The position numbers were made by a program, and so were the translations under genes. DNA of 64,000 nt, from NCBI GenBank assembly GCA_023957775.1, contig JAMLGR010000020.1, positions 1 to 64,000 of the forward strand. The letters run 5' to 3'. Source of the DNA: Fimbriimonadaceae bacterium (lineage in GTDB: Bacteria > Armatimonadota > Fimbriimonadia > Fimbriimonadales > Fimbriimonadaceae). Positions 1 to 64,000 of the stretch are shown one piece after another; within the stretch, counting starts at the first letter, position 1; each line of letters begins with the position of its first letter. Below the pieces are notes generated by a model. That model saw only the letters and a program-made list of their open reading frames with translations. It did not search any database and had not been told where the DNA came from.

Positions 1-2166
1 CTCGCCGTCTCCACCGCCCTTTGCCAGGACGATCCTGGGTTCGGGCACTCGCATCACGGGTCCGCCTTCGATTCCGGCATGCGGACCAAGCCTTGGAAGA
101 TCGAAGGGATCGGCACCGCGCCCTTTCCCATCTCGACCAAGAACGCCGAACTGCAATCCTGGTACGACCAGGGGAACGCCCTCCTCCACTCCTTCTGGTT
201 CGAAGAGGCCGAGCGGTCGTTCCGGTGGTGCCTCAAGATGGAGCCGGAGAACGCGATGGTCTACTTCGGACTCGCGCGGTGCGGCCTCAGTTGGTTCACC
301 ATCGGCTCGGGCGACGATCCCAGCCTGACGCGCTTTCGGGACTTCCTCAAGGAGGCCGTCAAGCGCAAGGGCACGGTCACGGAGCGTGAGCGGCTCTACA
401 TCGAAGCGTGGGACGCGGCGTGGAGCAAGACCGGCGAAGAGTCCACCAAAGAGATCGTCCAGCGGCTCCAAAAGCTGTGCGTTCTCTATCCGAACGATAT
501 CGAGGCGAAGGCCCAACTCGCATTTTTCAACATCGGCCAGGGAAGCCAACTCGCCAACGAGTTCCTGATCCAACAGATCCTCGCGGTCAATCCCATGCAC
601 CCCGGCGCCCACCACGCACGCATCCACACGTGGGACGATGTGGACAGCGCCCAGGCCGTCGCCAGCTGCGAGCTGTACGGCAAAGCCGCGCCCGGGATCG
701 GCCACGCGCTCCACATGCCCGGCCACATTTACTCCAAGATCGGCATGTGGCACGAAGCGGCCATCGCGATGGACAGTGCCACCCGCGTCGAGCTGAAATA
801 CATGAACGATCGGCTCGCCCTGCCTTTCGAGAACTGGAACTACCCCCACAACCGCGACTACCTTTGCTACATCCAGGAGCAACTGGGCCGGGCCGAGGAC
901 AGCATCCGGGGAGCTCGGGACATCATGCGGTCACCCAAGGACCCGGGCAACTTCGTCAGCGGCTACCCGGCGGTCCTTGCCCTCACCCGGGCGCTGCTCA
1001 AGTTCGAGCGCTGGGACGAGATCCTCGACGAGAAGACGTTCCCTGCGGCCGAGAACCCCATCGAGGCGCTGACCGTGGGGGCCGCGAAGGTGATTGCGCT
1101 GGCCGAACTCGGACGCACGCGTGAGGCGCGCGAGGCGCTGAAGGGTGTCCAAGAGGAGCCCAAGAAGCAGCTCGAAGCGATGATCGCGAAGAACCCCGAC
1201 AAGGCGGACGAGATTCGCAAGGAGGCCGGAGCGTTCGCCCCACTCCTCCTGAAGACCGCGGAAGCCAAGGTCCTTCTTGCCGAAGGAAAGCGGCTGAACG
1301 GCATCCGCCTCCTCCTCGAGCAGGCCGAGAAGGAACGGCTCGACCGGGAAGCGCACAACTACCGGAACGACCCCCCGTTCGACCCATGGCCCATCATGCG
1401 CCTCGTCGGAGACGCTTATGCCGCGGGAGGCGACCTCACAAGCGCGATCGAAGCGTATGAGACCGCCCTGGCCCAAGAACCCAACGACGCCTGGTGTCTG
1501 GCGGGTCTGGCCAAGTCCTTCGCGGCGCGAGGGGACGCGGCCAGCGCGAAACGCTACGCCGGGCGGTTCCTCGCGGTGTGGAGCGGCGCCGATCGCAACC
1601 TTCGCTGGACCAAAGAAGTGCTGGCCCTTGGCTTGAACGCGACGCCGAAGGCGGAGACGATGAAGCCGGAACGGGTCTACGTCCCCGCTGCGCTCGACCC
1701 GATCGGGCCCAGCAACTGGCAACCGTTCCCCGCGCCGAGCCTTGACTGCGTGGACATGGAGTTGAATCCCGTCAAGCTCTCGGACTACCGGGGCCAGAAC
1801 GTGCTGCTCGTTTTCTACCTTTCGGACCAGTGCGTCCACTGCATGGAGCAGTTGGGCAAGATCAACGAACGACTCGGCGAATTCTCCGATGCCAACACGG
1901 TCGTTCTCGGAGTCAGTGCGACGTCGCCTCAGGCCAACAAGGACTCGGTGACGCTTGCGCCGTTCAAGGTGAAGCTCCTGTCCGACGTGGACCACTCCAA
2001 CGCGCGACGCTTCTCCAGCTACGACGACTTCGAGGACCTCGAGCTGCACGCCACGATCCTGATCGACGCCGACGGGAAGGTCCGTTGGAAGCGAACCGGT
2101 GGAGATCCGTTCGACGACGTGGACTTCTTGCTCGGCGAGATCAAACGCTGGGGGCTACCAGGCTAG
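1..2166 (+). CDS. TPR protein with C-terminal redoxin domain (5' end outside window)
   Basis: Partial: the frame is open from base 1. Its first residues (LAVSTALCQ) look like the end of a signal peptide and are followed by GHSHHGSAFDSG, so the ATG at 79 is probably internal. Residues ~30-560 are helical tetratricopeptide-like repeats (for example a YFGLARCGLSW region near residue 85). From ~570 there is an AhpC/TSA-type thioredoxin fold with the redox motif CVHC at residues 611-614 of the visible part and the strand ATILIDADGKVRWKR near the end. Family knowledge suggests a secreted or periplasmic thiol-disulfide protein; the TPR part would bind a partner. Substrate unknown. A 163-bp gap with no obvious terminator follows. 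Confidence 0.85.
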   Translation, partial: LAVSTALCQDDPGFGHSHHGSAFDSGMRTKPWKIEGIGTAPFPISTKNAELQSWYDQGNALLHSFWFEEAERSFRWCLKMEPENAMVYFGLARCGLSWFTIGSGDDPSLTRFRDFLKEAVKRKGTVTERERLYIEAWDAAWSKTGEESTKEIVQRLQKLCVLYPNDIEAKAQLAFFNIGQGSQLANEFLIQQILAVNPMHPGAHHARIHTWDDVDSAQAVASCELYGKAAPGIGHALHMPGHIYSKIGMWHEAAIAMDSATRVELKYMNDRLALPFENWNYPHNRDYLCYIQEQLGRAEDSIRGARDIMRSPKDPGNFVSGYPAVLALTRALLKFERWDEILDEKTFPAAENPIEALTVGAAKVIALAELGRTREAREALKGVQEEPKKQLEAMIAKNPDKADEIRKEAGAFAPLLLKTAEAKVLLAEGKRLNGIRLLLEQAEKERLDREAHNYRNDPPFDPWPIMRLVGDAYAAGGDLTSAIEAYETALAQEPNDAWCLAGLAKSFAARGDAASAKRYAGRFLAVWSGADRNLRWTKEVLALGLNATPKAETMKPERVYVPAALDPIGPSNWQPFPAPSLDCVDMELNPVKLSDYRGQNVLLVFYLSDQCVHCMEQLGKINERLGEFSDANTVVLGVSATSPQANKDSVTLAPFKVKLLSDVDHSNARRFSSYDDFEDLELHATILIDADGKVRWKRTGGDPFDDVDFLLGEIKRWGLPG

Positions 2167-2317
2167 CGCGGCGGTCGCTGCTTGACGATTCGTGTTGGAA
2201 GCTGATTGGCTTGGACTCTTCCAGCTCGTGGCATCGCCGCCACGACGGGGCTGACATTGGCGAGCCCAACCTGTGGCGCTGTAGGTGCGCCCCCTCCCAT
2301 TAGTACCGCGGAAGCGC

Positions 2318-2323
2318 TATCAT
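2318..2323 (+). promoter_or_regulatory. -10 box of a leaderless promoter for the 2330 gene
   Basis: TATCAT ends 6 nt before the ATG at 2330 and there is no Shine-Dalgarno sequence. With the usual 6-7 nt from -10 to +1, transcription would start at the start codon. No clear -35 is visible. Confidence 0.5.
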
Positions 2324-2329
2324 ACGACC

Positions 2330-4447
2330 ATGGTATGGGTTGCCGCCTTTCTTCCCCTGCTTGGGCACTGCCTCGGCCCCGACGCCGTGGACTTCGATGC
2401 GAAGGCCGCGCCCTTAGGCCAGGTGCTCGAGAGGCTCGCGGCGGGCACGGGCTCGAAACTGGCCGCTTCGCCCAAGATCGCGCGCGAGATCGTGTTCGTA
2501 CACGTCCAGGGCGTCCGGTTGGACGAGCTCAAAGCGAAACTGGCGGAGGCGGTGGTGGGAGAGTGGACCCGCGAGGGCGAGACCGAGGTGCTTGGCCGCG
2601 GCCCGGCGCAGGAACGCGCGATCCGGAGCGAGCACCTCGCGTACCGGCGCAAGTTGGTGGACGCGGCGCTCAAGGACGCCCAGGCGGAGCTGGAACATCC
2701 GTACAACGCCCGGGCGCTGGCCGCGGGATTCGCCGCTCTCCCTACCGAGGCGTCGGTCCGAAACGATCTGACGGCCGGGCGGGCGCGCTACCTCCGCGAG
2801 CGGTCCCTTATCGCACAAGGGCCGCTCTCGAGGCTCCTCAAGCGCCTGGTGCTTGCGTGTGATCCTCGCGACCTTGCGGCGGTCGGACCTTTCTCAAGGG
2901 CCCTGTTCACGACGAGCCCAACCCAGATGCAACGCGGCTTCGATCGGAAGAAGTTCGATGCTGCGGTGGCACTGTTTGCCAAGGAGCAGCAGGCCTGGAT
3001 CGACGAGGCCGCGAAAGTCACCCTCGCGCCGGACCCCGGCGCCACCGTGAGCGATCCCCGCACGCAACTTCGATTCAGTCCGTCCCAGTCCCGGTTCGTC
3101 CTCGAAGTGCGGCGGGGCGAGATGACCGCCCTGTTCAACGTCAATCTCCAGATCGGCAAAGCCCCCTGGGGCCAGATTGTCAACCAGGCGAGCTTTGCGG
3201 ACCCGGCCCGCTCCTTCATGGACGCGCACATGTTGCCGGGACCACCCCTCGCGGACGATAGGGAGGTCGAGCTGTCGCCGGACTCCAGGGAGTTCGAAGA
3301 CGCGTTTCGGATTGCCGCCGAGGCTGCGACGCCGGCGACCATAACCCCCAAACTGCGGCAGCTCATGCTCGGCGTCGAAACGAACGATCCGCTGAGCTGG
3401 GTCGTGAGCGATGCGCTCGCGGCCTACGCCGAAGTCAAAGGCGTCAACCTGGTTGCGGCCGTGCCCGATCGCGCGCTCACTTGGGCGCACTTCATGGCGC
3501 GTGGGCAACCCCTTCGGGTCAAGACGTTCATGCAGGCGCTTCTGGGCTCGGAGACCGTGCGGCTCGACGAGACCGAAGGGTGGGCCGTTCTCGTGCCGGC
3601 GGACCGCTTCGAGGCCGCGCTCGATTTCACTCCCAGAAGCGCGGTGGCCGCGCTCGTCAAGAGCGTGTTCGAGCACGGCCGCCTCGATATGAAGGAGTAC
3701 GCGCGATACGCCTTTGCCTCGAAGCGGCTCAATCGGGGCGGAATCGGAGACTGGTTCCTCGCCATGATCGATCGCTCGGTGCTCGGGGCGAGCGATCGCA
3801 CCGACTGGAATGGCCTGAGGCTCTACGGCTCCCTGAGTGAACTCCAACAGCGGGACCTGGAAGCGGGCGCCCGGCTGCCGTACGCAGGCATGAATCTCGA
3901 ACAGCGCGCCATCATCGAGCGGATCGTTTTCGGTGGCGAGATTCGGAGCGAGGTGCAGACCGGTAGCGGAATCACCAAACTCTCCGCGACGTCCGTCGAA
4001 CCGACCGACGCGTTTCCCACGGGAGTGCCGGCGACTTGTGTGGTGACCGGGCGGTCCCTGGTCCACCCCACACTGGTCGCCTACGGCAAGGACGCCGAGG
4101 GCACCGTTCGGCCGCTTCGAGGGCTGGACCCCTCCAATTTGGCGGGAATCGAACTCAACGTTCGAGGCGATCCCGAACAGATGGCGATCTACGGCGTGGC
4201 CAACCTGGTGGGATACGCACCCGGCGCGGATAAGAAGGTGATGCTGCGCGTCGAAGTGGTGCCCGGCGTTTGGACCGAGAGCGTGATCACGATCGCCGAT
4301 TACGATCCCAAGGCGAACCCTGTCTCCTGGGAACAGTTGCCTGAGCCCTATCGGGAGCAGATCGCCAAGGCCATCGAGTCGATCAGGGCCCGAAAGGCGA
4401 ACCCGCCCACGCGAAGCGTTCCGCCGCCCCGCAGGAGATATCCCTAA
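2330..4447 (+). CDS. secreted protein with N-terminal STN/secretin-like domain
   Basis: About 705 aa. I chose the ATG at 2330 over the upstream GTG at 2285 because it gives a short hydrophobic signal peptide (MVWVAAFLPLLGHCLG) and sits 6 nt after a TATCAT hexamer. The first ~70 mature residues (VDFDAKAAPLGQVLERLAAG and on) have the beta-alpha pattern of the STN domain found in secretins and TonB receptors: a short interval that solves for a 'set' of conserved strands around an alpha helix. The remaining ~600 residues match nothing I recognise; there is no secretin beta-barrel signature and the C-terminus is basic and proline-rich (RSVPPPRRRYP). Likely exported; function unknown. Confidence 0.75.
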   Translation: MVWVAAFLPLLGHCLGPDAVDFDAKAAPLGQVLERLAAGTGSKLAASPKIAREIVFVHVQGVRLDELKAKLAEAVVGEWTREGETEVLGRGPAQERAIRSEHLAYRRKLVDAALKDAQAELEHPYNARALAAGFAALPTEASVRNDLTAGRARYLRERSLIAQGPLSRLLKRLVLACDPRDLAAVGPFSRALFTTSPTQMQRGFDRKKFDAAVALFAKEQQAWIDEAAKVTLAPDPGATVSDPRTQLRFSPSQSRFVLEVRRGEMTALFNVNLQIGKAPWGQIVNQASFADPARSFMDAHMLPGPPLADDREVELSPDSREFEDAFRIAAEAATPATITPKLRQLMLGVETNDPLSWVVSDALAAYAEVKGVNLVAAVPDRALTWAHFMARGQPLRVKTFMQALLGSETVRLDETEGWAVLVPADRFEAALDFTPRSAVAALVKSVFEHGRLDMKEYARYAFASKRLNRGGIGDWFLAMIDRSVLGASDRTDWNGLRLYGSLSELQQRDLEAGARLPYAGMNLEQRAIIERIVFGGEIRSEVQTGSGITKLSATSVEPTDAFPTGVPATCVVTGRSLVHPTLVAYGKDAEGTVRPLRGLDPSNLAGIELNVRGDPEQMAIYGVANLVGYAPGADKKVMLRVEVVPGVWTESVITIADYDPKANPVSWEQLPEPYREQIAKAIESIRARKANPPTRSVPPPRRRYP

Positions 4448-4534
4448 GCCTCTTGATGAACCCTTGCACTCGCTGGAAGCCTCTTCAAGGGCAGGTCCCC
4501 CGCTCAGAATCCGACGGGGACCGGTGCACACACC

Positions 4535-5902
4535 ATGAATCAACGCAACGGATCCTCCCACTTCACAGCGCTCGTCGCCCTCGTCCTTGTCCTCGCGGCG
4601 CCGCCGCAGCTCGCCGCTCAGGGAATGGGCCGGGGCAACCAGCAGGACATGGCGACCATCCACGCCCTCCTGGGTAACAACACCAAGATCAAGCGCACGG
4701 TCACCAAGCTCAAGAACGGCGTGGAGACCCTCACCGAGTCCAGCGATCCCGCGGTCGTCGCGATGATTCAGGCGCACGCGGCGGCGATGCAGGCGCGCCT
4801 GAAACAACGGCGGCCGATCCGCCAGTGGGATCCGCTCTTCGTGGAGCTCTTCGCCAACGCCTCGAAGATCACTTTTGCCATGGAGAAGACCGAGCGCGGG
4901 GTACGCGTAGTCGAGACCTCCAAGGACCCCTACGTGGTCACCCTGATCCAGTGGCACGCCGAAGGGGTCAACGGATTCGTCAAGGAGGGGATGGCGGGCA
5001 TGCACAAGGAGCACCCGGCGCCTCCGAAACCCGGCGGTGGAACGGCCAACGCCTTCGCCGGGATGGGCGATGGGGTGTCGACCTGCCCGGTCACGGGAGA
5101 ACCGGTCAGCAAGGACGTGTCGGCCGCGATCCAGGGCCGGACGGTCTACTTCTGCTGCGCCGGGTGCGTGGAGAAGGTGCGCGCCGAACCCGCGAAGTAC
5201 CTGAAATGGGCCCGCGCCGAAGGCACGCCTCCGCTTCAGAGCATGCTCGCGTTCGATGCCGTCTACATCCCGGCCCTCTCGTGGACGAGCCAGGCGCAAA
5301 CCGACCCGGACGCGGCCGTCAAGGCCGTGGCTTCAACGAAAGCGCTGGCCCAGCGATGGCCGGCCGAGCGGGCGAGCCTCATGGAGGCGTTTCCAAGCGA
5401 CTCCCGCTGGGCCGCGGAGTTGGATCGCGTGGGCCGGCAGATCGCAAGCGGTGCGAAACAGGCCGAAGCGAAGGAGTTCGCGGGTGCCCACGAGGCGCTC
5501 GAAGCGGTCCGCTTGATCCTCATGGAGGGCCGAAAGCGCAACGGTTTGGAGTACTTCGTCGACCGCCTGACGGCGTTCCACGAGCCGATGGAGGCCATCG
5601 TCCTAGCCGCCAAGGGCAAGCGCCCTTCCCAACTCGATTCGCGCCTCAGAGCCACCCTTGAGCTCGAGCTTCTGCACGCCGAGACGCTCTGGCTCGCCGT
5701 CGACGCCCAGATTCCGGACGCCGAACGCTACGGGCTGACTCCGCAGCAAGAAGCCCGCCTGCGACGGGCGATGACGGACGAGACCACTGCGCTGATGACC
5801 CTGCGGTCGGCTCTGGCCACCGGAACCCCCGCGCAGGTGCTGAATGCCGCCGTCTCCCTGAAGCCGCCCTTCGCCAAGCTGTTCACCACCTTCGGCCGCT
5901 AA
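4535..5902 (+). CDS. exported protein with a duplicated 60-residue unit and a YHS/TRASH-like metal domain
   Basis: 455 aa with a signal peptide (residues ~1-29, ending LAAQ). Two related units lie exactly 60 residues apart: NGV at 61 / DPAVVAMIQAH at 71-81 and RGV at 121 / DPYVVTLIQWH at 131-141. Residues 184-223 form a YHS-like domain with CPVTG (C184), YFCCAGC (C207, C208, C211) and a following EPAKYL helix; such domains bind metal ions. The last ~220 residues are helical with no recognisable motif. A periplasmic metal-binding or metal-sensing role is an inference from the YHS domain; no metal transporter is adjacent. No SD or -10 box is obvious upstream. Confidence 0.75.
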   Translation: MNQRNGSSHFTALVALVLVLAAPPQLAAQGMGRGNQQDMATIHALLGNNTKIKRTVTKLKNGVETLTESSDPAVVAMIQAHAAAMQARLKQRRPIRQWDPLFVELFANASKITFAMEKTERGVRVVETSKDPYVVTLIQWHAEGVNGFVKEGMAGMHKEHPAPPKPGGGTANAFAGMGDGVSTCPVTGEPVSKDVSAAIQGRTVYFCCAGCVEKVRAEPAKYLKWARAEGTPPLQSMLAFDAVYIPALSWTSQAQTDPDAAVKAVASTKALAQRWPAERASLMEAFPSDSRWAAELDRVGRQIASGAKQAEAKEFAGAHEALEAVRLILMEGRKRNGLEYFVDRLTAFHEPMEAIVLAAKGKRPSQLDSRLRATLELELLHAETLWLAVDAQIPDAERYGLTPQQEARLRRAMTDETTALMTLRSALATGTPAQVLNAAVSLKPPFAKLFTTFGR

Positions 5903-5917
5903 GAGGTGCTGAAAGGT

Positions 5918-5999
5918 GCCACGCCCAGCCGGGCGTGCAGGCGGGTCGCCGCAGGAGATGCGCAAGAAGTGAGGTGCCACGCCCGCTAGTCGGGCGTGC
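5918..5999. repeat. pair of short palindromes of the GCCACGCCC...GGGCGTGC type
   Basis: Two hairpins after the 5902 stop: CACGCCC-AGCC-GGGCGTG (about 5920-5937) and CCACGCCCG-CTAGT-CGGGCGTG (about 5978-5998), each preceded by GAGGTG or AAGGTG. The same motif recurs at 39813-39838 and 39864-39886, so it is a dispersed element rather than a gene-specific terminator. Confidence 0.7.
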
Positions 6000-6028
6000 C
6001 TCCCGTCCCTCCTGGCCAAAATGAACCC

Positions 6029-6559
6029 ATGATGATCGCCCTCCTTGCCGCTCAGTCGATCGTACTGGGCGACGCGCTGGTGGAGCTGAGAACGTCCCAA
6101 GACCCCAGCGTCCGCGTGTCGATCCGAGGCCGGTCGGTCTGGGAAGGGGTGCCGAAAGCCCACCAGCCGTGGAAGCTTGCCGGCGGGGACATCGACGGCA
6201 ACGGCCTTCCCGACTTCGCCGTGGGCGTCTTCAAGTCCACGCACATCTACCCCCACGCCCACCGCACGGTGTTCTTCTTCGAGCTTCGCGAAGGCAAGGT
6301 CGTGCCGAAGTGGAAGGGCTCGTCCCTCGGGCGTCCCCTGGTGGACTTCGTGTACGCCCAGGTTCAGGGGAAACCCAAGCTGGTGGCCTTGCAGCGCCGG
6401 CTCGACGACTCGCTCGGGCTGTTCGTTTGGAGTTGGAACAGGTTTGGTTTCCGCCTCGATCGCGAGATGGGACGCTGGTCGCAGGCGACGCTGGGCGCGA
6501 CTCGGCCGGATTTCGTCGAAATCCGCGCCGGTACGGGGTCGGAATGGGCGAAACTGTAA
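6029..6559 (+). CDS. small protein with an FG-GAP-like segment
   Basis: 176 aa. Start placed at the ATG ATG pair (6029/6032); CAAAAT ends 6 nt upstream and there is no SD. A short N-terminal hydrophobic stretch (MMIALLAAQSIVLGDALVEL) is a weak signal peptide. The motif GGDIDGNGLPDFAVG (near residue 50) resembles the calcium-loop D-x-D-G-N-x-x-D of FG-GAP/VCBS repeats, but only one unit is present. It ends 4 nt before the DUF3160 gene, so the two are probably co-transcribed. Function unknown. Confidence 0.6.
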   Translation: MMIALLAAQSIVLGDALVELRTSQDPSVRVSIRGRSVWEGVPKAHQPWKLAGGDIDGNGLPDFAVGVFKSTHIYPHAHRTVFFFELREGKVVPKWKGSSLGRPLVDFVYAQVQGKPKLVALQRRLDDSLGLFVWSWNRFGFRLDREMGRWSQATLGATRPDFVEIRAGTGSEWAKL

Positions 6560-6563
6560 TCAA

Positions 6564-8540
6564 ATGAGTCTCGTCGCGCTCGTCCTCGCCCTTCAGGCGC
6601 CCTTTGCGGCACCGGCGCTCAGCCCGGACCTCCACGAGGTCGCGAACCTCAAGGCCTTCGTCGAGGCCGCCCCGCTTGCGCCGGAGCATCGGCGCAAGCT
6701 CGCGCAGGACCTCTTCTTCATCTCGCCTGCGGACATGCCGCTCCCGCACTACGTCTACGGGCAGAACGACTACGAGAACATCCCCTCGCTGGTGACCACG
6801 GACTCGGTGCTGCACCTGTTTCACGTCGCGTTCGACTCCACGCTGAGGAACATGGAGCAGGGGCCCCTCTACGACCGGGTCGGGGCGTTGACCAAACACC
6901 TGCTCGCCGCGGCGATCCAGGTCCGCGCGCAACGGAAGACCACGGCTGGCCACTCCGCCGCCACCCGCGTCATCGCCTATGTCGGGGTCGCGGACCGGTT
7001 GCTGGGGCAGACGTCGCCTTTGCCTGCCGACGTGAAGCCGCTCGTGGGCGACGAACTGGTTGCGATCAAGGACGCGAAGGGATTTGTGCCGAGCAACGTG
7101 GTTCCGTCGAAGGTCGATATGAGCCAGTTCCTGGTGCGGGGTCACTACACGCGCTCGCCCAGACTCCAGCGCTACTTCCGCACGATGATGTGGTACGGGC
7201 TGGTTCCCCTGCAGCTCAAGACCCAAGCGGGCGCGCTGGACGCCGTGGGAACCCGGATGGCCATTTCCCTGGCGCAAGCGGTCCGCGACGGGCGGCTCGA
7301 GGCCGAGTGGCAAGCGGTGTACGAACCCACCACGCTCTATGCGGGGTCGGTGAACTCCCTCACACCCCTCATGGGGATCTCGGTGCTCAAGGAGTTGGGT
7401 GGGGATCCCGAAGCCGTCGATCTTCAGCAGTTCGCCGACGCCATGGCCAAGCTGGATCCTGCGATCTACCGGCCGAGCATCAAGCTCCAAAGCGGCATCG
7501 CGCAGGGAGTGGTGATGAAGTTCATGGGCCAGCGCGGGCTGTTGGACGGCTGGGTCATCAGCCGCGTCACGGGGCTCGAGCGTCCCCTGCCCACGGGGCT
7601 CGACGTGATGGCCGCGCTGGGTTCGAAGGCCGCCACCGACCTCATCGCGAAGTACCCCGACCAGGTGAACCCGCGCGGTTGGAACCTGTACCGGCCAAGG
7701 CTGGAAGAGGCGGCCGCGAAGGTCGACGCGTTGCCTGAAACCGAGTGGACGCGCAACCTCTATACGGGCTGGCTCAACGTCCTTCGGGCGAAGATCCAGC
7801 CCCCGACCCACGCGGTGCCGGCGTTCATGCGGAAGTCGGCATGGGCGCAAGCGTCGCTCTACGGCGCCTTGGCGAGTTGGGCGGAGTTGCGCCACGACAC
7901 GCTGCTCTACGGCGAGCAAACGGCCGTGGAGATGGGCGATGGCGACGAAGAGCCGCCGCCCTTGAAGGGCTTTGTCGAACCGAACGTCCCGTTCTTCGAC
8001 CGGCTCTCCGCCCTGGTGTCGCAAATGACGCGGGGGCTCGTGGCGCGCAAGCTTGTCGACTCAGACGCCCGCGAGAACCTCGGCGAACTTGCCGATCTCG
8101 TGGGCTTCCTGGGGAGTTGCGCGCGCAAGGAGGTGGCCGGTACGAGCCTCTCGCGAGAGGAGCACCTTCGCATCCGCCACCTCGAGGGCGAATTCGAAAA
8201 CATCACGGTCTCGATGCTGATGCGCGGGATGAACTTCAACACGCTGACCGAGGACGATCGCGATATGGCGCTCGTTGCGGACATCCACACGGCGGACCCT
8301 CTGGCGTTCACCGTCGCCGTGGGCCACGCCGACGACCTCATCGCGATCGTGCCGATCGATGGGAAGCTCTATCTCGCGCGCGGGCCCGCGTTCAGCTACT
8401 ACGAATTCACGGTGCCCATGAGCGAGCGGATGAGCGACGAGCAGTGGAAGAGCCGGTTGCGCGAGGGAAAAGCGCCGCCACGGCCGTTCTGGGTCCCCTC
8501 GTTCTTCGTCGCCAAGCCCGCAAGGCACGACGACCAGTGA
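6564..8540 (+). CDS. DUF3160 family protein
   Basis: 658 aa from the ATG at 6564, 4 nt after the previous stop. The N-terminus (MSLVALVLALQAPFAAPALS) is a signal peptide. The segment IPSLVTTDSVLHLFHVAFDS near residue 75 is the signature of DUF3160, a large secreted family of unknown function. The downstream gene overlaps its stop by 4 bp (GTGA), so an operon 6029-9373 is likely. Confidence 0.8.
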   Translation: MSLVALVLALQAPFAAPALSPDLHEVANLKAFVEAAPLAPEHRRKLAQDLFFISPADMPLPHYVYGQNDYENIPSLVTTDSVLHLFHVAFDSTLRNMEQGPLYDRVGALTKHLLAAAIQVRAQRKTTAGHSAATRVIAYVGVADRLLGQTSPLPADVKPLVGDELVAIKDAKGFVPSNVVPSKVDMSQFLVRGHYTRSPRLQRYFRTMMWYGLVPLQLKTQAGALDAVGTRMAISLAQAVRDGRLEAEWQAVYEPTTLYAGSVNSLTPLMGISVLKELGGDPEAVDLQQFADAMAKLDPAIYRPSIKLQSGIAQGVVMKFMGQRGLLDGWVISRVTGLERPLPTGLDVMAALGSKAATDLIAKYPDQVNPRGWNLYRPRLEEAAAKVDALPETEWTRNLYTGWLNVLRAKIQPPTHAVPAFMRKSAWAQASLYGALASWAELRHDTLLYGEQTAVEMGDGDEEPPPLKGFVEPNVPFFDRLSALVSQMTRGLVARKLVDSDARENLGELADLVGFLGSCARKEVAGTSLSREEHLRIRHLEGEFENITVSMLMRGMNFNTLTEDDRDMALVADIHTADPLAFTVAVGHADDLIAIVPIDGKLYLARGPAFSYYEFTVPMSERMSDEQWKSRLREGKAPPRPFWVPSFFVAKPARHDDQ

Positions 8541-9373
8541 CTCCGTGGCTCGCGCTCGCTGCCTTCGCCCCAGTGACGCTGGCCTTTGGCGGTGACGTCA
8601 TGTTGGCCCGAGGGATCGAGCGCGCGGGGGCTCCTCCCTTCGGGGCGGCGGCACCGGTGCTGCGAGCGGCGGATCTCGCGTTTGTGAACCTCGAGTGCCC
8701 CGTCACCGAGCGTCCTTTCGTCCGGCGCAAGGTCGTCAACCTCCGCGCGCGGCCGGAGCGGGTCGGGTGGCTCGTGGAGGCCGGCATCGACGGCGTTTCG
8801 GTCGCGAACAACCACACCGCGGACTGTGGCGCCGAGGGATTTCGAGACACGGTCGAGGCTGTCGAGCACCGAGGGCTGTTCGCTGCGGGCGCGGGCGATG
8901 GAACGGCGGTGCGCCGCGTTCGCGGGACGTCCGTCGGCTTTCTGGCTCTGAGCGACTTTCGTCTCGATGCCGTCAAGGGGCAGCACGTTCTCGACCCCGA
9001 GACGTTTGAGGACGAGGTGCGCACGCTGGCGCGGCGCGCGGACGTCGTGGTCGTGTCCATCCACTGGGGTGTCGAGGGGACCCTCCTGCCCACACCGCGT
9101 CAGCGAGAGTTGGCCGCCCGCGCCGTTCGCGGAGGCGCGAGCGTGGTCGTCGGGCACGGGCCGCACACGGTGCAGCCCGTGGAGACCCTCGAAGGTGCGG
9201 TCGTCGCCTACTCCTTGGGAGACCTCGTGTTCGACCGGCCCGGCGAGCGCGTGGTGCTCAAGGTGGTGCTCGAGGGCGGGAAAGCCCGCGCCGAGCTCAT
9301 TCGCCTTGGGGATGCCTCTCCTTGGCGAACAGCACGAGCACGTGGTCGTCCACGAACCCGAGCTGCCTATTGA
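8537..9373 (+). CDS. CapA-family (PGA_cap) metallophosphatase-like protein
   Basis: 278 aa from a GTG that overlaps the previous stop (GTGA). Motifs of the CapA/YwtB family: TLAFGGDVMLARGIE near the N-terminus, FVNLECPVT, SVANNHTADCG, VSIHWGVE and VVGHGPHTVQPVE, which in the family supply calcineurin-like metal ligands. A hydrophobic N-terminus (PWLALAAFAPVTLAF) suggests export. The family is named for poly-gamma-glutamate capsule synthesis in Bacillus, but no capB/capC homologue is near, so the substrate is unclear. The last ~20 residues are Arg-rich and lie inside the 77-bp overlap with the convergent GNAT gene; the C-terminus may be a recent extension. Confidence 0.75.
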   Translation: MTPWLALAAFAPVTLAFGGDVMLARGIERAGAPPFGAAAPVLRAADLAFVNLECPVTERPFVRRKVVNLRARPERVGWLVEAGIDGVSVANNHTADCGAEGFRDTVEAVEHRGLFAAGAGDGTAVRRVRGTSVGFLALSDFRLDAVKGQHVLDPETFEDEVRTLARRADVVVVSIHWGVEGTLLPTPRQRELAARAVRGGASVVVGHGPHTVQPVETLEGAVVAYSLGDLVFDRPGERVVLKVVLEGGKARAELIRLGDASPWRTARARGRPRTRAAY

Positions 9374-10226
9374 GCAGGCCCATCGGGTTTGCCTCCTCGG
9401 TGTCGGTGAAGATGCGGCGGATGCCCGCAGACGCGGCCCAGCGCATCGCGTGAAGCTTGAGGTCTCGGGCGATTCCCTTTCGGCGGTGGGCACGAAGGAC
9501 GCCGGTGAGCCCCGTCGTTCCGATCGTGGGGTCGGCGTGGTTGATGTAGAGCTGGGTGAGCCCGATCGGTTCGCCGTCGATCATCGCGAGGAAGTGCGCC
9601 TCCAAGTTCACATGGGGACTTTGGAGGCGGGCTTGGAACTGCTCGAACGGTACATCTTGGAACGGCTCGGGCAGCGGGACGTCGTGCATGAGGTCCATCT
9701 CGAGGCGCCAAACGTCGCGCTCCCACGTCTCAGGGCGTTGCCGGGCGAACTCGGGCACCGAGACGATGGCGCACAGGCCCGCGGGTTGTGGCACGTCGTC
9801 GAGGTCGAGGCGAAGGGCGGGGTTGGACTGGGTGATGCGATACCCGAGCGTCGGAGGCACGTCCACGGTCCACGGGCAGTCGCTCCGGCCGCGCACGGTC
9901 CACGTCGCGTCGGCGAAAGACGCCGCCCGCGTTTCGACGGCCTGGAGAAACTCGCTGTAGCGATCGCTATGCCCAGGATCGGGGCAGGCATAGAGGTAGT
10001 AGGAGGGCTTGGCGGTCCAGAACGCCTTGACGACGCCTCCCACCGCGACGGGGGTCCCGTCCTCGACCATGAGGAACTGTTCGGAGAAGCCGTGTCGGGC
10101 GCGGACCTCGTCGGCCTCGCGCGCCTCGGCAACGGTGAGGGGCTGAGTGGGTTGGTTGGCGTTTCGAAAGGCAACGGCCAGTTCCCAATCCCGGTCGGTT
10201 TGCAGGGGCAGTAAATCGAGCGGCAT
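9297..10226 (-). CDS. GNAT family acetyltransferase, probably tandem GNAT fold
   Basis: 309 aa, long enough for two GNAT folds. The C-terminal one is intact: GLTGVLRAHRRKGIARDLK fits the acetyl-CoA loop (R/Q-x-x-G-x-A) and is followed by FTDTEEANPMGLLNRQLGF, the usual asparagine/leucine end motif. The N-terminal half (FLMVEDGTPVAVGGVV) is a degenerate copy, as in mycothiol synthase-like proteins. Substrate unknown. TATCCT lies 8 nt before the ATG, next to a GCGTGAG heptad array. The 3' end overlaps the convergent CapA-like gene by 77 bp. Confidence 0.75.
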   Translation of the reverse strand: MPLDLLPLQTDRDWELAVAFRNANQPTQPLTVAEAREADEVRARHGFSEQFLMVEDGTPVAVGGVVKAFWTAKPSYYLYACPDPGHSDRYSEFLQAVETRAASFADATWTVRGRSDCPWTVDVPPTLGYRITQSNPALRLDLDDVPQPAGLCAIVSVPEFARQRPETWERDVWRLEMDLMHDVPLPEPFQDVPFEQFQARLQSPHVNLEAHFLAMIDGEPIGLTQLYINHADPTIGTTGLTGVLRAHRRKGIARDLKLHAMRWAASAGIRRIFTDTEEANPMGLLNRQLGFVDDHVLVLFAKERHPQGE

Positions 10227-10250
10227 GGGAAGAGAGGATACCGCTGGGGG

Positions 10251-10285
10251 GCGTGAGGCGTGAGGCGTGAGGCGGGGGGCGTGTT
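10251..10285. repeat. heptanucleotide tandem repeat (GCGTGAG)
   Basis: Three perfect GCGTGAG units (10251-10271) followed by degenerate GCG-starting heptads. It lies between the GNAT promoter region and the end of the PEP-CTERM gene. Confidence 0.8.
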
Positions 10286-11397
10286 TACCGGCGGCGGCGT
10301 AGGAGGGCGACGGCGCCCAATCCGAGCACGGCCATGGTGGCGGGCTCGGGGACCGGCACCATCGCGTAGGCTCGCGTGTTGCCGTTGTGAACGCCGGTGC
10401 CGACGATGATTCCGCCGTCGCTGATGCCCATCGCCGAAGAGGAGGTGTTGGTGGAGAGGTCCCATCCTGAACCGGCCGGGAGCAGGTCGCCGAGGGCGTA
10501 GGTCTGGCTGCCGTCGTAGAGGAACGGGATGGCGAAGGCGGAGGAAGCCGTTCCGACGGCCCACCCCGACGCGTTCACGGCGCGCGCGCTGCCCTGGCTC
10601 GTGCCGGTGGGGAGCGGAATCTCGACCATGCCGCCTGCATCGGTCCAGATGAACGGAAGCCCCGAACCCTGGTTCAGCATGCTCGAACCCACGATGTGGC
10701 CTCCGTTGCCCACGCCGAACGCGATGGCGCCGTTGTGCCCATGCGCGGTGAGTGCGCCCACGGAGAACGCCGTGTTCGTTGCGGTGTCCAGCACGTACCC
10801 GACGTTGACCGCCGCGTTGTTGGGATCGATGCCGAAGCCGACGATCCGACCCGAGTCGTTGATGCCGAACGCGGTCCGCACGAAACTGCCGTTCGCAGTG
10901 GTCTGCGTCAAGATCGCGGCGCTTCCGCCTTGATACAGGACGCCGAACTCCGTGGTTCCGGCTCCGACGGATCCCACGGCGGCGTTGGACGCGTTGACGC
11001 CGTAGGCCCGGCCAAAGCTCTCGCCGGCGGGGAGGGGCAGCTGCGTGGCCACGCCCCCTTGCCAGATCACCGGCAACGGGTCCGAACCGAAGAACGTGGT
11101 GGACGCCGTCCCGACGACCGCGCCCGAGTTGTTCGCGCCGTTGCCGACCGCGTAGCTCCGCGAGGCCAGGTTGGGAAGCCCCTCCAGCCCGCCACCCTGG
11201 GTCCATCGGAACGCCTGCGTGGGCGAACCCAACGACCTCCCCGTCGCAATCCCGTTGGGCGAAATGCCGAAAGCCTGCGACGCGGAGTCGCCCGCCTGAA
11301 CCAGGCCGAGGTCGATGATCTGGTACTGGGGCACCGCGAAGGCGGAAGAGGCGAGCAAGGCCACGGCGAGGAGGGGGGTTCGGAACGGGCAAGACAT
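10285..11397 (-). CDS. HAF-repeat extracellular protein with PEP-CTERM anchor
   Basis: 370 aa. Signal peptide (PLLAVALLASSAFAVPQ). The body is a run of ~40-residue repeats of the HAF type, with units such as AFGISPNGIATGRS, AFRWTQGGGLEGLP and AVGNGANNSGAVVGTAS. The C-terminus VPEPATMAVLGLGAVALLRR is a PEP-CTERM sorting signal (PEP motif, membrane helix, basic tail), normally cut by an exosortase, so the protein should be exported and surface-attached or released. Start at 11397 because TATCCT sits 6 nt upstream; the frame is open further 5' but that part is the shadow of the desaturase gene. No exosortase gene is in this window. Confidence 0.85.
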   Translation of the reverse strand: MSCPFRTPLLAVALLASSAFAVPQYQIIDLGLVQAGDSASQAFGISPNGIATGRSLGSPTQAFRWTQGGGLEGLPNLASRSYAVGNGANNSGAVVGTASTTFFGSDPLPVIWQGGVATQLPLPAGESFGRAYGVNASNAAVGSVGAGTTEFGVLYQGGSAAILTQTTANGSFVRTAFGINDSGRIVGFGIDPNNAAVNVGYVLDTATNTAFSVGALTAHGHNGAIAFGVGNGGHIVGSSMLNQGSGLPFIWTDAGGMVEIPLPTGTSQGSARAVNASGWAVGTASSAFAIPFLYDGSQTYALGDLLPAGSGWDLSTNTSSSAMGISDGGIIVGTGVHNGNTRAYAMVPVPEPATMAVLGLGAVALLRRRR

Positions 11398-11403
11398 GGA
11401 GTT

Positions 11404-11409
11404 AGGATA
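11404..11409 (-). promoter_or_regulatory. -10 box of a leaderless promoter for the HAF/PEP-CTERM gene
   Basis: TATCCT on the minus strand ends 6 nt before the ATG at 11397, with no SD. A heptad array begins 25 bp further upstream, where a -35 or UP element would lie. Confidence 0.5.
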
Positions 11410-11433
11410 GACCTTTGCGGCCGAGGCCGCAAG

Positions 11434-11519
11434 GCGTGAGGCGTGAGGCGTGAGGCGTGAGGCGTGAGGCGTGAAGCGTGAGGCGTAAAGCGACAAACCA
11501 CAAACCACAAACCACAAAC
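11434..11519. repeat. heptanucleotide array that drifts from GCGTGAG to ACCACAA
   Basis: Twelve heptads in one register: GCGTGAG x5, GCGTGAA, GCGTGAG, GCGTAAA, GCGACAA, then ACCACAA x3 and ACC. The intermediate units change one to three bases at a time. The array fills the gap between the desaturase stop (11520) and the promoter of the PEP-CTERM gene. Confidence 0.9.
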
Positions 11520-12587
11520 CTAGTAAGCGGGGCGCCAGACGAGGGGGTCTACGGTGTCGAAGCCGATCTCTTTCTCGTACTTCTGCACGCGCCCGAACAA
11601 GCGTTTGACGGACTCGCCGATGTGCTCGAAGTTCAAACCTTCGAAAATCGCGGTCTCGCGCAGGTTGCCATTCTCGTCGGGGACCAGGCGCGTTCGGCGC
11701 AGTCCGGCTTCGAGGGCTTTTCGCGTCGCGACTCCGAGGTTGTCCAGGGCGGCTTGGATCACGTCTTTCGCGTGCTCGCGCGGGCCGTAGATGGCCGCCT
11801 TGTACACGATCTCGCTGAACTCTTCGTAGTTGGGAATGATCTTGCCGGCGGGCATGGCGAAGTACTTGATCACGTCGTGCATCGCCTCGAGCGCCTGCGC
11901 GGGGAAGTAGTAGAGGAACAGCCGCGCCCCCTCCAGGAAGAAGTTGTAGTGCGCGGCCTCGTCGACCGCGATGAGCTGCGCCGCTCGCACGAGAACGGGA
12001 TCGGCCGAGGCCTCGTAGAGGCCGACCTTGCTCTCGCCGCGGGCGATGACGCCCAGGTTCAGATAGTTGATCTGCGTCGCCCGCTCTTGGAAGACCGTGT
12101 AGAAGATCATCCGCATGGGATCGTCCTCCCAAGGGAGCGTCCACACGTTCGACCGCAGCTCACCCATGTAGTTGCGGAGCCAGTCTGGCGAGCGATGGCC
12201 GGAGAAGAGGCACGCGTTGTACCAGAGGTCGGCGTGTTTGGCCTCCTCGCTTCCCCACCGGATCTGGAAGTGCGACCGGCCGTGGCTCTTGCGGATCAGG
12301 TGGACGAGGTTCTCGACGTAGTCGGGCACGTACTGCTCCACCGCGAAGAAACCCTCGAGGATGCGGTTGATCTCGACGTTGTGGTCCTGTCGGAGCGACT
12401 TCCAAGGAATGTCGCGATCCGGGCTCCAGTTGCGGGTGGCCTGAGAGCGGTCGACGTACCAGCGGTAGAGTCCGAGGAAACCGCGTTCGAGCAGACGCTC
12501 CTTCTCCTCCCTCGACAGCAACCCCACGGGAATTCGCGAACGCTGGTCTTCAAGCTGCCGGGTGAGGGTGGGGTCGTAGGGGATCAT
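11520..12587 (-). CDS. acyl-ACP desaturase (FA_desaturase_2 family)
   Basis: 355 aa from the ATG at 12587; an in-frame ATG at 12650 would add 21 residues that look like leader. Diiron ligands of the soluble acyl-ACP desaturase family are visible: an E-E-x-x-H motif in RWGSEEAKHADLWYNA and the second in LIAVDEAAHYNFFLEG, with VFQERATQINY supplying a helix glutamate. The family introduces a cis double bond into acyl-ACP using O2 and ferredoxin, in the cytoplasm. Which position is desaturated cannot be told. No partner ferredoxin is adjacent. TATCCT occurs 14 nt upstream of the start. Confidence 0.85.
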   Translation of the reverse strand: MIPYDPTLTRQLEDQRSRIPVGLLSREEKERLLERGFLGLYRWYVDRSQATRNWSPDRDIPWKSLRQDHNVEINRILEGFFAVEQYVPDYVENLVHLIRKSHGRSHFQIRWGSEEAKHADLWYNACLFSGHRSPDWLRNYMGELRSNVWTLPWEDDPMRMIFYTVFQERATQINYLNLGVIARGESKVGLYEASADPVLVRAAQLIAVDEAAHYNFFLEGARLFLYYFPAQALEAMHDVIKYFAMPAGKIIPNYEEFSEIVYKAAIYGPREHAKDVIQAALDNLGVATRKALEAGLRRTRLVPDENGNLRETAIFEGLNFEHIGESVKRLFGRVQKYEKEIGFDTVDPLVWRPAY

Positions 12588-12711
12588 GGGAGGGAAGTGA
12601 CAGGATACCGGATCGCCCCTGGAGAGCAGGAACCTCCTGCTGGACCCCATAGAAATACCAGTTATCCCACGAAAGTCCCTGGTTGGGGAGAACGAAGCCG
12701 TTCGCCTGTGT

Positions 12712-12808
12712 TAGTATGGTCCTATCGTCGGCCCTCGCCGCAGCAAGCGTTAACCACTCACCAAACCTAGTAATGGGGTCCGACCCTTTGGGGTCGGGCC
12801 TCTTTTTT
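12712..12808 (+). ncRNA. candidate small RNA or orphan transcript, plus strand
   Basis: The 224-bp gap 12588-12811 lies between two minus-strand genes, yet it carries a plus-strand intrinsic terminator (12777-12808) with no plus-strand gene in front of it. TAGTAT at 12712-12717 resembles the -10 boxes used elsewhere in the window and would give an RNA of roughly 85 nt. No known RNA family is recognised and no -35 is clear, so this is a weak call. Confidence 0.3.
12777..12808 (+). terminator. rho-independent terminator
   Basis: Stem GGTCCGACCC / GGGTCGGGCC with a TTTG loop, then TCTTTTTT, on the plus strand. Read on the minus strand the hairpin has no U-tract, so it does not obviously serve the 13300 gene. 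Confidence 0.65.
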
Positions 12809-12811
12809 GGG

Positions 12812-13300
12812 TCAATCGTCCTTGGTGGCGAGGAAGTGTTTGACGTCGTATGGGGAAAGCACGACCACATTGGGGTTGGCGGCCCGGACAAAATCCTCGA
12901 AGCTCACTTCGGCGACCTCGCCGTTGTCCCTCATCTCGTCGTACATGGCCCGCACCGCCTGGGCGGGGGTGATCGCTTCCCGCGTCGCGTCCATCCAGAG
13001 GCCCGGCCGCCCCTCTCCACTCGCGTAGGCGACGCCGACGACGTAGACCCCGCCCGCGTCCTGCTCGGGGTCTCCCGGAGCCACCCACTCCCCTTCGAGG
13101 AGTTCCAGCCCCTTGGATGACAGCGCGTCCCGAAGCTGGTCCATGCTCCCGGTCGTGCCGGAGACGATCCGCACGTCCTTGGCGGGGTCCGCCGCGGAGA
13201 GGACGATTCCGCGACCTTGGCGCACGGCGAAGACCGGCACCGTGTCCAACATGCGACTGACGGTGGAGGCGAACTGATCGAATGGGACACGCAAAGTCAT
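12812..13300 (-). CDS. hypothetical protein
   Basis: 162 aa with no signal peptide or membrane segment. The middle part has the phrase GVYVVGVAYASGEGRPGLWMD and the C-terminus FEDFVRAANPNVVVLSPYDV; the alternation of strands and helices suggests a compact alpha/beta cytoplasmic protein. I recognise no family. The start is the only ATG near the 5' end of the frame; no SD is seen. It is transcribed away from acs, leaving 125 bp between the two genes for both promoters. Confidence 0.65.
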   Translation of the reverse strand: MTLRVPFDQFASTVSRMLDTVPVFAVRQGRGIVLSAADPAKDVRIVSGTTGSMDQLRDALSSKGLELLEGEWVAPGDPEQDAGGVYVVGVAYASGEGRPGLWMDATREAITPAQAVRAMYDEMRDNGEVAEVSFEDFVRAANPNVVVLSPYDVKHFLATKDD

Positions 13301-13425
13301 GGTCGGCGTCGAACGGGCCCGCGAGGGGGCCGATACGCTAAAATCGTAGCACCTTTTACTCCGCGCGAGTCCTCGATCCGGCGATCCTGTCGAAGCGTTG
13401 GGACCCGCGCTCCAGGAGGATCAAC

Positions 13426-15453
13426 GTGTCCGATACCATCGAAAGCCTGCTTGCCGAAGACCGCTCGTTCCCGCCGCCGCCCGAGTTCGCCTCCCAGGCC
13501 AACGTCTCGGACCCCGGCATTTACGCCGAGGCGGACAAGGACTTCATTTCCTTTTGGGAGGGCTGGGCCCGGCAGTTGCGGTGGATGCAACCGTGGCATA
13601 CCGCCTTGGAGTGGAACGCACCCTACGCGAAGTGGTTCGTCGGCGGGCGGCTGAACGCCTGCGACAATTGTGTGGACCGGCACGTGGATGCCGGCAAGGG
13701 CGAACGGACGGCCATCCTTTGGGAGGGAGAGCCGGGTGACGTGCGCGCGATCAGCTACTCGGAGCTGAAGGACGAGGTGAGCCGACTCGCCAACGCCCTC
13801 AAAGCCCTCGGCGTCCAGAAGGGAGACCGCGTGTGCATCTACATGCCGATGGTGCCGGAACTGGCCTTCGCGATGCTCGCGTGCGCGAGGATCGGAGCGG
13901 CCCACTCCGTCGTCTTCGGAGGGTTCAGCGCCGAGTCGTTGTTCGACCGCATCAACGATGCGCAGGCATCGGTGGTCATCACGGCGGACGGGGGTTGGCG
14001 GCGCGGCTCGGTCGTTCCGCTGAAGAGGGCGATCGACGACGCCATCGCAATGGGCTGCCCGACCGTGCGCAACGTCCTCGTTCTGGACCGGGCTGGGGAG
14101 GCGGGCCAAGTGACCGCGGGGGCGACGACCCCGGCGTACGATCGGGGTCAGTGGGTCTCCGGCAGAGATGTGTGGTGGCACGAACTGGTGCCGCACCAGT
14201 CCGATGAGTGCCCGTGCGAACCCATGGACTCCGAGGACCTGCTCTATATCCTCTATACGAGCGGGTCGACCGGAAAGCCCAAGGGGATCATCCACACGAC
14301 CGGCGGCTACTTGACCGGCACCTACGCCTCGTCCAAACTCGTGTTCGACCTCAAGGACGACGACGTGTACTGGTGCACGGCGGACTGCGGCTGGGTGACC
14401 GGCCACAGCTACATCGTTTACGGTCCGCTCGCCAACGCCGCACAGGTCGTGATGTACGAGGGGGCGCCCGACGCACCCGACAAGGACCGGTTCTGGAGAA
14501 TCGTCGAGCGCCACAAGGTGACGATCCTCTACACCGCGCCGACCGCCATCCGGGCGTTCATGAAGTGGGGCTCCGAGTACCCCGATCGGTGCGATCTCTC
14601 CTCGTTGCGCCTTCTCGGCAGCGTGGGCGAGCCGATCAACCCCGAGGCGTGGATCTGGTACCACGAGACCATCGGCAAGGGGCGCTGCCCGATCGTGGAC
14701 ACGTGGTGGCAAACGGAGACGGGCCAGATTCTCATCACTCCGCTGCCAGGCATCACGTCGACCAAGCCCGGCTCCGCCGCGCGCCCCTTCCCGGGCATCG
14801 AGGCGGGGGTTTTCAGCGAGGATGGACGCGATCTCACCGAGGCCCACATGGAATTGGTCGCCCGGGGAGAAGCCAAACACGCGGTCGGCGGGTTCCTGGT
14901 GTTGAAGCGGCCTTGGCCCGCCATGACTCGGGGCATCTGGGGGGACCCGCAGCGGTTCATCGACGTGTACTGGTCGAAGTTCCCGGGCGTGTACTTCGCC
15001 GGGGACGGCGCAAAGATCGATACCGAGGGCAACTACTGGCTGCTGGGGCGCGTCGACGACGTGATGTTGATCGCCGGCCACAACATCAGCACGATGGAAG
15101 TCGAGTCCGCGCTGGTCGACCATCCCGCGGTGGCCGAGGCGGCGGTCATCGGCAAGAAGCACGAACTCAAGGGTCAGGCCATCGCGGCGTTCGTGATCAT
15201 CCGGATCGGGTACACGGTCACGGAAGGGCTGATCGACGAGCTGAAAACGCACGTGGCCAAGAAGATCGGCCCCATTGCGAGGCCCGACGACATCATCATC
15301 ACCGCGGACGTGCCCAAGACGCGTTCGGGAAAGATCATGCGCCGGCTGCTGCGCGACGTGGCCGAGGGACGCGTTCTCGGCGATACGACGACTTTGGCGG
15401 ATGCCGCCGTGGTGGCTTCGCTCAAGGACAAGTACGAGCACGGCGAAGGTTGA
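13426..15453 (+). CDS. acs: acetyl-CoA synthetase (AMP-forming)
   Basis: 675 aa, normal length. GTG start with a strong SD (CCAGGAGG, 5 nt spacing). Adenylation motifs: ILYTSGSTGKPKGIIHTTGG (P-loop-like A3), VDTWWQTETGQI (A5), YFAGDGAKIDTEGNYWLLGR (A7/A8) and the catalytic lysine in PKTRSGKIMRRLLRD (A10), which is also the usual acetylation site. It makes acetyl-CoA from acetate, ATP and CoA in the cytoplasm. In the A8 hinge region the common GHRLGT is replaced by GHNISTMEVESALV, a variation that could affect acyl specificity; propionate or another short acid remains possible. TAAAAT at 13339-13344 may be a -10 box. Confidence 0.92.
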   Translation: MSDTIESLLAEDRSFPPPPEFASQANVSDPGIYAEADKDFISFWEGWARQLRWMQPWHTALEWNAPYAKWFVGGRLNACDNCVDRHVDAGKGERTAILWEGEPGDVRAISYSELKDEVSRLANALKALGVQKGDRVCIYMPMVPELAFAMLACARIGAAHSVVFGGFSAESLFDRINDAQASVVITADGGWRRGSVVPLKRAIDDAIAMGCPTVRNVLVLDRAGEAGQVTAGATTPAYDRGQWVSGRDVWWHELVPHQSDECPCEPMDSEDLLYILYTSGSTGKPKGIIHTTGGYLTGTYASSKLVFDLKDDDVYWCTADCGWVTGHSYIVYGPLANAAQVVMYEGAPDAPDKDRFWRIVERHKVTILYTAPTAIRAFMKWGSEYPDRCDLSSLRLLGSVGEPINPEAWIWYHETIGKGRCPIVDTWWQTETGQILITPLPGITSTKPGSAARPFPGIEAGVFSEDGRDLTEAHMELVARGEAKHAVGGFLVLKRPWPAMTRGIWGDPQRFIDVYWSKFPGVYFAGDGAKIDTEGNYWLLGRVDDVMLIAGHNISTMEVESALVDHPAVAEAAVIGKKHELKGQAIAAFVIIRIGYTVTEGLIDELKTHVAKKIGPIARPDDIIITADVPKTRSGKIMRRLLRDVAEGRVLGDTTTLADAAVVASLKDKYEHGEG

Positions 15454-16319
15454 GCACCCCCTCGACGGAGTCGGATAAGGCCGCGCGCAAGCGCCGAAAC
15501 CGCCGCCGTCGTTTGTGGGTCTACGGATCGCTCCTTGGCGCGTTTTGGGCGTTCTGGGTGTGGCAGCCATGGGAGTTCGACCTCTTCCCACGCGCCGCCC
15601 CCTCGCCCAACCCTGCCATCGATCCCGATTTCGCCGCCATGGAGGCGCCCGAGGCGCGGGTGCTCATCGTCACCGCCCATCCCGACGACGAGGAGTTCTA
15701 CTTGGGCGGACTGCTGGCGCGACTGCACGACGGCGGCGCGGACATCCAGCTCGTGGCGATGACGGATGGCGACAAGGGCTACTACTGGTTCCAAGACGCC
15801 TCGGCGAACCGGCGGATTCGCCGTGCCGAGCAGACCGAGGCTTCCGCGCAGACCAGCGTCCACACCCCCGTGTTCTTGGGCTTTCAGGATGGACGGCTGC
15901 GTGCCGGCGATCGGGAAGTGGCCGCCCTTCGGGCGCAAATCCGGGCGTATCGCCCTCGGTGGGTCCTCGCCTTCGACTCGCTGTACCCGCCGAGGTTCAG
16001 CCACCGCGACCACCGCAGGGCGGGTGCGATCGCAGAAGAGGCGGTTAAGGGGACCGGCACCCAGTGGCTGATGCGATTCTCTACCCGGGCACCCAACTTC
16101 GTGGTCGACGTCACCGATCAGTGGGAGGAGCACAAGAGACTGGTCGCGATCCACAAGAGCCAGTTCTATGGCGAGAGGTTGGAACGGGTGACGAACCTCA
16201 TCGAATCGAACCTCGAAGACGACGGCGCCCGGATCGGAACGCTCCTGGGCGTGGGGTTCCGCTGCTCCAAGTTGGACTCACAGCCCCACGACCAACGACA
16301 AACGACAAACGACCCCTAA
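15450..16319 (+). CDS. membrane-anchored PIG-L (LmbE) family deacetylase
   Basis: 289 aa from a TTG that overlaps the acs stop (TTGA), so the two genes are translationally linked. A basic N-terminus (KAARKRRNRRRR) and one membrane helix (LWVYGSLLGAFWAFWVWQPW) place the enzyme domain outside or at the membrane. Zinc-site motifs: TAHPDDEEFYLGG and SHRDHRRAGAIA (H-x-x-D-H). The family removes acetyl groups from GlcNAc-type substrates; the substrate here is unknown. The last ~10 codons (HDQRQTTNDP) are encoded by an ACGACAA heptad array, which supplies the C-terminal tail just before the stop. Confidence 0.8.
   Translation: MSTPSTESDKAARKRRNRRRRLWVYGSLLGAFWAFWVWQPWEFDLFPRAAPSPNPAIDPDFAAMEAPEARVLIVTAHPDDEEFYLGGLLARLHDGGADIQLVAMTDGDKGYYWFQDASANRRIRRAEQTEASAQTSVHTPVFLGFQDGRLRAGDREVAALRAQIRAYRPRWVLAFDSLYPPRFSHRDHRRAGAIAEEAVKGTGTQWLMRFSTRAPNFVVDVTDQWEEHKRLVAIHKSQFYGERLERVTNLIESNLEDDGARIGTLLGVGFRCSKLDSQPHDQRQTTNDP
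16288..16315. repeat. heptanucleotide repeat (ACGACAA) inside the 3' end of the PIG-L gene
   Basis: ACGACCA, ACGACAA, ACGACAA, ACGACCC in one register, reading into the stop codon at 16317. The same unit, on the other strand, forms the array at 63161-63202. Confidence 0.8.
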
Positions 16320-16320
16320 G

Positions 16321-16683
16321 CTACTCCGCGGGCTTTGCCCGCGACCTGGGTCGGGGCTTGGCCTTGGCGGCGGTCGTCTTGCGCTGGCGGGGAGCGGCCT
16401 TTGATTTGGCTGCCGCGGGTTTGGGCGGTGCCGGTCTCGCCGTAGCTTTCGCAGCGGCAGGCTTGGGAGGCGTCGGCTTTGCTTCGGCTTTGGGGGCCGC
16501 AGCCTCGGGCTGCACCTCGGCGGCCGCTTCTTCGGCACCCTCTTGGAGCTTCTCACCCAACTTGACGAGGCCTTGCCCAAACTTCTTCGCCCACGGCTTG
16601 GCCTTGCCCAGCACGATGGGTACCATGGCCGCCGCCAGCACCAGCAGGCCGGCCTTTCCGGGGGGTATCACTCCTCGTCTCAT
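16321..16683 (-). CDS. small membrane-anchored protein with Lys/Ala/Pro-rich tail
   Basis: 120 aa. One hydrophobic helix near the N-terminus (AGLLVLAAAMVPIVLG), a short amphipathic helix (KFGQGLVKLGEKLQEGAEEA), then ~65 residues of low complexity with recurring PPKPAAAK and KPRPRSRAKP, like histone H1 or bacterial Hc1 tails. A role in tethering nucleic acid or acidic polymer to the membrane is possible but unsupported. It lies 4 bp after the lspA stop on the same strand, so it is probably the last gene of the ileS-lspA operon. Confidence 0.65.
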   Translation of the reverse strand: MRRGVIPPGKAGLLVLAAAMVPIVLGKAKPWAKKFGQGLVKLGEKLQEGAEEAAAEVQPEAAAPKAEAKPTPPKPAAAKATARPAPPKPAAAKSKAAPRQRKTTAAKAKPRPRSRAKPAE

Positions 16684-16687
16684 CGCA

Positions 16688-17257
16688 TCACGTCTCCCGC
16701 CCCGCTTCGCGAGGCTCTACCCTAGGAGACAGCTCCTGCACGCCGGGGGTTGCGATCTCTTGGTCCGCCTGGGTCTCAGGTCCCGGCGCATGGCTGTGCG
16801 GCACGGCGTCGATGCCCCACTTGAGAATCAAGATCGTGGCCGCGACGGTGATGCACACGTCGGCGACGTTGAAGACGGGGAAGTTGAACGCCCGGATCTG
16901 GAACATGTCCGTCACCCGACCGTGGAAGATCCGGTCGAACAGGTTCCCGAGGGCGCCCGTCGCGAGGAGGGCCATCGCCGCGTGGACCCAGTTCGACTCC
17001 TTGGGGTGGCGGGCGCTGTAGAGGGCTGTGAGGATCACGATGCCCACGGCGACCGGTGCCAGAAGCACGCCGTAGCCCTGGAACAGGCCGAACGCGATGC
17101 CTTCGTTCACCACATGGGTGATCTCGAACACGCCGGGCCACGGCTTGCCGTCGAACCCGCCATGCTGGGGCAAGGCGCCCCGCACCCAGGACTTCACCAA
17201 CTGGTCCGCCACGAACCCGCCGGCGACGATCCCCCAGTAGAGGAACCGCTGGTTCAT
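16688..17257 (-). CDS. lspA: signal peptidase II (lipoprotein signal peptidase)
   Basis: 189 aa with four predicted membrane helices. The two catalytic aspartates are in GALGNLFDRIFHGRVTD and FNVADVCITV, the family signatures. It removes the signal peptide from prolipoproteins after diacylglyceryl attachment, in the inner membrane; a client with a lipobox (LAFAGC) is encoded at 37680. The ATG overlaps the ileS stop (ATGA), the common ileS-lspA order. The cytoplasmic C-terminal ~35 residues (after ILKWGIDAV) are longer and more charged than usual. Confidence 0.92.
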   Translation of the reverse strand: MNQRFLYWGIVAGGFVADQLVKSWVRGALPQHGGFDGKPWPGVFEITHVVNEGIAFGLFQGYGVLLAPVAVGIVILTALYSARHPKESNWVHAAMALLATGALGNLFDRIFHGRVTDMFQIRAFNFPVFNVADVCITVAATILILKWGIDAVPHSHAPGPETQADQEIATPGVQELSPRVEPREAGRET

Positions 17258-20013
17258 GCGAGGTTCAGCACCTTGCGGTCGCGCGCGCTCAACGGCACGT
17301 CGTCCACCAGCTCGACGTCGGGCCGGCGGATCCGGCTGCGCGCGCATTTGAGGTAGGGGCTGGATTCGAACGTGGCACCCGAGGGCCCCTCTTGCAGGGT
17401 CACCGCGCTCATCTTGAAGTAGTTCGCCAACTCTCCCACAAACGTCCGCAACCGCTCCAGAGTTTCGCCGCTCTCCGAAACGGTGACCATCACGTCCTGG
17501 CTGTCCTTCACGCCCGACTCGGCTTTCCACTGCTCGAACGCCGCGAACACGCCGTTCCGCACTTGCCGGAGCACCGCGAACCGCGTCTCGAACGCGCTCC
17601 CCTCGATTTCGGCGAGCCGCTCGGCGCTCGGCAGGTCGAACGTCTCCATGTGGACCGAATCGAGGTGTTCGATGCCAGGGATCCGTCGGTACGTCTCCTC
17701 GGCGGTGTGCACGAGGATGGGCGCGACCAGCTTGACCAGACGAACCAGCACGTAGTGGCAGGCCGCCTGTCCGGATCGGCGGGACTCCCAATCCTTGCCG
17801 TCGCAGTACATCCGATCCTTGATCGCATCGAGATAGAAGCGCGACAACTCGTTGACGCAGAAGTTGTGGATGGCCTCGAGCGCGTCGCCGAACTCGAACC
17901 GGCTGTACTCGTCCGCCACATCCGCGCACAGAAGGTCCACGCGTTCCATCACCCAGCGGTCGAGGTCCAGCAACGCCTGGTTCGCCGAGGGGTCGTAGTC
18001 GAAGAGGTTCGAGAGCAGGAACCGCAACGTGTTCCGAACCGAACGGTAGTGCTCGCCCATCTGCCTGAGCAGGGCGTCCGAACAAGGCACGTCGTTGGCG
18101 GTGTCCACGCTGGCGACCCAGTAGCGCAGGACGTCTGCCCCGTACTGGTCGGCCGCCTGGACCGGGTCCACGACGTTGCCGAGGCGCTTGGACATCTTAA
18201 GGCCCTTCTCGTCCGTGACGAAACCGTGCGTGAGAACGGCTCGGTAGGGAGCGGTGTCCTTCGTGGCGGTGGCGATGACGAGGGAGGAGTTGAACCAGCC
18301 CCGATGCTGGTCGCTTCCCTCGAGGTACAGGTCGGCGGGCCAAAGGTTGTCCCAACGGGGTTCGACGTCGCTGTCGAGCACCACCAGGCTCGTACAGCCT
18401 GAATCGAACCACACGTCCAGCACGTCGGTCTCCTTCACGAACTCGGTTTCGCCCGTTTCGGGATGGGCGTAGCCTTCGGGGAGGATCTCGGAGGGTTCGC
18501 GGACGAACCACGCGTCGGATCCCTCCTGCTCCACGAGGTTCGCGACGCAGCCGATGGCGATCGGGTCGAGGACCGGGGTGCGGCTCTCCTTCCCGTAGAA
18601 GATCGGGATGCCGACGCCCCAAGGCCGTTGGCGCGAGATGCACCAGTCGGGCCGGGACGCGATCATCGTTTGGATGCGCGTCTTGCCCGCGGCCGGGTAC
18701 CAGGCGACCTGCTCGGTCTGCTCGAGCATCCGCGAGCGCAGATCCTCGTGATCGATCTCGACGAACCACTGCTCGGTCGCTCGGAAGATCACCGGCTTCC
18801 CGTCCCGCTCGGAGAAGGGGTACGAGTGCTCGTAGTCGGAGGCGGCCAGGAGGTTGCCCAGCTCGCGCAGCCGGTCGACGACGACCGTGTCGCACTCCTT
18901 GTAGCTCACACCGGCGAATTCGCCGGCTTCGGCGGTCAGGACCCCGCGCTCGTCCACGGGGCACAGCACGGGAAGGCCGTACGCCTGGCCCGTGTAGAAG
19001 TCGTCGCGCCCGTGGCCGGGCGCCGTGTGGACGACGCCGGTGCCGTCCTCGGTCGTGACGTAGTCCGCCATCAGAGCCAGGGAGTCGCGGTCGAAGATCG
19101 GGTGCCCGAACACCGCGTGGTCGAAGTTGATGCCCAGGAACTTGGCGACGCGCTCGGGGGCTTCCCATCCAACGGCTTCGGCGACCTTCTCGACGAGGCT
19201 GTCGAGCAGCACGTAGTGGTCGCTCCCCACCTTCACCACCGCGTAGTTCAGCTCGGGGTGGAACGCGACGCCGAGGTTGGCCGGGATGGTCCACGGCGTG
19301 GTCGTCCAGATCACCGTGTAGAGGTTGGGGAAGCTGCCGAACAGCTCGTTGGGGTCTTTGCGCAGCGGGAACCGCACGTAGATCGCCTTGCTGACGTGGG
19401 GGCCGTAGACGATTTCGGTGTCCGCCAGCGCGGTCTGCGAGGTGGGGCTCCAGAGGGTGGGCCGCAGGCCGCGGTAGACGAATCCCCGATCGGCTAGCCG
19501 GAGGAAGATCCGGATGATCTCGGCCTCGAACGCGTAGTCCATCGTTCGGTAAGGCCTTTCCCATAGCCCGAACACCCCCAACCGTTTGAACTGGTCGGTC
19601 TGGACGTCGATGTATTTGGCCGCGTGCGCGCGGCACGCTCGGCGGATTTCGACGATGTCCGCCTTCACCCCGCGCTCGTGCAGGTCGCGCATGACCGCCT
19701 GCTCGATGGGCAGTCCGTGGTTGTCGTAGCCCGGAACATAGGGCGCGCGGAAGCCGGCCATGGTCTTCGACTTCACCACGAAGTCCTTGAGCATCTTGTT
19801 AAGGGCCGTGCCGATGTGGATCGGGCTGTTGGTGTAGGGCGGACCGTCGTGCAACACGAAGGTCGGCGCGTCCTTCCGCGCCTCCTGGATCCGGTGGTAG
19901 ATCGAAGCGGCTTCCCACTCGGCCTGAATCGCCGGCTCGAGTTTGGGCAAGTCCGCCTTCATCGGGATGGTGAAGTCGGCATCCGGCAGGTTCAAGGTCG
20001 CGCGAAGGTCCAT
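17254..20013 (-). CDS. ileS: isoleucyl-tRNA synthetase, zinc ligands lost
   Basis: 919 aa, class I aminoacyl-tRNA synthetase. HIGH motif in PPYTNSPIHIGTALN (residues ~58-72), KMSKS in LKMSKRLGNVVD, and an editing (CP1) domain between. The extreme C-terminus normally folds around zinc held by CxxC-x16-CxxC; here the equivalent is C890-A-R-S893 ... S909-A-R-D912, so only one cysteine remains. The flanking residues (YLKCARS, LSARDRKVL) align well with the zinc form, so this is substitution and not truncation. First gene of the ileS-lspA operon; TAAAAT lies 11 nt before the ATG, in a 56-bp space shared with the divergent polymerase gene. Confidence 0.93.
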   Translation of the reverse strand: MDLRATLNLPDADFTIPMKADLPKLEPAIQAEWEAASIYHRIQEARKDAPTFVLHDGPPYTNSPIHIGTALNKMLKDFVVKSKTMAGFRAPYVPGYDNHGLPIEQAVMRDLHERGVKADIVEIRRACRAHAAKYIDVQTDQFKRLGVFGLWERPYRTMDYAFEAEIIRIFLRLADRGFVYRGLRPTLWSPTSQTALADTEIVYGPHVSKAIYVRFPLRKDPNELFGSFPNLYTVIWTTTPWTIPANLGVAFHPELNYAVVKVGSDHYVLLDSLVEKVAEAVGWEAPERVAKFLGINFDHAVFGHPIFDRDSLALMADYVTTEDGTGVVHTAPGHGRDDFYTGQAYGLPVLCPVDERGVLTAEAGEFAGVSYKECDTVVVDRLRELGNLLAASDYEHSYPFSERDGKPVIFRATEQWFVEIDHEDLRSRMLEQTEQVAWYPAAGKTRIQTMIASRPDWCISRQRPWGVGIPIFYGKESRTPVLDPIAIGCVANLVEQEGSDAWFVREPSEILPEGYAHPETGETEFVKETDVLDVWFDSGCTSLVVLDSDVEPRWDNLWPADLYLEGSDQHRGWFNSSLVIATATKDTAPYRAVLTHGFVTDEKGLKMSKRLGNVVDPVQAADQYGADVLRYWVASVDTANDVPCSDALLRQMGEHYRSVRNTLRFLLSNLFDYDPSANQALLDLDRWVMERVDLLCADVADEYSRFEFGDALEAIHNFCVNELSRFYLDAIKDRMYCDGKDWESRRSGQAACHYVLVRLVKLVAPILVHTAEETYRRIPGIEHLDSVHMETFDLPSAERLAEIEGSAFETRFAVLRQVRNGVFAAFEQWKAESGVKDSQDVMVTVSESGETLERLRTFVGELANYFKMSAVTLQEGPSGATFESSPYLKCARSRIRRPDVELVDDVPLSARDRKVLNLA

Positions 20014-20056
20014 AGGGGTACGGGATTTTACCTGTGGGACGGGGGGCTGGGGCGTG

Positions 20057-20062
20057 TAGAAT
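20057..20062 (+). promoter_or_regulatory. -10 box of a leaderless promoter for the Y-family polymerase
   Basis: TAGAAT ends 7 nt before the ATG at 20070. This decides the start: the ATG at 20061 would lie inside the -10 hexamer. Confidence 0.5.
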
Positions 20063-20069
20063 GAGGGTG

Positions 20070-21344
20070 ATGGTAGACGAGAATCTACCGGTTGTGGGCG
20101 GGGATGCGCGCCCGTTGCGCTACGTGTTCCTCGATCTCAACTCGTACTTCGCTTCGGTCGAGCAGCAGGTCGACCCCACGTTGCGGGGCAAACCCGTGGC
20201 CGTCGGCCCCGTCAGCACGGATTCGGGCACGATCATCGCGGCTTCGTACGAGGCCAAGGCGTACGGCGTGAAGACCGGCACCAAGGTGGGCGATGCGAAG
20301 CGGATGTGCCCCGGGCTGGTCTTCGTGGACGCGCGCCACACGCTCTACACGCATTTCCACGACCGCGTGCTCGAGGCGGTCGAGACCGTGTTGCCCGTCG
20401 ACCGGGTGTGCAGCATCGACGAGATGCAGTTCAAGCTCCTGGGAAGCGAGGCGCCGCGCGAGGTGGCGGTGGAGTTGGCCCGGCGTCTCAAGGCCGCGGT
20501 GCGCGAGCACGCGGGTGACTGGCTCTCATGCTCGATCGGGATCGCTCCCAACGCATTCCTCGCCAAGCTCGGAACGGAGCTGGAGAAACCCGACGGCCTA
20601 CAGGTGCTCGAGGCGAAAGACCTCCCGCAGAAGCTGCACAGCCTGAAGCTGACGGAGTTCACCGGGATCAACAAGCGGATGGCCGCCCGGCTGAACGCGT
20701 CCGGGATCTTCTCCGCCGAGCAGCTCTGCGCCGCGGGCCGGCGCGAACTCGCCGAGGCGTTTGGGTCGGTGGTCGGGGAGCGCTGGTGGTATCTGCTGCG
20801 CGGCTACGATCTGCCCTCGGAGCAGACGAAGACGAAGAGCCTGAGCCACTCGCACGTGCTGCCCCCGCGCCTGCGCACCGATCAAGGGTGTCGAGAGGTC
20901 CTGCTCCGGCTGATCCAAAAGGCCTCGGCCCGCCTTCGCGCCTCGGGGTGGTGCGCGGGCACGATGGACGTGGGGGTCCGGGGGACGCGGAAAAGCTGGA
21001 AAGCGCACCGACGGTTTTCGGCCGTCGCGGACACCGTCTTCTTCAACGAGCGTTTTCTCGAGATGTGGGCCGAACGGGAGTTCGAGGGGCCGTTGGCGGC
21101 GTGGGTCGTGTTCTCCGAACTCGCGCGACCTGAAGCCGTGACGCCGAGTTTGTTCGACGGCGCCGTGGTGCGGGCGCAGCTCAACACGGCAGTGGACGGC
21201 GTCAACCACCGCTTCGGAAAGAACACGGTGTACCTTGCCGGCCTGCACCACGCCAAGGACACCGCGCCCGAACGCATCGCCTTCCACAAGACCGAGCTGT
21301 TCCAGGAGGGAGCCGGGGACAACGAGTGGGATCCGGAGGGGTAG
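20070..21344 (+). CDS. Y-family DNA polymerase (DinB/Pol IV-like)
   Basis: 424 aa. Palm-domain motifs: YVFLDLNSYFASVEQQ with the first metal aspartate (D22) and CSIDEMQF with D117-E118. The helix-hairpin-helix region (FTGINKRMAARLNASG) and a little-finger domain follow. These polymerases copy damaged DNA with low fidelity. SLFD near residue 372 could be a weak clamp-binding motif. The usual SIDEAYLD is SIDEMQFKL, which, with the long C-terminal tail ending DNEWDPEG, sets it apart from textbook DinB; no LexA box is visible. An ACCACAA-type heptad array follows the stop. Confidence 0.85.
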   Translation: MVDENLPVVGGDARPLRYVFLDLNSYFASVEQQVDPTLRGKPVAVGPVSTDSGTIIAASYEAKAYGVKTGTKVGDAKRMCPGLVFVDARHTLYTHFHDRVLEAVETVLPVDRVCSIDEMQFKLLGSEAPREVAVELARRLKAAVREHAGDWLSCSIGIAPNAFLAKLGTELEKPDGLQVLEAKDLPQKLHSLKLTEFTGINKRMAARLNASGIFSAEQLCAAGRRELAEAFGSVVGERWWYLLRGYDLPSEQTKTKSLSHSHVLPPRLRTDQGCREVLLRLIQKASARLRASGWCAGTMDVGVRGTRKSWKAHRRFSAVADTVFFNERFLEMWAEREFEGPLAAWVVFSELARPEAVTPSLFDGAVVRAQLNTAVDGVNHRFGKNTVYLAGLHHAKDTAPERIAFHKTELFQEGAGDNEWDPEG

Positions 21345-21345
21345 T

Positions 21346-21401
21346 GGCTTGTGGTTTGTGGTTTGTGGTTTGTGGTTGGTGGTTTGTGGTTTAGGGTGTG
21401 C
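21346..21401. repeat. heptanucleotide array (GGTTTGT = ACCACAA on the minus strand)
   Basis: Eight heptads: GGCTTGT, GGTTTGT x3, GGTTGGT, GGTTTGT, GGTTTAG, GGTGTGC. It fills the convergent gap between the polymerase and marR and supplies the marR stop codon (21391-21393). Confidence 0.85.
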
Positions 21402-21825
21402 TTTTGGCGGCGGCTTGGCAGAGCAGTCTCAGCCCCTGCAGGACCTCGCGCTGTTCGAGGTAGGTGAGGTGCTCGGCGAGGGCGGTCAGGCGCTGGGGAT
21501 CGATCGGCGAGGTTGCATGGCGTAGGGCTTCTCCCTCGGGGGTGAGACGCACCTCGACCACGCGGGCATCCGATTGCGATCGTTCGCGCACCGCGCAGCC
21601 GTCCCGCTCCAACCGGTTGAGCGCGGTGGACATCGTCGCCGCGGTCACGCCCGCCCGCCGCGCCAACTCCCCGACGGATGCGCCCTGTTCGGGATCCAGC
21701 AGCTCCAGCAGCGCGCGCCGGGCGGCCGAGACCTGGATCCCGCGCGGAGAGGCACCCAGTCCCGCCGATCGGCACAGCGCGATCGCGTCCGGGAGCAACG
21801 CTGCCATCTCTTCGACGAATTCCAT
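21391..21825 (-). CDS. MarR-family transcriptional regulator
   Basis: 144 aa from the ATG at 21825, chosen because a good promoter sits directly in front of it; an in-frame start 15 bp upstream would lie inside the -10 box. A winged helix-turn-helix is clear: ASVGELARRAGVTAATMSTA (recognition helix) and RERSQSDARVVEVRLTPEG (wing, with the D-x-R motif). MarR dimers usually repress a divergent neighbour and are released by a small ligand. The neighbour here is the caspase-like gene, 99 bp away; a control link is inferred only from layout. Confidence 0.88.
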   Translation of the reverse strand: MEFVEEMAALLPDAIALCRSAGLGASPRGIQVSAARRALLELLDPEQGASVGELARRAGVTAATMSTALNRLERDGCAVRERSQSDARVVEVRLTPEGEALRHATSPIDPQRLTALAEHLTYLEQREVLQGLRLLCQAAAKSTP

Positions 21826-21831
21826 TTGATA

Positions 21832-21859
21832 AGTATACACAAATTAGATGGTTAGTCAA
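21832..21859 (-). promoter_or_regulatory. sigma-70-type promoter of marR, leaderless
   Basis: TTGACT (21859-21854), 16-bp spacer, TATACT (21837-21832), then 6 nt to the ATG. It is the best -35/-10 pair in the window and implies that the mRNA begins at the start codon. MarR autoregulation at this site would be typical. Confidence 0.75.
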
Positions 21860-21924
21860 TACAAAGAAAAAGATCCATGGAGGAGCGAGACTCCCGGGCG
21901 TGATGGCGCGTCAACGGAGATGGG

Positions 21925-24921
21925 ATGGCGCCTCTCCTTCGTTGCCCGATCATCGGACTGCTGATGCTGCTTGCGACCTGCGCGGTTGCGCGACCCGGGC
22001 CGGAAGCCCGGCTCGAGACGTTCGTTCCGGCGAAGCGGTGGGCGGTGGTCGTGGGCGCGAACCGTTACACCGAGATGGGTGCCCTGCGCTACGCGGTAAA
22101 CGATGCGAAGGCGTTCGGAAGGACCCTCGAGGAGACTTTTCGGTTCGACGCGTCCACGATCAAGTACCTCCTTGACGAGGAGGGGGGCACCGCACCGACG
22201 GCCGCGAACGTCCTGGGCGCCCTCGACGCCCTGGTATCGGATCCCAGGTTGGATCGTGGAGATCTGTTCGTCTTCTACTTCGCAGGCCACGGTGTCGGCA
22301 CGCCCGAAGGCGACTTCCTTTTGCCCTCAGACGGCACGCGGGCCAACGCCGCGACAAAAGGCGTCTCCGTCAAGGCGTTGATTGGGCGCATGGTGCAGGC
22401 CGGCCTCAAGAACGTCCTGGTGATCGCCGATGCGTGCCGAAACGGGGATAAGAACGGCTTTGGCCGCGAGCTTGCCGAACTGGGGCGCAGGGCCAACATC
22501 GCCGTGTTGCTCGGAACGGCGCCTGGCGGGAGGTCCTACGAGATTCCCCAGTTCCAGCACGGAGTCTTCACCCACTTCCTTCTGAAGCGGCTGACCGATC
22601 CCGAACTGCGAAGCAAGACGACCGGTGCCCTGTGGAGCTCCGCCGTCGCCGAGCGCACGCGCGATGACGTCGTCGCCTACACCGAACGCGACTTCGGGGA
22701 CGATGCCCAGCAGCCGACAGTCTTCGCCGAGAGAACGCAAGATGTCCTGCTCGGGGCCTTCGTTGATTCGAGTCTTCCGGTGGCCGGCTTGGCCAAGGCG
22801 TTTGCCGCGGAGTCGAAAGGGCTGACCAAAGCGCGGATGGGCGCGAGCCTCACCCAGATGGGGACGGCGCTGTTGCTCGCCCGTCGGTTCGACTTGGCCA
22901 TCGAGATGTACGTCACCGCCGACCAGCTTGGAGAGGCCACGCCTGCCACCCTGTTCCACGAAGGGGGAGCGATGCTCTCGGCGTCCCGCTGGTCCGAGGC
23001 GGAGCGAGTCTTCACGAGACTGCGAGAAAAGGACGGCACCCCCTACTACGCGGCGCTTGCGACTCTGGCCAGTCGGGATCCCAAACTCGCTCCCCAGCAG
23101 CGGCTCGATGCAGCCTCCAAGGCCTTCCACTTGGATCGGTCCGAAGAGGTGGCGCTCATGGCCTTTGCGGGCTTGTCGAGTGTGGCGCCCGTACAGAGGC
23201 GCGCGTTTGTGGGCGAGTTGCGCAAGGCATTTCCTCCCGCCACGCGGGTAGGCGCGTTCTTTGCAGGCGTCGATGCGCTGGATGCTGGGAAAGACTCGGA
23301 TGCGGTGGTTGCGTTCGATCGATCCTTGATGGCGCCCGGGAAGCAGCCTTCGGCCAATCAGATCCGGGGCATGAAGCTGGTGGCCTGGCTGGGGACGGCG
23401 ACCGAAACGCAAATCCGCTTGCTGATCGACGACGCGATCGCCGACGGCGACGACCAGGCGATGTGGTTGCTTCTGCGCGCCGATCGCCATCAGCGTGCGG
23501 GCGAGTTTGAAGAGGCGATGGCCGATACCCGCGAGGCCCTGGCCAACGATCCCGATCCTGCGCAAATGCTCGAGGCGGTCCGCCACACCCTCGCCGACTG
23601 CGGAAAACTGAACGATCTCTTGGCTCCCTTGGCCGCCGCCCATCCGTATGCCTGGGAAGCTCAACTCGCGGCGGGGCTTAGCGCATGGGCGGCGAGCGAT
23701 TGGACGGACGCCGGGTCCTACCAGGAGACCGTGGAGAAGTACGCCCCCGATCTTCTCACTGCGAAGCTGGAGCACTATGGCCTGCTCGACGACATCATCC
23801 GAGACCGGATGAAGCGCAAGGGGCTCGACGAGATCATCCAGTTTCGTTTGAGGACCCTCTTCGCCATCGACCTGGGCAAACTCGCCTCTCAGTTCGGAAA
23901 GAACGAAGACGCGTGGTTCAAGTTCGAGATGTACAGCCTCGACAGCAATCGTGTCCTGCCGCTGGCGGTGACCGTGTACCGCCTGCTCGTCCCCCTCGTT
24001 CACCAGGGCGAAGCAAACTCGGGGCTCCGTCGCGTCGCCATGGTCGCGGCGATGACCGGCGGCGACGACGAAGAGGTCGACCGTCTTTGGTCGCCAACGG
24101 CGGCCCAGGACGGTGTCGAGCCCGATCTTGGTTGGTACTACGCGACCTACCTCGCGTGCAGGGGGCGATATGCGGAGGCCGACCGGATTCGCGCGGACCT
24201 ACCGCCACCCCGTCCTGGAACGCTGGCCCAAACGTTCGAATCGGCCTCCCTGCTGATCGACGCGGGACTTGGCAAGACCGGAGATGTGAAGAAGCGAGTT
24301 CAGGTCATTGGCGAGAACATTCCCAGTGCCCGCCAGTTGCAGGGAATGGCGTTGCTCCTGGCCGGGGATTGGGAAGGCGCCGAACAGCGGTTGTATCTGG
24401 CGGCCAAGGAGATGGGGTGGTCGTTTCGCTGGGTCGCAGACACCGCGATTCTCCGTTTGGCCGCGGCCTATGGGAAGCGCGGCCAAGTCGAGGACCTGAA
24501 GTTCTTGAGGGCCGTGGCCACCACCCGAGCCGAAACACGCTTCTTCGAACGCCTCGCGTTTGCGGAGCCTCCGGAGCTCCAAGCGTTCGTCGGCACCTAC
24601 GAGTTCGAGGTGTCCACCGTCTTCGATGGAGAGCCCATCGAGAAGATCGAAATGACCATTGCGGTGGAGCCCGACGGTAGAGCGCGTCTCTCGCGCAAGG
24701 GGGAAGGCTCCGCCGGCTGGCGGGTCGAGGGCCGGGTCAATGCGTATGGCGACCTTCAGGGAACGTTCGACGACGGGAAGCACAAGGCGCGGTTTGGGAT
24801 GAAGTTGCCTCCGGTCGCGGAGTACAAGACGTACCCGCTCCTTGCCACCACCGGCATCTACCTCAAGATGGTCGATGAGAACGGCCGCTACGGCTTTTGG
24901 ATCGCCAAGCCGCGCCGGTGA
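21925..24921 (+). CDS. caspase-family (C14/metacaspase-like) protease with long TPR-like region
   Basis: 998 aa. Signal peptide (CPIIGLLMLLATCAVARPG), so exported. Residues ~36-270 form a caspase p20-like fold: RWAVVVGANRY start, catalytic His122 in YFAGHGVG and Cys171 in VIADACRNG, with the substrate-pocket strand after GTAPGGRSYE. Residues ~280-880 are helical repeats (many ALANDPD/ALA-type turns). The last ~110 residues are a beta-rich domain (TYEFEVSTVFDGEPIEKIEM). Family members cleave after Arg/Lys or Asp; targets here are unknown. It could act in envelope surveillance or signalling. Its 3' end overlaps the convergent peptidase gene by 34 bp. Confidence 0.85.
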   Translation: MAPLLRCPIIGLLMLLATCAVARPGPEARLETFVPAKRWAVVVGANRYTEMGALRYAVNDAKAFGRTLEETFRFDASTIKYLLDEEGGTAPTAANVLGALDALVSDPRLDRGDLFVFYFAGHGVGTPEGDFLLPSDGTRANAATKGVSVKALIGRMVQAGLKNVLVIADACRNGDKNGFGRELAELGRRANIAVLLGTAPGGRSYEIPQFQHGVFTHFLLKRLTDPELRSKTTGALWSSAVAERTRDDVVAYTERDFGDDAQQPTVFAERTQDVLLGAFVDSSLPVAGLAKAFAAESKGLTKARMGASLTQMGTALLLARRFDLAIEMYVTADQLGEATPATLFHEGGAMLSASRWSEAERVFTRLREKDGTPYYAALATLASRDPKLAPQQRLDAASKAFHLDRSEEVALMAFAGLSSVAPVQRRAFVGELRKAFPPATRVGAFFAGVDALDAGKDSDAVVAFDRSLMAPGKQPSANQIRGMKLVAWLGTATETQIRLLIDDAIADGDDQAMWLLLRADRHQRAGEFEEAMADTREALANDPDPAQMLEAVRHTLADCGKLNDLLAPLAAAHPYAWEAQLAAGLSAWAASDWTDAGSYQETVEKYAPDLLTAKLEHYGLLDDIIRDRMKRKGLDEIIQFRLRTLFAIDLGKLASQFGKNEDAWFKFEMYSLDSNRVLPLAVTVYRLLVPLVHQGEANSGLRRVAMVAAMTGGDDEEVDRLWSPTAAQDGVEPDLGWYYATYLACRGRYAEADRIRADLPPPRPGTLAQTFESASLLIDAGLGKTGDVKKRVQVIGENIPSARQLQGMALLLAGDWEGAEQRLYLAAKEMGWSFRWVADTAILRLAAAYGKRGQVEDLKFLRAVATTRAETRFFERLAFAEPPELQAFVGTYEFEVSTVFDGEPIEKIEMTIAVEPDGRARLSRKGEGSAGWRVEGRVNAYGDLQGTFDDGKHKARFGMKLPPVAEYKTYPLLATTGIYLKMVDENGRYGFWIAKPRR

Positions 24922-27068
24922 GAGACGCTCTTTCGCCACGCGGCGTGGAGTCTCTCGACATCGTCCCCTGACGTCGACAGGATCAGGTGGTCGACGAAGA
25001 ACTCCCACATCCGCGTCTGGTTGATTCCCGAATGGCCCATGTCGGGGCCCGCCATCATGTCGAAGGATTTGCCCGCCCGCTGGAGCGCTTGCGCCAGTTG
25101 GTAGGTGTTGGCGGGATGGACGTTGTTGTCGGCGGTTCCGTAGAAGAGCATGAGGTGGCCCTTGAGGTCTCTCGCGTACTTCATGGCCGAGCCCTCGTCG
25201 TACCCCGCCTTGTTCTCGTCCTCGGAAGGCAATCCCATGTAGCGTTCGGTATAGATCGTGTCGTAGTTCCGCCAATCCGTCACGCTTGAACTTGCGACGG
25301 CCGCTTGGAAGACGTCGGGGTGACGCAGGAGGCACATCGTCGACGCGTAACCGCCGTAGGACGTTCCGTATACGCCGACCCGGTTCCCGTCCACGTAGGG
25401 ACGCTCGCGGAGGGCTTTGACCCCTGCGGCTTGGTCGTCGATCTCGACCACGCCGAGTTTGCCGTAGACCGCGTCCTTGAACGCTTTGCCCCGACCGTTG
25501 GTCCCCCTCCCCTCGAACGACGCTACGAGAAAGCCCATCTCGGTGATCGGGTTCGGCGTGGAGAAGCGCGCCAGCGACCCACCCGACTCGGGGCCTGCGT
25601 AGAGGCTGACGATCAACGGGTACTTCTTCGACGGATCGAAGTCGGAGGGCTTGTGCAACTGGCCGTAGAGCACCGTCTTTCCATCGGCCGCCAGGTAGGT
25701 GAACGACTCGACCTTTTGCAGGCCGAGGGCCTCGAACTGGGCCACATCGCTCTCGGCGAGCACGGCCAGTTCCTTGCCCGCCGCGTCGCAGATGCGGGTC
25801 GAAGGCGGCACGTCGTTCGACTCGAAGGTGTCGAGGAAGGTGGATCCATCGGGGGCGAGGTCCACGCTGTGGTTGAACTTGGGGTCGGTCAGCCGCTTGT
25901 CGCCCTTTCCGTCCAGACCCACTCGGTGGAGTTGGGCTTTGTAAGGCGTGTCTCCGTCGCGGGCCATGTAGTACACGACCCCGGCCTTCTCGTCGACCCG
26001 CTCGATGCCGGCCAGGTCGAATTGGTTCTGGGTCACCGCCTTCAGCGGCGCTCCACCCAGGTCCCCAAGATAGAGGTTGTAATAACCGTTACGGGCCGAA
26101 GTCCAAAGGAACCGCCGAGGCTTGCCCGGTTGGGGATCGAGGAAGGTGATGGGCGGCGAGTTGTCGGTCCAGCTTTCAGGAGAGGATTCCCGCACGATCA
26201 CCCGGCACTTGCCCGTTTTGGGATCCGCGGCGCAGAACTCCATCACGTTCTGTTTGCGGTTGGTCCGGTTGAACAGCAGCTCTTGGCCGTCGGGGGACCA
26301 CTGCACGCCGTACACGTAGTGGCCGAGGTCGGGCGTTCCCGTGTCGAAGTTCGTGTCGATCGTCACGAGGGACCGGGTGGCGACGTCGGCGACGAGGAGC
26401 GCCACCTCGGGATTTTTGGATCCGGCCTTCGGATACGCCTCGACGTCGAGGCGGTCCTGCACCTTCGACACGTCGAGCGTCAGGAAGTAGTCTTGGACGC
26501 CGGTCTCGTCGAACCGATAGAACGCCAGCATCGTCGAGTCCGGCGAGAACCACATCGCCTCGCGCACGCGGAGTTCCTCGCCATACACCCAACTGGCTTG
26601 GCCGTACTTGATCCGCTTGGAGGGATCGCCTTCGGTGGTGAGCGGATGCTCTCCGTCCGGACCCTTGAGCACGATGTTCCCGTCCCGGTACGTGGCGGTG
26701 AACTTTTCGTCGGGGGAAGTCGCGCTTCCAAACTGCCGGCCGCGCGCGGGTGCGCCGCCGCGCTGGCCGCGTCGTCCGGTTGCCGGTCCGGTCGGCCCGG
26801 TTTCGGGTTCGGACTCGGCGGTCTTTCCGGTGGCCACCGTGTAGCGCAGGGTCTTTCCGTCCCGGCTGAAGGTGAACGATTGGGAATCCGCGGCCCAGGC
26901 GACCCGGAGGTCGCCGCGCTTCACGGAGCCGGCGATCTCCCGGCGCATCTTCTCGTAACGGTCGTATCGCGGCATGTTCTGGAGTCGATCCTGGGCGACG
27001 GCGGTCAGCGCCAGAGTGGCGACGAGGCCGATCGTGGTCCAACGGGTCCAAGCAATTGTGGGCGACAT
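24888..27068 (-). CDS. prolyl oligopeptidase family peptidase (S9B, dipeptidyl-peptidase IV type)
   Basis: 726 aa with signal peptide (TIGLVATLALTAVAQ). N-terminal beta-propeller of ~470 residues (DPP-IV N-terminal domain) followed by an alpha/beta hydrolase. Catalytic triad: Ser in GVYGTSYGGYA, Asp in LFYGTADNNVHPANT, His in PDMGHSGINQ. The family removes N-terminal X-Pro or X-Ala dipeptides, probably in the periplasm for peptide nutrition. The usual G-W-S-Y-G-G is GTSYGG here. TAGAGT lies 8 nt before the ATG. Confidence 0.9.
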   Translation of the reverse strand: MSPTIAWTRWTTIGLVATLALTAVAQDRLQNMPRYDRYEKMRREIAGSVKRGDLRVAWAADSQSFTFSRDGKTLRYTVATGKTAESEPETGPTGPATGRRGQRGGAPARGRQFGSATSPDEKFTATYRDGNIVLKGPDGEHPLTTEGDPSKRIKYGQASWVYGEELRVREAMWFSPDSTMLAFYRFDETGVQDYFLTLDVSKVQDRLDVEAYPKAGSKNPEVALLVADVATRSLVTIDTNFDTGTPDLGHYVYGVQWSPDGQELLFNRTNRKQNVMEFCAADPKTGKCRVIVRESSPESWTDNSPPITFLDPQPGKPRRFLWTSARNGYYNLYLGDLGGAPLKAVTQNQFDLAGIERVDEKAGVVYYMARDGDTPYKAQLHRVGLDGKGDKRLTDPKFNHSVDLAPDGSTFLDTFESNDVPPSTRICDAAGKELAVLAESDVAQFEALGLQKVESFTYLAADGKTVLYGQLHKPSDFDPSKKYPLIVSLYAGPESGGSLARFSTPNPITEMGFLVASFEGRGTNGRGKAFKDAVYGKLGVVEIDDQAAGVKALRERPYVDGNRVGVYGTSYGGYASTMCLLRHPDVFQAAVASSSVTDWRNYDTIYTERYMGLPSEDENKAGYDEGSAMKYARDLKGHLMLFYGTADNNVHPANTYQLAQALQRAGKSFDMMAGPDMGHSGINQTRMWEFFVDHLILSTSGDDVERLHAAWRKSVSHRRGLAIQKP

Positions 27069-27098
27069 GTCCCTAAACTCTACGATGTTTGGGCCGCG

Positions 27099-28727
27099 CT
27101 AGTCACCCGTGGCCGCGCTTGGGGGGGAGGATTGGATGTAGACGCTGCGCGACGGGAAGGCGAACTCGACGCCGATCGTCTCGGCATAGCGCGCGATGTC
27201 GAGCAGAAAGGCCCCGCGCAACGCCAACTCCTCGGCGTACAGGTCCGTTTCGAAGAACATGTAGAGAAGCACGTCCAGCGAGCTGGCGTTCATCGCGTTC
27301 ATTTCGACGTGGTACTTGTCTTTCCGCGTCTTTGGGTGGTTCGCGATCATTTCGCGAATACCCGTGCAGAACTCCTCGATCTTCTCCGGAGGCGTGCTGT
27401 AGGTCAGCGCGATCGCCATCTTCAGCCGGCGATACCGCCGCACCCCGAAGTTCTCGACCGAGGCTTTGATCATGTTGCTGTTCGGAACCGTGATCACCGA
27501 ATCTTCGAACGTTCGGATGCGCGTGCTTCGAAGGTTGATCTCCTCCACCGTGCCGTCGATCTCTCCGATTCGGACCCAATCGCCGATGCCAAACGGCATG
27601 TCGAACAGGATGGTGAGCGATCCAAACACGTTCTCCACGCTGTCCTTGGCCGCCAGCGCAAGCACGAGGCCGCCGACGCCGATGCCTGCGACGATGCCCG
27701 CCAGGTTGATGCCCATCGACGCCGCGAACAGGATCAATCCGGCGGCGAGGATGACGAACTTGCCGAACTTCGAAGCGATTGGGATAAGGACGGCGTCCGC
27801 GCGTTGCATGAACTGCGTGGCACGGTTCGAGAAGGCCTCCATGACGGCGTCCCAGATCGCGAACAGCATCCAGATCGCGGTGGCGAACTGAAGGACCCTG
27901 CTGCCGAGAATCAGCGCGGCTCCCAGCAGCTCCGGAAGATTCAGATAAGGCACGCTGAGGAGGAGCATCGACGCCGTCAGAATCCACCCGATCGATCGCC
28001 TCAGGCCCCGGCGGACCGAATCCGACAGGCGCGCGCCGACGATGCGATAGCGCACGCGGAGGACGCCGGCCAGCAAGAGGCGCGTCAACAGGTGGAGCGC
28101 CACGGAAGCAAGGACCAGGGCCCCGAGCATCATCCACTGCCAGTGTTCAAGCCAAAACGACTTTGCACGCCACGGTTCGGGAACTTGAGAGCGCAGCCAC
28201 TCGCCGGGGTCGACGGAGCGGGCGTCGATCTCCTTGAGGCCTGCGATCGTGGGGCGGTCTCGGACGGCCTCCCACATGGCGGGAAGCGCCTCGACGGTGG
28301 CCCGCGAGAACTTCCACGCACCGCTGTCCAGGCGGGCAAGTTCGATCGCCCCTACGACGCGCCCCGCGGGGTCCTTGGGGCGCACCAGCGTGTAGGCGTC
28401 GCCTCCTTGCTTGTCGGGGATGAGCTCGAGATCGACGTAGATCGTCCGGTTGAGCACGTCGAACAGCATTTTTGCGAGGCGCGGACCCTCTGTGTCCCGC
28501 AAGACGAGATTGACCGAGCTGAGGTCGAGGGTTTCAGCGGCGTCTTTGGTCCGCGATTCGTTCATGGCCTCGAGGAACGTGCGCACCGTCGCCCGAGGAT
28601 TCGAGAGCCGCTCGGGCACCTGGTTGGGCGACCCGCCGCCGATCGGCGGCATCGGCAACTGGGCGCGGGCCCCAGCGGCCAACAGGCAAGCGGCGGAGGC
28701 CAGGAGAAATCGAAGCGCCGGGCTCAT
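27099..28727 (-). CDS. MscS-family mechanosensitive channel with exported N-terminal domain
   Basis: 542 aa. Signal peptide, then ~170 residues outside the membrane (RATVRTFLEAMNESRTKDAA onward), four or so membrane helices, and the MscS core: pore helix GINLAGIVAGIGVGGLVLAL, AAKDSVENVFGSLTILFDMPF and the beta domain IGEIDGTVEEINLRSTRIRT. It relieves turgor on hypo-osmotic shock. The exported N-terminal part makes it an MscK/YbiO-like large form. TAGGTT ends 6 nt before the ATG with no SD. It is 31 bp upstream of the peptidase gene on the same strand. Confidence 0.9.
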   Translation of the reverse strand: MSPALRFLLASAACLLAAGARAQLPMPPIGGGSPNQVPERLSNPRATVRTFLEAMNESRTKDAAETLDLSSVNLVLRDTEGPRLAKMLFDVLNRTIYVDLELIPDKQGGDAYTLVRPKDPAGRVVGAIELARLDSGAWKFSRATVEALPAMWEAVRDRPTIAGLKEIDARSVDPGEWLRSQVPEPWRAKSFWLEHWQWMMLGALVLASVALHLLTRLLLAGVLRVRYRIVGARLSDSVRRGLRRSIGWILTASMLLLSVPYLNLPELLGAALILGSRVLQFATAIWMLFAIWDAVMEAFSNRATQFMQRADAVLIPIASKFGKFVILAAGLILFAASMGINLAGIVAGIGVGGLVLALAAKDSVENVFGSLTILFDMPFGIGDWVRIGEIDGTVEEINLRSTRIRTFEDSVITVPNSNMIKASVENFGVRRYRRLKMAIALTYSTPPEKIEEFCTGIREMIANHPKTRKDKYHVEMNAMNASSLDVLLYMFFETDLYAEELALRGAFLLDIARYAETIGVEFAFPSRSVYIQSSPPSAATGD

Positions 28728-28820
28728 TCCAAGAACCTACCCCCCGCGGGGACGAGCCCGCCAGAAACCCCGGCGAGAGCCACTGCGAACGTTCTGGCCC
28801 GGCAAATCGACGAGTTTTGT

Positions 28821-28849
28821 TTGATTCTCCATGCCGAACGTGTTACGAT
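28821..28849 (+). promoter_or_regulatory. sigma-70-type promoter of the PEP-CTERM gene
   Basis: TTGATT (28821-28826), 17-bp spacer, TACGAT (28844-28849). The predicted start, near 28856, falls directly before a strong hairpin, leaving a leader of about 60 nt. Confidence 0.7.
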
Positions 28850-28858
28850 GTCTGCAAG

Positions 28859-28890
28859 CCCTTCATGCCTCGCGTAAGCGGCGCGAAGGG
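28859..28890 (+). promoter_or_regulatory. 5'-terminal stem-loop in the leader
   Basis: CCCTTC pairs with GAAGGG, enclosing GCCTCGC-GTAA-GCGGCGC, a second stem with a GNRA-type loop (GTAA). It sits at the predicted 5' end of the mRNA, the place of stabilising 5' hairpins such as that of ompA. Confidence 0.55.
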
Positions 28891-28919
28891 CAATTTCAGG
28901 TTGGATTGAAGGAGTTATG

Positions 28920-29507
28920 ATGAAAAAGGTACTTGTTTTGGCGCTTTGTGGCGTCGTGGGCAGCGCGTTTGCACAGACGGCGTTTTGGTCTGGAGACACC
29001 ACGGGTGGCCCGACGATGGCCCGCCCCCTCTCGTACACCGGGACTTCCGGCAGCGGCACGGCGGTTCACTACCAGGTGCAGCCGTTCTGGGTCACCGTTG
29101 GCGGGACCTACACGTTCGAGATCAACGGCGTCTCGCACCCGGACACCTATGCGCTCGCGTACAGCAGCTTCAACCCGGCCACGCCGTTGGTCGGCCTGCT
29201 GGACGGGGACGACGACTTCAGCGGTTCGTTCACGCTGTTGTCGGGCACGGGGCAAGGATTTGCCTCCTCCCGAATCGGGGTCGGTGAGACGACCAACTTC
29301 TCCGGTGGAACGGGCCTCGGGCTCTCCGCGAACACCCAGTACTATGCCGTCGTGGCGGGATTCGGCAACAACGACTTCGGCACGTACGACGCCGCCATCG
29401 GTGGCGGCCAGGGTCGCGTCGTGCTCGGCGCGGTGCCTGAGCCTGCGACGATGCTCGCGCTGATCGCCGGCGTAGCCGGCCTCGCCTCGCGCCGCCGACG
29501 CAAGTAA
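28920..29507 (+). CDS. PEP-CTERM sorted extracellular protein
   Basis: 195 aa. Of two adjacent ATGs the second (28920) is 5 nt from the SD GAAGGAG and is preferred. Signal peptide (MKKVLVLALCGVVGSAFAQ). The mature part is a beta-sandwich-like chain rich in Gly, Ser, Thr and aromatic residues (TYTFEINGVSHPDTYALAYS), like short pre-peptidase or DVUA-type domains. The C-terminus VPEPATMLALIAGVAGLASR plus RRRK is the exosortase signal. It has its own sigma-70 promoter, a 5' hairpin and a strong terminator, so it is a monocistronic, probably highly expressed surface protein. Confidence 0.85.
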   Translation: MKKVLVLALCGVVGSAFAQTAFWSGDTTGGPTMARPLSYTGTSGSGTAVHYQVQPFWVTVGGTYTFEINGVSHPDTYALAYSSFNPATPLVGLLDGDDDFSGSFTLLSGTGQGFASSRIGVGETTNFSGGTGLGLSANTQYYAVVAGFGNNDFGTYDAAIGGGQGRVVLGAVPEPATMLALIAGVAGLASRRRRK

Positions 29508-29525
29508 TCGGCAACGCGTGGTTCG

Positions 29526-29558
29526 AAGGGGGATCGGGATTCGTCCCGGTCCCCCTTT
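29526..29558 (+). terminator. rho-independent terminator with TTCG loop
   Basis: AAGGGGGATCGGGA, TTCG loop, TCCCGGTCCCCCTTT. It follows the PEP-CTERM gene by 18 nt; since the stem is A/T-flanked on both sides it may also end transcripts of the minus-strand gene at 29576. Confidence 0.85.
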
Positions 29559-29575
29559 GCGTTGCATGAGAGACC

Positions 29576-30310
29576 TCACACGCCGTCGACGGGATCGGCG
29601 TGGACGGGGAGCCAACGCCTGGCGACCACGGTTCCCAAAGGGGCGAGAACGAGCGCGGGTAGGTAGTTGGCGACGGGTAGGCGCTTGATCTCGAGCAGCC
29701 CCATCCCGATGGCCAACAACATGGCGCCTCCCACGGCGCTCGCCTCGGCCAACAGTTCGGGGTCGCGCGCCAAGGCTCGCAGACGACCCGCGGCCAGGGT
29801 GAGCGCGCCCTGGAAGACCAACACGATCGCGGCGGTGACCAGCACGCCGGGACCCAAGGTCGCGGCGAAGAACACCGAACCCACGCCGTCCAGCACGCTT
29901 TTGATCGCCAGCAGCTCGATCTTGCCCTCGAGCCCCTCCTGAAGACAGCCGAGCAGCGTCATCGGTCCCACGCAGAACAGGATGCTCGTGGTGACGACAG
30001 CTTCGGAGAAGCGTCCGGTTGCGAGCGGCCCGAGAGAGACCCGCGCCCACTCAGCGAACCCCTCCACACCCGCCTGGATCCCCAACGCCCATCCCAGAAC
30101 CCCGCCGACGGTCAGCGCAAACGCCAGCACCAGGACGTTCTTGGATTCGAGAAACAGCTTGACCCCGATGCCGAGCGTGACCAGTCCGAGCGCCGACAAA
30201 GCGATCTCCATCGCCGCGGAGGGAACGCGGGCGCCCAGCGCCCAGCCCAGGAGCGAGCCTACGACGACGGTCGCCGTGTTCAAGAGGGTGCCGCGGATCG
30301 GCAGGCCCAT
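29576..30310 (-). CDS. DUF554 family membrane protein
   Basis: 244 aa, seven or so hydrophobic helices with short loops. The beginning (GTLLNTATVVVGSLLGWALG) and the middle (GKIELLAIKSVLDGVGSVFF) are the signature of DUF554 (YdfK/YqgA), a family of inner-membrane proteins of unknown function. It starts 5 bp after the serC stop on the same strand, so it is probably co-transcribed with serC; whether the link to serine synthesis is functional cannot be told. Confidence 0.85.
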   Translation of the reverse strand: MGLPIRGTLLNTATVVVGSLLGWALGARVPSAAMEIALSALGLVTLGIGVKLFLESKNVLVLAFALTVGGVLGWALGIQAGVEGFAEWARVSLGPLATGRFSEAVVTTSILFCVGPMTLLGCLQEGLEGKIELLAIKSVLDGVGSVFFAATLGPGVLVTAAIVLVFQGALTLAAGRLRALARDPELLAEASAVGGAMLLAIGMGLLEIKRLPVANYLPALVLAPLGTVVARRWLPVHADPVDGV

Positions 30311-30314
30311 GGCG

Positions 30315-31409
30315 TCAGCCGTTGCTCGCCGCGAACGACTTCATGTAGGCGGCCAGCGTCTCGCACCCCTCGTTGGGGAACGCGTTGTAGATGCTCGCGC
30401 GGACGCCGCCCACGGAGCGGTGGCCTTTGAGCCCGTCGAGCTTCTCGGCCTCCGCACCTTGGACGAACGCGTCCGTGAGAGACGCGTCCGCCAGGGTGAA
30501 GGTCACGTTCATGATCGACCTGCAGGCCTTGTCCGCGTGGCCCCGATAGAACCCCCCCGACTGGTCGATCGCATCGTAGAGCACCTGGGCCTTCTCCCGG
30601 TTCCGAGTCTGCATCGCCTCCAGCCCCCCCTGCCGTTCGACCCATTGGTAGTTCAGGCCGCACATGTAGATGCCCCAGCACGGCGGGGTGTTGTACATCG
30701 ATCCATTCTCGACCTGCGTGCGGTAGTCGAGCATCGGCGGCAGGCCCTGGTTCATCTCGGGAAGCAGGTCCTCCCGGATCACCACCACGGCCACGCCGGA
30801 CGGCCCCATGTTCTTCTGGGCTCCGGCATAGATCAAGCCGTACTTCGACACGTCGCACGGACGCGAGAGGATGTTCGAGGACATGTCGCACACCGAGAGG
30901 GCGGGCAACGTGGCGTCGCCTTGAAACTCGACGCCCTGGATCGTCTCGTTGCTCGTCCAGTGGATGTAGGAGGGGTTGTCTCCGTAGTCCAGCGACCCGA
31001 GATCCGGAACGTTCGAGTAGCCGTGCTCCTTCCCGTCGAACGCGAGGTGGGTTGCCCCTCCGATCTTGGCGTCCTGATACGACTTCTTGCCCCACGTACC
31101 GGTGACGACGTAAGCCGCGGTTCGACCCTCGCCGCGCAGGTTCATCGGGATCATCGTGTTTTGAAGGCTCGCTCCGCCCTGGAGGAAGACGACCTTGTAG
31201 TTGGAGGGCACGTGGAACACCCGGCGAAAGGCGGCTTCCGTGTCCGCCAGGATGCCCTCGAAGTGGCTGCTGCGGTGGCTGAGCTCCATCACGCTCATGC
31301 CGGTCCCGTTCCAGTTCATGAGTCCGTCGCGTGCCACTTTCAACACTTCGACCGGCAGGGTGCACGGTCCGGCGGAGAAGTTGAAGACGCGGTTGTAGGG
31401 CTGGCTCAT
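30315..31409 (-). CDS. serC: phosphoserine aminotransferase
   Basis: 364 aa, class V PLP aminotransferase. Signature: NFSAGPCTLPVEVL at the N-terminus, GMSVMELSHRSSHFE, GGASLQ, and the PLP lysine in YAGAQKNMGPSG. The end FPNEGCETLAAYMKSF is typical of SerC. It converts 3-phosphohydroxypyruvate and glutamate to phosphoserine for serine synthesis, and can act in pyridoxal-phosphate synthesis. Start at 31409: TAAAAC ends 7 nt upstream; the frame is open for 12 more codons that carry no SD. Divergent from tgt across 62 bp. Confidence 0.92.
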   Translation of the reverse strand: MSQPYNRVFNFSAGPCTLPVEVLKVARDGLMNWNGTGMSVMELSHRSSHFEGILADTEAAFRRVFHVPSNYKVVFLQGGASLQNTMIPMNLRGEGRTAAYVVTGTWGKKSYQDAKIGGATHLAFDGKEHGYSNVPDLGSLDYGDNPSYIHWTSNETIQGVEFQGDATLPALSVCDMSSNILSRPCDVSKYGLIYAGAQKNMGPSGVAVVVIREDLLPEMNQGLPPMLDYRTQVENGSMYNTPPCWGIYMCGLNYQWVERQGGLEAMQTRNREKAQVLYDAIDQSGGFYRGHADKACRSIMNVTFTLADASLTDAFVQGAEAEKLDGLKGHRSVGGVRASIYNAFPNEGCETLAAYMKSFAASNG

Positions 31410-31416
31410 GGAACCC

Positions 31417-31464
31417 GTTTTACCCTGCGCCCCGTTCGGGTTCACTCCTTGCCTGCACCATAAT
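31417..31464. promoter_or_regulatory. divergent leaderless -10 boxes for serC and tgt
   Basis: On the minus strand TAAAAC (31422-31417) ends 7 nt before serC. On the plus strand CATAAT (31459-31464) ends 7 nt before tgt. Neither gene has an SD. Confidence 0.5.
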
Positions 31465-31471
31465 CACCCCT

Positions 31472-32575
31472 ATGCCAGGCGAGGTGCGGTACGAGCTGCT
31501 TTCGGTGTGCCCCCACACCGGCGCGCGCCGAGGCCGCCTCCACACACCTCACGGCATCGTCGAGACCCCCGCCTTCATGCCCGTGGGCACCGCGGGCACG
31601 GTGAAGACGGTCTCTTCCGAGGAGTTGGAGGCGTTGGGCTTCCGCTTGATCCTCGCCAACACGTACCACCTCTCCCTGCGGCCGGGCAGCGACCGCATCG
31701 AACGCCTCGGCGGCTTGCACAAGTTCATGGGATGGAGGGGCGCGATCCTCACGGATTCGGGCGGTTACCAGGTGATGAGCCTGGGGAAGATGCGAGACAT
31801 CGACGACCAGCGCGTTCGGTTCCGGTCCCATCTCGACGGTTCGGAAGTATGGCTCAGTCCCGAGCGCGCGCTGCAGATCCAGTGGGAGCTCGGAGTGGAC
31901 ATCGCGATGGTGCTCGACGAGTGTCCGCCTTTCCCCTGCAGCCGGGACGAGGCGGCCGAGGCCATGCGGCGGACCCATCTTTGGGCGGAGCGGTCGATCC
32001 GCGCGCGGCGGGCCGGCCAATCTTGCTTCGGCATCGTCCAGGGCGGCGTGCACGACGACCTGCGCGACGAGAGCGCGGCGTTCATCACCTCGCTGCCGTT
32101 CGAGGGCTTTGCGATCGGAGGCGTGTGCGTCGGGGAGCCGACGGAGATGCAGTACCCGGTGGTCGCGCGCACGGCCCGCCGGCTCCCCGAAGAGAAGCCG
32201 AGGTACCTCATGGGCGTCGGGCACCCTCGAGATATCGTGCACGCCGTCGCAAGCGGGATCGACCTGTTCGACTGCGTGCTGCCCACCCGGATGGCGAGGC
32301 ATCACTGCCTGTACACGTTGAAGGGGCGCGTGAACATCATGGGCTCCGAGTGGACCGACGTCGACGCGCCCGTGGACGCGCAGTCCGTCTTTCCGCAGAC
32401 GGAGCGGTACCCCGCGGCCTACCTGCGCCACCTGTTCAAGGCCAACGAGCCGCTGGGTCCAAGGCTGGCCACCCTGCACAACCTCGCGTTCTACGCGCGG
32501 CTGATGGAGGAGGTACGGGAAGCGATCGCGGCAGGGACCTGGCCCGCGCTGGCGGAGCGGTACGCGCAGGCGTGA
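31472..32575 (+). CDS. tgt: queuine/preQ1 tRNA-guanine transglycosylase, zinc cysteines replaced
   Basis: 367 aa, normal length. Active-site motifs: DSGGYQ with D95, CFGIVQGGV, EGFAIGGVCVGE, and the nucleophile in GIDLFDCVLPTR. The enzyme swaps guanine 34 of certain tRNAs for preQ1. The zinc site, normally CxCxxC plus a His 26 residues later, reads S305, F307, T310 and H336: spacing is exact, the histidine is kept, all three cysteines are gone. The surrounding helix (ERYPAAYLRHLFKANEPLG) is well conserved. It may not bind zinc, or may use another fold-stabilising contact. No other queuosine gene is in this window. Confidence 0.93.
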   Translation: MPGEVRYELLSVCPHTGARRGRLHTPHGIVETPAFMPVGTAGTVKTVSSEELEALGFRLILANTYHLSLRPGSDRIERLGGLHKFMGWRGAILTDSGGYQVMSLGKMRDIDDQRVRFRSHLDGSEVWLSPERALQIQWELGVDIAMVLDECPPFPCSRDEAAEAMRRTHLWAERSIRARRAGQSCFGIVQGGVHDDLRDESAAFITSLPFEGFAIGGVCVGEPTEMQYPVVARTARRLPEEKPRYLMGVGHPRDIVHAVASGIDLFDCVLPTRMARHHCLYTLKGRVNIMGSEWTDVDAPVDAQSVFPQTERYPAAYLRHLFKANEPLGPRLATLHNLAFYARLMEEVREAIAAGTWPALAERYAQA

Positions 32576-32585
32576 GGGGGTAGGA

Positions 32586-32648
32586 GTGGCACGCAAAGGG
32601 CGCAAAGGCCGCTATGGGGGTTCACGCAGAGGCGCTGAGGCGCGGAAT
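32586..32648. repeat. dispersed repeat of the ACGCAAAG/TTCACGCAGAGGCGC type
   Basis: GGCACGCAAAGGGCGCAAAG followed by TTCACGCAGAGGCGCTGAGG. It lies between the tgt stop and the end of the convergent PEP-CTERM gene. Related copies are at 33398-33575, 34827-34860 and 58649-58687. Confidence 0.75.
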
Positions 32649-33266
32649 TTATCGCTTTCGGCGGCGGGCGGCAGTTGCCAATCCCGCTGCGGCAAGGACC
32701 AGAGTAAAGGGCTCGGGGACCGGCGCCAGGCTCACGTCGTCCAGGAACGCGAAGTGCGTGTTGGCATCCTCGTCGTTGAAGAACGTGATCGTCGTCGGAT
32801 TGCCGGTACCTGCGAAGTCGAGGCTGAACCCTTGCCAGGCGATCACGGCGTTCGCGTTGTTGAGGTTGAAGCTCTGCGCCGCTCCCCCGTCGATCGAGAC
32901 TTTTATGACGCCTGTTCCCGTCCGATTCGCATAGTTCGAGGTACCGCCCCAGAAGGAGAGCCTGTACTGTTGCGCAGCCACGGTCGCAACCGTTTGTTCG
33001 ATCCCGCCACCGGTGAAGGTCGTCGGGGCGAGGTCCACCACCTGGTTGCCATCGTGGGCCGTTCCGATCGAGTAGATAGCCGGATCGAAGTGCTCGACTC
33101 CGTTAAGCACCGTCGTCCATCCTGTGATCACGTTCGAACCGCCCGCCACGTAGCCGTAACCCGAGGGCTGATGGGGAACTTCGAAGCTCCCATTGACGAT
33201 CAAGTTCGCTGACGCTGGCGCCACAACGCAGAACAAGCTTGCTAGGACGATGGTGGTTCGTTTCAA
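32649..33266 (-). CDS. choice-of-anchor C / DUF642-like PEP-CTERM protein
   Basis: 205 aa from a TTG start (no SD; TAAAGT lies only 3 nt away, so the start is less sure). Signal peptide (KRTTIVLASLFCVVAPASA). The mature start NLIVNGSFEVP, then ITGWTTVLNGVEHF and GNQVVDLAPT, match the choice-of-anchor C domain of DUF642-like galactose-binding sandwiches. C-terminus VPEPFTLVLAAAGLATAARR is the PEP-CTERM signal, here with PF instead of the usual PAT. Probably surface-exposed and carbohydrate-binding. Confidence 0.8.
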   Translation of the reverse strand: MKRTTIVLASLFCVVAPASANLIVNGSFEVPHQPSGYGYVAGGSNVITGWTTVLNGVEHFDPAIYSIGTAHDGNQVVDLAPTTFTGGGIEQTVATVAAQQYRLSFWGGTSNYANRTGTGVIKVSIDGGAAQSFNLNNANAVIAWQGFSLDFAGTGNPTTITFFNDEDANTHFAFLDDVSLAPVPEPFTLVLAAAGLATAARRRKR

Positions 33267-33580
33267 AAGACTTTAGGACCCCGACTGTCTTTCCAGTCTG
33301 CAGGAGAACCAGTCCAAATGCAACCAGCAATTTCACTGGGATGCTCAACGAAGGGTCGTTCCAAGGTCGGAAAGTCCAAAGCGGCCCCCCGCCCCCCGCG
33401 CCTCTGCGTGAAACCCTTGCGCCCCTTGCGTTCCTTGCGTGAAACTCCCCCCCGCGCCTCAGCGCCTCTGCGTGAAACCCTTGCGCCCCTTGCGTTCCTT
33501 GCGTGAAACTCCCCCAGCGTCTCTGCGCCTCCGCGTGAACCCCCATAGCGCCCTTTGCGTTCTTTGCGTGCAATATCCCC
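33267..33580. repeat. 314-bp gap filled by tandem GCGTGAAAC repeats
   Basis: A 54-bp unit occurs twice perfectly, at 33398-33451 and 33462-33515 (start GCGCCTCTGCGTGAAACCC, end CTTGCGTGAAACTCCCCC), followed by a diverged third copy to ~33575. The first ~130 bp (33267-33397) show no gene or clear signal. Frames through it give the low-complexity peptides (HAEAQRR, AKNAKG) that occur as spurious ORFs in many genomes. Confidence 0.85.
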
Positions 33581-34777
33581 CTACCGGTAGAGCAGGTGCG
33601 TCTTCCGCACGGCGCGGAACGCCTGCAGCGCCGGCATCCAGTCCCGGCGCGCGGCCGCGTAGCCGCCCTGGAGAAGGGCTTGCGAGGTTTGGGAGTTCTG
33701 CAGCAGGTTCACCAGTCGGCTCGAGTCCCACTCGGGGAAGAGGCGGTGCAACTCAAAGACCAGCTCGCAGCCAAAGCGCACCGAGTCGAACGCCGCGCGA
33801 TCCGTCACCGTGAAACCGACCCCGCCGCACGGCTCGTTCGCGAACTTGCTGGCGTTCGGCGTGAACTCCAGCGGGTACACACGCACGCCCGGAACCGCCT
33901 TGGCGTTGAGCGCCGCGGCCAGCTTGCGACCGTCGAGCCAGGGCGCTCCCACGAGCTCGAAGGGCGTGTCGGTGCCTCGGCCGACCGAGAGGTTGGTCGC
34001 TTCGACGAGCCCGATGCCCGGATAGAGCAAGGCTTCGGTCGGCGACCGCATGTTGGGGGACGGGTTGACCCAGGTCAGCCCGGTTTCGTCCCACCACATG
34101 TCGCGCCGCCAGCCCTCGCACTTCACCACGGAGAGCTTCGCGCCGATCTTGCGCTCGCTGTTGAACAACCGGGCGAGCTCGCCGGCGGTCATGCCGTGGA
34201 CCAGCGGGATCGTGTGGAAGGCGGTGAGCCCGAGGTGGCGCTCGTCGGCGACCGGGCCGTCGGCGTCGATCGCCGTGATCGGATTCGGGCGATCCAACAC
34301 GACGACCTCGAGCCCGTCCCTGGCGGCGGCTTCCATCGCGTAGCCGAGCGTGCCGACGTACGTGTAGAAGCGCGTGCCGATGTCCTGGATGTCGAACACG
34401 ATCGTGTCGACCCCTTGAAGCTGCTCCTTCTTGGGCCGGTAGCGATCGGCCCCTTGGCCGGGGTTGTAGAGCGAGTAGGCGGGAAGGCCGGTCTTCTCGT
34501 CGCGTCCGTCCTTCACCGCCTCGTCCACCAGGCCCCGGAGGCCGTGCTCCGGGGCGAACAGGCAGACCAGCGTCATGCCCGGCGCCGCCGCGAGGACGTC
34601 CGAGGTGAACCGCCCATCTCGGGTGCGCCCCGTGTGGTTCGTGATGAGCGCGACCTTGCGGCCCTTGAGTTGGGCGAACCCGTCGCGCTCGAGGACATCG
34701 ATGCCGCAAAGCACGTCGGGAGCGCGGTGGACCATGCCGAGGGCGGCCACGGCGGGGAGGAGCATGGCAAGACTCAT
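33581..34777 (-). CDS. exo-beta-N-acetylmuramidase NamZ-type (DUF1343)
   Basis: 398 aa with a short signal peptide (MSLAMLLPAVAALGMVHRA). DUF1343 motifs: VALITNHTGRTRDG, LFAPEHGLRG, IVFDIQDIGTRFYTYVGTL and VLDRPNPI, then NPSPNMRSPTEALLYPG and LSVGRGTDTPFELVGAPW. Characterised members release terminal MurNAc from cell-wall fragments, so a role in peptidoglycan recycling or scavenging in the periplasm is likely. TAAACC ends 6 nt before the ATG; the bases between (TCCTCC) are anti-SD-like and not an SD. Divergent from the DUF3500 gene. Confidence 0.88.
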   Translation of the reverse strand: MSLAMLLPAVAALGMVHRAPDVLCGIDVLERDGFAQLKGRKVALITNHTGRTRDGRFTSDVLAAAPGMTLVCLFAPEHGLRGLVDEAVKDGRDEKTGLPAYSLYNPGQGADRYRPKKEQLQGVDTIVFDIQDIGTRFYTYVGTLGYAMEAAARDGLEVVVLDRPNPITAIDADGPVADERHLGLTAFHTIPLVHGMTAGELARLFNSERKIGAKLSVVKCEGWRRDMWWDETGLTWVNPSPNMRSPTEALLYPGIGLVEATNLSVGRGTDTPFELVGAPWLDGRKLAAALNAKAVPGVRVYPLEFTPNASKFANEPCGGVGFTVTDRAAFDSVRFGCELVFELHRLFPEWDSSRLVNLLQNSQTSQALLQGGYAAARRDWMPALQAFRAVRKTHLLYR

Positions 34778-34882
34778 GGAGGAGGTTTACCCGGCGGGCG
34801 TTGCACGCCCGTGTTGGGTTTTGAGGTCCCCATTGCGTCTTTGCGTTCTTTGCGTGATACCCCCGGGAGGAGGCAGGCGGTG

Positions 34883-35905
34883 GTGCCGCGAACTCGTGTG
34901 CTCATGAAGCTGTTCCTGGGTTTCTTGGTGGCGGGCGCGCTGATCGTCGCGGTTCGGCTGGGGGCGGAGGGGCCTGTGGCGCGGGACACCGGGGTCGTCC
35001 AGGCGGCCAAGGCCTTCCTGGACGCGTTGCCGGCGGCGGAGCGGGCCAAGGCCGCGCGGCCCTTCGACTTGGCGCTGCGCAAGGTGTGGCAGTTCACCCC
35101 CGGAGACCGTGCCGGGACTCGGCTGCGAGACCTCGGCCCGGAGCAGAGGGCCCTTGCGGAGGCGCTGCTGAAGACCAGTCTCAGCGAGGGAGGCTACTTC
35201 AAGACCAAGAACGTGATGCACCTCGAGGACATTCTCGGAGGCAGCTACGCCAGCGACCTCTATTGGATCGAGATCTTCGGAACACCCTCGGCGGACGGCC
35301 CCTGGGGGTGGCAGTACGAGGGCCACCACGTGGTGCTCACCTTCACCTACGTCGGCGGAAAGATGTCGATGACCCCCGCGTTCTTCGGAGCCCATCCGGC
35401 CCTTGCCAACGATGGCAAGCGTGAACTTCGGGCGCTGGGCGCCGAAGAGGACTTCGCGCTGAAGCTATTCGGCACGCTCGACGCCGAGCAGCAAGCAAGG
35501 GCGCGAATCATCGAGGCTGTGCCCGCCGACATCTTCACTGGCCCCGATCGCGACACGATCCTGACCGAACCAAAGGGGCTGCCGTGCTCCGCGCTCAATG
35601 CCGACCAGCGCGAAAGGATGATGGCCCTGATCGACGTCTACCTCGACGACGCACCCGCGGAGGAGGCCGCTTTGCGGAAAGCCGCGATCGAACGGTCCCT
35701 CGACCAGACCCTGTTCGCATGGATCGGACCAGCCGAGCGCGGAACGCGCTTCTACTACCGGATTCACGGACCTCAAGTGCTCATCGAGTTCGACCACACG
35801 TCCGCGAGCCGAAGCGACGACCCGCACATCCACTCCATCTGGCGCACCCCCGGGGACGACTACGGCGAGGACCTTCTGAAGCGGCACTACCTCGAGGATC
35901 ATTAG
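34883..35905 (+). CDS. DUF3500 family protein
   Basis: 340 aa. GTG start at 34883 (or 34880) chosen because GGGAGGAGG lies 7-10 nt upstream; an ATG at 34904 is the alternative. N-terminal anchor or signal peptide (MKLFLGFLVAGALIVAVRLG). The DUF3500 signature is clear: YWIEIFGTPSADGPWGWQYE followed by GHHVVLTFTYVGG and PAFFGAHPA, and a late FDHTSASRSDDPHIHSIWR. The function of the family is unknown. It has an SD, unlike most neighbours, and a heptad array follows its stop. Confidence 0.85.
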   Translation: MPRTRVLMKLFLGFLVAGALIVAVRLGAEGPVARDTGVVQAAKAFLDALPAAERAKAARPFDLALRKVWQFTPGDRAGTRLRDLGPEQRALAEALLKTSLSEGGYFKTKNVMHLEDILGGSYASDLYWIEIFGTPSADGPWGWQYEGHHVVLTFTYVGGKMSMTPAFFGAHPALANDGKRELRALGAEEDFALKLFGTLDAEQQARARIIEAVPADIFTGPDRDTILTEPKGLPCSALNADQRERMMALIDVYLDDAPAEEAALRKAAIERSLDQTLFAWIGPAERGTRFYYRIHGPQVLIEFDHTSASRSDDPHIHSIWRTPGDDYGEDLLKRHYLEDH

Positions 35906-35915
35906 CTGGGGGGAC

Positions 35916-35964
35916 GGGAATCGGGGATCGGGAATCGGGAATCGGGAATCGGGGATCGGGATTC
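35916..35964. repeat. heptanucleotide array (GGGAATC)
   Basis: Seven heptads: GGGAATC, GGGGATC, GGGAATC x3, GGGGATC, GGGATTC. It ends 5 bp before the TACAAT -10 box of the GH57 gene, occupying the -35 region. Confidence 0.9.
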
Positions 35965-35969
35965 CCGTC

Positions 35970-35975
35970 TACAAT
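35970..35975 (+). promoter_or_regulatory. -10 box of a leaderless promoter for the GH57 gene
   Basis: TACAAT ends 6 nt before the ATG at 35982; no SD and no separate -35 besides the heptad array. Confidence 0.5.
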
Positions 35976-35981
35976 ATCCTC

Positions 35982-37676
35982 ATGCCCGTCGGACGATTCG
36001 TGCTGTGCCTCCACTCGCACATGCCCTACGTGCTCTCCCACGGGAAATCTCCGCACGGAACGGACTGGATCCACGAGTCGGCCGCCGAGTGCTACCTCCC
36101 GATCCTCCACGCGCTCGATCGGTTGCACCGCGACGGAATCCGCCCGCGGTGGACCATCAACATGACCCCCATCCTCGCCGAGCAGCTTGAGGACCCCACC
36201 TTCCAATCGGGCTTCGCCGATTACTGCCAGGAGAAGATCGACGCCGCGATCGACGACGCGCGGCGGTTTGAAAAAGAGGGCGAGCTGTGGATGCAGGGGC
36301 TCGCGGCGATGTGGCAGCGCCACTACACGCAGGCCCTCGTCGAGTTCAAGCACCAGTGGGGGCGCTCGATCATCGAGGGGTTCCGCTACTTCCAGGACGA
36401 GGGGTGCATCGAGGTGATCACGTGCGCCGCAACGCACGGCTACCTGCCGCTCCTTGGAACGGAGGAGTCCGTGCGCGCCCAAGTGAAGCTCGGAGTCGAG
36501 ACGTACAAGAAGCACTTCGGCCGCCAACCGCGCGGCATGTGGCTGCCCGAGTGCGCGTATCGTCCCGCCTACGAATGGAAGCCTCCCGTGGGCGACGGGG
36601 CCAGCTTCGAACGGGCGGGCGTGGACGCCATCCTGGCTGAAAACGGGGTCGAGTACTTCTTTGTGGACTCCCACATGATCCGGGGAGGCGAGCCGCTCGG
36701 CACCTACGCGGGCAAATTTCCGCAGCTTGCCGAGCTGTTCGCGCGCAGCCAGAAGTTCTTCACCCCTCCCCCCGAGCAGCGCAGCGAGTACGAACCCTAC
36801 CGGCTGACGTCGGGCGTGGCCGTGTTCGCACGCGATCCTCAGACCACCGTCAAAGTCTGGTCGGGCGAGCACGGCTATCCGGGCGATCCGCACTACCTCG
36901 AGTTCCACAAGCAGCTCTATCCGGGCCGCCACAAGTATTGGCGCATCAGCGAGGACAAGCAGGACCTGGGCAAGAAGCAGCCGTACGATCCGTGGGCGGC
37001 GTTCGAGCGCCTCTCCGGCCACGCCGCGGATATGGCCAAGACCCTCAAGGAGACGCTCGCCGCGTACCGGGGAGCCAGCGGGCACGACGGCATCGTGACA
37101 TCGATGTACGACACCGAGCTGTTCGGCCACTGGTGGTTCGAAGGGCCGGAGTTCTTGTGCGAGCTGGGCCGACACGTCGCCGCCGATCCCGATCTCGAGT
37201 GCGTTTCCGCCTCGGAAGTGCTGGACTCGGGCGTCGTGCGGGGCACGATCACGCTGCCCGAAGGGTCGTGGGGCGAAGGCGGCTACCACTTCGTTTGGCT
37301 CAACGACGGCAACGTGTGGACGTGGGAAAAGCTGCTTCCGGCCGAGCGCAGGATGCGCGAGCTGTCCGAGCGGCTGGCGAACGGACCCGCCCGCGAAATC
37401 GTCATTCAAGCGGGAAGGGAACTGCTCCTTGCCGAAGCGTCGGACTGGCAGTTCCTCATCTCGACGTTCTCCGCCCGCGACTATGCCGAAGTCCGCTTCG
37501 ACGACCATATCGATCGGTTCCACCGTCTGGCCGACCTTGCCGAGTCCGTCCACGCCGGTGGTGAACTCTCTGTCGCCGATCAGACATTCATCGAGGAGTG
37601 CCAATCGAAAGACGCTCCCTTTGCCGATCTGGACCCCTCGCTGTGGAGTCCCTCTCGATCTCCCGTTGGGACCTAA
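35982..37676 (+). CDS. GH57 1,4-alpha-glucan branching enzyme
   Basis: 564 aa. GH57 motifs in order: LCLHSHMPYVLSHG (region 1, HxHxP), ATHGYLPLLG, GMWLPECAYRPAYEW with the nucleophile glutamate, SMYDTELFGHWWFEGPEFL with the acid/base aspartate, and a C-terminal alpha-helical DUF1957-type domain. Length and the ELFGHWWFEG motif fit the branching-enzyme subgroup, which makes alpha-1,6 branches in glycogen-like glucans in the cytoplasm. No glycogen synthase is adjacent. The lipoprotein gene starts 3 bp after the stop. Confidence 0.9.
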   Translation: MPVGRFVLCLHSHMPYVLSHGKSPHGTDWIHESAAECYLPILHALDRLHRDGIRPRWTINMTPILAEQLEDPTFQSGFADYCQEKIDAAIDDARRFEKEGELWMQGLAAMWQRHYTQALVEFKHQWGRSIIEGFRYFQDEGCIEVITCAATHGYLPLLGTEESVRAQVKLGVETYKKHFGRQPRGMWLPECAYRPAYEWKPPVGDGASFERAGVDAILAENGVEYFFVDSHMIRGGEPLGTYAGKFPQLAELFARSQKFFTPPPEQRSEYEPYRLTSGVAVFARDPQTTVKVWSGEHGYPGDPHYLEFHKQLYPGRHKYWRISEDKQDLGKKQPYDPWAAFERLSGHAADMAKTLKETLAAYRGASGHDGIVTSMYDTELFGHWWFEGPEFLCELGRHVAADPDLECVSASEVLDSGVVRGTITLPEGSWGEGGYHFVWLNDGNVWTWEKLLPAERRMRELSERLANGPAREIVIQAGRELLLAEASDWQFLISTFSARDYAEVRFDDHIDRFHRLADLAESVHAGGELSVADQTFIEECQSKDAPFADLDPSLWSPSRSPVGT

Positions 37677-37679
37677 ACC

Positions 37680-38576
37680 ATGAAACCCTCTCTTGCTTCG
37701 TCGATTCTCGCAGCGGCCTCCCTCCTTGCGTTCGCAGGGTGTGGCGGCGGCCAGAAGCCTTCTGCCCAGGCCCAAGCGGGTTCCCAACCACCGGTCGCGG
37801 CCCCCAACGCCCCGGCTCCTTCCGTTGCGAAGGCGCTGGAAGACGCGAAGGTGGACGTGCCGCCCATTCCCGCGAAGAACACCAAGGGTTGGGCTGGCGG
37901 GAAGCTCGCGGCCACCGACATCGCCGCCAAGATGGACGCCGCCATGAAGAGCCTTCGCAACGTGCGCGTGGTGGCCACCGTGCTGGGGAAGACTCCAAAA
38001 GGGCGCATCATGCCCTCCACGTTTCCCGGTGAGATCCAAGACGATCGGACGTTCCGCATCTCCTACATGCTCCTCACCGACGACGTCCCCACGACGGGCA
38101 TCGCGACCGCCAACGGCACCAAGCTGGTCACCCTCGGCGAGGGCGGGCTCTCCGCTCCGAAGAAGGTGGGTTCGACCCCGCAGCGCGACATGGAGAAACT
38201 GGTCGAGGAGTGGCCCAAATCGTTCCCCACCAACGTTTTCGACGGGCTGACCGACGGCGGCGGCTACTGGAGCGCACTCATCGGGGCGTGGCAGCGCGGC
38301 GTACAGGGGTTCAAACTCTCGGTGGAGGAGCGCACCATGCCCTTTAAGGATCGGAAGATCAGAAACTACCGAGTCGTCGCAGAGCGGCCGGTGCCCGGCC
38401 CCGGCGGGCGCGTCGAGACCGTCGAACTTGTCGTGGACGGACAGATCTTCCTGCCGGTCACCATCCGTTCCCATGGGTGGGACCAGCAGGGTCGGGAGTT
38501 CCAGTACCAGTGGTCGGCCGAATGGAAGAACAACCAGAAGCTCGACGCATCGAAATTCAAGATCGGCAACTCCTGA
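37680..38576 (+). CDS. lipoprotein, LolA-like fold possible
   Basis: 298 aa. Lipobox LAFAGC at residues ~15-20 followed by GGGQKPS, then a Pro/Ala-rich linker to ~residue 50. The mature domain (MDAAMKSLRNVRVVATVLGK, then FRISYMLLTDDVP, ending FQYQWSAEW) has the antiparallel strands of LolA/LppX or DUF1571-like lipoproteins, but I would not name one. It is 3 bp downstream of the GH57 gene, so co-transcribed with a cytoplasmic enzyme for reasons not evident from sequence. Substrate for LspA. Confidence 0.7.
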   Translation: MKPSLASSILAAASLLAFAGCGGGQKPSAQAQAGSQPPVAAPNAPAPSVAKALEDAKVDVPPIPAKNTKGWAGGKLAATDIAAKMDAAMKSLRNVRVVATVLGKTPKGRIMPSTFPGEIQDDRTFRISYMLLTDDVPTTGIATANGTKLVTLGEGGLSAPKKVGSTPQRDMEKLVEEWPKSFPTNVFDGLTDGGGYWSALIGAWQRGVQGFKLSVEERTMPFKDRKIRNYRVVAERPVPGPGGRVETVELVVDGQIFLPVTIRSHGWDQQGREFQYQWSAEWKNNQKLDASKFKIGNS

Positions 38577-38596
38577 CGCGCCGGTAATCTCCGCGC

Positions 38597-39736
38597 ATGC
38601 GGTTTTCAACGCGGGCTGTGCACGGGGCGGGGACGTTCGAGGACGGGGTCGGCGCGTCCGTCCGCCCGATCTACCAGAGTTCGACCTTCCGTTGGGAGTC
38701 GCTCGAACGCGAGCCACCGTTCATGTATGCCCGCTACGGCAATCCCAACCGCGCGGAGTTGGAGGCGACCCTTGCGGCGCTCGAAGGAGCCGAATACGGC
38801 GCGTGCTTCTCGAGCGGAATGGCCGCCCTCGCCGCGGCCATGTCCTTGGCCCAAGCCGGGGACCACGTCGTGCTCGCCGATGCGATCTACGGGGGAACGG
38901 CGGCCCTCGCCGCAAAGCTCCTCCCCCGGCATGGAATCGAGGTCTCCTCGTTCGACTCGCTGAAGCCGGAATCGCTTCGCGCCGCCGCACGCCCCAACAC
39001 GAAGCTCGTGTTCTACGAGTCCCCCACCAATCCCACGGTGGAGGTCGTTGACATCGCCGCCGTGGCGGCCGTGGCAAAACAGTTAGGGATCCTAACGGTT
39101 TTTGACAACACGTTCGCCACTCCCTACCTCACGCGTCCCCTTTCCCTGGGTGCGGACGTCGTCGTGCACTCGACGACCAAGTATCTGGGAGGCCACAGCG
39201 ACGTGACCGGCGGGGCGGCGCTGACGAACGACGCGGCCATTCATGCGCACCTGCTCGAACAACTCAAGCTCGGGGGCGCGGTACCGGAACCGTTCGCGAG
39301 TTGGCTGACCCTGCGGGGCGTGAAGACGCTTCCCGCCCGGATGCGCGTGCACTGCGACAACGCGGCCCGGGTCGCCGAACACTTGGCGGCGCACCCCAAA
39401 GTGCGGCGCGTCTGTTACCCGGGGTTGGCGGAGCCGGACGTGCGGGCGCTGGCCGCGCGGCAGATGGAGGGCCGGTTCGGAGGCATCGTCGCGTTCGAAC
39501 TGGAAGGCGGGCGGGACGCGGCCTTCCAGTTCGCCGAGCGGACCCGGGTGTTCCATATCGCCGCGAGCCTCGGCGGCGTCGAATCGCTGCTCTCCTACCC
39601 GCCGCTGTTCTCCCACGCGGGGCTCACGGAAGAGGAGCGCCAGGCTCGCGGGATCACGCCGGGCCTGCTGCGCGCGAGCGTGGGGCTGGAGGACATCGAC
39701 GACCTGGTCGAGGATCTCGACCGGGCCCTCGCCTAA
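38597..39736 (+). CDS. PLP-dependent Cys/Met metabolism enzyme (cystathionine gamma-synthase/lyase or methionine gamma-lyase)
   Basis: 379 aa. Family signatures: STRAVHGAGTFEDGVGASVR, YARYGNPNRAELEATLAALE, SSGMAALAAAM, VFYESPTNPTVEVVDIAAV and the PLP lysine in HSTTKYLGGHSDVTGG. SLGGVESLLSYPPLFSHAGL near the end binds the substrate carboxylate. Synthase, beta-lyase, gamma-lyase and O-acetylhomoserine variants cannot be separated by reading alone. TAATCT ends 6 nt before the ATG; no SD. Confidence 0.88.
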   Translation: MRFSTRAVHGAGTFEDGVGASVRPIYQSSTFRWESLEREPPFMYARYGNPNRAELEATLAALEGAEYGACFSSGMAALAAAMSLAQAGDHVVLADAIYGGTAALAAKLLPRHGIEVSSFDSLKPESLRAAARPNTKLVFYESPTNPTVEVVDIAAVAAVAKQLGILTVFDNTFATPYLTRPLSLGADVVVHSTTKYLGGHSDVTGGAALTNDAAIHAHLLEQLKLGGAVPEPFASWLTLRGVKTLPARMRVHCDNAARVAEHLAAHPKVRRVCYPGLAEPDVRALAARQMEGRFGGIVAFELEGGRDAAFQFAERTRVFHIAASLGGVESLLSYPPLFSHAGLTEEERQARGITPGLLRASVGLEDIDDLVEDLDRALA

Positions 39737-39812
39737 CCCGGATCCTCGCGCGAAGGCATGAAAGGCCGGCGTCCGGGCTGTTCTCTGGCCGGGTTTCGGC
39801 TCCGCCCAGGGG

Positions 39813-39886
39813 TGCCACGCCCGCTGGCCGGGCGTGCAGAAGCCACCCGTTCAGGCGTCCGGCCCACGCCCGTCGAGCGGGCGTGG
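39813..39886. repeat. two CACGCCCG palindromes
   Basis: CCACGCCCG-CTGGC-CGGGCGTG and CCACGCCCG-TCGAG-CGGGCGTGG, in the 215-bp gap between two convergent genes (39737-39951). Same element as at 5918-5999. The rest of the gap shows nothing else. Confidence 0.75.
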
Positions 39887-39951
39887 CAGTGCGCAAACGC
39901 GCCTGGACGGTTTCTCGACAGTCGCCTCCTCCACGCACGCTCTGAGCCGGG

Positions 39952-41064
39952 CTAAACGCGCACGGGCTGGCCGGATTCCAGCGACTCCACGATCGCATGC
40001 ATCGTGCGCACCGTGGCGATGCCCTCGGCGAGGTCCGGGCTGTTGGGTTCGCCTGAGAGCAGCTTCGAGGCGAAGAAGTCGGCGTAGTTGCAGAACTCGC
40101 CGTAGTGCATGCCCTTCAGTTCGTGGCGGTAGTGGTAGCCCGCCATCGCGTGGTCGAAGTCCTCCTCGATCTCGATGCCGTCGCCATCGTGCCGGGTGAA
40201 TCGCAGCTCGGGGTAACGCGCCAAGCTCGTGCCTTTCGAGCCCATGAGGAAGCACTCGATCATCGACCGCGCACGGGGCAACTCGTGGATGCCGTAGTTC
40301 CCCAGCACGCGCCCTATCCTTCCGGATTCGGCGACGAGGTTCACACAGATCGCGTCATCGCCCCGCACCCCGTACCGCTCGCCCAGCGCCGTCTTCGTTC
40401 CGACGGCGTGGACCGTTCGGATCGGCCCCAGATACCAGCGGACGAGATCCACGGGGTGGCTGAGCCCGAGGTACGCCCAATGCGTGTCGGTGGCCGCCCA
40501 GGGGCTTTTCTCGTAGTACCAATCCATACGGTGGTTGTAGTGCGCGTCGACCAGCTCCACGTCGCCCACGTCGCCCGCCTCGTAGAGCTCCCGCTGACGT
40601 TGGAACGGCTCGTAGAACCGTGTGGACTGGCCCACCTGGAGCCGGCACCCGTGGACGCGTGCAAGCTCCAGGAGCCGATCGCCTTCGGACGGGTCGTTCA
40701 GGAGCGGCTTCGTGCAGATCACGTGCTTTCCGGCCTCGAACGCGGCCGCGATGTGGTCGGCGTGGAGCGAGTCGGGCGTGTAGATCGCCACGATGCGCAC
40801 GTCCTCGCGGGCAAGCATGGCGCGGTACTCGTCGGTGACCCACAAACCAGGGACCGCCTCTCGCGCCTCGTCGCGCTTCTCGGCCGCGAGATCGCAACCC
40901 GCGACCGCCTTGCACAGACCCGATGCGCGCAGGGCCACCAGGAGCGTATGCCCCTCGTGGAGGCCCAACACGCCGATGCCCAACCGCTCCTCGGGCGGCA
41001 CCTCGCCGTACGAGCGGCGATGGCCTACGGTCGGTTTGCCGGTGGGTTGGATGTCGCGGTGCAT
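39952..41064 (-). CDS. Gfo/Idh/MocA family oxidoreductase
   Basis: 370 aa. N-terminal Rossmann fold: GIGVLGLHEGHTLLVAL (a modified G-x-G-x-x-G), VAIYTPDSLHADHIAAAFEA and HVICTKPLLNDPSEG, where the E-K-P motif is T-K-P. Then the C-terminal alpha/beta domain (THWAYLGLSHPVDLVRWYLG). It oxidises or reduces a sugar or inositol with NAD(P); substrate unknown. The altered Rossmann glycine loop and cofactor lysine motif may lower activity or change cofactor. 3 bp after the HIT gene, so operonic. Confidence 0.82.
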   Translation of the reverse strand: MHRDIQPTGKPTVGHRRSYGEVPPEERLGIGVLGLHEGHTLLVALRASGLCKAVAGCDLAAEKRDEAREAVPGLWVTDEYRAMLAREDVRIVAIYTPDSLHADHIAAAFEAGKHVICTKPLLNDPSEGDRLLELARVHGCRLQVGQSTRFYEPFQRQRELYEAGDVGDVELVDAHYNHRMDWYYEKSPWAATDTHWAYLGLSHPVDLVRWYLGPIRTVHAVGTKTALGERYGVRGDDAICVNLVAESGRIGRVLGNYGIHELPRARSMIECFLMGSKGTSLARYPELRFTRHDGDGIEIEEDFDHAMAGYHYRHELKGMHYGEFCNYADFFASKLLSGEPNSPDLAEGIATVRTMHAIVESLESGQPVRV

Positions 41065-41067
41065 GGG

Positions 41068-41400
41068 CTATCCGGGGGGCCAGGTCAACGCACGGCCCCC
41101 GAGCAGGTGGGCGTGCAGGTGGGGCACGGTTTGTCCGGCCGCCTCGCCCTGATTGATCACGACGCGGTACCCCTCGTCCAGCCCGAACTCCTCGGCGATC
41201 TTCTTCGCGGCGTTCAGCAGGTACATGTGGTCGCCCTCGTCGGGAAGCGTCGCCAGGCCCGCGATCTCTGCGCGCGGCACGATGAGGATGTGGACGGGCG
41301 CCACGGGCTGGATGTCCTTGATGGCCACGACGTGGGCGTCCTGGTAGACGATCTCCCCGGGGATCTCGCCGTTGATGATTTTGGTGAAGAGGGTGGGCAC
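41068..41400 (-). CDS. HIT family protein (histidine triad nucleotide-binding)
   Basis: 110 aa, HINT-like. FTKIINGEIPGEIVYQDAHV at the N-terminus, APVHILIVPRAEI in the middle and the triad HLHAHLLGG near the end. HINT proteins cleave AMP-NH2 or aminoacyl-adenylates. It sits between mtaB and the oxidoreductase, 4 and 3 bp gaps, so it is in one operon with them. Confidence 0.92.
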   Translation of the reverse strand: MPTLFTKIINGEIPGEIVYQDAHVVAIKDIQPVAPVHILIVPRAEIAGLATLPDEGDHMYLLNAAKKIAEEFGLDEGYRVVINQGEAAGQTVPHLHAHLLGGRALTWPPG

Positions 41401-41404
41401 TGGC

Positions 41405-42721
41405 TCAGTTCCTTACCGAGAGGGCTCGGCGGTCAGGGGACGGAGCCGCGGCCAGTTCGCCGTAGAGCATGCCGTCCCGATGGTCCGAGAGGTGAACGTG
41501 GACAAGCGAGCCGACCCACTGCGGCGAGCCCGCAAACCGCACCTCGAGATAGTTGTCCGTCAGTCCGCCGAGGAGTCCGTCCCGGCGCTTGCCCTCCACG
41601 AGCACCCGAAGCGTCCGTCCGAGGAACCTCTGCGCATGCCCCTCGCCCGTCCGGCTCGTCACCTGGGAGAGCACCTGGCTTCGCCGCACCTTCTCCTCGG
41701 GGGCCACGGGGTCGCCCCACTGATCCGCGGGCGTGCCGTGCCGCGGCGAGAAGCGAAACAGGTGGGCCTTGAGGTACTTCGCCTGTTCGCAGACGGCCAC
41801 GCTCGACTGGAACCGTTCCTCGGACTCGGTTGGAAACCCGACCATGATGTCGGTCGTGAGCGAAAGGTCGGGAATCTCGGCGTAGAGCGATTCGCAAAGG
41901 TCGAGATAGTCGCGCTGCGTGTACGGGCGGTTCATGTCGGCGAGCACACCCGAATCCCCGCTTTGCAGGGGCACGTGGAGGTGGGGCACGACCTTGCCGC
42001 CGGCCGCCACCCGTTCGATCAGCCGCGGCGTGACCTGGCGCATCTCGATGCTGCTGATCCGGATGCGTTCGAGCCCGTCCACCGCGCACAGCCTTTCGAC
42101 AAGATCCTCGAAGTCTGGCCCGCCGCTCCCCGTGTCGGGGCCGTAGGCGCCGATCAGCACGCCTGTGAGAACGACCTCGCGGTAACCCATGGACGCCAGC
42201 CGCTCCGCCTCCTCGATCACCTCGCGCCACGGGCGCGACGACATGACGGGCCTCGTGAACGGGATCGAGCAGTAGCTGCAGAACACGCTGCACCCGTCCT
42301 GCACCTTCAGGGTCGCGCGCGTGCGTCCCGCAAACGCGGCGGGACGGGCGCGGGGGCCTCCCGGAGGCGGCTCCAAACCCGGAAAGGCATGGAGCAGGTA
42401 GCTCAGAGCCTCCAGCTTCTGCGGGTTGGGGACGACGACGTGCGCCCCTTCCATGGGTTCGCGCTTGTTGAGGGCCATCTGCGAAGCGCACCCCGTGACC
42501 ACGACCTTGGCGTCCGGGTTGGTGCGCGCGGCTTTGCGGATCGTGTACCGGCTCTTGCTCTCCGCGACCGACGTGACGCTGCACGTGTTGATGACGTAGA
42601 CGTCCGCGGGTTGGTCGAAGGGCACGGCGTCGAACCCCGCTTCCTCGAAGCTCTCGAGGATGCGCTGGGTCTCGTACTGGTTCACCTTGCAGCCCAGGGT
42701 CGTGAAGGCAGCCGTCGGCAC
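41405..42721 (-). CDS. mtaB: tRNA threonylcarbamoyladenosine (t6A37) methylthiotransferase
   Basis: 438 aa from a GTG. N-terminal UPF0004 domain with three cluster cysteines (TLGCKVNQYET, VINTCSVTSVAES, VVTGCASQM), radical SAM CxxxCxxC in VQDGCSVFCSYCSIPFTRP, and a C-terminal TRAM-like domain. It adds methylthio groups to t6A in tRNA; the TLGCKVNQYET opening fits MtaB more than MiaB or RimO. TAGAAT ends 6 nt before the GTG, so a leaderless start. First gene of an operon with HIT and Gfo/Idh. Confidence 0.9.
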   Translation of the reverse strand: MPTAAFTTLGCKVNQYETQRILESFEEAGFDAVPFDQPADVYVINTCSVTSVAESKSRYTIRKAARTNPDAKVVVTGCASQMALNKREPMEGAHVVVPNPQKLEALSYLLHAFPGLEPPPGGPRARPAAFAGRTRATLKVQDGCSVFCSYCSIPFTRPVMSSRPWREVIEEAERLASMGYREVVLTGVLIGAYGPDTGSGGPDFEDLVERLCAVDGLERIRISSIEMRQVTPRLIERVAAGGKVVPHLHVPLQSGDSGVLADMNRPYTQRDYLDLCESLYAEIPDLSLTTDIMVGFPTESEERFQSSVAVCEQAKYLKAHLFRFSPRHGTPADQWGDPVAPEEKVRRSQVLSQVTSRTGEGHAQRFLGRTLRVLVEGKRRDGLLGGLTDNYLEVRFAGSPQWVGSLVHVHLSDHRDGMLYGELAAAPSPDRRALSVRN

Positions 42722-42727
42722 CCTCCA

Positions 42728-42769
42728 ATTCTACAAGAACCGGGGTTGTTGGCCAGCCCGTGCCACAAT
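42728..42769. promoter_or_regulatory. divergent leaderless -10 boxes for mtaB and lpxK
   Basis: TAGAAT on the minus strand (42733-42728) ends 6 nt before the mtaB GTG. CACAAT on the plus strand (42764-42769) ends 7 nt before the lpxK ATG. The gap is only 55 bp. Confidence 0.45.
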
Positions 42770-42776
42770 CGGCCCG

Positions 42777-43766
42777 ATGGTGCCGACGCAGGTGTGGGAG
42801 GGCCGTTCGCTGGGCGCGCGCGCGCTGCGCACGTTGCTGTACCCCCTGTCGCTGCTCTACGCGGCGGGATGGCGGCTTTACCTCTTGGTCTACCGCTGGG
42901 GGCTCAAGCGACCTGTGGAAGCGCATCGGCCGGTCGTGTGTGTGGGAAACCTCGCGACCGGAGGAAGCGGCAAGACCCCCTTGACGGTGCACCTCGCCGA
43001 ACGGATCGCCGCCTCCGGTCGCAAGGTCGTCGTCGGGTGCAGCGGCTATGGCGGGCCCCACGAATCGGGTGCGACCCTCGCCCCGGCGGGGCCGCTCCGG
43101 GCGTCGGAGTGGGGGGATGAGCCGGCGCTGTTGCGCGAGCTTCTGCCCGCCGTGCCGCTTGTCGTGGGCCGTGCGCGCGTCGAGGCGGCGAGGCGCGTCG
43201 CCGAGGCGCATCCCGACGCTGTGCTCCTGATGGACGACGGGTTTCAACATCTGCCCCTCGTCAAGCACGTCCAGATCGTCCTCCAGTCGAACTCTCCCAA
43301 CACGATGTGCCTTCCCGCGGGTCCCCTTCGCGAGCCGCCGAACGCCCTGCGTCGGGCCGACTTGGTGCTTCCCGGGACGTTCGGCGTGGTCGCGGATCCG
43401 CTCGTGCTGGAGAGTCCCCAGGGAGGAAGGGTCGAAGTCGCCGACTCGGCGTCGGTGTTGTGCGCGATCGGCCGTCCCGACAGCTTCTGCGATGCGCTGA
43501 GGGCCATGGGGCTGACGCTCGATCCAATCCTCGTCCTCCCCGATCACGACCCGTTGACGGAAGGTAACCTCCTTGAGCGATTGCCAAGCGACCAACCTGT
43601 CGTGGTGACCGCCAAGGATTGGGTGAAGCTGCGGGAGCGGAGCGACGCGGGGGAGCGCAGGTGGTTGGTTGCGCGCCACCGGGTCCGCCTCGAGCCTGCG
43701 GACGCCTTTGCGGCATGGCTGGATCGTAAACTCGATGAAGTGGAGTCGCGTTCAAAAGAAGCTTGA
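42777..43766 (+). CDS. lpxK: tetraacyldisaccharide 4'-kinase
   Basis: 329 aa. N-terminal membrane helix (RTLLYPLSLLYAAGWRLYLL), Walker A CVGNLATGGSGKTPLTVHLA, Walker B-like VLLMDDGFQH, and PVVVTAKDWVKL near the end, all LpxK hallmarks. It phosphorylates the lipid A disaccharide at the 4' position on the inner face of the inner membrane, so the cell makes lipid A and has an outer membrane. First gene of an LPS operon; the next gene overlaps its 3' end by 32 bp. Confidence 0.93.
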   Translation: MVPTQVWEGRSLGARALRTLLYPLSLLYAAGWRLYLLVYRWGLKRPVEAHRPVVCVGNLATGGSGKTPLTVHLAERIAASGRKVVVGCSGYGGPHESGATLAPAGPLRASEWGDEPALLRELLPAVPLVVGRARVEAARRVAEAHPDAVLLMDDGFQHLPLVKHVQIVLQSNSPNTMCLPAGPLREPPNALRRADLVLPGTFGVVADPLVLESPQGGRVEVADSASVLCAIGRPDSFCDALRAMGLTLDPILVLPDHDPLTEGNLLERLPSDQPVVVTAKDWVKLRERSDAGERRWLVARHRVRLEPADAFAAWLDRKLDEVESRSKEA

Positions 43767-44637
43767 GGGCCGCTTGGGTGCGCTCGCGTTTGCCGTGGGT
43801 CAGATGTGGTTCGTGCGCAAGTCCCCGGAGGCCGCCGAACGCTCGGGAGAGCGCCTGGGCCGATTCTTCTTTCGCACGTTCGGCAAGTTCCGCGAGCGGG
43901 CGCGCTCCAATCTCGCACTCGCCCTGCCGGAGCTGGACGAAGCCGAGCGCGAGCGGATCGCACGCGAGGTGTTCCTCCATTTCGGACGCGTCATCGCTGA
44001 CTTCCTTCGAACGAAGGGACGATCCCAGCAAGAGGTGATGGACGGCTATGTCGAGATCGTCGGCATGGAACACCTCGACGCGGCAAGTGCCCTGGGGAAG
44101 GGTGTGGTCATAATCACCGGCCACTTCGGCAATTGGGAGCGGGCCGCGGCTTATTTCTCCGCGATCGGGACGCCGCTCCACGTGGTGGCGCGCGATGCCG
44201 ACGACGAGCAATTGAACGCGATGGTGGGCGAGCTGCGCGAGGCGGCCGGGCTCAAGGTCCTTTCCCGGGGCAGCGCCATGCGCGGGATCCTGACCACCCT
44301 GAGGCGGAACGGCTATGTGGCGATCTTGCCCGACCAGAACACCGAGGAGTCCTACGTGCCGTTCTTCGGGATGCCGGCCGGGACCGTGCAGGGGCCCGCG
44401 GTGATCCACTACCGGACCGGTGCGCCGATCATCCCGATCTACTCCATCTGGTTGGGCCCGAACCGGTACCGACTCGAGGTGCACTCACCCTTGGCAGCCG
44501 ACGAGGGTTTCGACGAGGTGGAGGGCATGACGCGCGCGGTGAACCGATCGATCGAGGAGGCGATCCGCCGCCACCCCGAACAGTGGCTCTGGCTGCACGA
44601 CCGTTGGAAATCCGCCCGCCGCAAGGGGTTGCTGTGA
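43735..44637 (+). CDS. lysophospholipid/lipid A acyltransferase (LpxL/HtrB family)
   Basis: 300 aa. The acyltransferase active-site motif is ITGHFGNWERAA, of the H-x4-E type that marks this branch of the family; then RGSAMRGILTTLRRNGYVAILPDQN and VPFFGMPAGTVQGPAV. It transfers secondary acyl chains to Kdo-lipid A at the inner membrane; whether lauroyl or myristoyl cannot be told. It starts within lpxK and overlaps the following GT9 gene by 4 bp. Confidence 0.9.
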   Translation: MKWSRVQKKLEGRLGALAFAVGQMWFVRKSPEAAERSGERLGRFFFRTFGKFRERARSNLALALPELDEAERERIAREVFLHFGRVIADFLRTKGRSQQEVMDGYVEIVGMEHLDAASALGKGVVIITGHFGNWERAAAYFSAIGTPLHVVARDADDEQLNAMVGELREAAGLKVLSRGSAMRGILTTLRRNGYVAILPDQNTEESYVPFFGMPAGTVQGPAVIHYRTGAPIIPIYSIWLGPNRYRLEVHSPLAADEGFDEVEGMTRAVNRSIEEAIRRHPEQWLWLHDRWKSARRKGLL

Positions 44638-45602
44638 GTGGCCCGAAGTTCCTGTTCGTCCGCTTTTCAGCCATCGGCGACTGCGTGATGGCGCTGCCGG
44701 CGGTCACCGCCGTCCGCCAGGCCATTCCGGGCGCGTTCATCGCCTGGGCCGTGGACAGCCGCTGTGCGCCGGTGATCGACACGCGGCGGCTCGTCGACCA
44801 CGTGCAGGAGTTTCCCCGCGATCGCTGGAAGCGCGAAAGCTGGTCGGTCGCAACGTGGCGCGACCAGGTTCGCCACTACCTCCTGCTGCGCCGGTTCCGC
44901 TTCGACTTCGGGATCGACCTTCAAGGGCACAGCAAGACCGCCCTTTGCCTGCGCCTTGCGTCGCCCAAGCGCTCGGTGAGCGTGCCTGCGACCGACGTCT
45001 TCGCCCGCATCTTGAACCGGCCTTGCCGGACGGAGATCGGGGCCCTGCATACGGTGGAAGCCCATCTCGCGGTGCTCGGAGAGCTTGGCGATTTCCCCGC
45101 TCCGTCGGGGCCCATCCTTCCGGACCTGACTCGGGAGCGGGAGGCGGTTCTTCCCCGCCTTCCCCAGGACCCGTTTGCCACCCTCTCGACGGGAGCCGGG
45201 GCTCCAAACAAGCTCTATCCGCCGGCGCTTTGGTCCCAAGTCGGCGCGCGGCTCCAGTCCGCGGGGGTCTCGGTCGTCTGGACAGGCGGCCCGGGCGACG
45301 CCGTCCCCGAACTGCCGGGGGCGACCAGTTTGGTCGGCGCTTTGACGCTGCGCGAGTCGATGGCGGCGATCGCCGGCAGCGCCGTCCATCTTTCGGGCGA
45401 TACGGGAAGTGGGCATCTTGCGGCGGCCTACGGGGTGCCCACCGTCACGGTCTTCGGGCCGATGGACCCTGCGCGCTACCGACCCTACACCCACCGCGGC
45501 ACCGTGTTGCGCGAAGGGGGAGATCCGGCGAACGTCCGCCCCGAGGCGATCGCGGCGGCGGCTCTCGCCTTCCTGGAGGAAGATGGCTCGCTTCCTCGTT
45601 AG
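44634..45602 (+). CDS. glycosyltransferase family 9 (heptosyltransferase-like)
   Basis: 322 aa from a GTG overlapping the previous stop (GTGA). GT9 motifs: FLFVRFSAIGDCVMALPAV at the start, FDFGIDLQGHSKTALCLRL, and the donor-binding GDTGSGHLAAAYGVPTVTVFG. Adds ADP-heptose or a related sugar to the LPS core on the cytoplasmic side. The core-binding G-D-T-G-x-x-H motif is intact. Confidence 0.88.
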   Translation: MSGPKFLFVRFSAIGDCVMALPAVTAVRQAIPGAFIAWAVDSRCAPVIDTRRLVDHVQEFPRDRWKRESWSVATWRDQVRHYLLLRRFRFDFGIDLQGHSKTALCLRLASPKRSVSVPATDVFARILNRPCRTEIGALHTVEAHLAVLGELGDFPAPSGPILPDLTREREAVLPRLPQDPFATLSTGAGAPNKLYPPALWSQVGARLQSAGVSVVWTGGPGDAVPELPGATSLVGALTLRESMAAIAGSAVHLSGDTGSGHLAAAYGVPTVTVFGPMDPARYRPYTHRGTVLREGGDPANVRPEAIAAAALAFLEEDGSLPR

Positions 45603-46521
45603 CCGGCTCTCGTCGTTGGGCGACGTGGTCTGCTCGCTCCCGGCCGCCTCGGCGTTGAAGAGGGGCCACCCTGGTTGCGAAATCGTGTGGGTGGTCGATC
45701 CGAGATTCGCCGGGGTGGTCGAGTGTTGCGGCGCCGTCGATCGCGTCGTGCGGGCACGCCCCGGCTTCCGTCCTTCGAGCTGGCCGCGCCACGAGGGCGA
45801 ATTCGAGGCGGCCCTCGATCTCCAGGGCCTCCTGAAGAGCGCGCTTGCGATCGCGAGGGCGCGCGTGGGCCGCAGGGTGGGTTACCACTGGCAGCGCGAG
45901 GGAGCGCAGTTCTTCAGCGACCGGGTGCTTCCCGACCCCTCCTCCCACCACATCGTGGACCAGTACGTGGACGTTGCGCGCGCGGTGGGCGGGGTCGCCG
46001 ATCGGGCCGAGTTCCGCCTCGAGCCGAATCCCGAGGCGCGCGAGCGCGTCCGGGCGAAGTTGGCGGAACGGGGAGTGGCCGCTCCCTATGTCGTGGTGAA
46101 CCCCGGGGCGGCGTGGGCGACGAAGCGATGGCCCGCCGGGCATTTCGCCTCGCTGATCGACCGAATCCAGGCGTCGGGCGTTCGCGCTGTGCTCATCGGA
46201 GGCAACGCGGAGGCGGACCGCGCTTCGGCGTCCGGCGTCGAAGGCGCCTGCTCCTCCTCTCCGGCGAACGTGGTGGGGGAGACGTCGATCGTGGAGTTGA
46301 TCGCGCTGGTTGGCGACGCGCTGGGCCACGTAGGAGGCGACACGGGAAGCACCCACCTGGCCGCGGCGATGGACGTTCCCGCGTTCGGCCTCTACTCGAT
46401 CACGCGTCCGCAGCGCTCGTGCCCCTACGGCCAAATCGAGCGGTGCTTCCACGACCCCGATTCCCTCGCGGGCATCACCCCCGATGCCGTTTGGGATAGG
46501 ATGCTCTCGGTGATGCCTTGA
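45583..46521 (+). CDS. glycosyltransferase family 9 (second heptosyltransferase-like)
   Basis: 312 aa. Motifs as in its neighbour: VSRLSSLGDVVCSLPAAS, FEAALDLQGLLKSALAI and HVGGDTGSTHLAAAMDVPAF. It overlaps the previous gene by 20 bp and the next by 4 bp. The two GT9 copies are clearly diverged, so they likely add successive core sugars (WaaC/WaaF-like) and are not a recent duplication. Confidence 0.88.
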   Translation: MARFLVSRLSSLGDVVCSLPAASALKRGHPGCEIVWVVDPRFAGVVECCGAVDRVVRARPGFRPSSWPRHEGEFEAALDLQGLLKSALAIARARVGRRVGYHWQREGAQFFSDRVLPDPSSHHIVDQYVDVARAVGGVADRAEFRLEPNPEARERVRAKLAERGVAAPYVVVNPGAAWATKRWPAGHFASLIDRIQASGVRAVLIGGNAEADRASASGVEGACSSSPANVVGETSIVELIALVGDALGHVGGDTGSTHLAAAMDVPAFGLYSITRPQRSCPYGQIERCFHDPDSLAGITPDAVWDRMLSVMP

Positions 46522-46973
46522 GTGTCGTCGATCTGAATGAAGCGGTCCGCCTGCGCCAGGGGAAGCGGCTCGTGCTGACCAACGGGGTGTTCGACCTCCT
46601 TCACGCCGGTCACGTGCGGTTGCTCGAAGCCGCTCGGGCGCATGGAGACCTCCTGATCGTCGGGATCAACTCGGACGCGTCGGTGCGGCGCCTCGGCAAG
46701 GGGCCCCATCGCCCGATCCACCCGCAGGAGGACCGCGCCGAGGTGCTCGCGGCGCTGCGGTGCGTGGATGCGGTCGTGATTTTCGACGAATCGAATCCGA
46801 TTGCCCTGATCGAGGCCCTCCGGCCGGAGGTGCACGTCAAGGGTGGGGATTATCGGCTCGAGGAGCTTCCGGAGACGCCCGTGGTACAGGGATACGGTGG
46901 GGAGGTGGTCCTCCTCCCCTTGCTGGAGGGGCGTTCGACGACGTCGGCGCTGCGCAAGGCGGGCCTGGAATGA
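46518..46973 (+). CDS. rfaE2: D-glycero-beta-D-manno-heptose-1-phosphate adenylyltransferase (RfaE domain II)
   Basis: 151 aa from a TTG (TTGA overlap). Nucleotidyltransferase motif LTNGVFDLLHAGHVRLLEAA (H-x-G-H), then GINSDASVRRLGKGPHRPI and GRSTTSALRKAG (S-T-T). This is only the adenylyltransferase half of HldE; the sugar kinase half is not in this window and would have to be encoded elsewhere. Makes ADP-heptose for the GT9 enzymes beside it. Confidence 0.88.
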   Translation: MSVVDLNEAVRLRQGKRLVLTNGVFDLLHAGHVRLLEAARAHGDLLIVGINSDASVRRLGKGPHRPIHPQEDRAEVLAALRCVDAVVIFDESNPIALIEALRPEVHVKGGDYRLEELPETPVVQGYGGEVVLLPLLEGRSTTSALRKAGLE

Positions 46974-47737
46974 AGGTGTTCGACTCGGACCCCCAGTTGC
47001 GCTGGCTCTTCTGCCTCACCCACCCCGATGACGAGATCGCCATCTGCGCCTGGATTCGCGTGCTGACCTCCCATGGCGTCGAGGTGTTCTTAAGCTGGAC
47101 GCACGACACCCCCGTGCGCGAGGCCGAGGCCCGGGCCGCCGCGGATCGCCTTGGAGTCCCGCAGGACCGGCTCTTCTTCCACCACGCCCAAGACGGTTTG
47201 GCGTTGGAGGAGCTCGCCCTCCTCAAGGCCAGCTTTCAGACGATGATGAACGCCGTCCAGCCGGATCGCGTCGCCTGCGGCGCGTTCGAGCACGGGCACC
47301 TCGACCACGACGCGACCAACTTCTTGGTCAACCACACGTTCGGGGGTGTCGTTCTCGAGTTTCCGCTCTACCATCCGTACCTCACCTGGCTCCAAACGTT
47401 GAATCGGTTTTCGGATCCCACGGGCGAAGAGGTGTTGCGGCTCAGTCCCGAGGAGCGGCGTTTCAAGAGCGCGTTCAGCAAGCACTATCCCAGCCAGAAC
47501 ATCCGTCGCGTCCTCGTCTGGTACGAGGTGTACCGCGCGATGACGCTCCGGCCGCTGGACCTGCGGGACACGGAGCGGATGCGCGTCCAAACGCACAAAG
47601 ACTTCTTGACGCCCAACGCCCCTCCGAAGCTGGCTGCGAGGATCCTCGCGTCGCCCCAATGGAAGCGGTGGTGCGCCGCGGTGGCACCCCATCTCGGCGT
47701 CCCCGACCCCGTCGTGGCGCGAACGTCTACACTGTAG
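46970..47737 (+). CDS. PIG-L (LmbE) family deacetylase
   Basis: 255 aa, ATGA overlap with the previous gene. Zinc motif CLTHPDDEIAICAW (H-x-D-D), FEHGHLDHDATN (the H-x-x-D-H motif), and PQWKRW near the end. Soluble, unlike the membrane-anchored paralogue at 15450. Its place inside the LPS operon suggests it deacetylates a GlcNAc of the core or of a core precursor, but this is inference. The C-terminal ~80 residues (RFKSAFSKHYPSQNI on) are longer than in minimal PIG-L enzymes. Confidence 0.8.
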   Translation: MKVFDSDPQLRWLFCLTHPDDEIAICAWIRVLTSHGVEVFLSWTHDTPVREAEARAAADRLGVPQDRLFFHHAQDGLALEELALLKASFQTMMNAVQPDRVACGAFEHGHLDHDATNFLVNHTFGGVVLEFPLYHPYLTWLQTLNRFSDPTGEEVLRLSPEERRFKSAFSKHYPSQNIRRVLVWYEVYRAMTLRPLDLRDTERMRVQTHKDFLTPNAPPKLAARILASPQWKRWCAAVAPHLGVPDPVVARTSTL

Positions 47738-47740
47738 CCT

Positions 47741-48613
47741 GTGTTTCGCAGGTTGATGCAGCAGGTGGACCGGCTTACAGGCCGGGGGGTGATCGACGAG
47801 CAGCTCTACGAAGAGCTGGAGGAGCTGCTTCTCCAGGCCGACACCAATGTGCACACGATCGGGGAGATCCTCGAGGAGCTGCGCAAGGAGGTGCGCTCGC
47901 AACGCGTGCGGACGCCCGGCGAGATCCGCGAGGCGCTGAAAGCCTCCATCGTGCGTCGGTTCAACCAGCCTTCGGCCGTAGGTCTGGACATGGCGGACGA
48001 GGGACCGACCGTGTACCTGTTCGTCGGGGTGAACGGCGCCGGCAAGACCACCACGATCGCCAAGGTCGCGCATCTCCTGAAGAAGCGGGGATTCTCCGTG
48101 CTCATGGCCGCGGGGGACACGTTTCGGGCCGCCGCGATCGAGCAGTTGGAGATCTGGGCGCATCGGGTGGGCTGCGACTTCGTTCGGAGCCAGCCCGGGG
48201 CGGACGCGGCCTCCGTGCTCTTCGACGCGATCACGGCGGCGAAAGCGCGCGGCACCGACTTCGTGCTGGCCGACACGGCCGGCCGACAACACAGCAAGAG
48301 CAACCTGATGGCCGAACTGGCCAAGGTGTCTGGCGTGGCCGAGAAGGCCCTGGGGCGGAAGCCCGACGAGATCTTGCTGGTGATCGACGCGAACACGGGC
48401 CAGAACGCGATCCGCCAGGCCGAGGAGTTCATCAAGGCCGCCCGCGTGACGGGGCTGGTCCTGACCAAGCTCGACGGGACCTCGCGAGGAGGGGCGTTGA
48501 TCGGGGTTTACGACCGGTTCAAAGTTCCAATCAAGTTGGTGGGAGTGGGCGAAAAGGTCGAGGATCTGCTGGATTTCAAGCCGGACCGTTTTGCGGCGAG
48601 CCTGTTCGACTAG
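47741..48613 (+). CDS. ftsY: signal recognition particle receptor FtsY
   Basis: 290 aa from a GTG; TACACT ends 7 nt upstream, inside the end of the previous gene. No acidic A domain: the protein starts almost directly with the N domain ([11 protein letters not shown]). G domain: [18 protein letters not shown] (G1), [11 protein letters not shown] (G2), LADTAGRQH (G3), [15 protein letters not shown] (G4/G5). It receives SRP-ribosome complexes at the membrane. Ends in TAG, whose bases are shared with the convergent gene's stop (CTAG). Confidence 0.93.
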
Positions 48614-48849
48614 CGTGTCGTCGACATCTCGCGGCGGCCTTTCCGAAGGGCCTCAGCGTGTCTGAGCACCGCGCCTAAGGTCAGGGCCAGCGTCGTGGCG
48701 CCGACACCCAGATCGTCGAGCCAGCCGACGACCGGGAGGATGTCGGGGATGAAGTCGATCGGTGACAGCCCGTAGGCCAGCGCCAGGGCGGGCAGCCAAC
48801 GCGCCCACTTAGGGAGGTCGGGATCACGGAACGCCCGCCACGCGTCCAT
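48610..48849 (-). CDS. YkvA-family (DUF1232) small membrane protein
   Basis: 79 aa. One helix ([20 protein letters not shown]) with the DUF1232 core L-S-P-I-D-x-I-P-D, then [10 protein letters not shown]. Family function unknown; genome context often envelope-related. Start taken at the ATG at 48849 (WMDAWRAF...); a start up to ~48918 is possible. Its stop overlaps the ftsY stop. Confidence 0.8.
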
Positions 48850-48888
48850 CCAGGAGATCCAGCGTCTCACACTCCTGTGACGACTAGT

Positions 48889-49093
48889 CGTGCCTCCGGG
48901 TTGCCGGCGTGGGACCAACGCCCCCAGCCCGCCCGCGCTCCCAGGTCATCCCGCGCTCCCAGGTCATCCCGAGCGCAGTCGAGGGATCTGGCTGTGCAGG
49001 ACCGTAGAATCGCAGCAACCACCGCGATCACGCTCGGCTCGGACCTCAAGATCCCTCGACTGCGCTCGGGATGACCGCGGGCGCTCGGGAATC
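48889..49093. repeat. inverted-repeat element (GGTCATCCCGAGCGCAGTCG arms)
   Basis: Arms of 28 bp at 48962-48989 and 49049-49076 are perfect inverse complements; the arm starts GGTCATCCCGAGCGCAGTCG. The left side also has a tandem 18-bp repeat (GCGCTCCCAGGTCATCCC, at 48935 and 48953). The 59 bp between the arms hold no gene. The tyrS stop is at 49094. This type of repeat is common in many bacterial genomes. Confidence 0.85.
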
Positions 49094-50305
49094 CTACGGT
49101 ACGAGTTTGCGGAACTGGTGCTTTCCGACGCGCAGGACCTTCCCGTAGAGGGCCTCGGGTTGCAGCGCCGCCATGGGCTCGGAGAGCTTCTCTTCGTCCA
49201 AGCGAACCGCCCCAGCCTGCATCAGCCGACGCGCCTCGCTGTTGCTCTTGGAGAGCCCGAGGGCCGTGATCAGTGCCGCGATGCCCACCGATCCGTCGGC
49301 TGCCAACTCCTTGGGAATGGTCGCCTCCTGGGCTTCGACGGGCTGTTTGCGTTCGCTGAACGTGCGGACGAAGTACGCGTCCGCCTCGTCGGCGGCCAGG
49401 GGCGAGTGGTAGAGCGCGACGATCTCGCGCGCCAGCCGGCGCTTGACGTCCCGCGGATTCGCGGAGCCTGCGGCCGCTTGCCCGCACAGGTCCCGCACCT
49501 CGTCCATCGGCACGTCGGTGCAAAGCTCGAACCAGTTCTCCATCTGGCCGTCGGGGATGGACATCGTCTTGCCGTACATGTCGTTCGGCTCGTCGATGAT
49601 CGACACGTAGTTCCCGAGCGATTGCGACATCTTCTCCTTGCCGTCCGTGCCGATGAGGAGCGGACTGAGCATGACGACCTGGGGTTCCATCTCGTACTGG
49701 CTCATGAGCGTGCGCCCCATGAGGTTGTTGAACTTCTGGTCGTTGCCGCCCAACTCGATGTCCGAGCGCATGGCGACGGAGTCGTAGGCCTGACAGAGAG
49801 GATAGAGAATCTCGTGAAGCGCGATGGGACGCTGTTCCTCGAGTCGGTTGGCAAAGTCGTCCCGTTCGAGAATCCGGGCGACGGTCGTGCGCCCCGCCAA
49901 CCGGATCACGTCCTCGAAGGTCATGGGGCCCAGCCAATCGCGGTTGAACAAGATCTCGGTTTGGTCGGGGTCGAGGATCTTGTAGATCTGCTTGCTGACG
50001 GCCTCCACGTTCGCCTGGACCTGCTCGCGGGTGAGTTGGGGCCGTGTCTTGCTCTTCCCGCTCGGGTCTCCGATTTGCGCCGTGAAATCGCCGATGATCA
50101 GGCAGGCGGTGTGGCCAAGGCGCTGGAAGTCGCGCAGCTTCCGCAGGACCACGGCCCAGCCAAGGGTCACATGCCCAACCGTGGGGTCGACGCCAAGCTT
50201 GACGCGCAACTGCTTGCCCGACTTCAGCTTGGATGCGAGGTCCTCCTCGCTGATGATCTCCGTGGTCCCACGCCTGAGAATCGCTAGTTGGTCTTCGACC
50301 GTCAT
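49094..50305 (-). CDS. tyrS: tyrosyl-tRNA synthetase with altered HIGH motif
   Basis: 403 aa. Class I: KMSKS in DGKEKMSQSLGNYV, tyrosine-pocket helix and QAYDSVAMRSDIELGGNDQK, a C-terminal S4 domain (SEARRLMQAGAVRLDEEKLS). The HIGH box, usually DPT-x4-HLGH, reads DPTVGHVTLGWAVVLRKL, so T and W replace the two histidines. It charges tRNA-Tyr. The rest is intact, and the single domain order is normal, so a working enzyme with a variant signature is the simplest reading. TATCCT lies 9 nt before the ATG. Confidence 0.92.
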   Translation of the reverse strand: MTVEDQLAILRRGTTEIISEEDLASKLKSGKQLRVKLGVDPTVGHVTLGWAVVLRKLRDFQRLGHTACLIIGDFTAQIGDPSGKSKTRPQLTREQVQANVEAVSKQIYKILDPDQTEILFNRDWLGPMTFEDVIRLAGRTTVARILERDDFANRLEEQRPIALHEILYPLCQAYDSVAMRSDIELGGNDQKFNNLMGRTLMSQYEMEPQVVMLSPLLIGTDGKEKMSQSLGNYVSIIDEPNDMYGKTMSIPDGQMENWFELCTDVPMDEVRDLCGQAAAGSANPRDVKRRLAREIVALYHSPLAADEADAYFVRTFSERKQPVEAQEATIPKELAADGSVGIAALITALGLSKSNSEARRLMQAGAVRLDEEKLSEPMAALQPEALYGKVLRVGKHQFRKLVP

Positions 50306-50330
50306 CGGGGGGACAGGATACCTTTTGGCG

Positions 50331-51746
50331 CTAGGCGAACTGGAATTCGGGCGCCCCGAAGATCAGGCGGCTGACCGCGCCCCCGGTGGCGTTCGCATTC
50401 GCCTGGGTGACGCGTCCGTCGGACGCCATCTCGGCGGCTTTGACCAGTTCGGGCTTCTTGGAGGCGGCCAGGGGGGCGTCGTAGAGGGACAGCAGCGTGT
50501 CCACCACCCCGGCGGGCGTCGGGTCCTTGGCGAAGAGTCCGAAGGCGGGGAAGCGAATGGCGAGGCGGCGGGATCCCGGGCTTGGCGTCACGGTCCCGAA
50601 CAGCGTGTCGGACCATTTGATGCGCTCGACCATCGTCGCGGACGAGATCCAGGCGGCGCCTCCTTCCCATCCCGAAACGTCGGGCGGATACAGCAGACGC
50701 ATCCCCATCGCGCTCGCGGAGGTCGCCATCGCGGTGGCGGGAAGAAGCCGCCCCCGAAGGTTTTGGCCCTGGCCGCTTCGGGCGGCGTTGGCGGTCGCTT
50801 CGCCGATGCCCAGTTGGCGGATGGTGGCGACGGTGAAGTCGATCGGGTTCTTGTAGACCTTCCGCTCGGCCTTGGCAGAGTAGAACTCGGAGGAGCGCAT
50901 GATGTCGCGGAGGAGGCCCTTGATGTCGAGGCCGGAGTCGCGGAAGCGCGTGGCGAGCCGGTCGACGAGCGCGGGTTCGGGATCGGGGTAGGCGAACCAC
51001 TCCCAAAGCTTGCCGGTCAGGTACTTGGCGGTTTGGGGTTGGCCGCAAAGGAGCCCGATCACGTCCTCGCCGGAGAAGTTGCCTTTGCTTCCAAGGAACT
51101 CCTTGACGCCGGAGTCGTGCAATGCGGGGCGGTACAGAAAGGTCGCTTTCGGTATTCCTTCGGCCTGTCGGTTGAGGCGTCCGATCGACCAGCCGGTGAA
51201 GGCGCGGGCAGACTCCTGGATATCCTTCTCGGTGTAGTGGCCGATGCCCAGCGTGAACAGTTCCATGACCTCGCGTGCAAAGTTCTCGTTGGGCTTGCCA
51301 CGCACGTTGAACTGGTTGTCGAGCCAAAAGAGCATGGCGGGGTCCTGGCTGACCTCGAGCAGCAGCGTTCTGAAGTCGCCGGTCGCATGCTTGCGCAGCA
51401 CCTCGTTCTGCTGGTACATGAGCGGCGCCTGGTTGACTTTCGCCGCGCTGGTGGCAAAGTGGTCGTGCCAGAACAGCGTCATCTTCTCAAGCAGCGGCCG
51501 CCGGGTGGTGATCAGCTTGAAGCCCCACCAGGTGATCAGCCCCGGGACGTTCACCTGGCCGTTGTTGTTGGCCAACTCCGAGGGATCGAGGTCGATGGCC
51601 TCCTGGACGGACTCGTAGTCCAGCAGTCGATCGATCGCTCCATCGAATCCGTCCTGCAGGTAGTAGTCCAGCTCGGCTTCGCTGGCTCCGAGGCCGAATC
51701 GCCTCAGCAGGTGCGCGCACTTTTCCCGATCGGTTTTCAGGGCCAT
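50331..51746 (-). CDS. DUF1800 family protein
   Basis: 471 aa. Signature phrases: AHLLRRFGLGASEAELDYYL at the N-terminus, VPGLITWWGFKLITTRRPLL, FWHDHFATSAAKVNQAPLMY, NENFAREVMELFTLGIGHY and ESARAFTGWSIG. No signal peptide by eye, although the family is often exported with a DUF1501 protein; no DUF1501 gene is adjacent. Function unknown. The ATG directly abuts AGGATA on the plus strand, so the promoter is unclear. Confidence 0.85.
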   Translation of the reverse strand: MALKTDREKCAHLLRRFGLGASEAELDYYLQDGFDGAIDRLLDYESVQEAIDLDPSELANNNGQVNVPGLITWWGFKLITTRRPLLEKMTLFWHDHFATSAAKVNQAPLMYQQNEVLRKHATGDFRTLLLEVSQDPAMLFWLDNQFNVRGKPNENFAREVMELFTLGIGHYTEKDIQESARAFTGWSIGRLNRQAEGIPKATFLYRPALHDSGVKEFLGSKGNFSGEDVIGLLCGQPQTAKYLTGKLWEWFAYPDPEPALVDRLATRFRDSGLDIKGLLRDIMRSSEFYSAKAERKVYKNPIDFTVATIRQLGIGEATANAARSGQGQNLRGRLLPATAMATSASAMGMRLLYPPDVSGWEGGAAWISSATMVERIKWSDTLFGTVTPSPGSRRLAIRFPAFGLFAKDPTPAGVVDTLLSLYDAPLAASKKPELVKAAEMASDGRVTQANANATGGAVSRLIFGAPEFQFA

Positions 51747-51849
51747 AGGATAGATGACGTTTCGCCGGTCGGCGGGTTCACCTGTCCCAAAAGTGAAACA
51801 GGCCCCGGCCGATTGGCCGAGACCCGTCTTGGAAACCGCGATGCGGGCG

Positions 51850-52044
51850 CTAGGCGTCCTTCGCGTTCGAGGACTTGTACGTGGCCTCGTTGATGAACTT
51901 GAAGAGCTTGCTGCCCTGGTAGTTGGCGGTCAGCGCGTAGCGAACCTGTTCGCCCGATTTGGTCTTGCGGACCATCTTCATCTTCCGCACTTCGGACTCC
52001 GGAACCTCTACGTGAGATCGCGTTTTGAGATTGTAAAACTGCAT
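51850..52044 (-). CDS. small conserved-looking protein (64 aa)
   Basis: MQFYNLKTRSHVEVPESEVR at the start and a lysine-rich centre (RKMKMVRKTKSGEQVRYAL), ending with a short acidic tail. The N-terminal phrase and the RYALTANYQGSKLFKF strand look like a small OB- or beta-type nucleic-acid binder, but I cannot name a family. The ATG has a strong SD (GGAGGAGG, 6 nt spacing), an exception among neighbours, so high translation is likely. An in-frame ATG at 52113 is possible but has no SD. Confidence 0.65.
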   Translation of the reverse strand: MQFYNLKTRSHVEVPESEVRKMKMVRKTKSGEQVRYALTANYQGSKLFKFINEATYKSSNAKDA

Positions 52045-52353
52045 TCTGTCCCTCCTCCGGCGCCCCGCTTCCAAGAACCGACGCTCACCGGTGTTTGTAT
52101 CAGGATCAATCATAGCATAAACACAGGTTCAAAGGAACCTAGATTTTTCTCTGTTTGCGAATTGGGACCCTGATCGGGGTGGCGCCGAAGGTGTACACCA
52201 CACGAACTTGGGCCGGCGCCGCAACCGTCCTTCAAGTCGAAGTCCCCCCGTTGCAGACTCGAACTGTGTAGCATTTTTGCTGGACGTCAGTAACGTTGGT
52301 CGGGGTGCGAGAGGTATGCTTGATTCGAGCCTGCAATAGGCCCACTCACGCCA
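52045..52353. promoter_or_regulatory. divergent upstream region of the small protein and the Fur-family gene
   Basis: 309 bp without a gene. Toward the small protein: an extended -10 (TGCTATGAT; TATGAT at 52114-52109) with a palindrome AGGTTC-CTTT-GAACCT at 52125-52140 just upstream, like an operator. Toward the Fur gene: a -10-like TATGCT at ~52314-52319 and a perfect palindrome GGTGTACACC at 52190-52199. No classic Fur box was found. Confidence 0.4.
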
Positions 52354-52854
52354 ATGAAGGAACGAAAAACCAGGGAAGAACAGTCTGCGTGCAATCGCGC
52401 TTCCGTTGCCGAAGCCCGCGGATACGAGGAGTTTGCGATTCGCCAACTGCGAGTCGCCGGGTACCGAATCACAATGCCCAGGGTCCAGGTGATCCGGGCA
52501 CTTGGCCAGAGCAACCGAGCGCTGAGCGCCTACGAAATCCACGAGGCGATCGTAGACGGGGGCGGCAAGATCGACGTGGTGAGCGTCTACCGGATTCTCG
52601 CGACGTTGCTCGAAACCGGCCTCATCCACCACATCGGAGTGGTGGACGGATACCTTCCTTGCCGTCTCGAAGACGCGCACACCGACGATCTCGAGCACCT
52701 CGTGTGCGAGCGATGCGGTTGCGTGACCGAGTTGTCGCTTCCCCCTTCGGTGATCAAAGCGACGACCGAGCAGGGCGAGCGCTTGGGCTTCGAAGCCAAG
52801 GCGATCCGAATCGAAATCGTCGGACTCTGCGAGCATTGTCGGCAGCCGAAGTGA
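52354..52854 (+). CDS. Fur-family metal-responsive repressor
   Basis: 166 aa. Winged helix (GYRITMPRVQVIRALGQSNR, then ALSAYEIHEAIVDGGGKIDVVSVYRILATLLETG), then a dimerisation domain with metal ligands: HLVCERCGCV and GLCEHCRQPK, two CxxC zinc knuckles. H-x-H-type regulatory ligands (IHHIG) are present. Fur, Zur or Mur cannot be decided; the two zinc knuckles and the cysteine-poor Tgt and IleS elsewhere in the window make Zur an attractive guess, no more. Transcription ends at the terminator at 52879. Confidence 0.88.
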   Translation: MKERKTREEQSACNRASVAEARGYEEFAIRQLRVAGYRITMPRVQVIRALGQSNRALSAYEIHEAIVDGGGKIDVVSVYRILATLLETGLIHHIGVVDGYLPCRLEDAHTDDLEHLVCERCGCVTELSLPPSVIKATTEQGERLGFEAKAIRIEIVGLCEHCRQPK

Positions 52855-52878
52855 CCGCTGCGGCCCCGCATAAACAAG

Positions 52879-52911
52879 AAAAGCCCTCCCGATTCGTCGG
52901 GAGGGCTTTTT
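52879..52911. terminator. bidirectional rho-independent terminator
   Basis: AAAGCCCTCCCGA, TTCG loop, TCGGGAGGGCTTTTT. It lies between convergent fur-family and htrA genes and has A/T tracts on both sides, so it can end transcripts from both. Confidence 0.9.
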
Positions 52912-52930
52912 GGTTGGGGCAGCGCGCAGG

Positions 52931-54508
52931 TTACCGGAACGTCACGTCCATCGTCTTGATCATCGTGCTGTTGCCCTGATAGCGACCCACGCGGATCGTT
53001 CGACTCTGGCCCCATTCCACGCCGGACATGGCGCTTGCGACATCGGCGGCGGACTTGATGTCCGTGTCTCCCAGCCGTTCGATGACGTCGCCCTCTTCGA
53101 TCCCCATGCGCTCGGCGACCGAGCCCGGCTCGACTCCGACGACCACGGCGCCGGAGACCTTCGCCGTGATGTCGTACTGCTTGCGCATCTCGTCGCTCAG
53201 GTCGCGTACGGTCACGCCGAGCTTGGCCTTGCCCTCGCGGAGCGGCGAGACATCGCCCTCGGGGGGCGCCTGGCCGCGGTTGGGTCGCTCGAAGAACTTC
53301 TGGAAGTCCTTGAACTCCGGCGGCAGGTTGGGGAAGGGGTTCCCGCGCGACCCGCGCTGGGGTGCGGGAACGTTCATGGTGGGCGGAGCGGGCGGTTCGC
53401 CAAGCTTGACCTGCAAGGTCTTCTCGGTGCCGTCCCGAACGACCTGAACGGGAACCGTCTCGCCGGGGCCGTAGCGCAACATCGCGTTACGGACGTCGCC
53501 CTGGTTTGCGATCGGGTACGTCCCGACGCGAACGATGACGTCGTTCTCCTTCATGCCTGCGGCCGAAGCCGGGCCGTCGTTGGGTACCTGGGTGGCAACC
53601 GCTCCGGCCTGCACGCCCAGCTCCTTGACTTGGTAACCCTTCAGATCCTCGGGCAACACGCCCAGATAGCCGCGGACGACCTTGCCCTTCTCGATCAGCA
53701 TGTCGCCGATGAGCTTGGCTTGGTTTGCGGGGATGGCAAATCCGATCCCGACGCTGCCCCCGGTCTCGCTGTAGATGGCCGTGTTGATGCCGACGACGTT
53801 GCCGTCGATGTTGACGAGGGGACCACCCGAGTTGCCTTGGTTGATCGCGGCATCGGTCTGGATCAAGTCCCCGTAGTTGCGAATCGCGCCCGTCCGCTCA
53901 TCGGGGATCAGGCTCTGGCGCGACAAGGCGCTCACGTGGCCGACCGTCATGCTCTTCTCGAGCCCGAACGGCGAGCCGAACGCGATCGCGAACTGGCCGG
54001 TCCGCACCGCTCCGCTGTCGGCGAATCGCGCCGCCGGGAGGTCGGTCGCCTCGATCTTGACCATCGCGATATCGCTCTCGGGCGCCCGCACGACCTTTCC
54101 CGGAAATTCTCGTCCGTCGTCCAGCACCACGGTGACCTTGTCGAAGCCGCCCGCGACGTGGTCGTTGGTCATGATCCAGCCGTCGGAGCGGTAGACGACG
54201 CCGGATCCTTCGCCGCCCATGCGGACGTTCTGGCCGATCGCGTTCTCCGTTTTGCCTTCGGCTCGGATGTTGACCACGGACGGTTCCACGGATTCAGCCA
54301 GCGATGCAAACGCGTTGTCCATCGCCCGAAGGGTGGCGAAGGACTCGTCGACGCTCAGGTTCGCCGCGGGTTTCAGATGTGCGACCTGGGCGACTGCTGG
54401 AGTGACTCCGTGGCCGGACATCACCGATGCCACTGCAAAGGCGCCCATTGCCACACCGGCGCCCAGGGCCCAGTACACGGGCCGATTCACTCGATTGAAA
54501 AAGCTCAT
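52931..54508 (-). CDS. HtrA/DegP-type periplasmic serine protease
   Basis: 525 aa. N-terminal membrane or signal segment (VYWALGAGVAMGAFAVASV), trypsin-like domain with triad His in IMTNDHVAGG, Asp in ESDIAMVKIE, Ser in NQGNSGGPLVNI, then two PDZ domains separated by a Pro/Arg-rich linker (VRRGSRGNPFPNLPPEF region). It degrades or refolds misfolded envelope proteins. Last gene of the sigma-antisigma-RseB-like operon. Ends at the shared terminator. Confidence 0.92.
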   Translation of the reverse strand: MSFFNRVNRPVYWALGAGVAMGAFAVASVMSGHGVTPAVAQVAHLKPAANLSVDESFATLRAMDNAFASLAESVEPSVVNIRAEGKTENAIGQNVRMGGEGSGVVYRSDGWIMTNDHVAGGFDKVTVVLDDGREFPGKVVRAPESDIAMVKIEATDLPAARFADSGAVRTGQFAIAFGSPFGLEKSMTVGHVSALSRQSLIPDERTGAIRNYGDLIQTDAAINQGNSGGPLVNIDGNVVGINTAIYSETGGSVGIGFAIPANQAKLIGDMLIEKGKVVRGYLGVLPEDLKGYQVKELGVQAGAVATQVPNDGPASAAGMKENDVIVRVGTYPIANQGDVRNAMLRYGPGETVPVQVVRDGTEKTLQVKLGEPPAPPTMNVPAPQRGSRGNPFPNLPPEFKDFQKFFERPNRGQAPPEGDVSPLREGKAKLGVTVRDLSDEMRKQYDITAKVSGAVVVGVEPGSVAERMGIEEGDVIERLGDTDIKSAADVASAMSGVEWGQSRTIRVGRYQGNSTMIKTMDVTFR

Positions 54509-54509
54509 T

Positions 54510-55589
54510 TTAGATTGTCACCTGTCCTTGTTCGATCGGTATCCAAAGCTCGATCGTTCCATTGGGGTTCAACCGAATCCAACCCCCGGAGAGTTCCGAC
54601 ACCGGACTTTGGACCCGTGCGGAGTCTCTGACGAACCGAGAAAGGATCAGCTCCTTGGCGGCGTCCGTCAGGTCTCCAACCAGGCGGAACCGAATCCCAT
54701 TGGCTTCGACGCCTCGGTCCCGCGATCCGCTACGGTCGCTTCGTTCGCGGCGCCCGTCGAACTGGTAGACCGTGGCGTTGACCAGGCCGTCGGTGATGCG
54801 GATCGCGATGAAGCGGCGCGAATCCTCGCCGGTGATTTGGGCCGCGTGCACCACGAAGCCGAGGGGCAGGCTCTGCGGGACGACCGGCTCGAACCCGACG
54901 GTCTCCCGCACGTTCGTGCCGGGGCGGATCGTGACGGGAGGTTCCCGTTCGATAATGCGCACATCGGAATTCGAGAAAAGCTCGCACTTGGGAATCCGCT
55001 TTGGAAACGAGATGGCCTTCGTGTCGAAGATCACTTCGGATCCGGAGCCGGGCTGTCGCCGTTCGATGCGGAGGAGGAAGGACGTCTCGCTGTCGATATA
55101 GAAGCGCCGCTCGACCATCTCCCGATTGCGCGGTTCGGCCGTGACGCACACGGCGCGTCGGCCGGCGATGCTCGTCTCCGAGGCGATCTTCAGGTCGTAG
55201 TTCTTGTCCGCCAGACGCACGCGCTCGTCGGCGTCCGCCTGGCTGCGCCGCGGCGACTCCTGGCTGAGCACGCGCCGCTCGTCCGGCCAGTACATCATCC
55301 ACGTGCGGCCGTCGTCCACGGACGTCACGCCTTGCATGCTCAGGGGTTGCAGAATCGTGTGGCGCTCAAACCCGTCGGAGGATTGCTCGAGCTTGATCTG
55401 GACTTTTCCGGCCGAGCCGATCTGCGTGACGATCGCGGAGACGTTGGTGTCGCGTCCCTTCTCCATCGAAAGCAGCAGCAGCTTGCGGGCGCGCCAATCC
55501 TCGGCCAGTCCGCGAGGGGCGGCTTGGGCGGCGCCGCACAAGGCGGCCATCGCCGCGGCGGCGATTCCGATCCGGTTAACGGCCGCCAT
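54510..55589 (-). CDS. MucB/RseB-like sigma-factor regulatory protein
   Basis: 359 aa from the ATG at 55589 (overlaps the anti-sigma gene by 14 bp). Signal peptide (NRIGIAAAAMAALCGAAQAA). N-terminal LolA/LppX-like domain: TILQPLSMQGVTSVDDGRTW and YWPDERRVLSQESP, then a C-terminal domain reached by FVVHAAQITGEDSRRFIAIR. RseB/MucB senses mislocalised lipoprotein or LPS and protects the anti-sigma from proteolysis; this fits its position between anti-sigma and HtrA. Confidence 0.78.
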   Translation of the reverse strand: MAAVNRIGIAAAAMAALCGAAQAAPRGLAEDWRARKLLLLSMEKGRDTNVSAIVTQIGSAGKVQIKLEQSSDGFERHTILQPLSMQGVTSVDDGRTWMMYWPDERRVLSQESPRRSQADADERVRLADKNYDLKIASETSIAGRRAVCVTAEPRNREMVERRFYIDSETSFLLRIERRQPGSGSEVIFDTKAISFPKRIPKCELFSNSDVRIIEREPPVTIRPGTNVRETVGFEPVVPQSLPLGFVVHAAQITGEDSRRFIAIRITDGLVNATVYQFDGRRERSDRSGSRDRGVEANGIRFRLVGDLTDAAKELILSRFVRDSARVQSPVSELSGGWIRLNPNGTIELWIPIEQGQVTI

Positions 55590-56034
55590 AACTCGTCGGG
55601 ACGATCGGGGCACTGGTCCTCAACGGGTCCGTCCCCGCATAGAACGCCTGGTCCCGCTGGAGGTCGAGATCGTAGGGAGCCGTGGCTTCCGCCGTCAGCG
55701 CGTCGGCGTCGGAGGCGGGGCGCTGAAGCACCCAAGCGATGGCGCCTGCCGCGAGGGCGGTGGCGACAAAGGCGATTGGAACGGCGCGGCGAGCGGAGAA
55801 GCGACGGCCATCGCGCTGCGTGAAGACGTGCGCCACGAGGCGGTTCTCGAATTCGGTTCCGGGCGCAGGCTCCGGCGTTCCACCCAGAAGCGCCTTCAAC
55901 ATCCGCAACGACTCGACTTCCGCGGCACAGGCGCTGCAGCGGCCGAGGTGTCGTCGAATGTCCAGCATCTCCGACCCCGGAAGTTCGCCGTCCAGAAAAG
56001 CAGAGAGTTGGGACTCGACGCGTTTGCAGTTCAT
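55576..56034 (-). CDS. zinc-dependent anti-sigma factor (ZAS, zf-HC2)
   Basis: 152 aa. N-terminal MNCKRVESQLSAFLDGELPG and RRHLGRCSACAAEVESLR: the H-x3-C-x2-C zinc motif of anti-sigma factors. One membrane helix (AVPIAFVATALAAGAIAWVL) near residue 95 and a short periplasmic tail. It holds the sigma factor of the previous gene. The ATG overlaps the sigma stop (ATGA). Confidence 0.9.
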   Translation of the reverse strand: MNCKRVESQLSAFLDGELPGSEMLDIRRHLGRCSACAAEVESLRMLKALLGGTPEPAPGTEFENRLVAHVFTQRDGRRFSARRAVPIAFVATALAAGAIAWVLQRPASDADALTAEATAPYDLDLQRDQAFYAGTDPLRTSAPIVPTSYGGR

Positions 56035-56621
56035 TCGCCTACCTCTCCATACGCTCGGGGGAAGCGCTTCGTGAGATAGCGCCGCAGCTGTTTCCGGCCG
56101 CGATGGATGCGGGACCGAACGGTCCCGATCGACGTGTCCATCACGTCGGCGATCTCCTCGTAGGCCATGCCTTCGACATCGGCGAGCAACACGGCCGTTC
56201 GAAACTCCGGGGTCATCGTGCCGAGCGCGGCTTGAAGGTGCTCTCCCATCGCGTCCCGAAGCATCGCGCGGTCCGGAGCGGCGTCCGGGTCGGGCACTTC
56301 CCACGTCGAGACGCCGCTGCCCGCAGGCTGCTCGAAGCTGGTGGTCTTGAGTCGACCCCGCCGCCGCACCCCGTCGATGTGCGCGTTGGTCATGATGCGG
56401 TACAGCCAGCTCGTGAACGGCAGCTTCTCGTCGTAACGGTGGAAGAACCTGTAGGCGCGCAGGAACGTCTCCTGGACCAGATCCTCGGCTTCCGCGCTGT
56501 TGCCGGTGAGACGGCAAGCCAAGCTGTAAGCCTGGCGGTACGAGTTGCGCAAGAGCGCCTCGAACAGCGAGTCGCGGTCTTCGCCAGTGATCGTCTTGTC
56601 TTTGAGCAGCGTGAACAACAT
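56031..56621 (-). CDS. ECF-type sigma factor (RpoE-like)
   Basis: 196 aa. Region 2: AYSLACRLTGNSAEAEDLVQ, ETFLRAYRFFHRYDEKLPFT, SWLYRIMTNAHIDGVRRRGR. Region 4: TPEFRTAVLLADVEGMAYEE, IADVMDTSIGTVRSRIHRGR. It leads the operon with anti-sigma, RseB-like protein and HtrA, the textbook envelope-stress set. Upstream is an ECF-type promoter candidate, which suggests autoregulation. Confidence 0.93.
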   Translation of the reverse strand: MLFTLLKDKTITGEDRDSLFEALLRNSYRQAYSLACRLTGNSAEAEDLVQETFLRAYRFFHRYDEKLPFTSWLYRIMTNAHIDGVRRRGRLKTTSFEQPAGSGVSTWEVPDPDAAPDRAMLRDAMGEHLQAALGTMTPEFRTAVLLADVEGMAYEEIADVMDTSIGTVRSRIHRGRKQLRRYLTKRFPRAYGEVGE

Positions 56622-56642
56622 CTCGTTTCAGCTTCGAATTCG

Positions 56643-56671
56643 ATTACGCACCGGATTGCGGGACCAGTTCC
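56643..56671 (-). promoter_or_regulatory. candidate autoregulated ECF promoter
   Basis: GGAACT (56671-56666), 17-bp spacer, CGTAAT (56648-56643), giving a start near 56636 and a leader of ~15 nt before the sigma gene. GGAAC is the classic ECF -35. A TATAAT further upstream is a second, housekeeping candidate. Confidence 0.5.
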
Positions 56672-56732
56672 TGACGCGCGCATTCATTATAGAGTGAGGC
56701 CCGTGGGACCCCCCGTGTAAACTGGTGCCGCC

Positions 56733-57938
<1,206 letters not shown>

Positions 57939-58069
57939 ACGTTCGCCCGTCGGGCGGGCGTGGAACGGGTTAGCGGGTGTCGAAGGACGACCTCGGAGAG
58001 GTCGCAGACGGTGCCCGGGGTCGAGTTGCAGCGAGACCCCGGGCTCAAAGGGCGCCTTCGCGCACCCGG
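57939..58069. repeat. gap with a G+C-rich palindrome
   Basis: After the kbl stop: CGCCCG-TCGG-GCGGGCG, then a larger inverted repeat GCCCGGGGTCGAG / AGACCCCGGGC with a short loop (about 58013-58044). It may act as a weak terminator for kbl. No gene. Confidence 0.5.
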
Positions 58070-58573
58070 TTAGTCGCGGGTTCGGACGAAGACGTCGATG
58101 TCGCCGCGCGTGACGGCGCCGGCGAACTCGTAACGGATCTCGGTCCCGGGTCGGTGGAATCCCACGCGAATCTGGTCCCGGCCGCTGTCGTCGGACCCCT
58201 CGCGGTGGTCGAGGACCCGGACTTCAAGCACACCTTCGACGGTTTGGACGCCGGTGGGCGTCGCCACGCGCATCACCGCCGCTCCACTGAACTCGCACAC
58301 GTTGCGGGCCGGCCCGCCAACCTGAAGGTCCCGGAGCTTTCGAAGCGTGATGGCCACGTGCCTTGCGTTGCGGCCGTTGACGTCGATGACGAAGTCGCCT
58401 CCCAACCGAGGCGGATCAGAGGTCAACTTGGTGACTTGGAGCCGAAACGTCGCTTCGCGCTGATCCTCGGACCGGGCTACGCCTTGGCCGCGCGCGCCGA
58501 GCAGGGCGCCGGCGGCCAGCGCAAGCGCGCAGATGCCGAGGACGCCACCGACCAGGAAACTCTTTTTCAACAT
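58070..58573 (-). CDS. hypothetical exported protein
   Basis: 167 aa from the ATG at 58573, which has an SD (GGAGAAGG, 3-4 nt spacing). Signal peptide or anchor (SFLVGGVLGICALALAAGAL). The rest (ATFRLQVTKLTSDPPRLGGD and onward) is beta-rich; no family recognised. Confidence 0.6.
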   Translation of the reverse strand: MLKKSFLVGGVLGICALALAAGALLGARGQGVARSEDQREATFRLQVTKLTSDPPRLGGDFVIDVNGRNARHVAITLRKLRDLQVGGPARNVCEFSGAAVMRVATPTGVQTVEGVLEVRVLDHREGSDDSGRDQIRVGFHRPGTEIRYEFAGAVTRGDIDVFVRTRD

Positions 58574-58648
58574 GAACCTTCTCCTTACTCTCCCATCGGT
58601 GAGGACGCACGGGTGCATGGATTGTTCGGTTGGGAGGCGCGGAGGGGG

Positions 58649-58687
58649 CGTTTCACGCAGAGGCGCAGCGGCGCAGAGGGTTTCACG
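58649..58687. repeat. copy of the TTTCACGCAGAGGCGC repeat
   Basis: GCGTTTCACGCAGAGGCGCA and GGTTTCACGC, related to copies near 32.6 and 33.4 kb. It is cut on its right side by the MITE-like element. Confidence 0.7.
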
Positions 58688-58919
58688 CTAGTGTAGTGTC
58701 TCACTAATCTCAGGGCAGCGAGGCCCCGGTTGGGCCCTCTGGCTCCCTTCGCCCCTCTGGGGGAGAGGGGCTAGTGAGGGGCCCGTTTTGGCGCGGTTTC
58801 AGCTTCAATTCCAGCGATCCGGACCCCTCACCCCCAGCCCCTCTCCCCCGGAGGGGCGAGGGGTGCCTCTTGCGCCTTTCGCCACGGCCCGCTGGGAAAC
58901 TAGTGAGACGCTACACTAG
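58688..58919. mobile_element. MITE-like element, ~232 bp
   Basis: Terminal inverted repeats CTAGTGTAGTGTCTCACTAA (left) and CTAGTGTAGCGTCTCACTAG (right, reverse complement), ~19 of 21 matching. Inside is a second, long hairpin built from CCCCTCTGGGGGAGAGGGG and its partner ending GGAGGGGCGAGGGG. No transposase. The right end supplies the stop codon (58916-58918) of the pseudopilin-like gene. The left flank is another repeat copy, so it probably inserted there. Confidence 0.7.
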
Positions 58920-59437
58920 CTCTTCGGCGGGGTGGCTTCGATGGCGCCGCCGACCTGCAGTACGTTGTTCTGGTGCAGGTGCCGCTCGGGCTTGGGCATC
59001 GACTCGATGCCGCCCACCGCGTTGCGACCTGGGATGTTCGAATCGAACACGAGCGGGGTCTTGGGATCCTCGATCTTCTCGCGTTCCATCCCCACGACCT
59101 CGGCGTTCAAGGCGTAGCCGTATTCGGGGTCGACCGAAGGGCAGTGCAGGAACTTCTCGCGGGGCATGCGGCCGCCCAGGGCATCCATCCACTCGGCCGT
59201 CGGGTAATGGCCGTCGAAGTCGGCGGTGTACATATCGAGGGCGCCCCCGATCTGCCTCAGGTACAGCCGGCAGTCCGACGCGCGCTTGAGCTCGCGGCCC
59301 TGCGCGAGCGCCGGGAGGAGAAGGGCGGGAACGATGAGAAGGCAGCAGCCCGTGGCGAGAATCGCGACGACCGCCCACATCATCGGCGAGCGGCCGGGTT
59401 TGTTTTGCGGGGGGCTCGGCGCGCCGAAATCATCCAT
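58916..59437 (-). CDS. pseudopilin/DUF1559-like membrane protein
   Basis: 173 aa. One N-terminal helix (WAVVAILATGCCLLIVPALL) then LLLPALAQGRELKRASDCRL, YLRQIGGALDMYTADFDGHY, a pattern typical of the many pseudopilin-like proteins of Armatimonadota (KARQ-x-C-x-S-N-x-K-Q-x-G-x-A-x-x-M-Y). No prepilin peptidase site (G/F-T-L-x-E) at the N-terminus, so it may be a relative and not a true pilin. TGATG overlap with the next gene upstream. The stop lies in the MITE-like element. Confidence 0.75.
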   Translation of the reverse strand: MDDFGAPSPPQNKPGRSPMMWAVVAILATGCCLLIVPALLLPALAQGRELKRASDCRLYLRQIGGALDMYTADFDGHYPTAEWMDALGGRMPREKFLHCPSVDPEYGYALNAEVVGMEREKIEDPKTPLVFDSNIPGRNAVGGIESMPKPERHLHQNNVLQVGGAIEATPPKS

Positions 59438-60099
59438 CAGGGTCGGTCCACGAGCTTGGCTCGGACGGCCTTCATCGCCGCCTCGGTGCGGCTGTTGACC
59501 TGGAGCGCCTTGAGGATGTTGCTCACGTGGTTCTTGACCGTCTTCTCGGCGATGCAGAGACGGTTGGCGATCTCCTTGTTCCGCAGGCCTTGGGCCACGA
59601 GCTCGAGGATCTCGCTCTCGCGGTCGCTCAACACGAACAGCTCGGTGTCGTCGGTCTCCTCGTCTTCGCGGATGCGCCGGAAGTCTTCGATCACCTTCGT
59701 GGCGATCTTGGGCGTGATCTTGGCCTCGCCGCGCTCGGCCAGGCGAATCGCTTCGATGACGTCCTGGGGCGTCGAGCTCTTCAACAGGTAACCCAGGGCG
59801 CCCGCGCGAAACGCGTCGTAAACGATGTCCGAGTCCTCTTCGACGGTGAGGATCACCACGCGGACATCTTTCTCGGTCTTCAGGAGTTGGCGCGTGACCT
59901 CGATGCCGCTGAGGGCCGGCATGTTGATGTCGGTGAGCAACACGTCGGGCGGATCGGCCAGGCACGCGTCCAGCGCTTCGCGCCCATCCTTGCACACGGC
60001 GACCAGTTCGCACTCCGGCATCAGCGTCAGCGTCCGTTGCAGTGCGCTTCGATAGGGAGCCTCGTCATCAGCGACGACGACTCGGATCGTTTCGGGCAT
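59437..60099 (-). CDS. NarL/FixJ-family response regulator
   Basis: 220 aa. Receiver domain: VVVADDEAPYRSAL (acidic pocket), DVLLTDINMPALSG with the phosphoryl-acceptor Asp, VVILTVEEDSD, GYLLKSS. C-terminal LuxR helix-turn-helix: LSDRESEILELVAQGLRNKE and IANRLCIAEKTVKNHVSNIL. No histidine kinase is adjacent, so the input is unknown. The gene starts leaderless after TATACT. The pseudopilin-like gene follows with an overlapping start. Confidence 0.9.
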   Translation of the reverse strand: MPETIRVVVADDEAPYRSALQRTLTLMPECELVAVCKDGREALDACLADPPDVLLTDINMPALSGIEVTRQLLKTEKDVRVVILTVEEDSDIVYDAFRAGALGYLLKSSTPQDVIEAIRLAERGEAKITPKIATKVIEDFRRIREDEETDDTELFVLSDRESEILELVAQGLRNKEIANRLCIAEKTVKNHVSNILKALQVNSRTEAAMKAVRAKLVDRP

Positions 60100-60105
60100 G
60101 CGGCG

Positions 60106-60122
60106 AGTATACAAGGCATAAT
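60106..60122. promoter_or_regulatory. divergent leaderless -10 boxes (NarL regulator and oppD)
   Basis: On the minus strand TATACT (60111-60106) ends 6 nt before the regulator ATG. On the plus strand CATAAT (60117-60122) ends 7 nt before oppD. The two starts are only 30 bp apart. Confidence 0.5.
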
Positions 60123-60129
60123 CTCCCCC

Positions 60130-61089
60130 ATGCCCGTGCTGGAAGTGCGCGACTTGGAACTCTCCTTCGGCGACGTCGCCGTGCTGCGGGGTGTTTCGTT
60201 CGACCTCGAGGCCGGCAAGACGTTCGGCGTCGTCGGCGAGAGCGGCTGCGGGAAGTCGATGACGGGATTCGCCCTGATGGGCATGGTTCCCACCGGGGGC
60301 CGCATCACCGGAGGGTCCATCGTGTTCGAGGGGCGCGACCTCACGCAGCTTCGGCCGCGCGAATGGCTGGACGTCCGCGGCGAAAAGATCGCGCTCGTGA
60401 TGCAGGACCCGTTCACGAGCCTCAATCCGATGATGCGGATCGGTGATCAGATCGGCGAGGTGCTGCGCCTCCATCACGGCCTCTCCAAGCAGGCGGCTTG
60501 GACTCAGGCCGTGGAGATGCTCGAGAAGGTGGGCGTGCCCGTGCCGGAGAGCTCGGCGCGCAAGTTTCCGCACCAGATGAGCGGCGGCCAGCGCCAACGC
60601 GTCGTGCTCGCCATGGCCTTCGCCTGCAAACCGCAGGTGCTTATCGCGGACGAGCCGACGACAGCCCTCGACGTGACTCTTCAGGCACAGATACTACGGC
60701 TCATCCAAGAGCTCAAGGACCAGGTCGGCACCGCGGTGATGCTCATCTCGCACGACATCGGGGTCATCGGCACCTTGGCGAGCCGCATCGGAGTGTTCTA
60801 CGCCGGGCGGATCGTCGAGGCCGGGGCCTCGGAAGACGTGCTTCGCCGACCCGAACATCCTTACACCCGTGCCCTGCTCAATGCGTTGCCCCAGCCCGGG
60901 GCGGTGCGACTGGAGGCGATCCGAGGCTATCCGCCCGACTTTGCGACCCTCGGGACGGCGTGCTCCTTTGCCCCCCGCTGCCCGTTCCGATTCGAGAAGT
61001 GCGACCGGGAACCGGACCTGATTCCGGTATCGACAGACCACGCTTCGGCCTGCTGGAAGGCGGGGGTTCTGGAGCCAGCGCGCGAGTAG
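60130..61089 (+). CDS. oligopeptide/dipeptide ABC transporter ATP-binding protein (OppD/DppD)
   Basis: 319 aa. Walker [15 protein letters not shown]-loop [14 protein letters not shown] signature [18 protein letters not shown], Walker [16 protein letters not shown]-loop LISHDIGVI. The C-terminal [4Fe-4S]-type motif of OppD/DppD is present: [20 protein letters not shown] then SACW. Energises peptide uptake. Orphan: no permease or binding protein gene is beside it; the other subunits must be elsewhere. Confidence 0.9.
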
Positions 61090-61092
61090 TAT
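61087..61092 (+). promoter_or_regulatory. -10 box of a leaderless promoter for the M28 peptidase
   Basis: TAGTAT ends 6 nt before the ATG at 61099 and overlaps the oppD stop codon (TAG). No SD. Confidence 0.5.
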
Positions 61093-61098
61093 GGGGGC

Positions 61099-62844
61099 AT
61101 GAGCCACGCCCTCCTGCTGCTCCTGACGATAGTCCAGGGGCCCCATTTCGACGCTGCGGAACTCGCTCGGCACGTGCAATTCCTCGCTTCGCCCGCCCTG
61201 GAGGGACGCATGACGCCGAGCCCAGGACTATCCAAAGCCGCCGACTATCTCGCCGCCCAGTTCAAGAGCTACGGACTGAACGAGGGGCCGAACAAGGGGT
61301 ACCGCTGGTCCTACGAGGTTGCGATCAACCAGCGTCCCGCCAAGAACAACATGCTGGTTTTCCTGCGGCTCGACGGCAAGAGCACCTCGTTCGAGCTCGG
61401 GCGGGACTTCGTCCCCCTCTTCGGCTCGAAGGACAACCACATCGTCCGTGGGGAACTGGTGTTCGTCGGGTACGGCGCGGACGAGAAAGATTACGAGATG
61501 GAGGACGAGGAGGGCGGCGGCGAGCGACCCTTCGACGTGAAGGACAAGGTCGTGATGATGTTTGCGCGCACTCCGGCGGACATGCCGCAGCTGTCGCGCT
61601 CGGCGAAGGCTGAGATGGCGCGCGAGCGTGGCGCGGCCGGCGTGATCTTCCTCGGGCCGTCGGCGCCCGGTCGTCCCCAGCTTCCGCGCACCGTGCGGGG
61701 CCAGGGGCTCTCGGGAGACGGAGACCTGGTGGGGGTAGGCCTTGCCGAGCACGCCTTGAACGCGCTGATCGAGGTCGAAACGATGCACTCGGTGGCCGTG
61801 CGCCACGAGTCGCGCCCATTGCCCTTCACCGTCCGCATGGTCACCGAGACCGAGCCAAACAAGGCGAGGGTCGACGACATCGTGGGTTACCTGCCGGGCC
61901 GCGACCCGAAGCTGAAGGACGAGTTCATCGTGATCGGGGCGCACTACGATCATCTCGGTTACGGGGAGATCGGCTCCCGATCGCAAACCGACGCGATCCA
62001 CCCCGGCGCCGACGACAATGCGAGCGGCACCGCTGGTGTGCTCGCCTTGGCCAAGTACTACGCGGCCAAGAAGACGAACCGACGATCGCTCATCTTCGTG
62101 CTGTTCAGCGGCGAGGAGGAGGGGTTATTGGGTTCCGAAGCGTGGGCCAAGGGCCATCCCAACACGCTTGAACGAACGGCCGCCATGATCAACCTCGACA
62201 TGATCGGCCGTCTGCGCAAGGGCGAGCTGTTCGCCTACGGCACCAGCAGCAGCGACGTGTGGACCCGCATCCTCGCCAAGATCGAGGTTGCCGGGGTGAA
62301 CCTCAAGCCGGGAGCCCAGACGCGCGGAGACAGCGACCAGGCCTCCTTTGCCAGGCGCAACGTGCCGGTCTTGTTCTTCAACACGGGTTTGCACGACGAG
62401 TACCACACCGAGAAGGACACCGCGGCGACGATCGACGCCGACGGGATGGCCAAGGTGCTCGCCGTCGTGGCCGAGACCGTGGCCGCCGTGGATGCGCTCG
62501 ACGCCAAGCCCGTCTTCTCGAAGGATGTGGTGCTGGGCAATCTGCCCGGGGATCGCGACGCCGAAAGCTCGCAGCGCTCGATCCGCGTGGGCATGGTGCC
62601 CGACATGGTCGCAGGGGGCCCGGGTTTGCGGATCAGCGGAACGTCGCCCAACAGTCCGGCCCAAAAGGCTGGGTTCAAGGCGGGGGACCGAATCGTCGAG
62701 TTCAACGGAAAGAAGGTCTCAGACCTCGAGACCTTGCAGGCCGCCTATCTGACCGCGAAACCCGGGGACACCGTCAAGATCGTCTTCATCCGCGACGGAG
62801 TGAGGCGCGAGCAGTTGGTCACCGTCGAAGGGCGCGGCGGTTAG
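61099..62844 (+). CDS. M28 family zinc aminopeptidase with C-terminal PDZ
   Basis: 581 aa. Signal peptide (SHALLLLLTIVQGP). N-terminal cap, PA domain (DKVVMMFARTPADMPQ), then the M28 core with zinc ligands in GAHYDHLGYG, HPGADDNASGTAGVLAL, FSGEEEGLLGSEAW (catalytic Glu-Glu), NLDMIGRL and GLHDEYHTEKDT. The last ~90 residues form a PDZ domain (GLRISGTSPNSPAQKAGFKA, then GDRIVEFNGKKV). Removes N-terminal amino acids from peptides outside the cytoplasm. Follows oppD closely; a link between peptide degradation and uptake is plausible. Confidence 0.9.
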   Translation: MSHALLLLLTIVQGPHFDAAELARHVQFLASPALEGRMTPSPGLSKAADYLAAQFKSYGLNEGPNKGYRWSYEVAINQRPAKNNMLVFLRLDGKSTSFELGRDFVPLFGSKDNHIVRGELVFVGYGADEKDYEMEDEEGGGERPFDVKDKVVMMFARTPADMPQLSRSAKAEMARERGAAGVIFLGPSAPGRPQLPRTVRGQGLSGDGDLVGVGLAEHALNALIEVETMHSVAVRHESRPLPFTVRMVTETEPNKARVDDIVGYLPGRDPKLKDEFIVIGAHYDHLGYGEIGSRSQTDAIHPGADDNASGTAGVLALAKYYAAKKTNRRSLIFVLFSGEEEGLLGSEAWAKGHPNTLERTAAMINLDMIGRLRKGELFAYGTSSSDVWTRILAKIEVAGVNLKPGAQTRGDSDQASFARRNVPVLFFNTGLHDEYHTEKDTAATIDADGMAKVLAVVAETVAAVDALDAKPVFSKDVVLGNLPGDRDAESSQRSIRVGMVPDMVAGGPGLRISGTSPNSPAQKAGFKAGDRIVEFNGKKVSDLETLQAAYLTAKPGDTVKIVFIRDGVRREQLVTVEGRGG

Positions 62845-62867
62845 TCCAATCGCGGCCGCGATCGTCC

Positions 62868-62873
62868 GACAAT
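62868..62873 (+). promoter_or_regulatory. -10 box (GACAAT) before the 62880 gene
   Basis: GACAAT ends 6 nt before the ATG at 62880; weak match but the spacing fits the pattern seen elsewhere. Confidence 0.35.
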
Positions 62874-62879
62874 AGGTCC

Positions 62880-63155
62880 ATGAGGTGTTTCGCGGTGGAC
62901 CTTCATGGCGAGAACTTCGTGATGGAGATCGAGGAGGACGTGCAGCGCGTCGAGTTCGAAGTCACGCGTTACGTCGAGGGCGAAACCGAAGAGGATGCGG
63001 AGCTCGCGGCCGTCGAGCTGGTTCGCGAGCGCCTCGCCCCTTCGATCCGCAACATCGACGGAGACCCGCCGATCGTGTACGTCAACGACGTGCGCGAGCT
63101 GCCCGAGGGGTTGCCGGACAAGCCGCAGCCAGGCTTCTTGTTCATCCATCCCTGA
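62880..63155 (+). CDS. small acidic hypothetical protein
   Basis: 91 aa, strongly acidic in the middle (VEGETEEDAELAAVELVRER). Start MRCFAVDLHGENFVMEIEED. One alpha/beta unit by eye; no known family. Followed by a heptad array and the convergent SbcC-type gene. Confidence 0.6.
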   Translation: MRCFAVDLHGENFVMEIEEDVQRVEFEVTRYVEGETEEDAELAAVELVRERLAPSIRNIDGDPPIVYVNDVRELPEGLPDKPQPGFLFIHP

Positions 63156-63160
63156 TGGGT

Positions 63161-63202
63161 CGTCAATCGTTTGTCGTTTATCGTTTGTCGTTTGTCGTGT
63201 CT
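63161..63202. repeat. heptanucleotide array (CGTTTGT = ACGACAA on the minus strand)
   Basis: CGTCAAT, CGTTTGT, CGTTTAT, CGTTTGT x2, CGTGTCT. It fills the gap between two convergent genes and reads into the stop codon of the SbcC-type gene (63201-63203). Confidence 0.85.
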
Positions 63203-64000
63203 AAAGCAGCAGGATGGGGGCTTCCGTGATGGGGGCGTCGCTGGCGTAGGTGCTCTTCGTGTTCTCGTCCCGGTGGAGGTACACGCACTGGTCCGCGACC
63301 TGGTTGATCTCCTCGATGTGGCTGATCACCAGCACCTGGTCGAATCGGCCTTTGAGCCCCGCGAGCCGCTCCATCACGAGTTGGCGCCGTTCGCCGTCGA
63401 GGCTCCCGAACACCTCGTCGAGGATGAGGAGTGAGAGCGGGGTCCCCTGCCGCTCCTGGATGAGCTCGCTGAGCGCCAACCGAAGGCTGAGGGCGACGAT
63501 GTCCTCTTCGCCCCCGCTGATGACGGCCTTCTCAACCCCGTCGTCCAGCACCGTCGCTTCGAACTGCTCGTCCAACTGCAGGGCCGCGTAGCGCCCGCCG
63601 GTAAGGGCCTGGAGGTTGTCGCTCGCGCGCGCCTCGAGGTCGGGCCGAATCTGTTGGTTCAGCTTCTCGCGCAGGACCATCATCTCGCGAGTCACGGCTT
63701 CGAAGTGGATCTGGTCCACCCGGTACTCGGCGATGCGCTTCTCCCGATCCTCGTACTCTTGCAGTTGCTTCGCGGCCGCCTGGAGCTCGCGCTCGGCCGC
63801 TTCCAAGACCCTTTCCGATGCGACGATCTCGGCTTGGAGTTTCGCTTGCTCGACCTCGAGCTTGCGGAAGTTCTCCTGGGCTTGTCGGGCCGCGTCCGGG
63901 GACTCGAACTCGAGCGCGGCCTGTTCGACGCGGAGCCGTTCGCCGGCCCCTTGCCCCTCGGCGATCTGCGCCTCGAGGGCGGGGACCTTGGCCTTGGCGG
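63201..64000 (-). CDS. SMC/SbcC/Rad50-type ATPase, C-terminal part (5' end outside window)
   Basis: Partial: the frame is open to the window edge with no start. The visible ~265 residues begin with a coiled coil (AKVPALEAQIAEGQGAGERL onward, rich in E, A, Q, R) and end with the C-terminal ATPase half: GRYAALQLDEQFEA, ABC signature AVISGGEEDIVALSLRLALS, Walker B LSLLILDEVFGSLDGERRQL and VISHIEEI (H-loop). Such proteins with SbcD/Mre11 process DNA ends and hairpins. The partner nuclease is not in this window. Confidence 0.85.
   Translation of the reverse strand, partial: AKAKVPALEAQIAEGQGAGERLRVEQAALEFESPDAARQAQENFRKLEVEQAKLQAEIVASERVLEAAERELQAAAKQLQEYEDREKRIAEYRVDQIHFEAVTREMMVLREKLNQQIRPDLEARASDNLQALTGGRYAALQLDEQFEATVLDDGVEKAVISGGEEDIVALSLRLALSELIQERQGTPLSLLILDEVFGSLDGERRQLVMERLAGLKGRFDQVLVISHIEEINQVADQCVYLHRDENTKSTYASDAPITEAPILLL

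What the first reader, a model, noticed from the sequence alone, without database searches (positions are those of the whole stretch)
2318..62882. Widespread leaderless transcription signature
At least fifteen starts have a TANNNT-like hexamer ending 6-7 nt before the start codon and no Shine-Dalgarno sequence: 2330 (TATCAT), 11397 (TATCCT), 20070 (TAGAAT), marR 21825 (TATACT with TTGACT 16 bp upstream), 28727 (TAGGTT), serC (TAAAAC), tgt (CATAAT), 34777 (TAAACC), GH57 (TACAAT), 38597 (TAATCT), mtaB (TAGAAT), lpxK (CACAAT), ftsY (TACACT), 60099 (TATACT), oppD (CATAAT), 61099 (TAGTAT), 62880 (GACAAT). The marR promoter anchors the reading because it has both boxes. Leaderless mRNAs with this geometry are established in Deinococcus and actinobacteria; for this lineage I know of no description. 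Genes with good SDs (acs, 34883, 52044, 28920) look like a separate class.
Basis: partly seen in the sequence, partly recalled or inferred. Interest (0 to 1): 0.8.

Follow-up and report, generated by a model that had tools for sequence, protein, structure and literature searches.

The report
Leaderless mRNA promoters in Fimbriimonadia bacteria
Many genes of this little-studied bacterium (phylum Armatimonadota, class Fimbriimonadia) carry the promoter's -10 box only 6-7 bases before the start codon, so their messages very probably begin at the start codon itself with no ribosome-binding leader, as is already known for Deinococcus and actinobacteria.

Summary
All 17 listed hexamers are in place, spacers 6 or 7 (11 strict TAnnnT, 6 off-consensus), none with a Shine-Dalgarno. 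With starts called blind to upstream sequence in 863 kb of the genome, 52 of 476 operon-first genes have TAnnnT at -13/-12 against 6.4 expected, best of 64 like patterns. TAnnnT-N6-ATG occurs 323 times genome-wide, N9 161 times. The genome belongs to Fimbriimonadia (Armatimonadota). Of 30 GH57-gene orthologs in its family (own copy included), 29 keep a box at this spacing while other upstream DNA is at chance identity. About one gene in six looks leaderless; tightly packed operon genes are mostly SD-led and the anti-SD is intact. The genome-wide excess is larger in this family (median N6/N9 1.31) and in part of one other, non-sister family (1.18) than in 117 other Armatimonadota (1.04, 88 also above 1). 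Best reading: leaderless expression of the Deinococcus kind, in a lineage where my searches found no description; no transcript data. New member of a known kind.

The parts
2318..2323 (+). -10 box TATCAT, spacer 6, start ATG 2330
   Evidence: score 6.3
11404..11409 (-). -10 box TATCCT, spacer 6, start ATG 11397
   Evidence: blind caller preferred GTG 11334
20057..20062 (+). -10 box TAGAAT, spacer 7, start ATG 20070 (DNA polymerase IV family)
   Evidence: blind caller preferred GTG 20094
21832..21837 (-). -10 box TATACT, spacer 6, start ATG 21825 (MarR-type regulator)
21854..21859 (-). -35-like TTGACT, 16 bp from the marR -10 box; untypical of TA-led genes
   Evidence: sequence
28734..28739 (-). 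-10-like TAGGTT, spacer 6, start ATG 28727 (MscS-like)
   Evidence: (low score 2.6)
31417..31422 (-). -10-like TAAAAC, spacer 7, start ATG 31409 (serC)
   Evidence: blind caller preferred GTG 31445, ATG 31409
31459..31464 (+). -10-like CATAAT, spacer 7, start ATG 31472 (tgt)
34784..34789 (-). -10-like TAAACC, spacer 6, start ATG 34777
35970..35975 (+). -10 box TACAAT, spacer 6, start ATG 35982 (GH57 branching enzyme)
   Evidence: box in 29 of 30 orthologs, own copy included
38585..38590 (+). -10 box TAATCT, spacer 6, start ATG 38597 (cystathionine gamma-synthase family)
   Evidence: (several profiles matched from residue 1-3); blind caller preferred GTG 38618
42728..42733 (-). -10 box TAGAAT, spacer 6, start GTG 42721 (mtaB)
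   Evidence: box in 16 of 29 orthologs, own copy included
42764..42769 (+). -10-like CACAAT, spacer 7, start ATG 42777 (lpxK)
47728..47733 (+). -10 box TACACT, spacer 7, start GTG 47741 (ftsY)
   Evidence: blind caller preferred ATG 47756
60106..60111 (-). -10 box TATACT, spacer 6, start ATG 60099 (NarL-type response regulator)
60117..60122 (+). -10-like CATAAT, spacer 7, start ATG 60130 (OppD-like); shares a 30-bp divergent spacer with 60099
61087..61092 (+). -10-like TAGTAT, spacer 6, start ATG 61099; its TAG is the stop codon of the preceding gene
62868..62873 (+). -10-like GACAAT, spacer 6, start ATG 62880
   Evidence: blind caller preferred GTG 62895

Best explanation
The hexamers are the -10 elements ([T/C]AnA[A/C]T) of promoters placed so that transcription starts on, or within a base or two of, the first base of the start codon. 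The mRNA then has no leader and no Shine-Dalgarno, and is expected to be translated by recognition of the 5'-terminal AUG/GUG. By excess over shifted controls, about 17% of all called genes, and about 23% of those not packed within 20 bp behind another gene, use this mode; tightly packed operon genes mostly use SD, with an intact anti-SD. The mode is a trait of the Fimbriimonadia family sampled here. Shown: motif, spacing, conservation, gene classes. Inferred: transcription start at the start codon, and the translation route.
For: Blind-start enrichment 52 of 476 vs 6.4, rank 1 of 64 patterns. Spacing peak at 6-7 with ATG in 863 kb without gene calling. EM seeded with TAnnnT learned A at position 4, A/C at position 5 and spacers 6-7. 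Genes with 20-49 bp gaps, not used in training: 21 of 57 over threshold vs 4 of 57 shifted; gaps under 20 bp: 14 of 195 vs 6 shifted and 17 shuffled. SD-like 4-mers in 3 of 81 strong TA-led genes but 46% of 195 tight operon genes; 16S ends GGATCACCTCCTT. GH57 orthologs, own included: box in 29 of 30, 0-2 in each of seven control windows, SD 1 of 30, ungapped upstream identity 0.27, protein aligned from residue 1 in 29 of 30. Family samples positive by the same pipeline: G114 16 of 177, 42 pooled loci 17 of 167. N6/N9 median 1.31 in 23 family genomes vs 1.04 in 117 others. Divergent spacers of 70 bp or less: 14% of 201 vs 1 of 71 in six other Armatimonadota. Controls: D. deserti 6 of 61, E. coli 1 of 78, S. 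meliloti pSymB 2 of 77.
Against: No transcript data. An EM class with neither motif takes about a third of operon-first genes, and EM on shuffled sequence also gives a 21% 'TA' class, so class sizes rest on the fixed-threshold excess, whose weights were fitted on most of the same genes. The box fills part of the SD window, which by itself lowers SD counts there. tgt orthologs keep a box in only 11 of 38 (0-4 in control windows) and mtaB in 16 of 29 (0-2). AAnnnA is also enriched at -13/-12, 20 vs 8.5. The gene-call-free spacing profile shows no clear peak in G114 (40, 39 at k=6, 7; 14-46 elsewhere), in the pooled loci or in G013. G080 (4 of 66) and G142 (4 of 51) are only p about 0.01-0.02. 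N6 exceeds N9 also in 88 of 117 other genomes; against the reversed-pattern control N6 is higher in 21 of 23 family genomes, median 1.14. No -35 consensus. The positive control D. deserti has long divergent spacers (median 578).
Confidence: 0.9

Rival explanations
1. A non-SD, AT-rich ribosome-binding signal or low-structure zone before the start codon (S1 binding, or the Bacteroidota type), not a promoter.
For: Such biases exist and are hard to tell from Pribnow boxes in composition profiles (PMC5397173 passages). AAnnnA is moderately enriched too, 20 vs 8.5.
Against: Of the eight A/T-only triples TAnnnT stands at 52 vs 6.4, while AAnnnT (3 vs 7.3), ATnnnT (4 vs 5.6), TTnnnA (7 vs 8.2) and TTnnnT (10 vs 7.7) are not enriched. 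It is rare in tightly packed operon genes, which need ribosome binding but no promoter (14 of 195).
Confidence: 0.05
2. Ordinary leadered promoters with wrongly chosen starts: the true start codons lie further downstream.
Against: GH57 and mtaB orthologs align from residue 1 in 29 of 30 and 26 of 29; the spacing peak is tied to start codons in 863 kb.
Confidence: 0.03
3. Chance plus reading bias: a few coincidental hexamers picked out of a 64-kb text.
For: 6 of 17 are off the stated consensus, one borrows a stop codon, and the CTG control inside the window is also raised at k=5-6.
Against: 52 vs 6.4 expected, shuffles at most 15; the whole-genome counts and the GH57 footprint.
Confidence: 0.01

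Closest known systems
-10 motif adjacent to ORFs / leaderless mRNA in Deinococcus-Thermus (PMC12340547 section 7 read; PMC3160421 abstract and section 7 read)
   Same: TANNNT with first T, A and last T nearly invariant, about 6-7 bp before the ORF, a separate GGAG class, conservation in orthologs, start re-annotation; the same pipeline gives 6 of 61 in D. deserti plasmid 1.
   Different: Different phylum; here roughly one gene in six against nearly one third in D. radiodurans; position 1 is C in about a fifth of boxes; no experiment.
Leaderless genes of Actinobacteria (PMC3160421; PMC3898074 seen in a search listing only)
   Same: High GC, TAnnnT, mixed SD and leaderless use.
   Different: This genome has lipid A genes (lpxK, LpxL-like acyltransferase), so it is presumably a diderm.
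SD-scarce classes in PMC10783764 (passages seen)
   Same: That survey gives Fimbriimonadia 25% SD-bearing mRNAs and Chthonomonadetes 70%, in line with the lower SD use of operon-first genes here (0.12-0.27 in Fimbriimonadia samples, 0.35-0.57 in six other families).
   Different: In the passages I saw it ties neither number to a -10 box or to leaderless mRNA in Armatimonadota.

Membership tests
TA-led (leaderless) genes in the sense of Zheng et al. 2011 | TA-like signal about 10 bp upstream of many start codons, above background | tested here: met
TA-led (leaderless) genes in the sense of Zheng et al. 2011 | TA signal and SD mark different genes | tested here: met
   SD-like in 3 of 81 TA-led genes, with the caveat that the box fills part of the SD window
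TA-led (leaderless) genes, as promoter-borne signal | Concentrated in genes that need their own promoter | tested here: met
   36.6% of 262, 21.5% of 214, 36.8% of 57 vs 7.2% of 195 genes with gaps under 20 bp
Leaderless mRNA (experimental definition) | Mapped 5' end within a few nt of the start codon | not testable with these tools
   no transcript data
Leaderless mRNA (experimental definition) | Translation from the 5'-terminal codon | not testable with these tools
   needs reporters or N-terminal proteomics
Classical two-box sigma-70 promoter | -35 hexamer 16-18 bp from the -10 | tested here: not met
   81 TA-led genes: no information at -35; TTGACA at 4 of 6 or better in 5 at spacer 16, 0 at 17, 2 at 18, 0-4 at other spacers; marR is a single exception

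The most novel reading that the evidence does not exclude
Bulk leaderless expression arose, or was kept, separately in two non-sister lineages of Armatimonadota (Fimbriimonadia and part of a second, unnamed family, f13), while relatives rely on SD. The phylum would then be a natural experiment on how a bacterium swaps its translation-initiation mode.
Probability: 0.4. Interest if true: 0.6.

Novelty: new member of a known kind. Interest (0 to 1): 0.42.

Why it matters
It adds a lineage, Fimbriimonadia, to the bacterial groups with abundant leaderless genes, and offers a reason for the low SD use already tabulated for it. In practice gene starts in these genomes should be called with a -10/leaderless model (6 of the 17 window starts move against a coding-only caller), and promoters can be read straight from the genome. 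Because sampled relatives in the same phylum lack the signal, gains or losses of leaderless expression become testable.

Tried and rejected
AT-rich or S1-type signal: disfavoured by the 64-pattern control, though AAnnnA is mildly enriched. Wrong starts: rejected for GH57 and mtaB by N-terminal conservation. The marR -35 box as anchor: rejected, no -35 signal. Class sizes straight from EM: not used, because shuffled upstreams also give a 21% TA class. The gene-call-free spacing profile works in the home genome but shows no clear peak in G114, G013 or the pooled loci. The reversed-pattern control of the whole-genome counts was not relied on: it also moves in families without an N6/N9 excess (for instance G010, N6 1322 vs reversed 829 and N9 1308 vs reversed 803). 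An SD-led contrast with acs orthologs could not be made: the search ran but no loci were cut. IQ-TREE failed, so FastTree was used, rooted on E. coli alone; deep nodes are not trusted.

Rows dropped: mtaB used 29 of 30 loci (the 34%-identity paralog L241 left out); GH57 used the 30 loci cut out of 36 genomes with matches; tgt used 38 of 42 loci (4 had no start found); serC had a hit in 9 of 42 loci. Blind-start counts leave out genes too near a stretch end (728 of 734 kept).
Full report
What was checked. All 17 sites exist as described: spacer 6 in 11 and 7 in 6, no SD-like tetramer at -18..-5 in any; eleven are strict TAnnnT. Gene names were confirmed with NCBIfam for serC, tgt, a GH57-type branching protein, mtaB and lpxK, and ftsY, an OppD-like ATPase, acs, a DNA polymerase IV family protein, an MscS-like channel and a cystathionine gamma-synthase family protein; the genes at 2330, 34777, 62880 and 11397 matched no NCBIfam model. 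The TAGTAT before 61099 starts with the stop codon of the gene before it (ORF end 61089), so that site is weak evidence.

Where it is. The window is contig C20:1-64000 of a 3.5-Mb, 27-contig genome. The 42 best loci for its Tgt protein, at 65-75% identity, carry titles of Armatimonadetes, Fimbriimonas/Fimbriimonadaceae/-ales/-ia or Chthonomonas (three say only 'bacterium'); the other 38 loci are at 46-55%, mostly other phyla. Placement in Fimbriimonadia is thus by record titles.

Is it more than chance? Genes were called with a self-trained coding model that never sees upstream sequence, in 863 kb of this genome (734 genes). Of 476 genes that are divergent or have a gap of at least 50 bp, 52 have TAnnnT starting at -13/-12; the flanks predict 6.4. 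Among all 64 patterns XYnnnZ it ranks first (ratio 7.6), CAnnnT second (2.6), AAnnnA third (2.2); AAnnnT is depleted. Shuffling each upstream 40-mer gave 6.7 on average and at most 15 in 500 rounds. Without gene calling, TAnnnT-Nk-ATG is 82 and 52 at k=6 and 7 against a mean of 23.5; GTG is slightly raised (53), CTG not clearly (41, with 44 at k=20). Inside the window alone the CTG control is raised at k=5 and 6 (7 each), so the case rests on the larger sample. Genome-wide, N6 gives 323 (reversed-pattern control 172) and N9 gives 161 (reversed 210).

What the box looks like. An EM fit recovers T/C, A, any, A, A/C, T with spacers 6 and 7 dominant. The strongest 81 TA-led genes have 61 ATG, 19 GTG and 1 TTG starts, an SD-like tetramer in 3, and no information at the -35 position. 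The marR promoter with TTGACT-16-TATACT is therefore not the model. In D. radiodurans the -10 motif is likewise described next to the ORF (section 7 of PMC12340547).

Which genes. At threshold 4 the box is found at 36.6% of 262 divergent genes, 21.5% of 214 co-directional genes with gaps of 50 bp or more, and 36.8% of 57 with gaps of 20-49 bp (not used in training), against 7-8% at positions shifted 29 nt up; at 195 genes with gaps under 20 bp it is 7.2%, against 3.1% shifted and 8.7% shuffled. Summed excess over the shifted control in the first three classes: about 121 of 728 genes (17%). SD-like tetramers are in 46% of the 195 tight genes and about 23% of operon-first genes, control 13%. The 16S 3' end carries CCTCC.

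Conservation. In GH57 orthologs from 30 genomes of the family (own copy plus 29 at 64-73% protein identity) a -10 box lies at the expected place in 29, in 0-2 for each of seven control windows, SD in 1, and the rest of the upstream DNA is at chance identity (0.27). mtaB: 16 of 29, own included (controls 0-2). serC: 7 of 9 (controls 0-1). tgt: only 11 of 38 (controls 0-4), SD in 6. Protein alignments start at residue 1 in 29 of 30 (GH57) and 26 of 29 (mtaB). This is the strongest single piece of evidence: the one thing kept upstream of GH57 is a -10 box at a fixed distance from the ATG.

Distribution. With one pipeline, Fimbriimonadia samples are positive: G114, a 5.23-Mb single-contig genome, 16 of 177, p 2e-6; 42 pooled loci 17 of 167, p 6e-9; G080 4 of 66 and G142 4 of 51, p 0.017 and 0.013, with TAnnnT second of 64. 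Six genomes of other Armatimonadota families give 0 or 1 of 58-66 each; controls: D. deserti plasmid 6 of 61 (TAnnnT second of 64), E. coli 1 of 78, S. meliloti pSymB 2 of 77. Whole-genome N6/N9 counts in 151 genomes: this family 23 of 23 above 1, median 1.31, range 1.05-2.01; family f13 11 of 11, median 1.18, with 1.62 and 1.56 in its genus g25; the other 117 genomes median 1.04, of which 88 are also above 1, with pooled excesses in f20, f22, f24 and f8. Above the 95th percentile of the others (1.21) are 17 of 23 and 4 of 11. Rank tests: p 3e-11 and 3e-6. Against the reversed-pattern control N6 is higher in 21 of 23 and 6 of 11. G013 of f13 also passes the gene-based test, 12 of 98, p 3e-5. 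A ribosomal-protein tree of 21 genomes plus E. coli joins f13 with f22 (0.999) and this family with f3 (0.989; f3 ratios 1.03 and 1.04), so the two families are not sisters there. The Fimbriimonadia samples also have shorter divergent spacers than the six other Armatimonadota (median 173 vs 280 bp; 70 bp or less in 14% of 201 vs 1 of 71), as expected when neither gene needs a leader, although D. deserti does not show this (median 578). The 60099/60130 pair has both boxes inside 30 bp.

Mechanism. A -10 box ending 6-7 nt before the start codon puts the usual start of transcription on the start codon (established knowledge of bacterial promoters). The mRNA would be leaderless and translated by 5'-terminal start recognition; that last step is inference from other bacteria.

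Prior knowledge. Zheng et al. 2011 (abstract and section 7 read) list groups with TA-led genes, among which Armatimonadetes is not named. PMC10783764 (passages) gives SD use of 25% for Fimbriimonadia and 70% for Chthonomonadetes. PMC9581028 (passages) cites GeneMarkS-2: 21.6% of bacterial species predicted leaderless. Searches for leaderless with Armatimonadetes, Armatimonadota, Fimbriimon- and Chthonomon- returned 2, 2, 1 and 2 papers; of these I opened only PMC10783764 and saw the others (PMC12574031, PMC7448276) as listings. Two broader searches listed 15 of 313 and 10 of 66 papers, no title on point. The library holds only open-licence papers and the GeneMarkS-2 paper is not held, so the trait may have been predicted there.

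Verdict. Real, widespread in this genome, conserved in its family; the mechanism is well supported but unproven by transcripts; the kind is known, the lineage is new as far as I could search.

Noticed in passing
G013, G074 and nine other genomes of unnamed family f13: A second Armatimonadota family shows the same kind of excess, strong in genus g25 (999 N6 matches against 616 N9 in G013), weak in most others; it groups with f22, not with Fimbriimonadia.
   Followed up: partly
window 60100-60129: Divergent pair with a 30-bp spacer that holds both -10 boxes; each gene's upstream promoter region lies in the other's coding sequence, so the two promoters may exclude each other.
   Followed up: partly
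L001 (G000:C2:203138-206521): By eye, the ribosomal protein operon looks broken just upstream of the gene following S8 (probably S14), with unrelated genes, one FliS-like, beyond it.
   Followed up: no
G152:C3:75991-77322 and G154:C1:1662627-1663949: MiaB/MtaB-like paralogs with one in-frame TGA each in two different genera; could be selenocysteine, frameshift or pseudogene.
   Followed up: no
window about 35932-35962: Short direct repeats (GAATCGG/GATCGGG type) just upstream of the GH57 promoter (sequence).
   Followed up: no
window 42777-44637: lpxK and an LpxL/LpxP-like acyltransferase: lipid A genes in this Armatimonadota genome.
   Followed up: no

Follow-up and report, generated by a model that had tools for sequence, protein, structure and literature searches.

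Loss of the zinc-binding cysteines from the tRNA guanosine(34) transglycosylase of Fimbriimonadaceae and a sister family

The tRNA guanosine(34) transglycosylase (Tgt) encoded in a 64,000-nucleotide stretch of a Fimbriimonadaceae genome (the window) lacks all three cysteines of the family's structural zinc site, while its catalytic residues are intact. We consider it very probable that this is a functional enzyme in which structural zinc has been replaced by side-chain packing, after a single loss of the metal in an ancestor shared by the Fimbriimonadaceae and a sister family. More broadly, and with slightly less assurance, we think it likely that zinc is not intrinsic to Tgt: a metal-free form would have evolved repeatedly, once at the base of these two families with a Ser-Phe-Thr core, and would be used for queuosine by most Bacteroidota. 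The absence of bound metal, the packing in its place and the enzyme's activity are all three things that we infer.

The gene, tgt, occupies positions 31472..32575 on the + strand, from an ATG at 31472 to a stop codon ending at 32575, and encodes 367 amino acids. The product is a bona fide Tgt: it matched the NCBI equivalog model TIGR00430 over its full length (430.6 bits; cut-off 306.75) and Pfam TGT at 468.7 bits, while its score against the archaeal TgtA model fell far under that model's cut-off. No second Tgt was found in the genome (3.5 Mb, 97% complete). The flanking genes are unrelated: upstream, on the other strand, lie a class-V aminotransferase (SerC-like) and a DUF554 protein, and downstream a DUF642/PEP-CTERM protein and NamZ. 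A search for known RNA elements around tgt, a preQ1 riboswitch among them, gave no Rfam match anywhere in the 64-kb window. The tgt region lies between two small proteins that are predicted to be secreted, each with a PEP-CTERM-like tail (28917-29507, + strand; 32649-33266, - strand).

Alignment to the Z. mobilis Tgt with phmmer was gap-free through the zinc-site region, on both sides of the site. It placed Ser305 (codon tcc, 32384-32386, +), Phe307 (ttt, 32390-32392, +) and Thr310 (acg, 32399-32401, +) opposite C318, C320 and C323 of the C-x-C-x2-C motif, and His336 (cac, 32477-32479, +) opposite the ligand histidine H349. A preliminary description of the window had reported just this, a missing cysteine triad with the histidine and the exact spacing kept, and the alignment bears it out. 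Three of the four ligands that would mark the protein as a zinc metalloprotein are absent, and the C-x-C-x2-C plus His site does not exist in it. The description had also named equivalent cysteines at a shifted position as something that would overturn its claim; we looked for these and ruled them out. Residues 298-340 contain neither a cysteine nor a newly conserved histidine, and because all seven cysteines of the protein (13, 151, 156, 185, 219, 268 and 279) precede residue 280, there is no shifted replacement.

The nucleophile and base pocket, which the same description had called intact, proved to be so. Using D280, D102, S103, D156, Q203, G229 and G230 of Z. mobilis as reference residues, we found the catalytic nucleophile Asp267 (32270..32272, +), the general acid/base and pocket pair Asp95-Ser96 (31754..31759, +), and D149, Q190, G216 and G217. 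Whether or not the triad is present, Tgts vary little or not at all at the catalytic residues. The segment from Tyr313 to His320 (32408..32431, +), which adjoins the former zinc site, carries the counterparts of the aromatic hot spot of the dimer interface (Y313, Y317 and H320 for Z. mobilis W326, Y330 and H333); these lie in the zinc subdomain and are conserved throughout the two families. One Tgt in our collection (L051, JAPLCS010000099.1) has Pro in place of Ser96 in the otherwise invariant D-S-G motif, which may be a sequencing error.

The substrate expected of the window Tgt is preQ1. In eukaryotic queuine-specific Tgt, we take Gly and Val to stand where bacterial enzymes have Val233 and Cys158 (numbered as in Z. 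mobilis); the window Tgt, with V220 and C151, is of the bacterial preQ1 type and lacks the eukaryotic feature. Both the window's genome and those of 12 relatives encode QueA, QueG and QueF (the QueF of G131 scored under the cut-off), which is indirect support for the idea that this enzyme replaces guanine in tRNA by preQ1. The QueG match in the window's genome (G000:C18:79955-80878) spans one in-frame TGA and possibly runs beyond the stop of its gene.

We compared this protein with Tgts from the window's family (f1) and the sister family (f2), from a further three families belonging to their order (f3-f5), and from 50 loci in the remaining Armatimonadota. The cysteine triad was missing in all 97 f1 and f2 sequences that cover the site (68 non-redundant), single-contig genomes and complete chromosomes among them, and was kept in 13 of 13 Tgts of f3-f5 and in 49 of the 50 other loci (the exception reads C-A-C). 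The change is therefore clade-wide, a question that the preliminary description had proposed to settle by aligning Tgt families. Its statement that the cysteines are gone holds for the window protein, but a few members of the clade retain one of the three, at 305 in L189 and L194 and at 310 in L030. In a maximum-likelihood tree calculated with the site's columns excluded, f1 and f2 came out together on a single starred branch (98), and f3-f5 lay immediately outside it. The simplest reading that fits these sequences is one loss of the triad in the common ancestor of f1 and f2, within Fimbriimonadia. Genome G074 (73% complete) has, on a 10-kb contig of its own, a second Tgt that is of the zinc type (L130, G074:C25:7629-8923; 49% identity) and may be a contaminant or an acquired paralogue.

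Residue frequencies at the former site point to replacement followed by constancy, as opposed to decay. Position 305 is Ser in 65 of the 68 non-redundant f1 and f2 sequences (Asp in one member) versus Cys in 64 of 64 zinc-type Armatimonadota, and position 307 is Phe in 67 of 68 versus Cys in 63 of 64. At position 310, Thr (49), Leu (10) and Val (6) stand where all 64 zinc-type sequences have Cys; position 335 is Leu in 67 of 68 versus Tyr in 53 of 64, and position 336 is His in 68 of 68. Entropy across f1 and f2 was 0.37 bits at S305 and 0.08 bits at F307, compared to 2.4-2.6 bits at the same positions in triad-less Bacteroidota. Four residues outside the site, C13, H194, H251 and H278, set the zinc-less f1 and f2 Tgts apart: they are conserved there and seldom found in zinc-type relatives.

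Triad loss is not confined to the window protein or its clade, and triad-less Tgts from other phyla were already among the relatives found first. Bacteroidota and Verrucomicrobiota genomes were sampled evenly for 70 Tgts each, the lowest-scoring few being left out. The triad was missing from 51 of the 70 Bacteroidota and 18 of the 70 Verrucomicrobiota Tgts, each set including a seed genome picked for lacking it. The triad is thus typical of Tgt, not universal, and its lack does not bar a protein from membership. On a FastTree phylogeny of 339 sequences, triad state changed at least 10 times, a parsimony minimum that does not separate loss from gain; we read the changes as losses, since regain of three cysteines is unlikely.

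The same sample revealed what becomes of the histidine. All 156 triad-bearing Tgts have His at its position, and 32 of 183 triad-less ones have Gln there (23 from Bacteroidota and 9 from Verrucomicrobiota); the adjacent Asn337 never changes in either group. These alignments suggest that the histidine is constrained by metal where metal is present and was released in some lineages after triad loss. Because Gln appears in its place, and only in Tgts without the cysteines, the histidine is not needed there as a metal ligand; we rejected its retention as a sign of metal, and the weight that the preliminary description gave to it was misplaced. His336 is invariant in f1 and f2 though Gln occurs elsewhere, so it must have some role there, probably in packing. 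In six Verrucomicrobiota Tgts (L076, L083, L084, L089, L096 and L100) the site reads E/Q-x-H-x2-C plus His; such sites might still bind metal, so lack of the triad need not mean lack of metal everywhere.

An AlphaFold2 model of the window Tgt (85-sequence alignment) had a mean pLDDT of 95.1, and 96-99 across residues 291-360, values that are no proof that the loop folds without zinc because AlphaFold2 does not model metals and homologous alignments yield holo-like folds. The modeled protein has the TIM-barrel fold and C-terminal subdomain, and VIA-align superposed it on the Z. mobilis Tgt 1pud with a Z of 53.1 and an rmsd of 1.5 over 364 residues. Around residues 298-340, for which structure prediction had been suggested at the outset, the model shows no change of fold. 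A Bacteroidota Tgt that lacks all four zinc ligands is also predicted to be folded, with a pLDDT of 94.4. The models thus indicate that the window Tgt is compatible with a normal Tgt fold.

In the mechanism that we propose, the window Tgt would swap G34 for preQ1 in tRNAs with GUN anticodons via covalent Asp267. Structural zinc would have been lost once in the common ancestor of f1 and f2, and the loop formerly held by metal onto the C-terminal helices would now be packed mainly by Ser305, Phe307 and the Thr, Leu or Val at 310. This packed subdomain would still form the dimer interface and support tRNA binding. Zinc is probably dispensable for Tgt. The preliminary description had left the choice between folding without zinc and binding it differently; the former is the better-supported half, favored by the re-fixed non-ligand residues, the unchanged predicted fold and the recurrent losses with His to Gln, and binding differently at the site found no support.

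Why the metal was lost is a separate matter. Adaptation to scarce zinc, like that seen in zinc-free ribosomal protein paralogues, would be compatible with packing, and we regard it as rather unlikely. A cysteine-free L31 was the only type found both in the window's genome (L215, G000:C24:7519-7746) and in four f1 relatives (L212, L213, L214 and L217), which speaks for such an adaptation. However, L31 is of the zinc type in the readable f2-f4 genomes (f2 being represented by G085 only), although the f2 Tgt is already triad-less; the Tgt and L31 losses were therefore not synchronous. Moreover, S14 of the window's genome keeps four of four cysteines. With the evidence so mixed, we did not adopt a general zinc-sparing trait; drift through a zinc-dispensable state, then selection for packing, would suffice. 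One f1 genome (G065) has, unlike its relatives, an S14 from which two of the four zinc cysteines are gone (L371; CSVTGR...CRQVLR).

It is improbable that the Tgt site still binds a metal through His336 together with Ser/Thr hydroxyls, backbone or water, or that a metal is held elsewhere by newly conserved Cys or His residues. The invariance of His336 fits the first version, and the conserved C13, H194, H251 and H278 fit a remote site. Yet the Phe at the central ligand position in 67 of 68 sequences cannot coordinate metal, residues 298-340 of the window Tgt have gained no Cys or His, position 310 tolerates Leu and Val and position 305 an Asp, and the histidine itself turns to Gln in triad-less Tgts of other phyla.

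A degenerate enzyme, drifting after loss of both zinc and function, is more improbable still. In its favor, PMC9508795 states that Tgt activity requires zinc; against it stand the kept catalytic, pocket and interface residues, the retention of QueA, QueG and QueF, the finding of Tgt in 70 of 70 genomes of good quality from the window's family, and identities across that family that are mostly 65-76%. A sequencing, assembly or alignment artefact, which the preliminary description had raised in the form of sequencing error and for which we found no supporting point, has next to no probability and is already refuted by the same state in every f1 and f2 sequence covering the site, in two families and in complete chromosomes, with an alignment that is gap-free on both flanks.

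Side-chain packing in place of zinc departs from the published picture of Tgt. PMC4425180 describes the four zinc ligands as highly conserved, the non-catalytic subunit of eukaryotes included, and in PMC6165067 the zinc domain counts as a Tgt hallmark; a passage of PMC9508795 that cites Chong 1995 lists Tgt as needing zinc for activity. The preliminary description's premise that known bacterial Tgts need zinc thus reflects the literature's view, but that view rests on zinc-type enzymes. Among the papers searched, a set short of subscription titles, we found no description of a zinc-less Tgt; an earlier one is possible.

The window Tgt resembles zinc-type bacterial Tgts (Z. mobilis 1pud, T. maritima 2ash, 10fb) in fold, length, nucleophile, general acid/base, base pocket, aromatic dimer cluster and His336-Asn337, and differs in having S, F and T at the three ligand cysteine positions; all bacterial Tgt PDB chains compared (10fb, 10fa, 2ash and Z. 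mobilis) keep the triad. With the triad-less Tgts of Bacteroidota and Verrucomicrobiota it shares the lost cysteines and intact catalytic residues, whereas on trees their losses are separate and their replacements are other and more variable (F-N-C, L-G-S, G-T-D, G-gap-V). Eukaryotic QTRT1/QTRT2 belong to the same superfamily and use the zinc subdomain in subunit contact, but there the ligands persist in both subunits, the non-catalytic one included (PMC4425180). Bacterial GluRS, whose zinc motif is missing in many bacteria, offers a precedent for dispensable zinc in another tRNA enzyme (PMC4381286); it is a different protein and domain, and was bench-tested. Ribosomal S4, L31 and S14 likewise swap a zinc ribbon for a zinc-free version of the same protein. 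The zinc and zinc-free forms of S4 spread by horizontal transfer (PMC3087516), in contrast to Tgt, one gene per genome that changed in vertical descent.

Recent papers tie zinc status to queuosine (Q) through Tgt as a zinc-requiring enzyme. If most Bacteroidota and other lineages do use a zinc-free Tgt, this link cannot hold for them, and zinc assignments made by homology would be wrong for a sizeable share of Tgts. Comparing zinc-type with zinc-free Tgts would then directly test what zinc is for, the repeated natural losses of the triad being ready-made experiments. Lastly, some Armatimonadota (G158, G194 and G256) carry extra Tgt paralogues with 36-41% identity.
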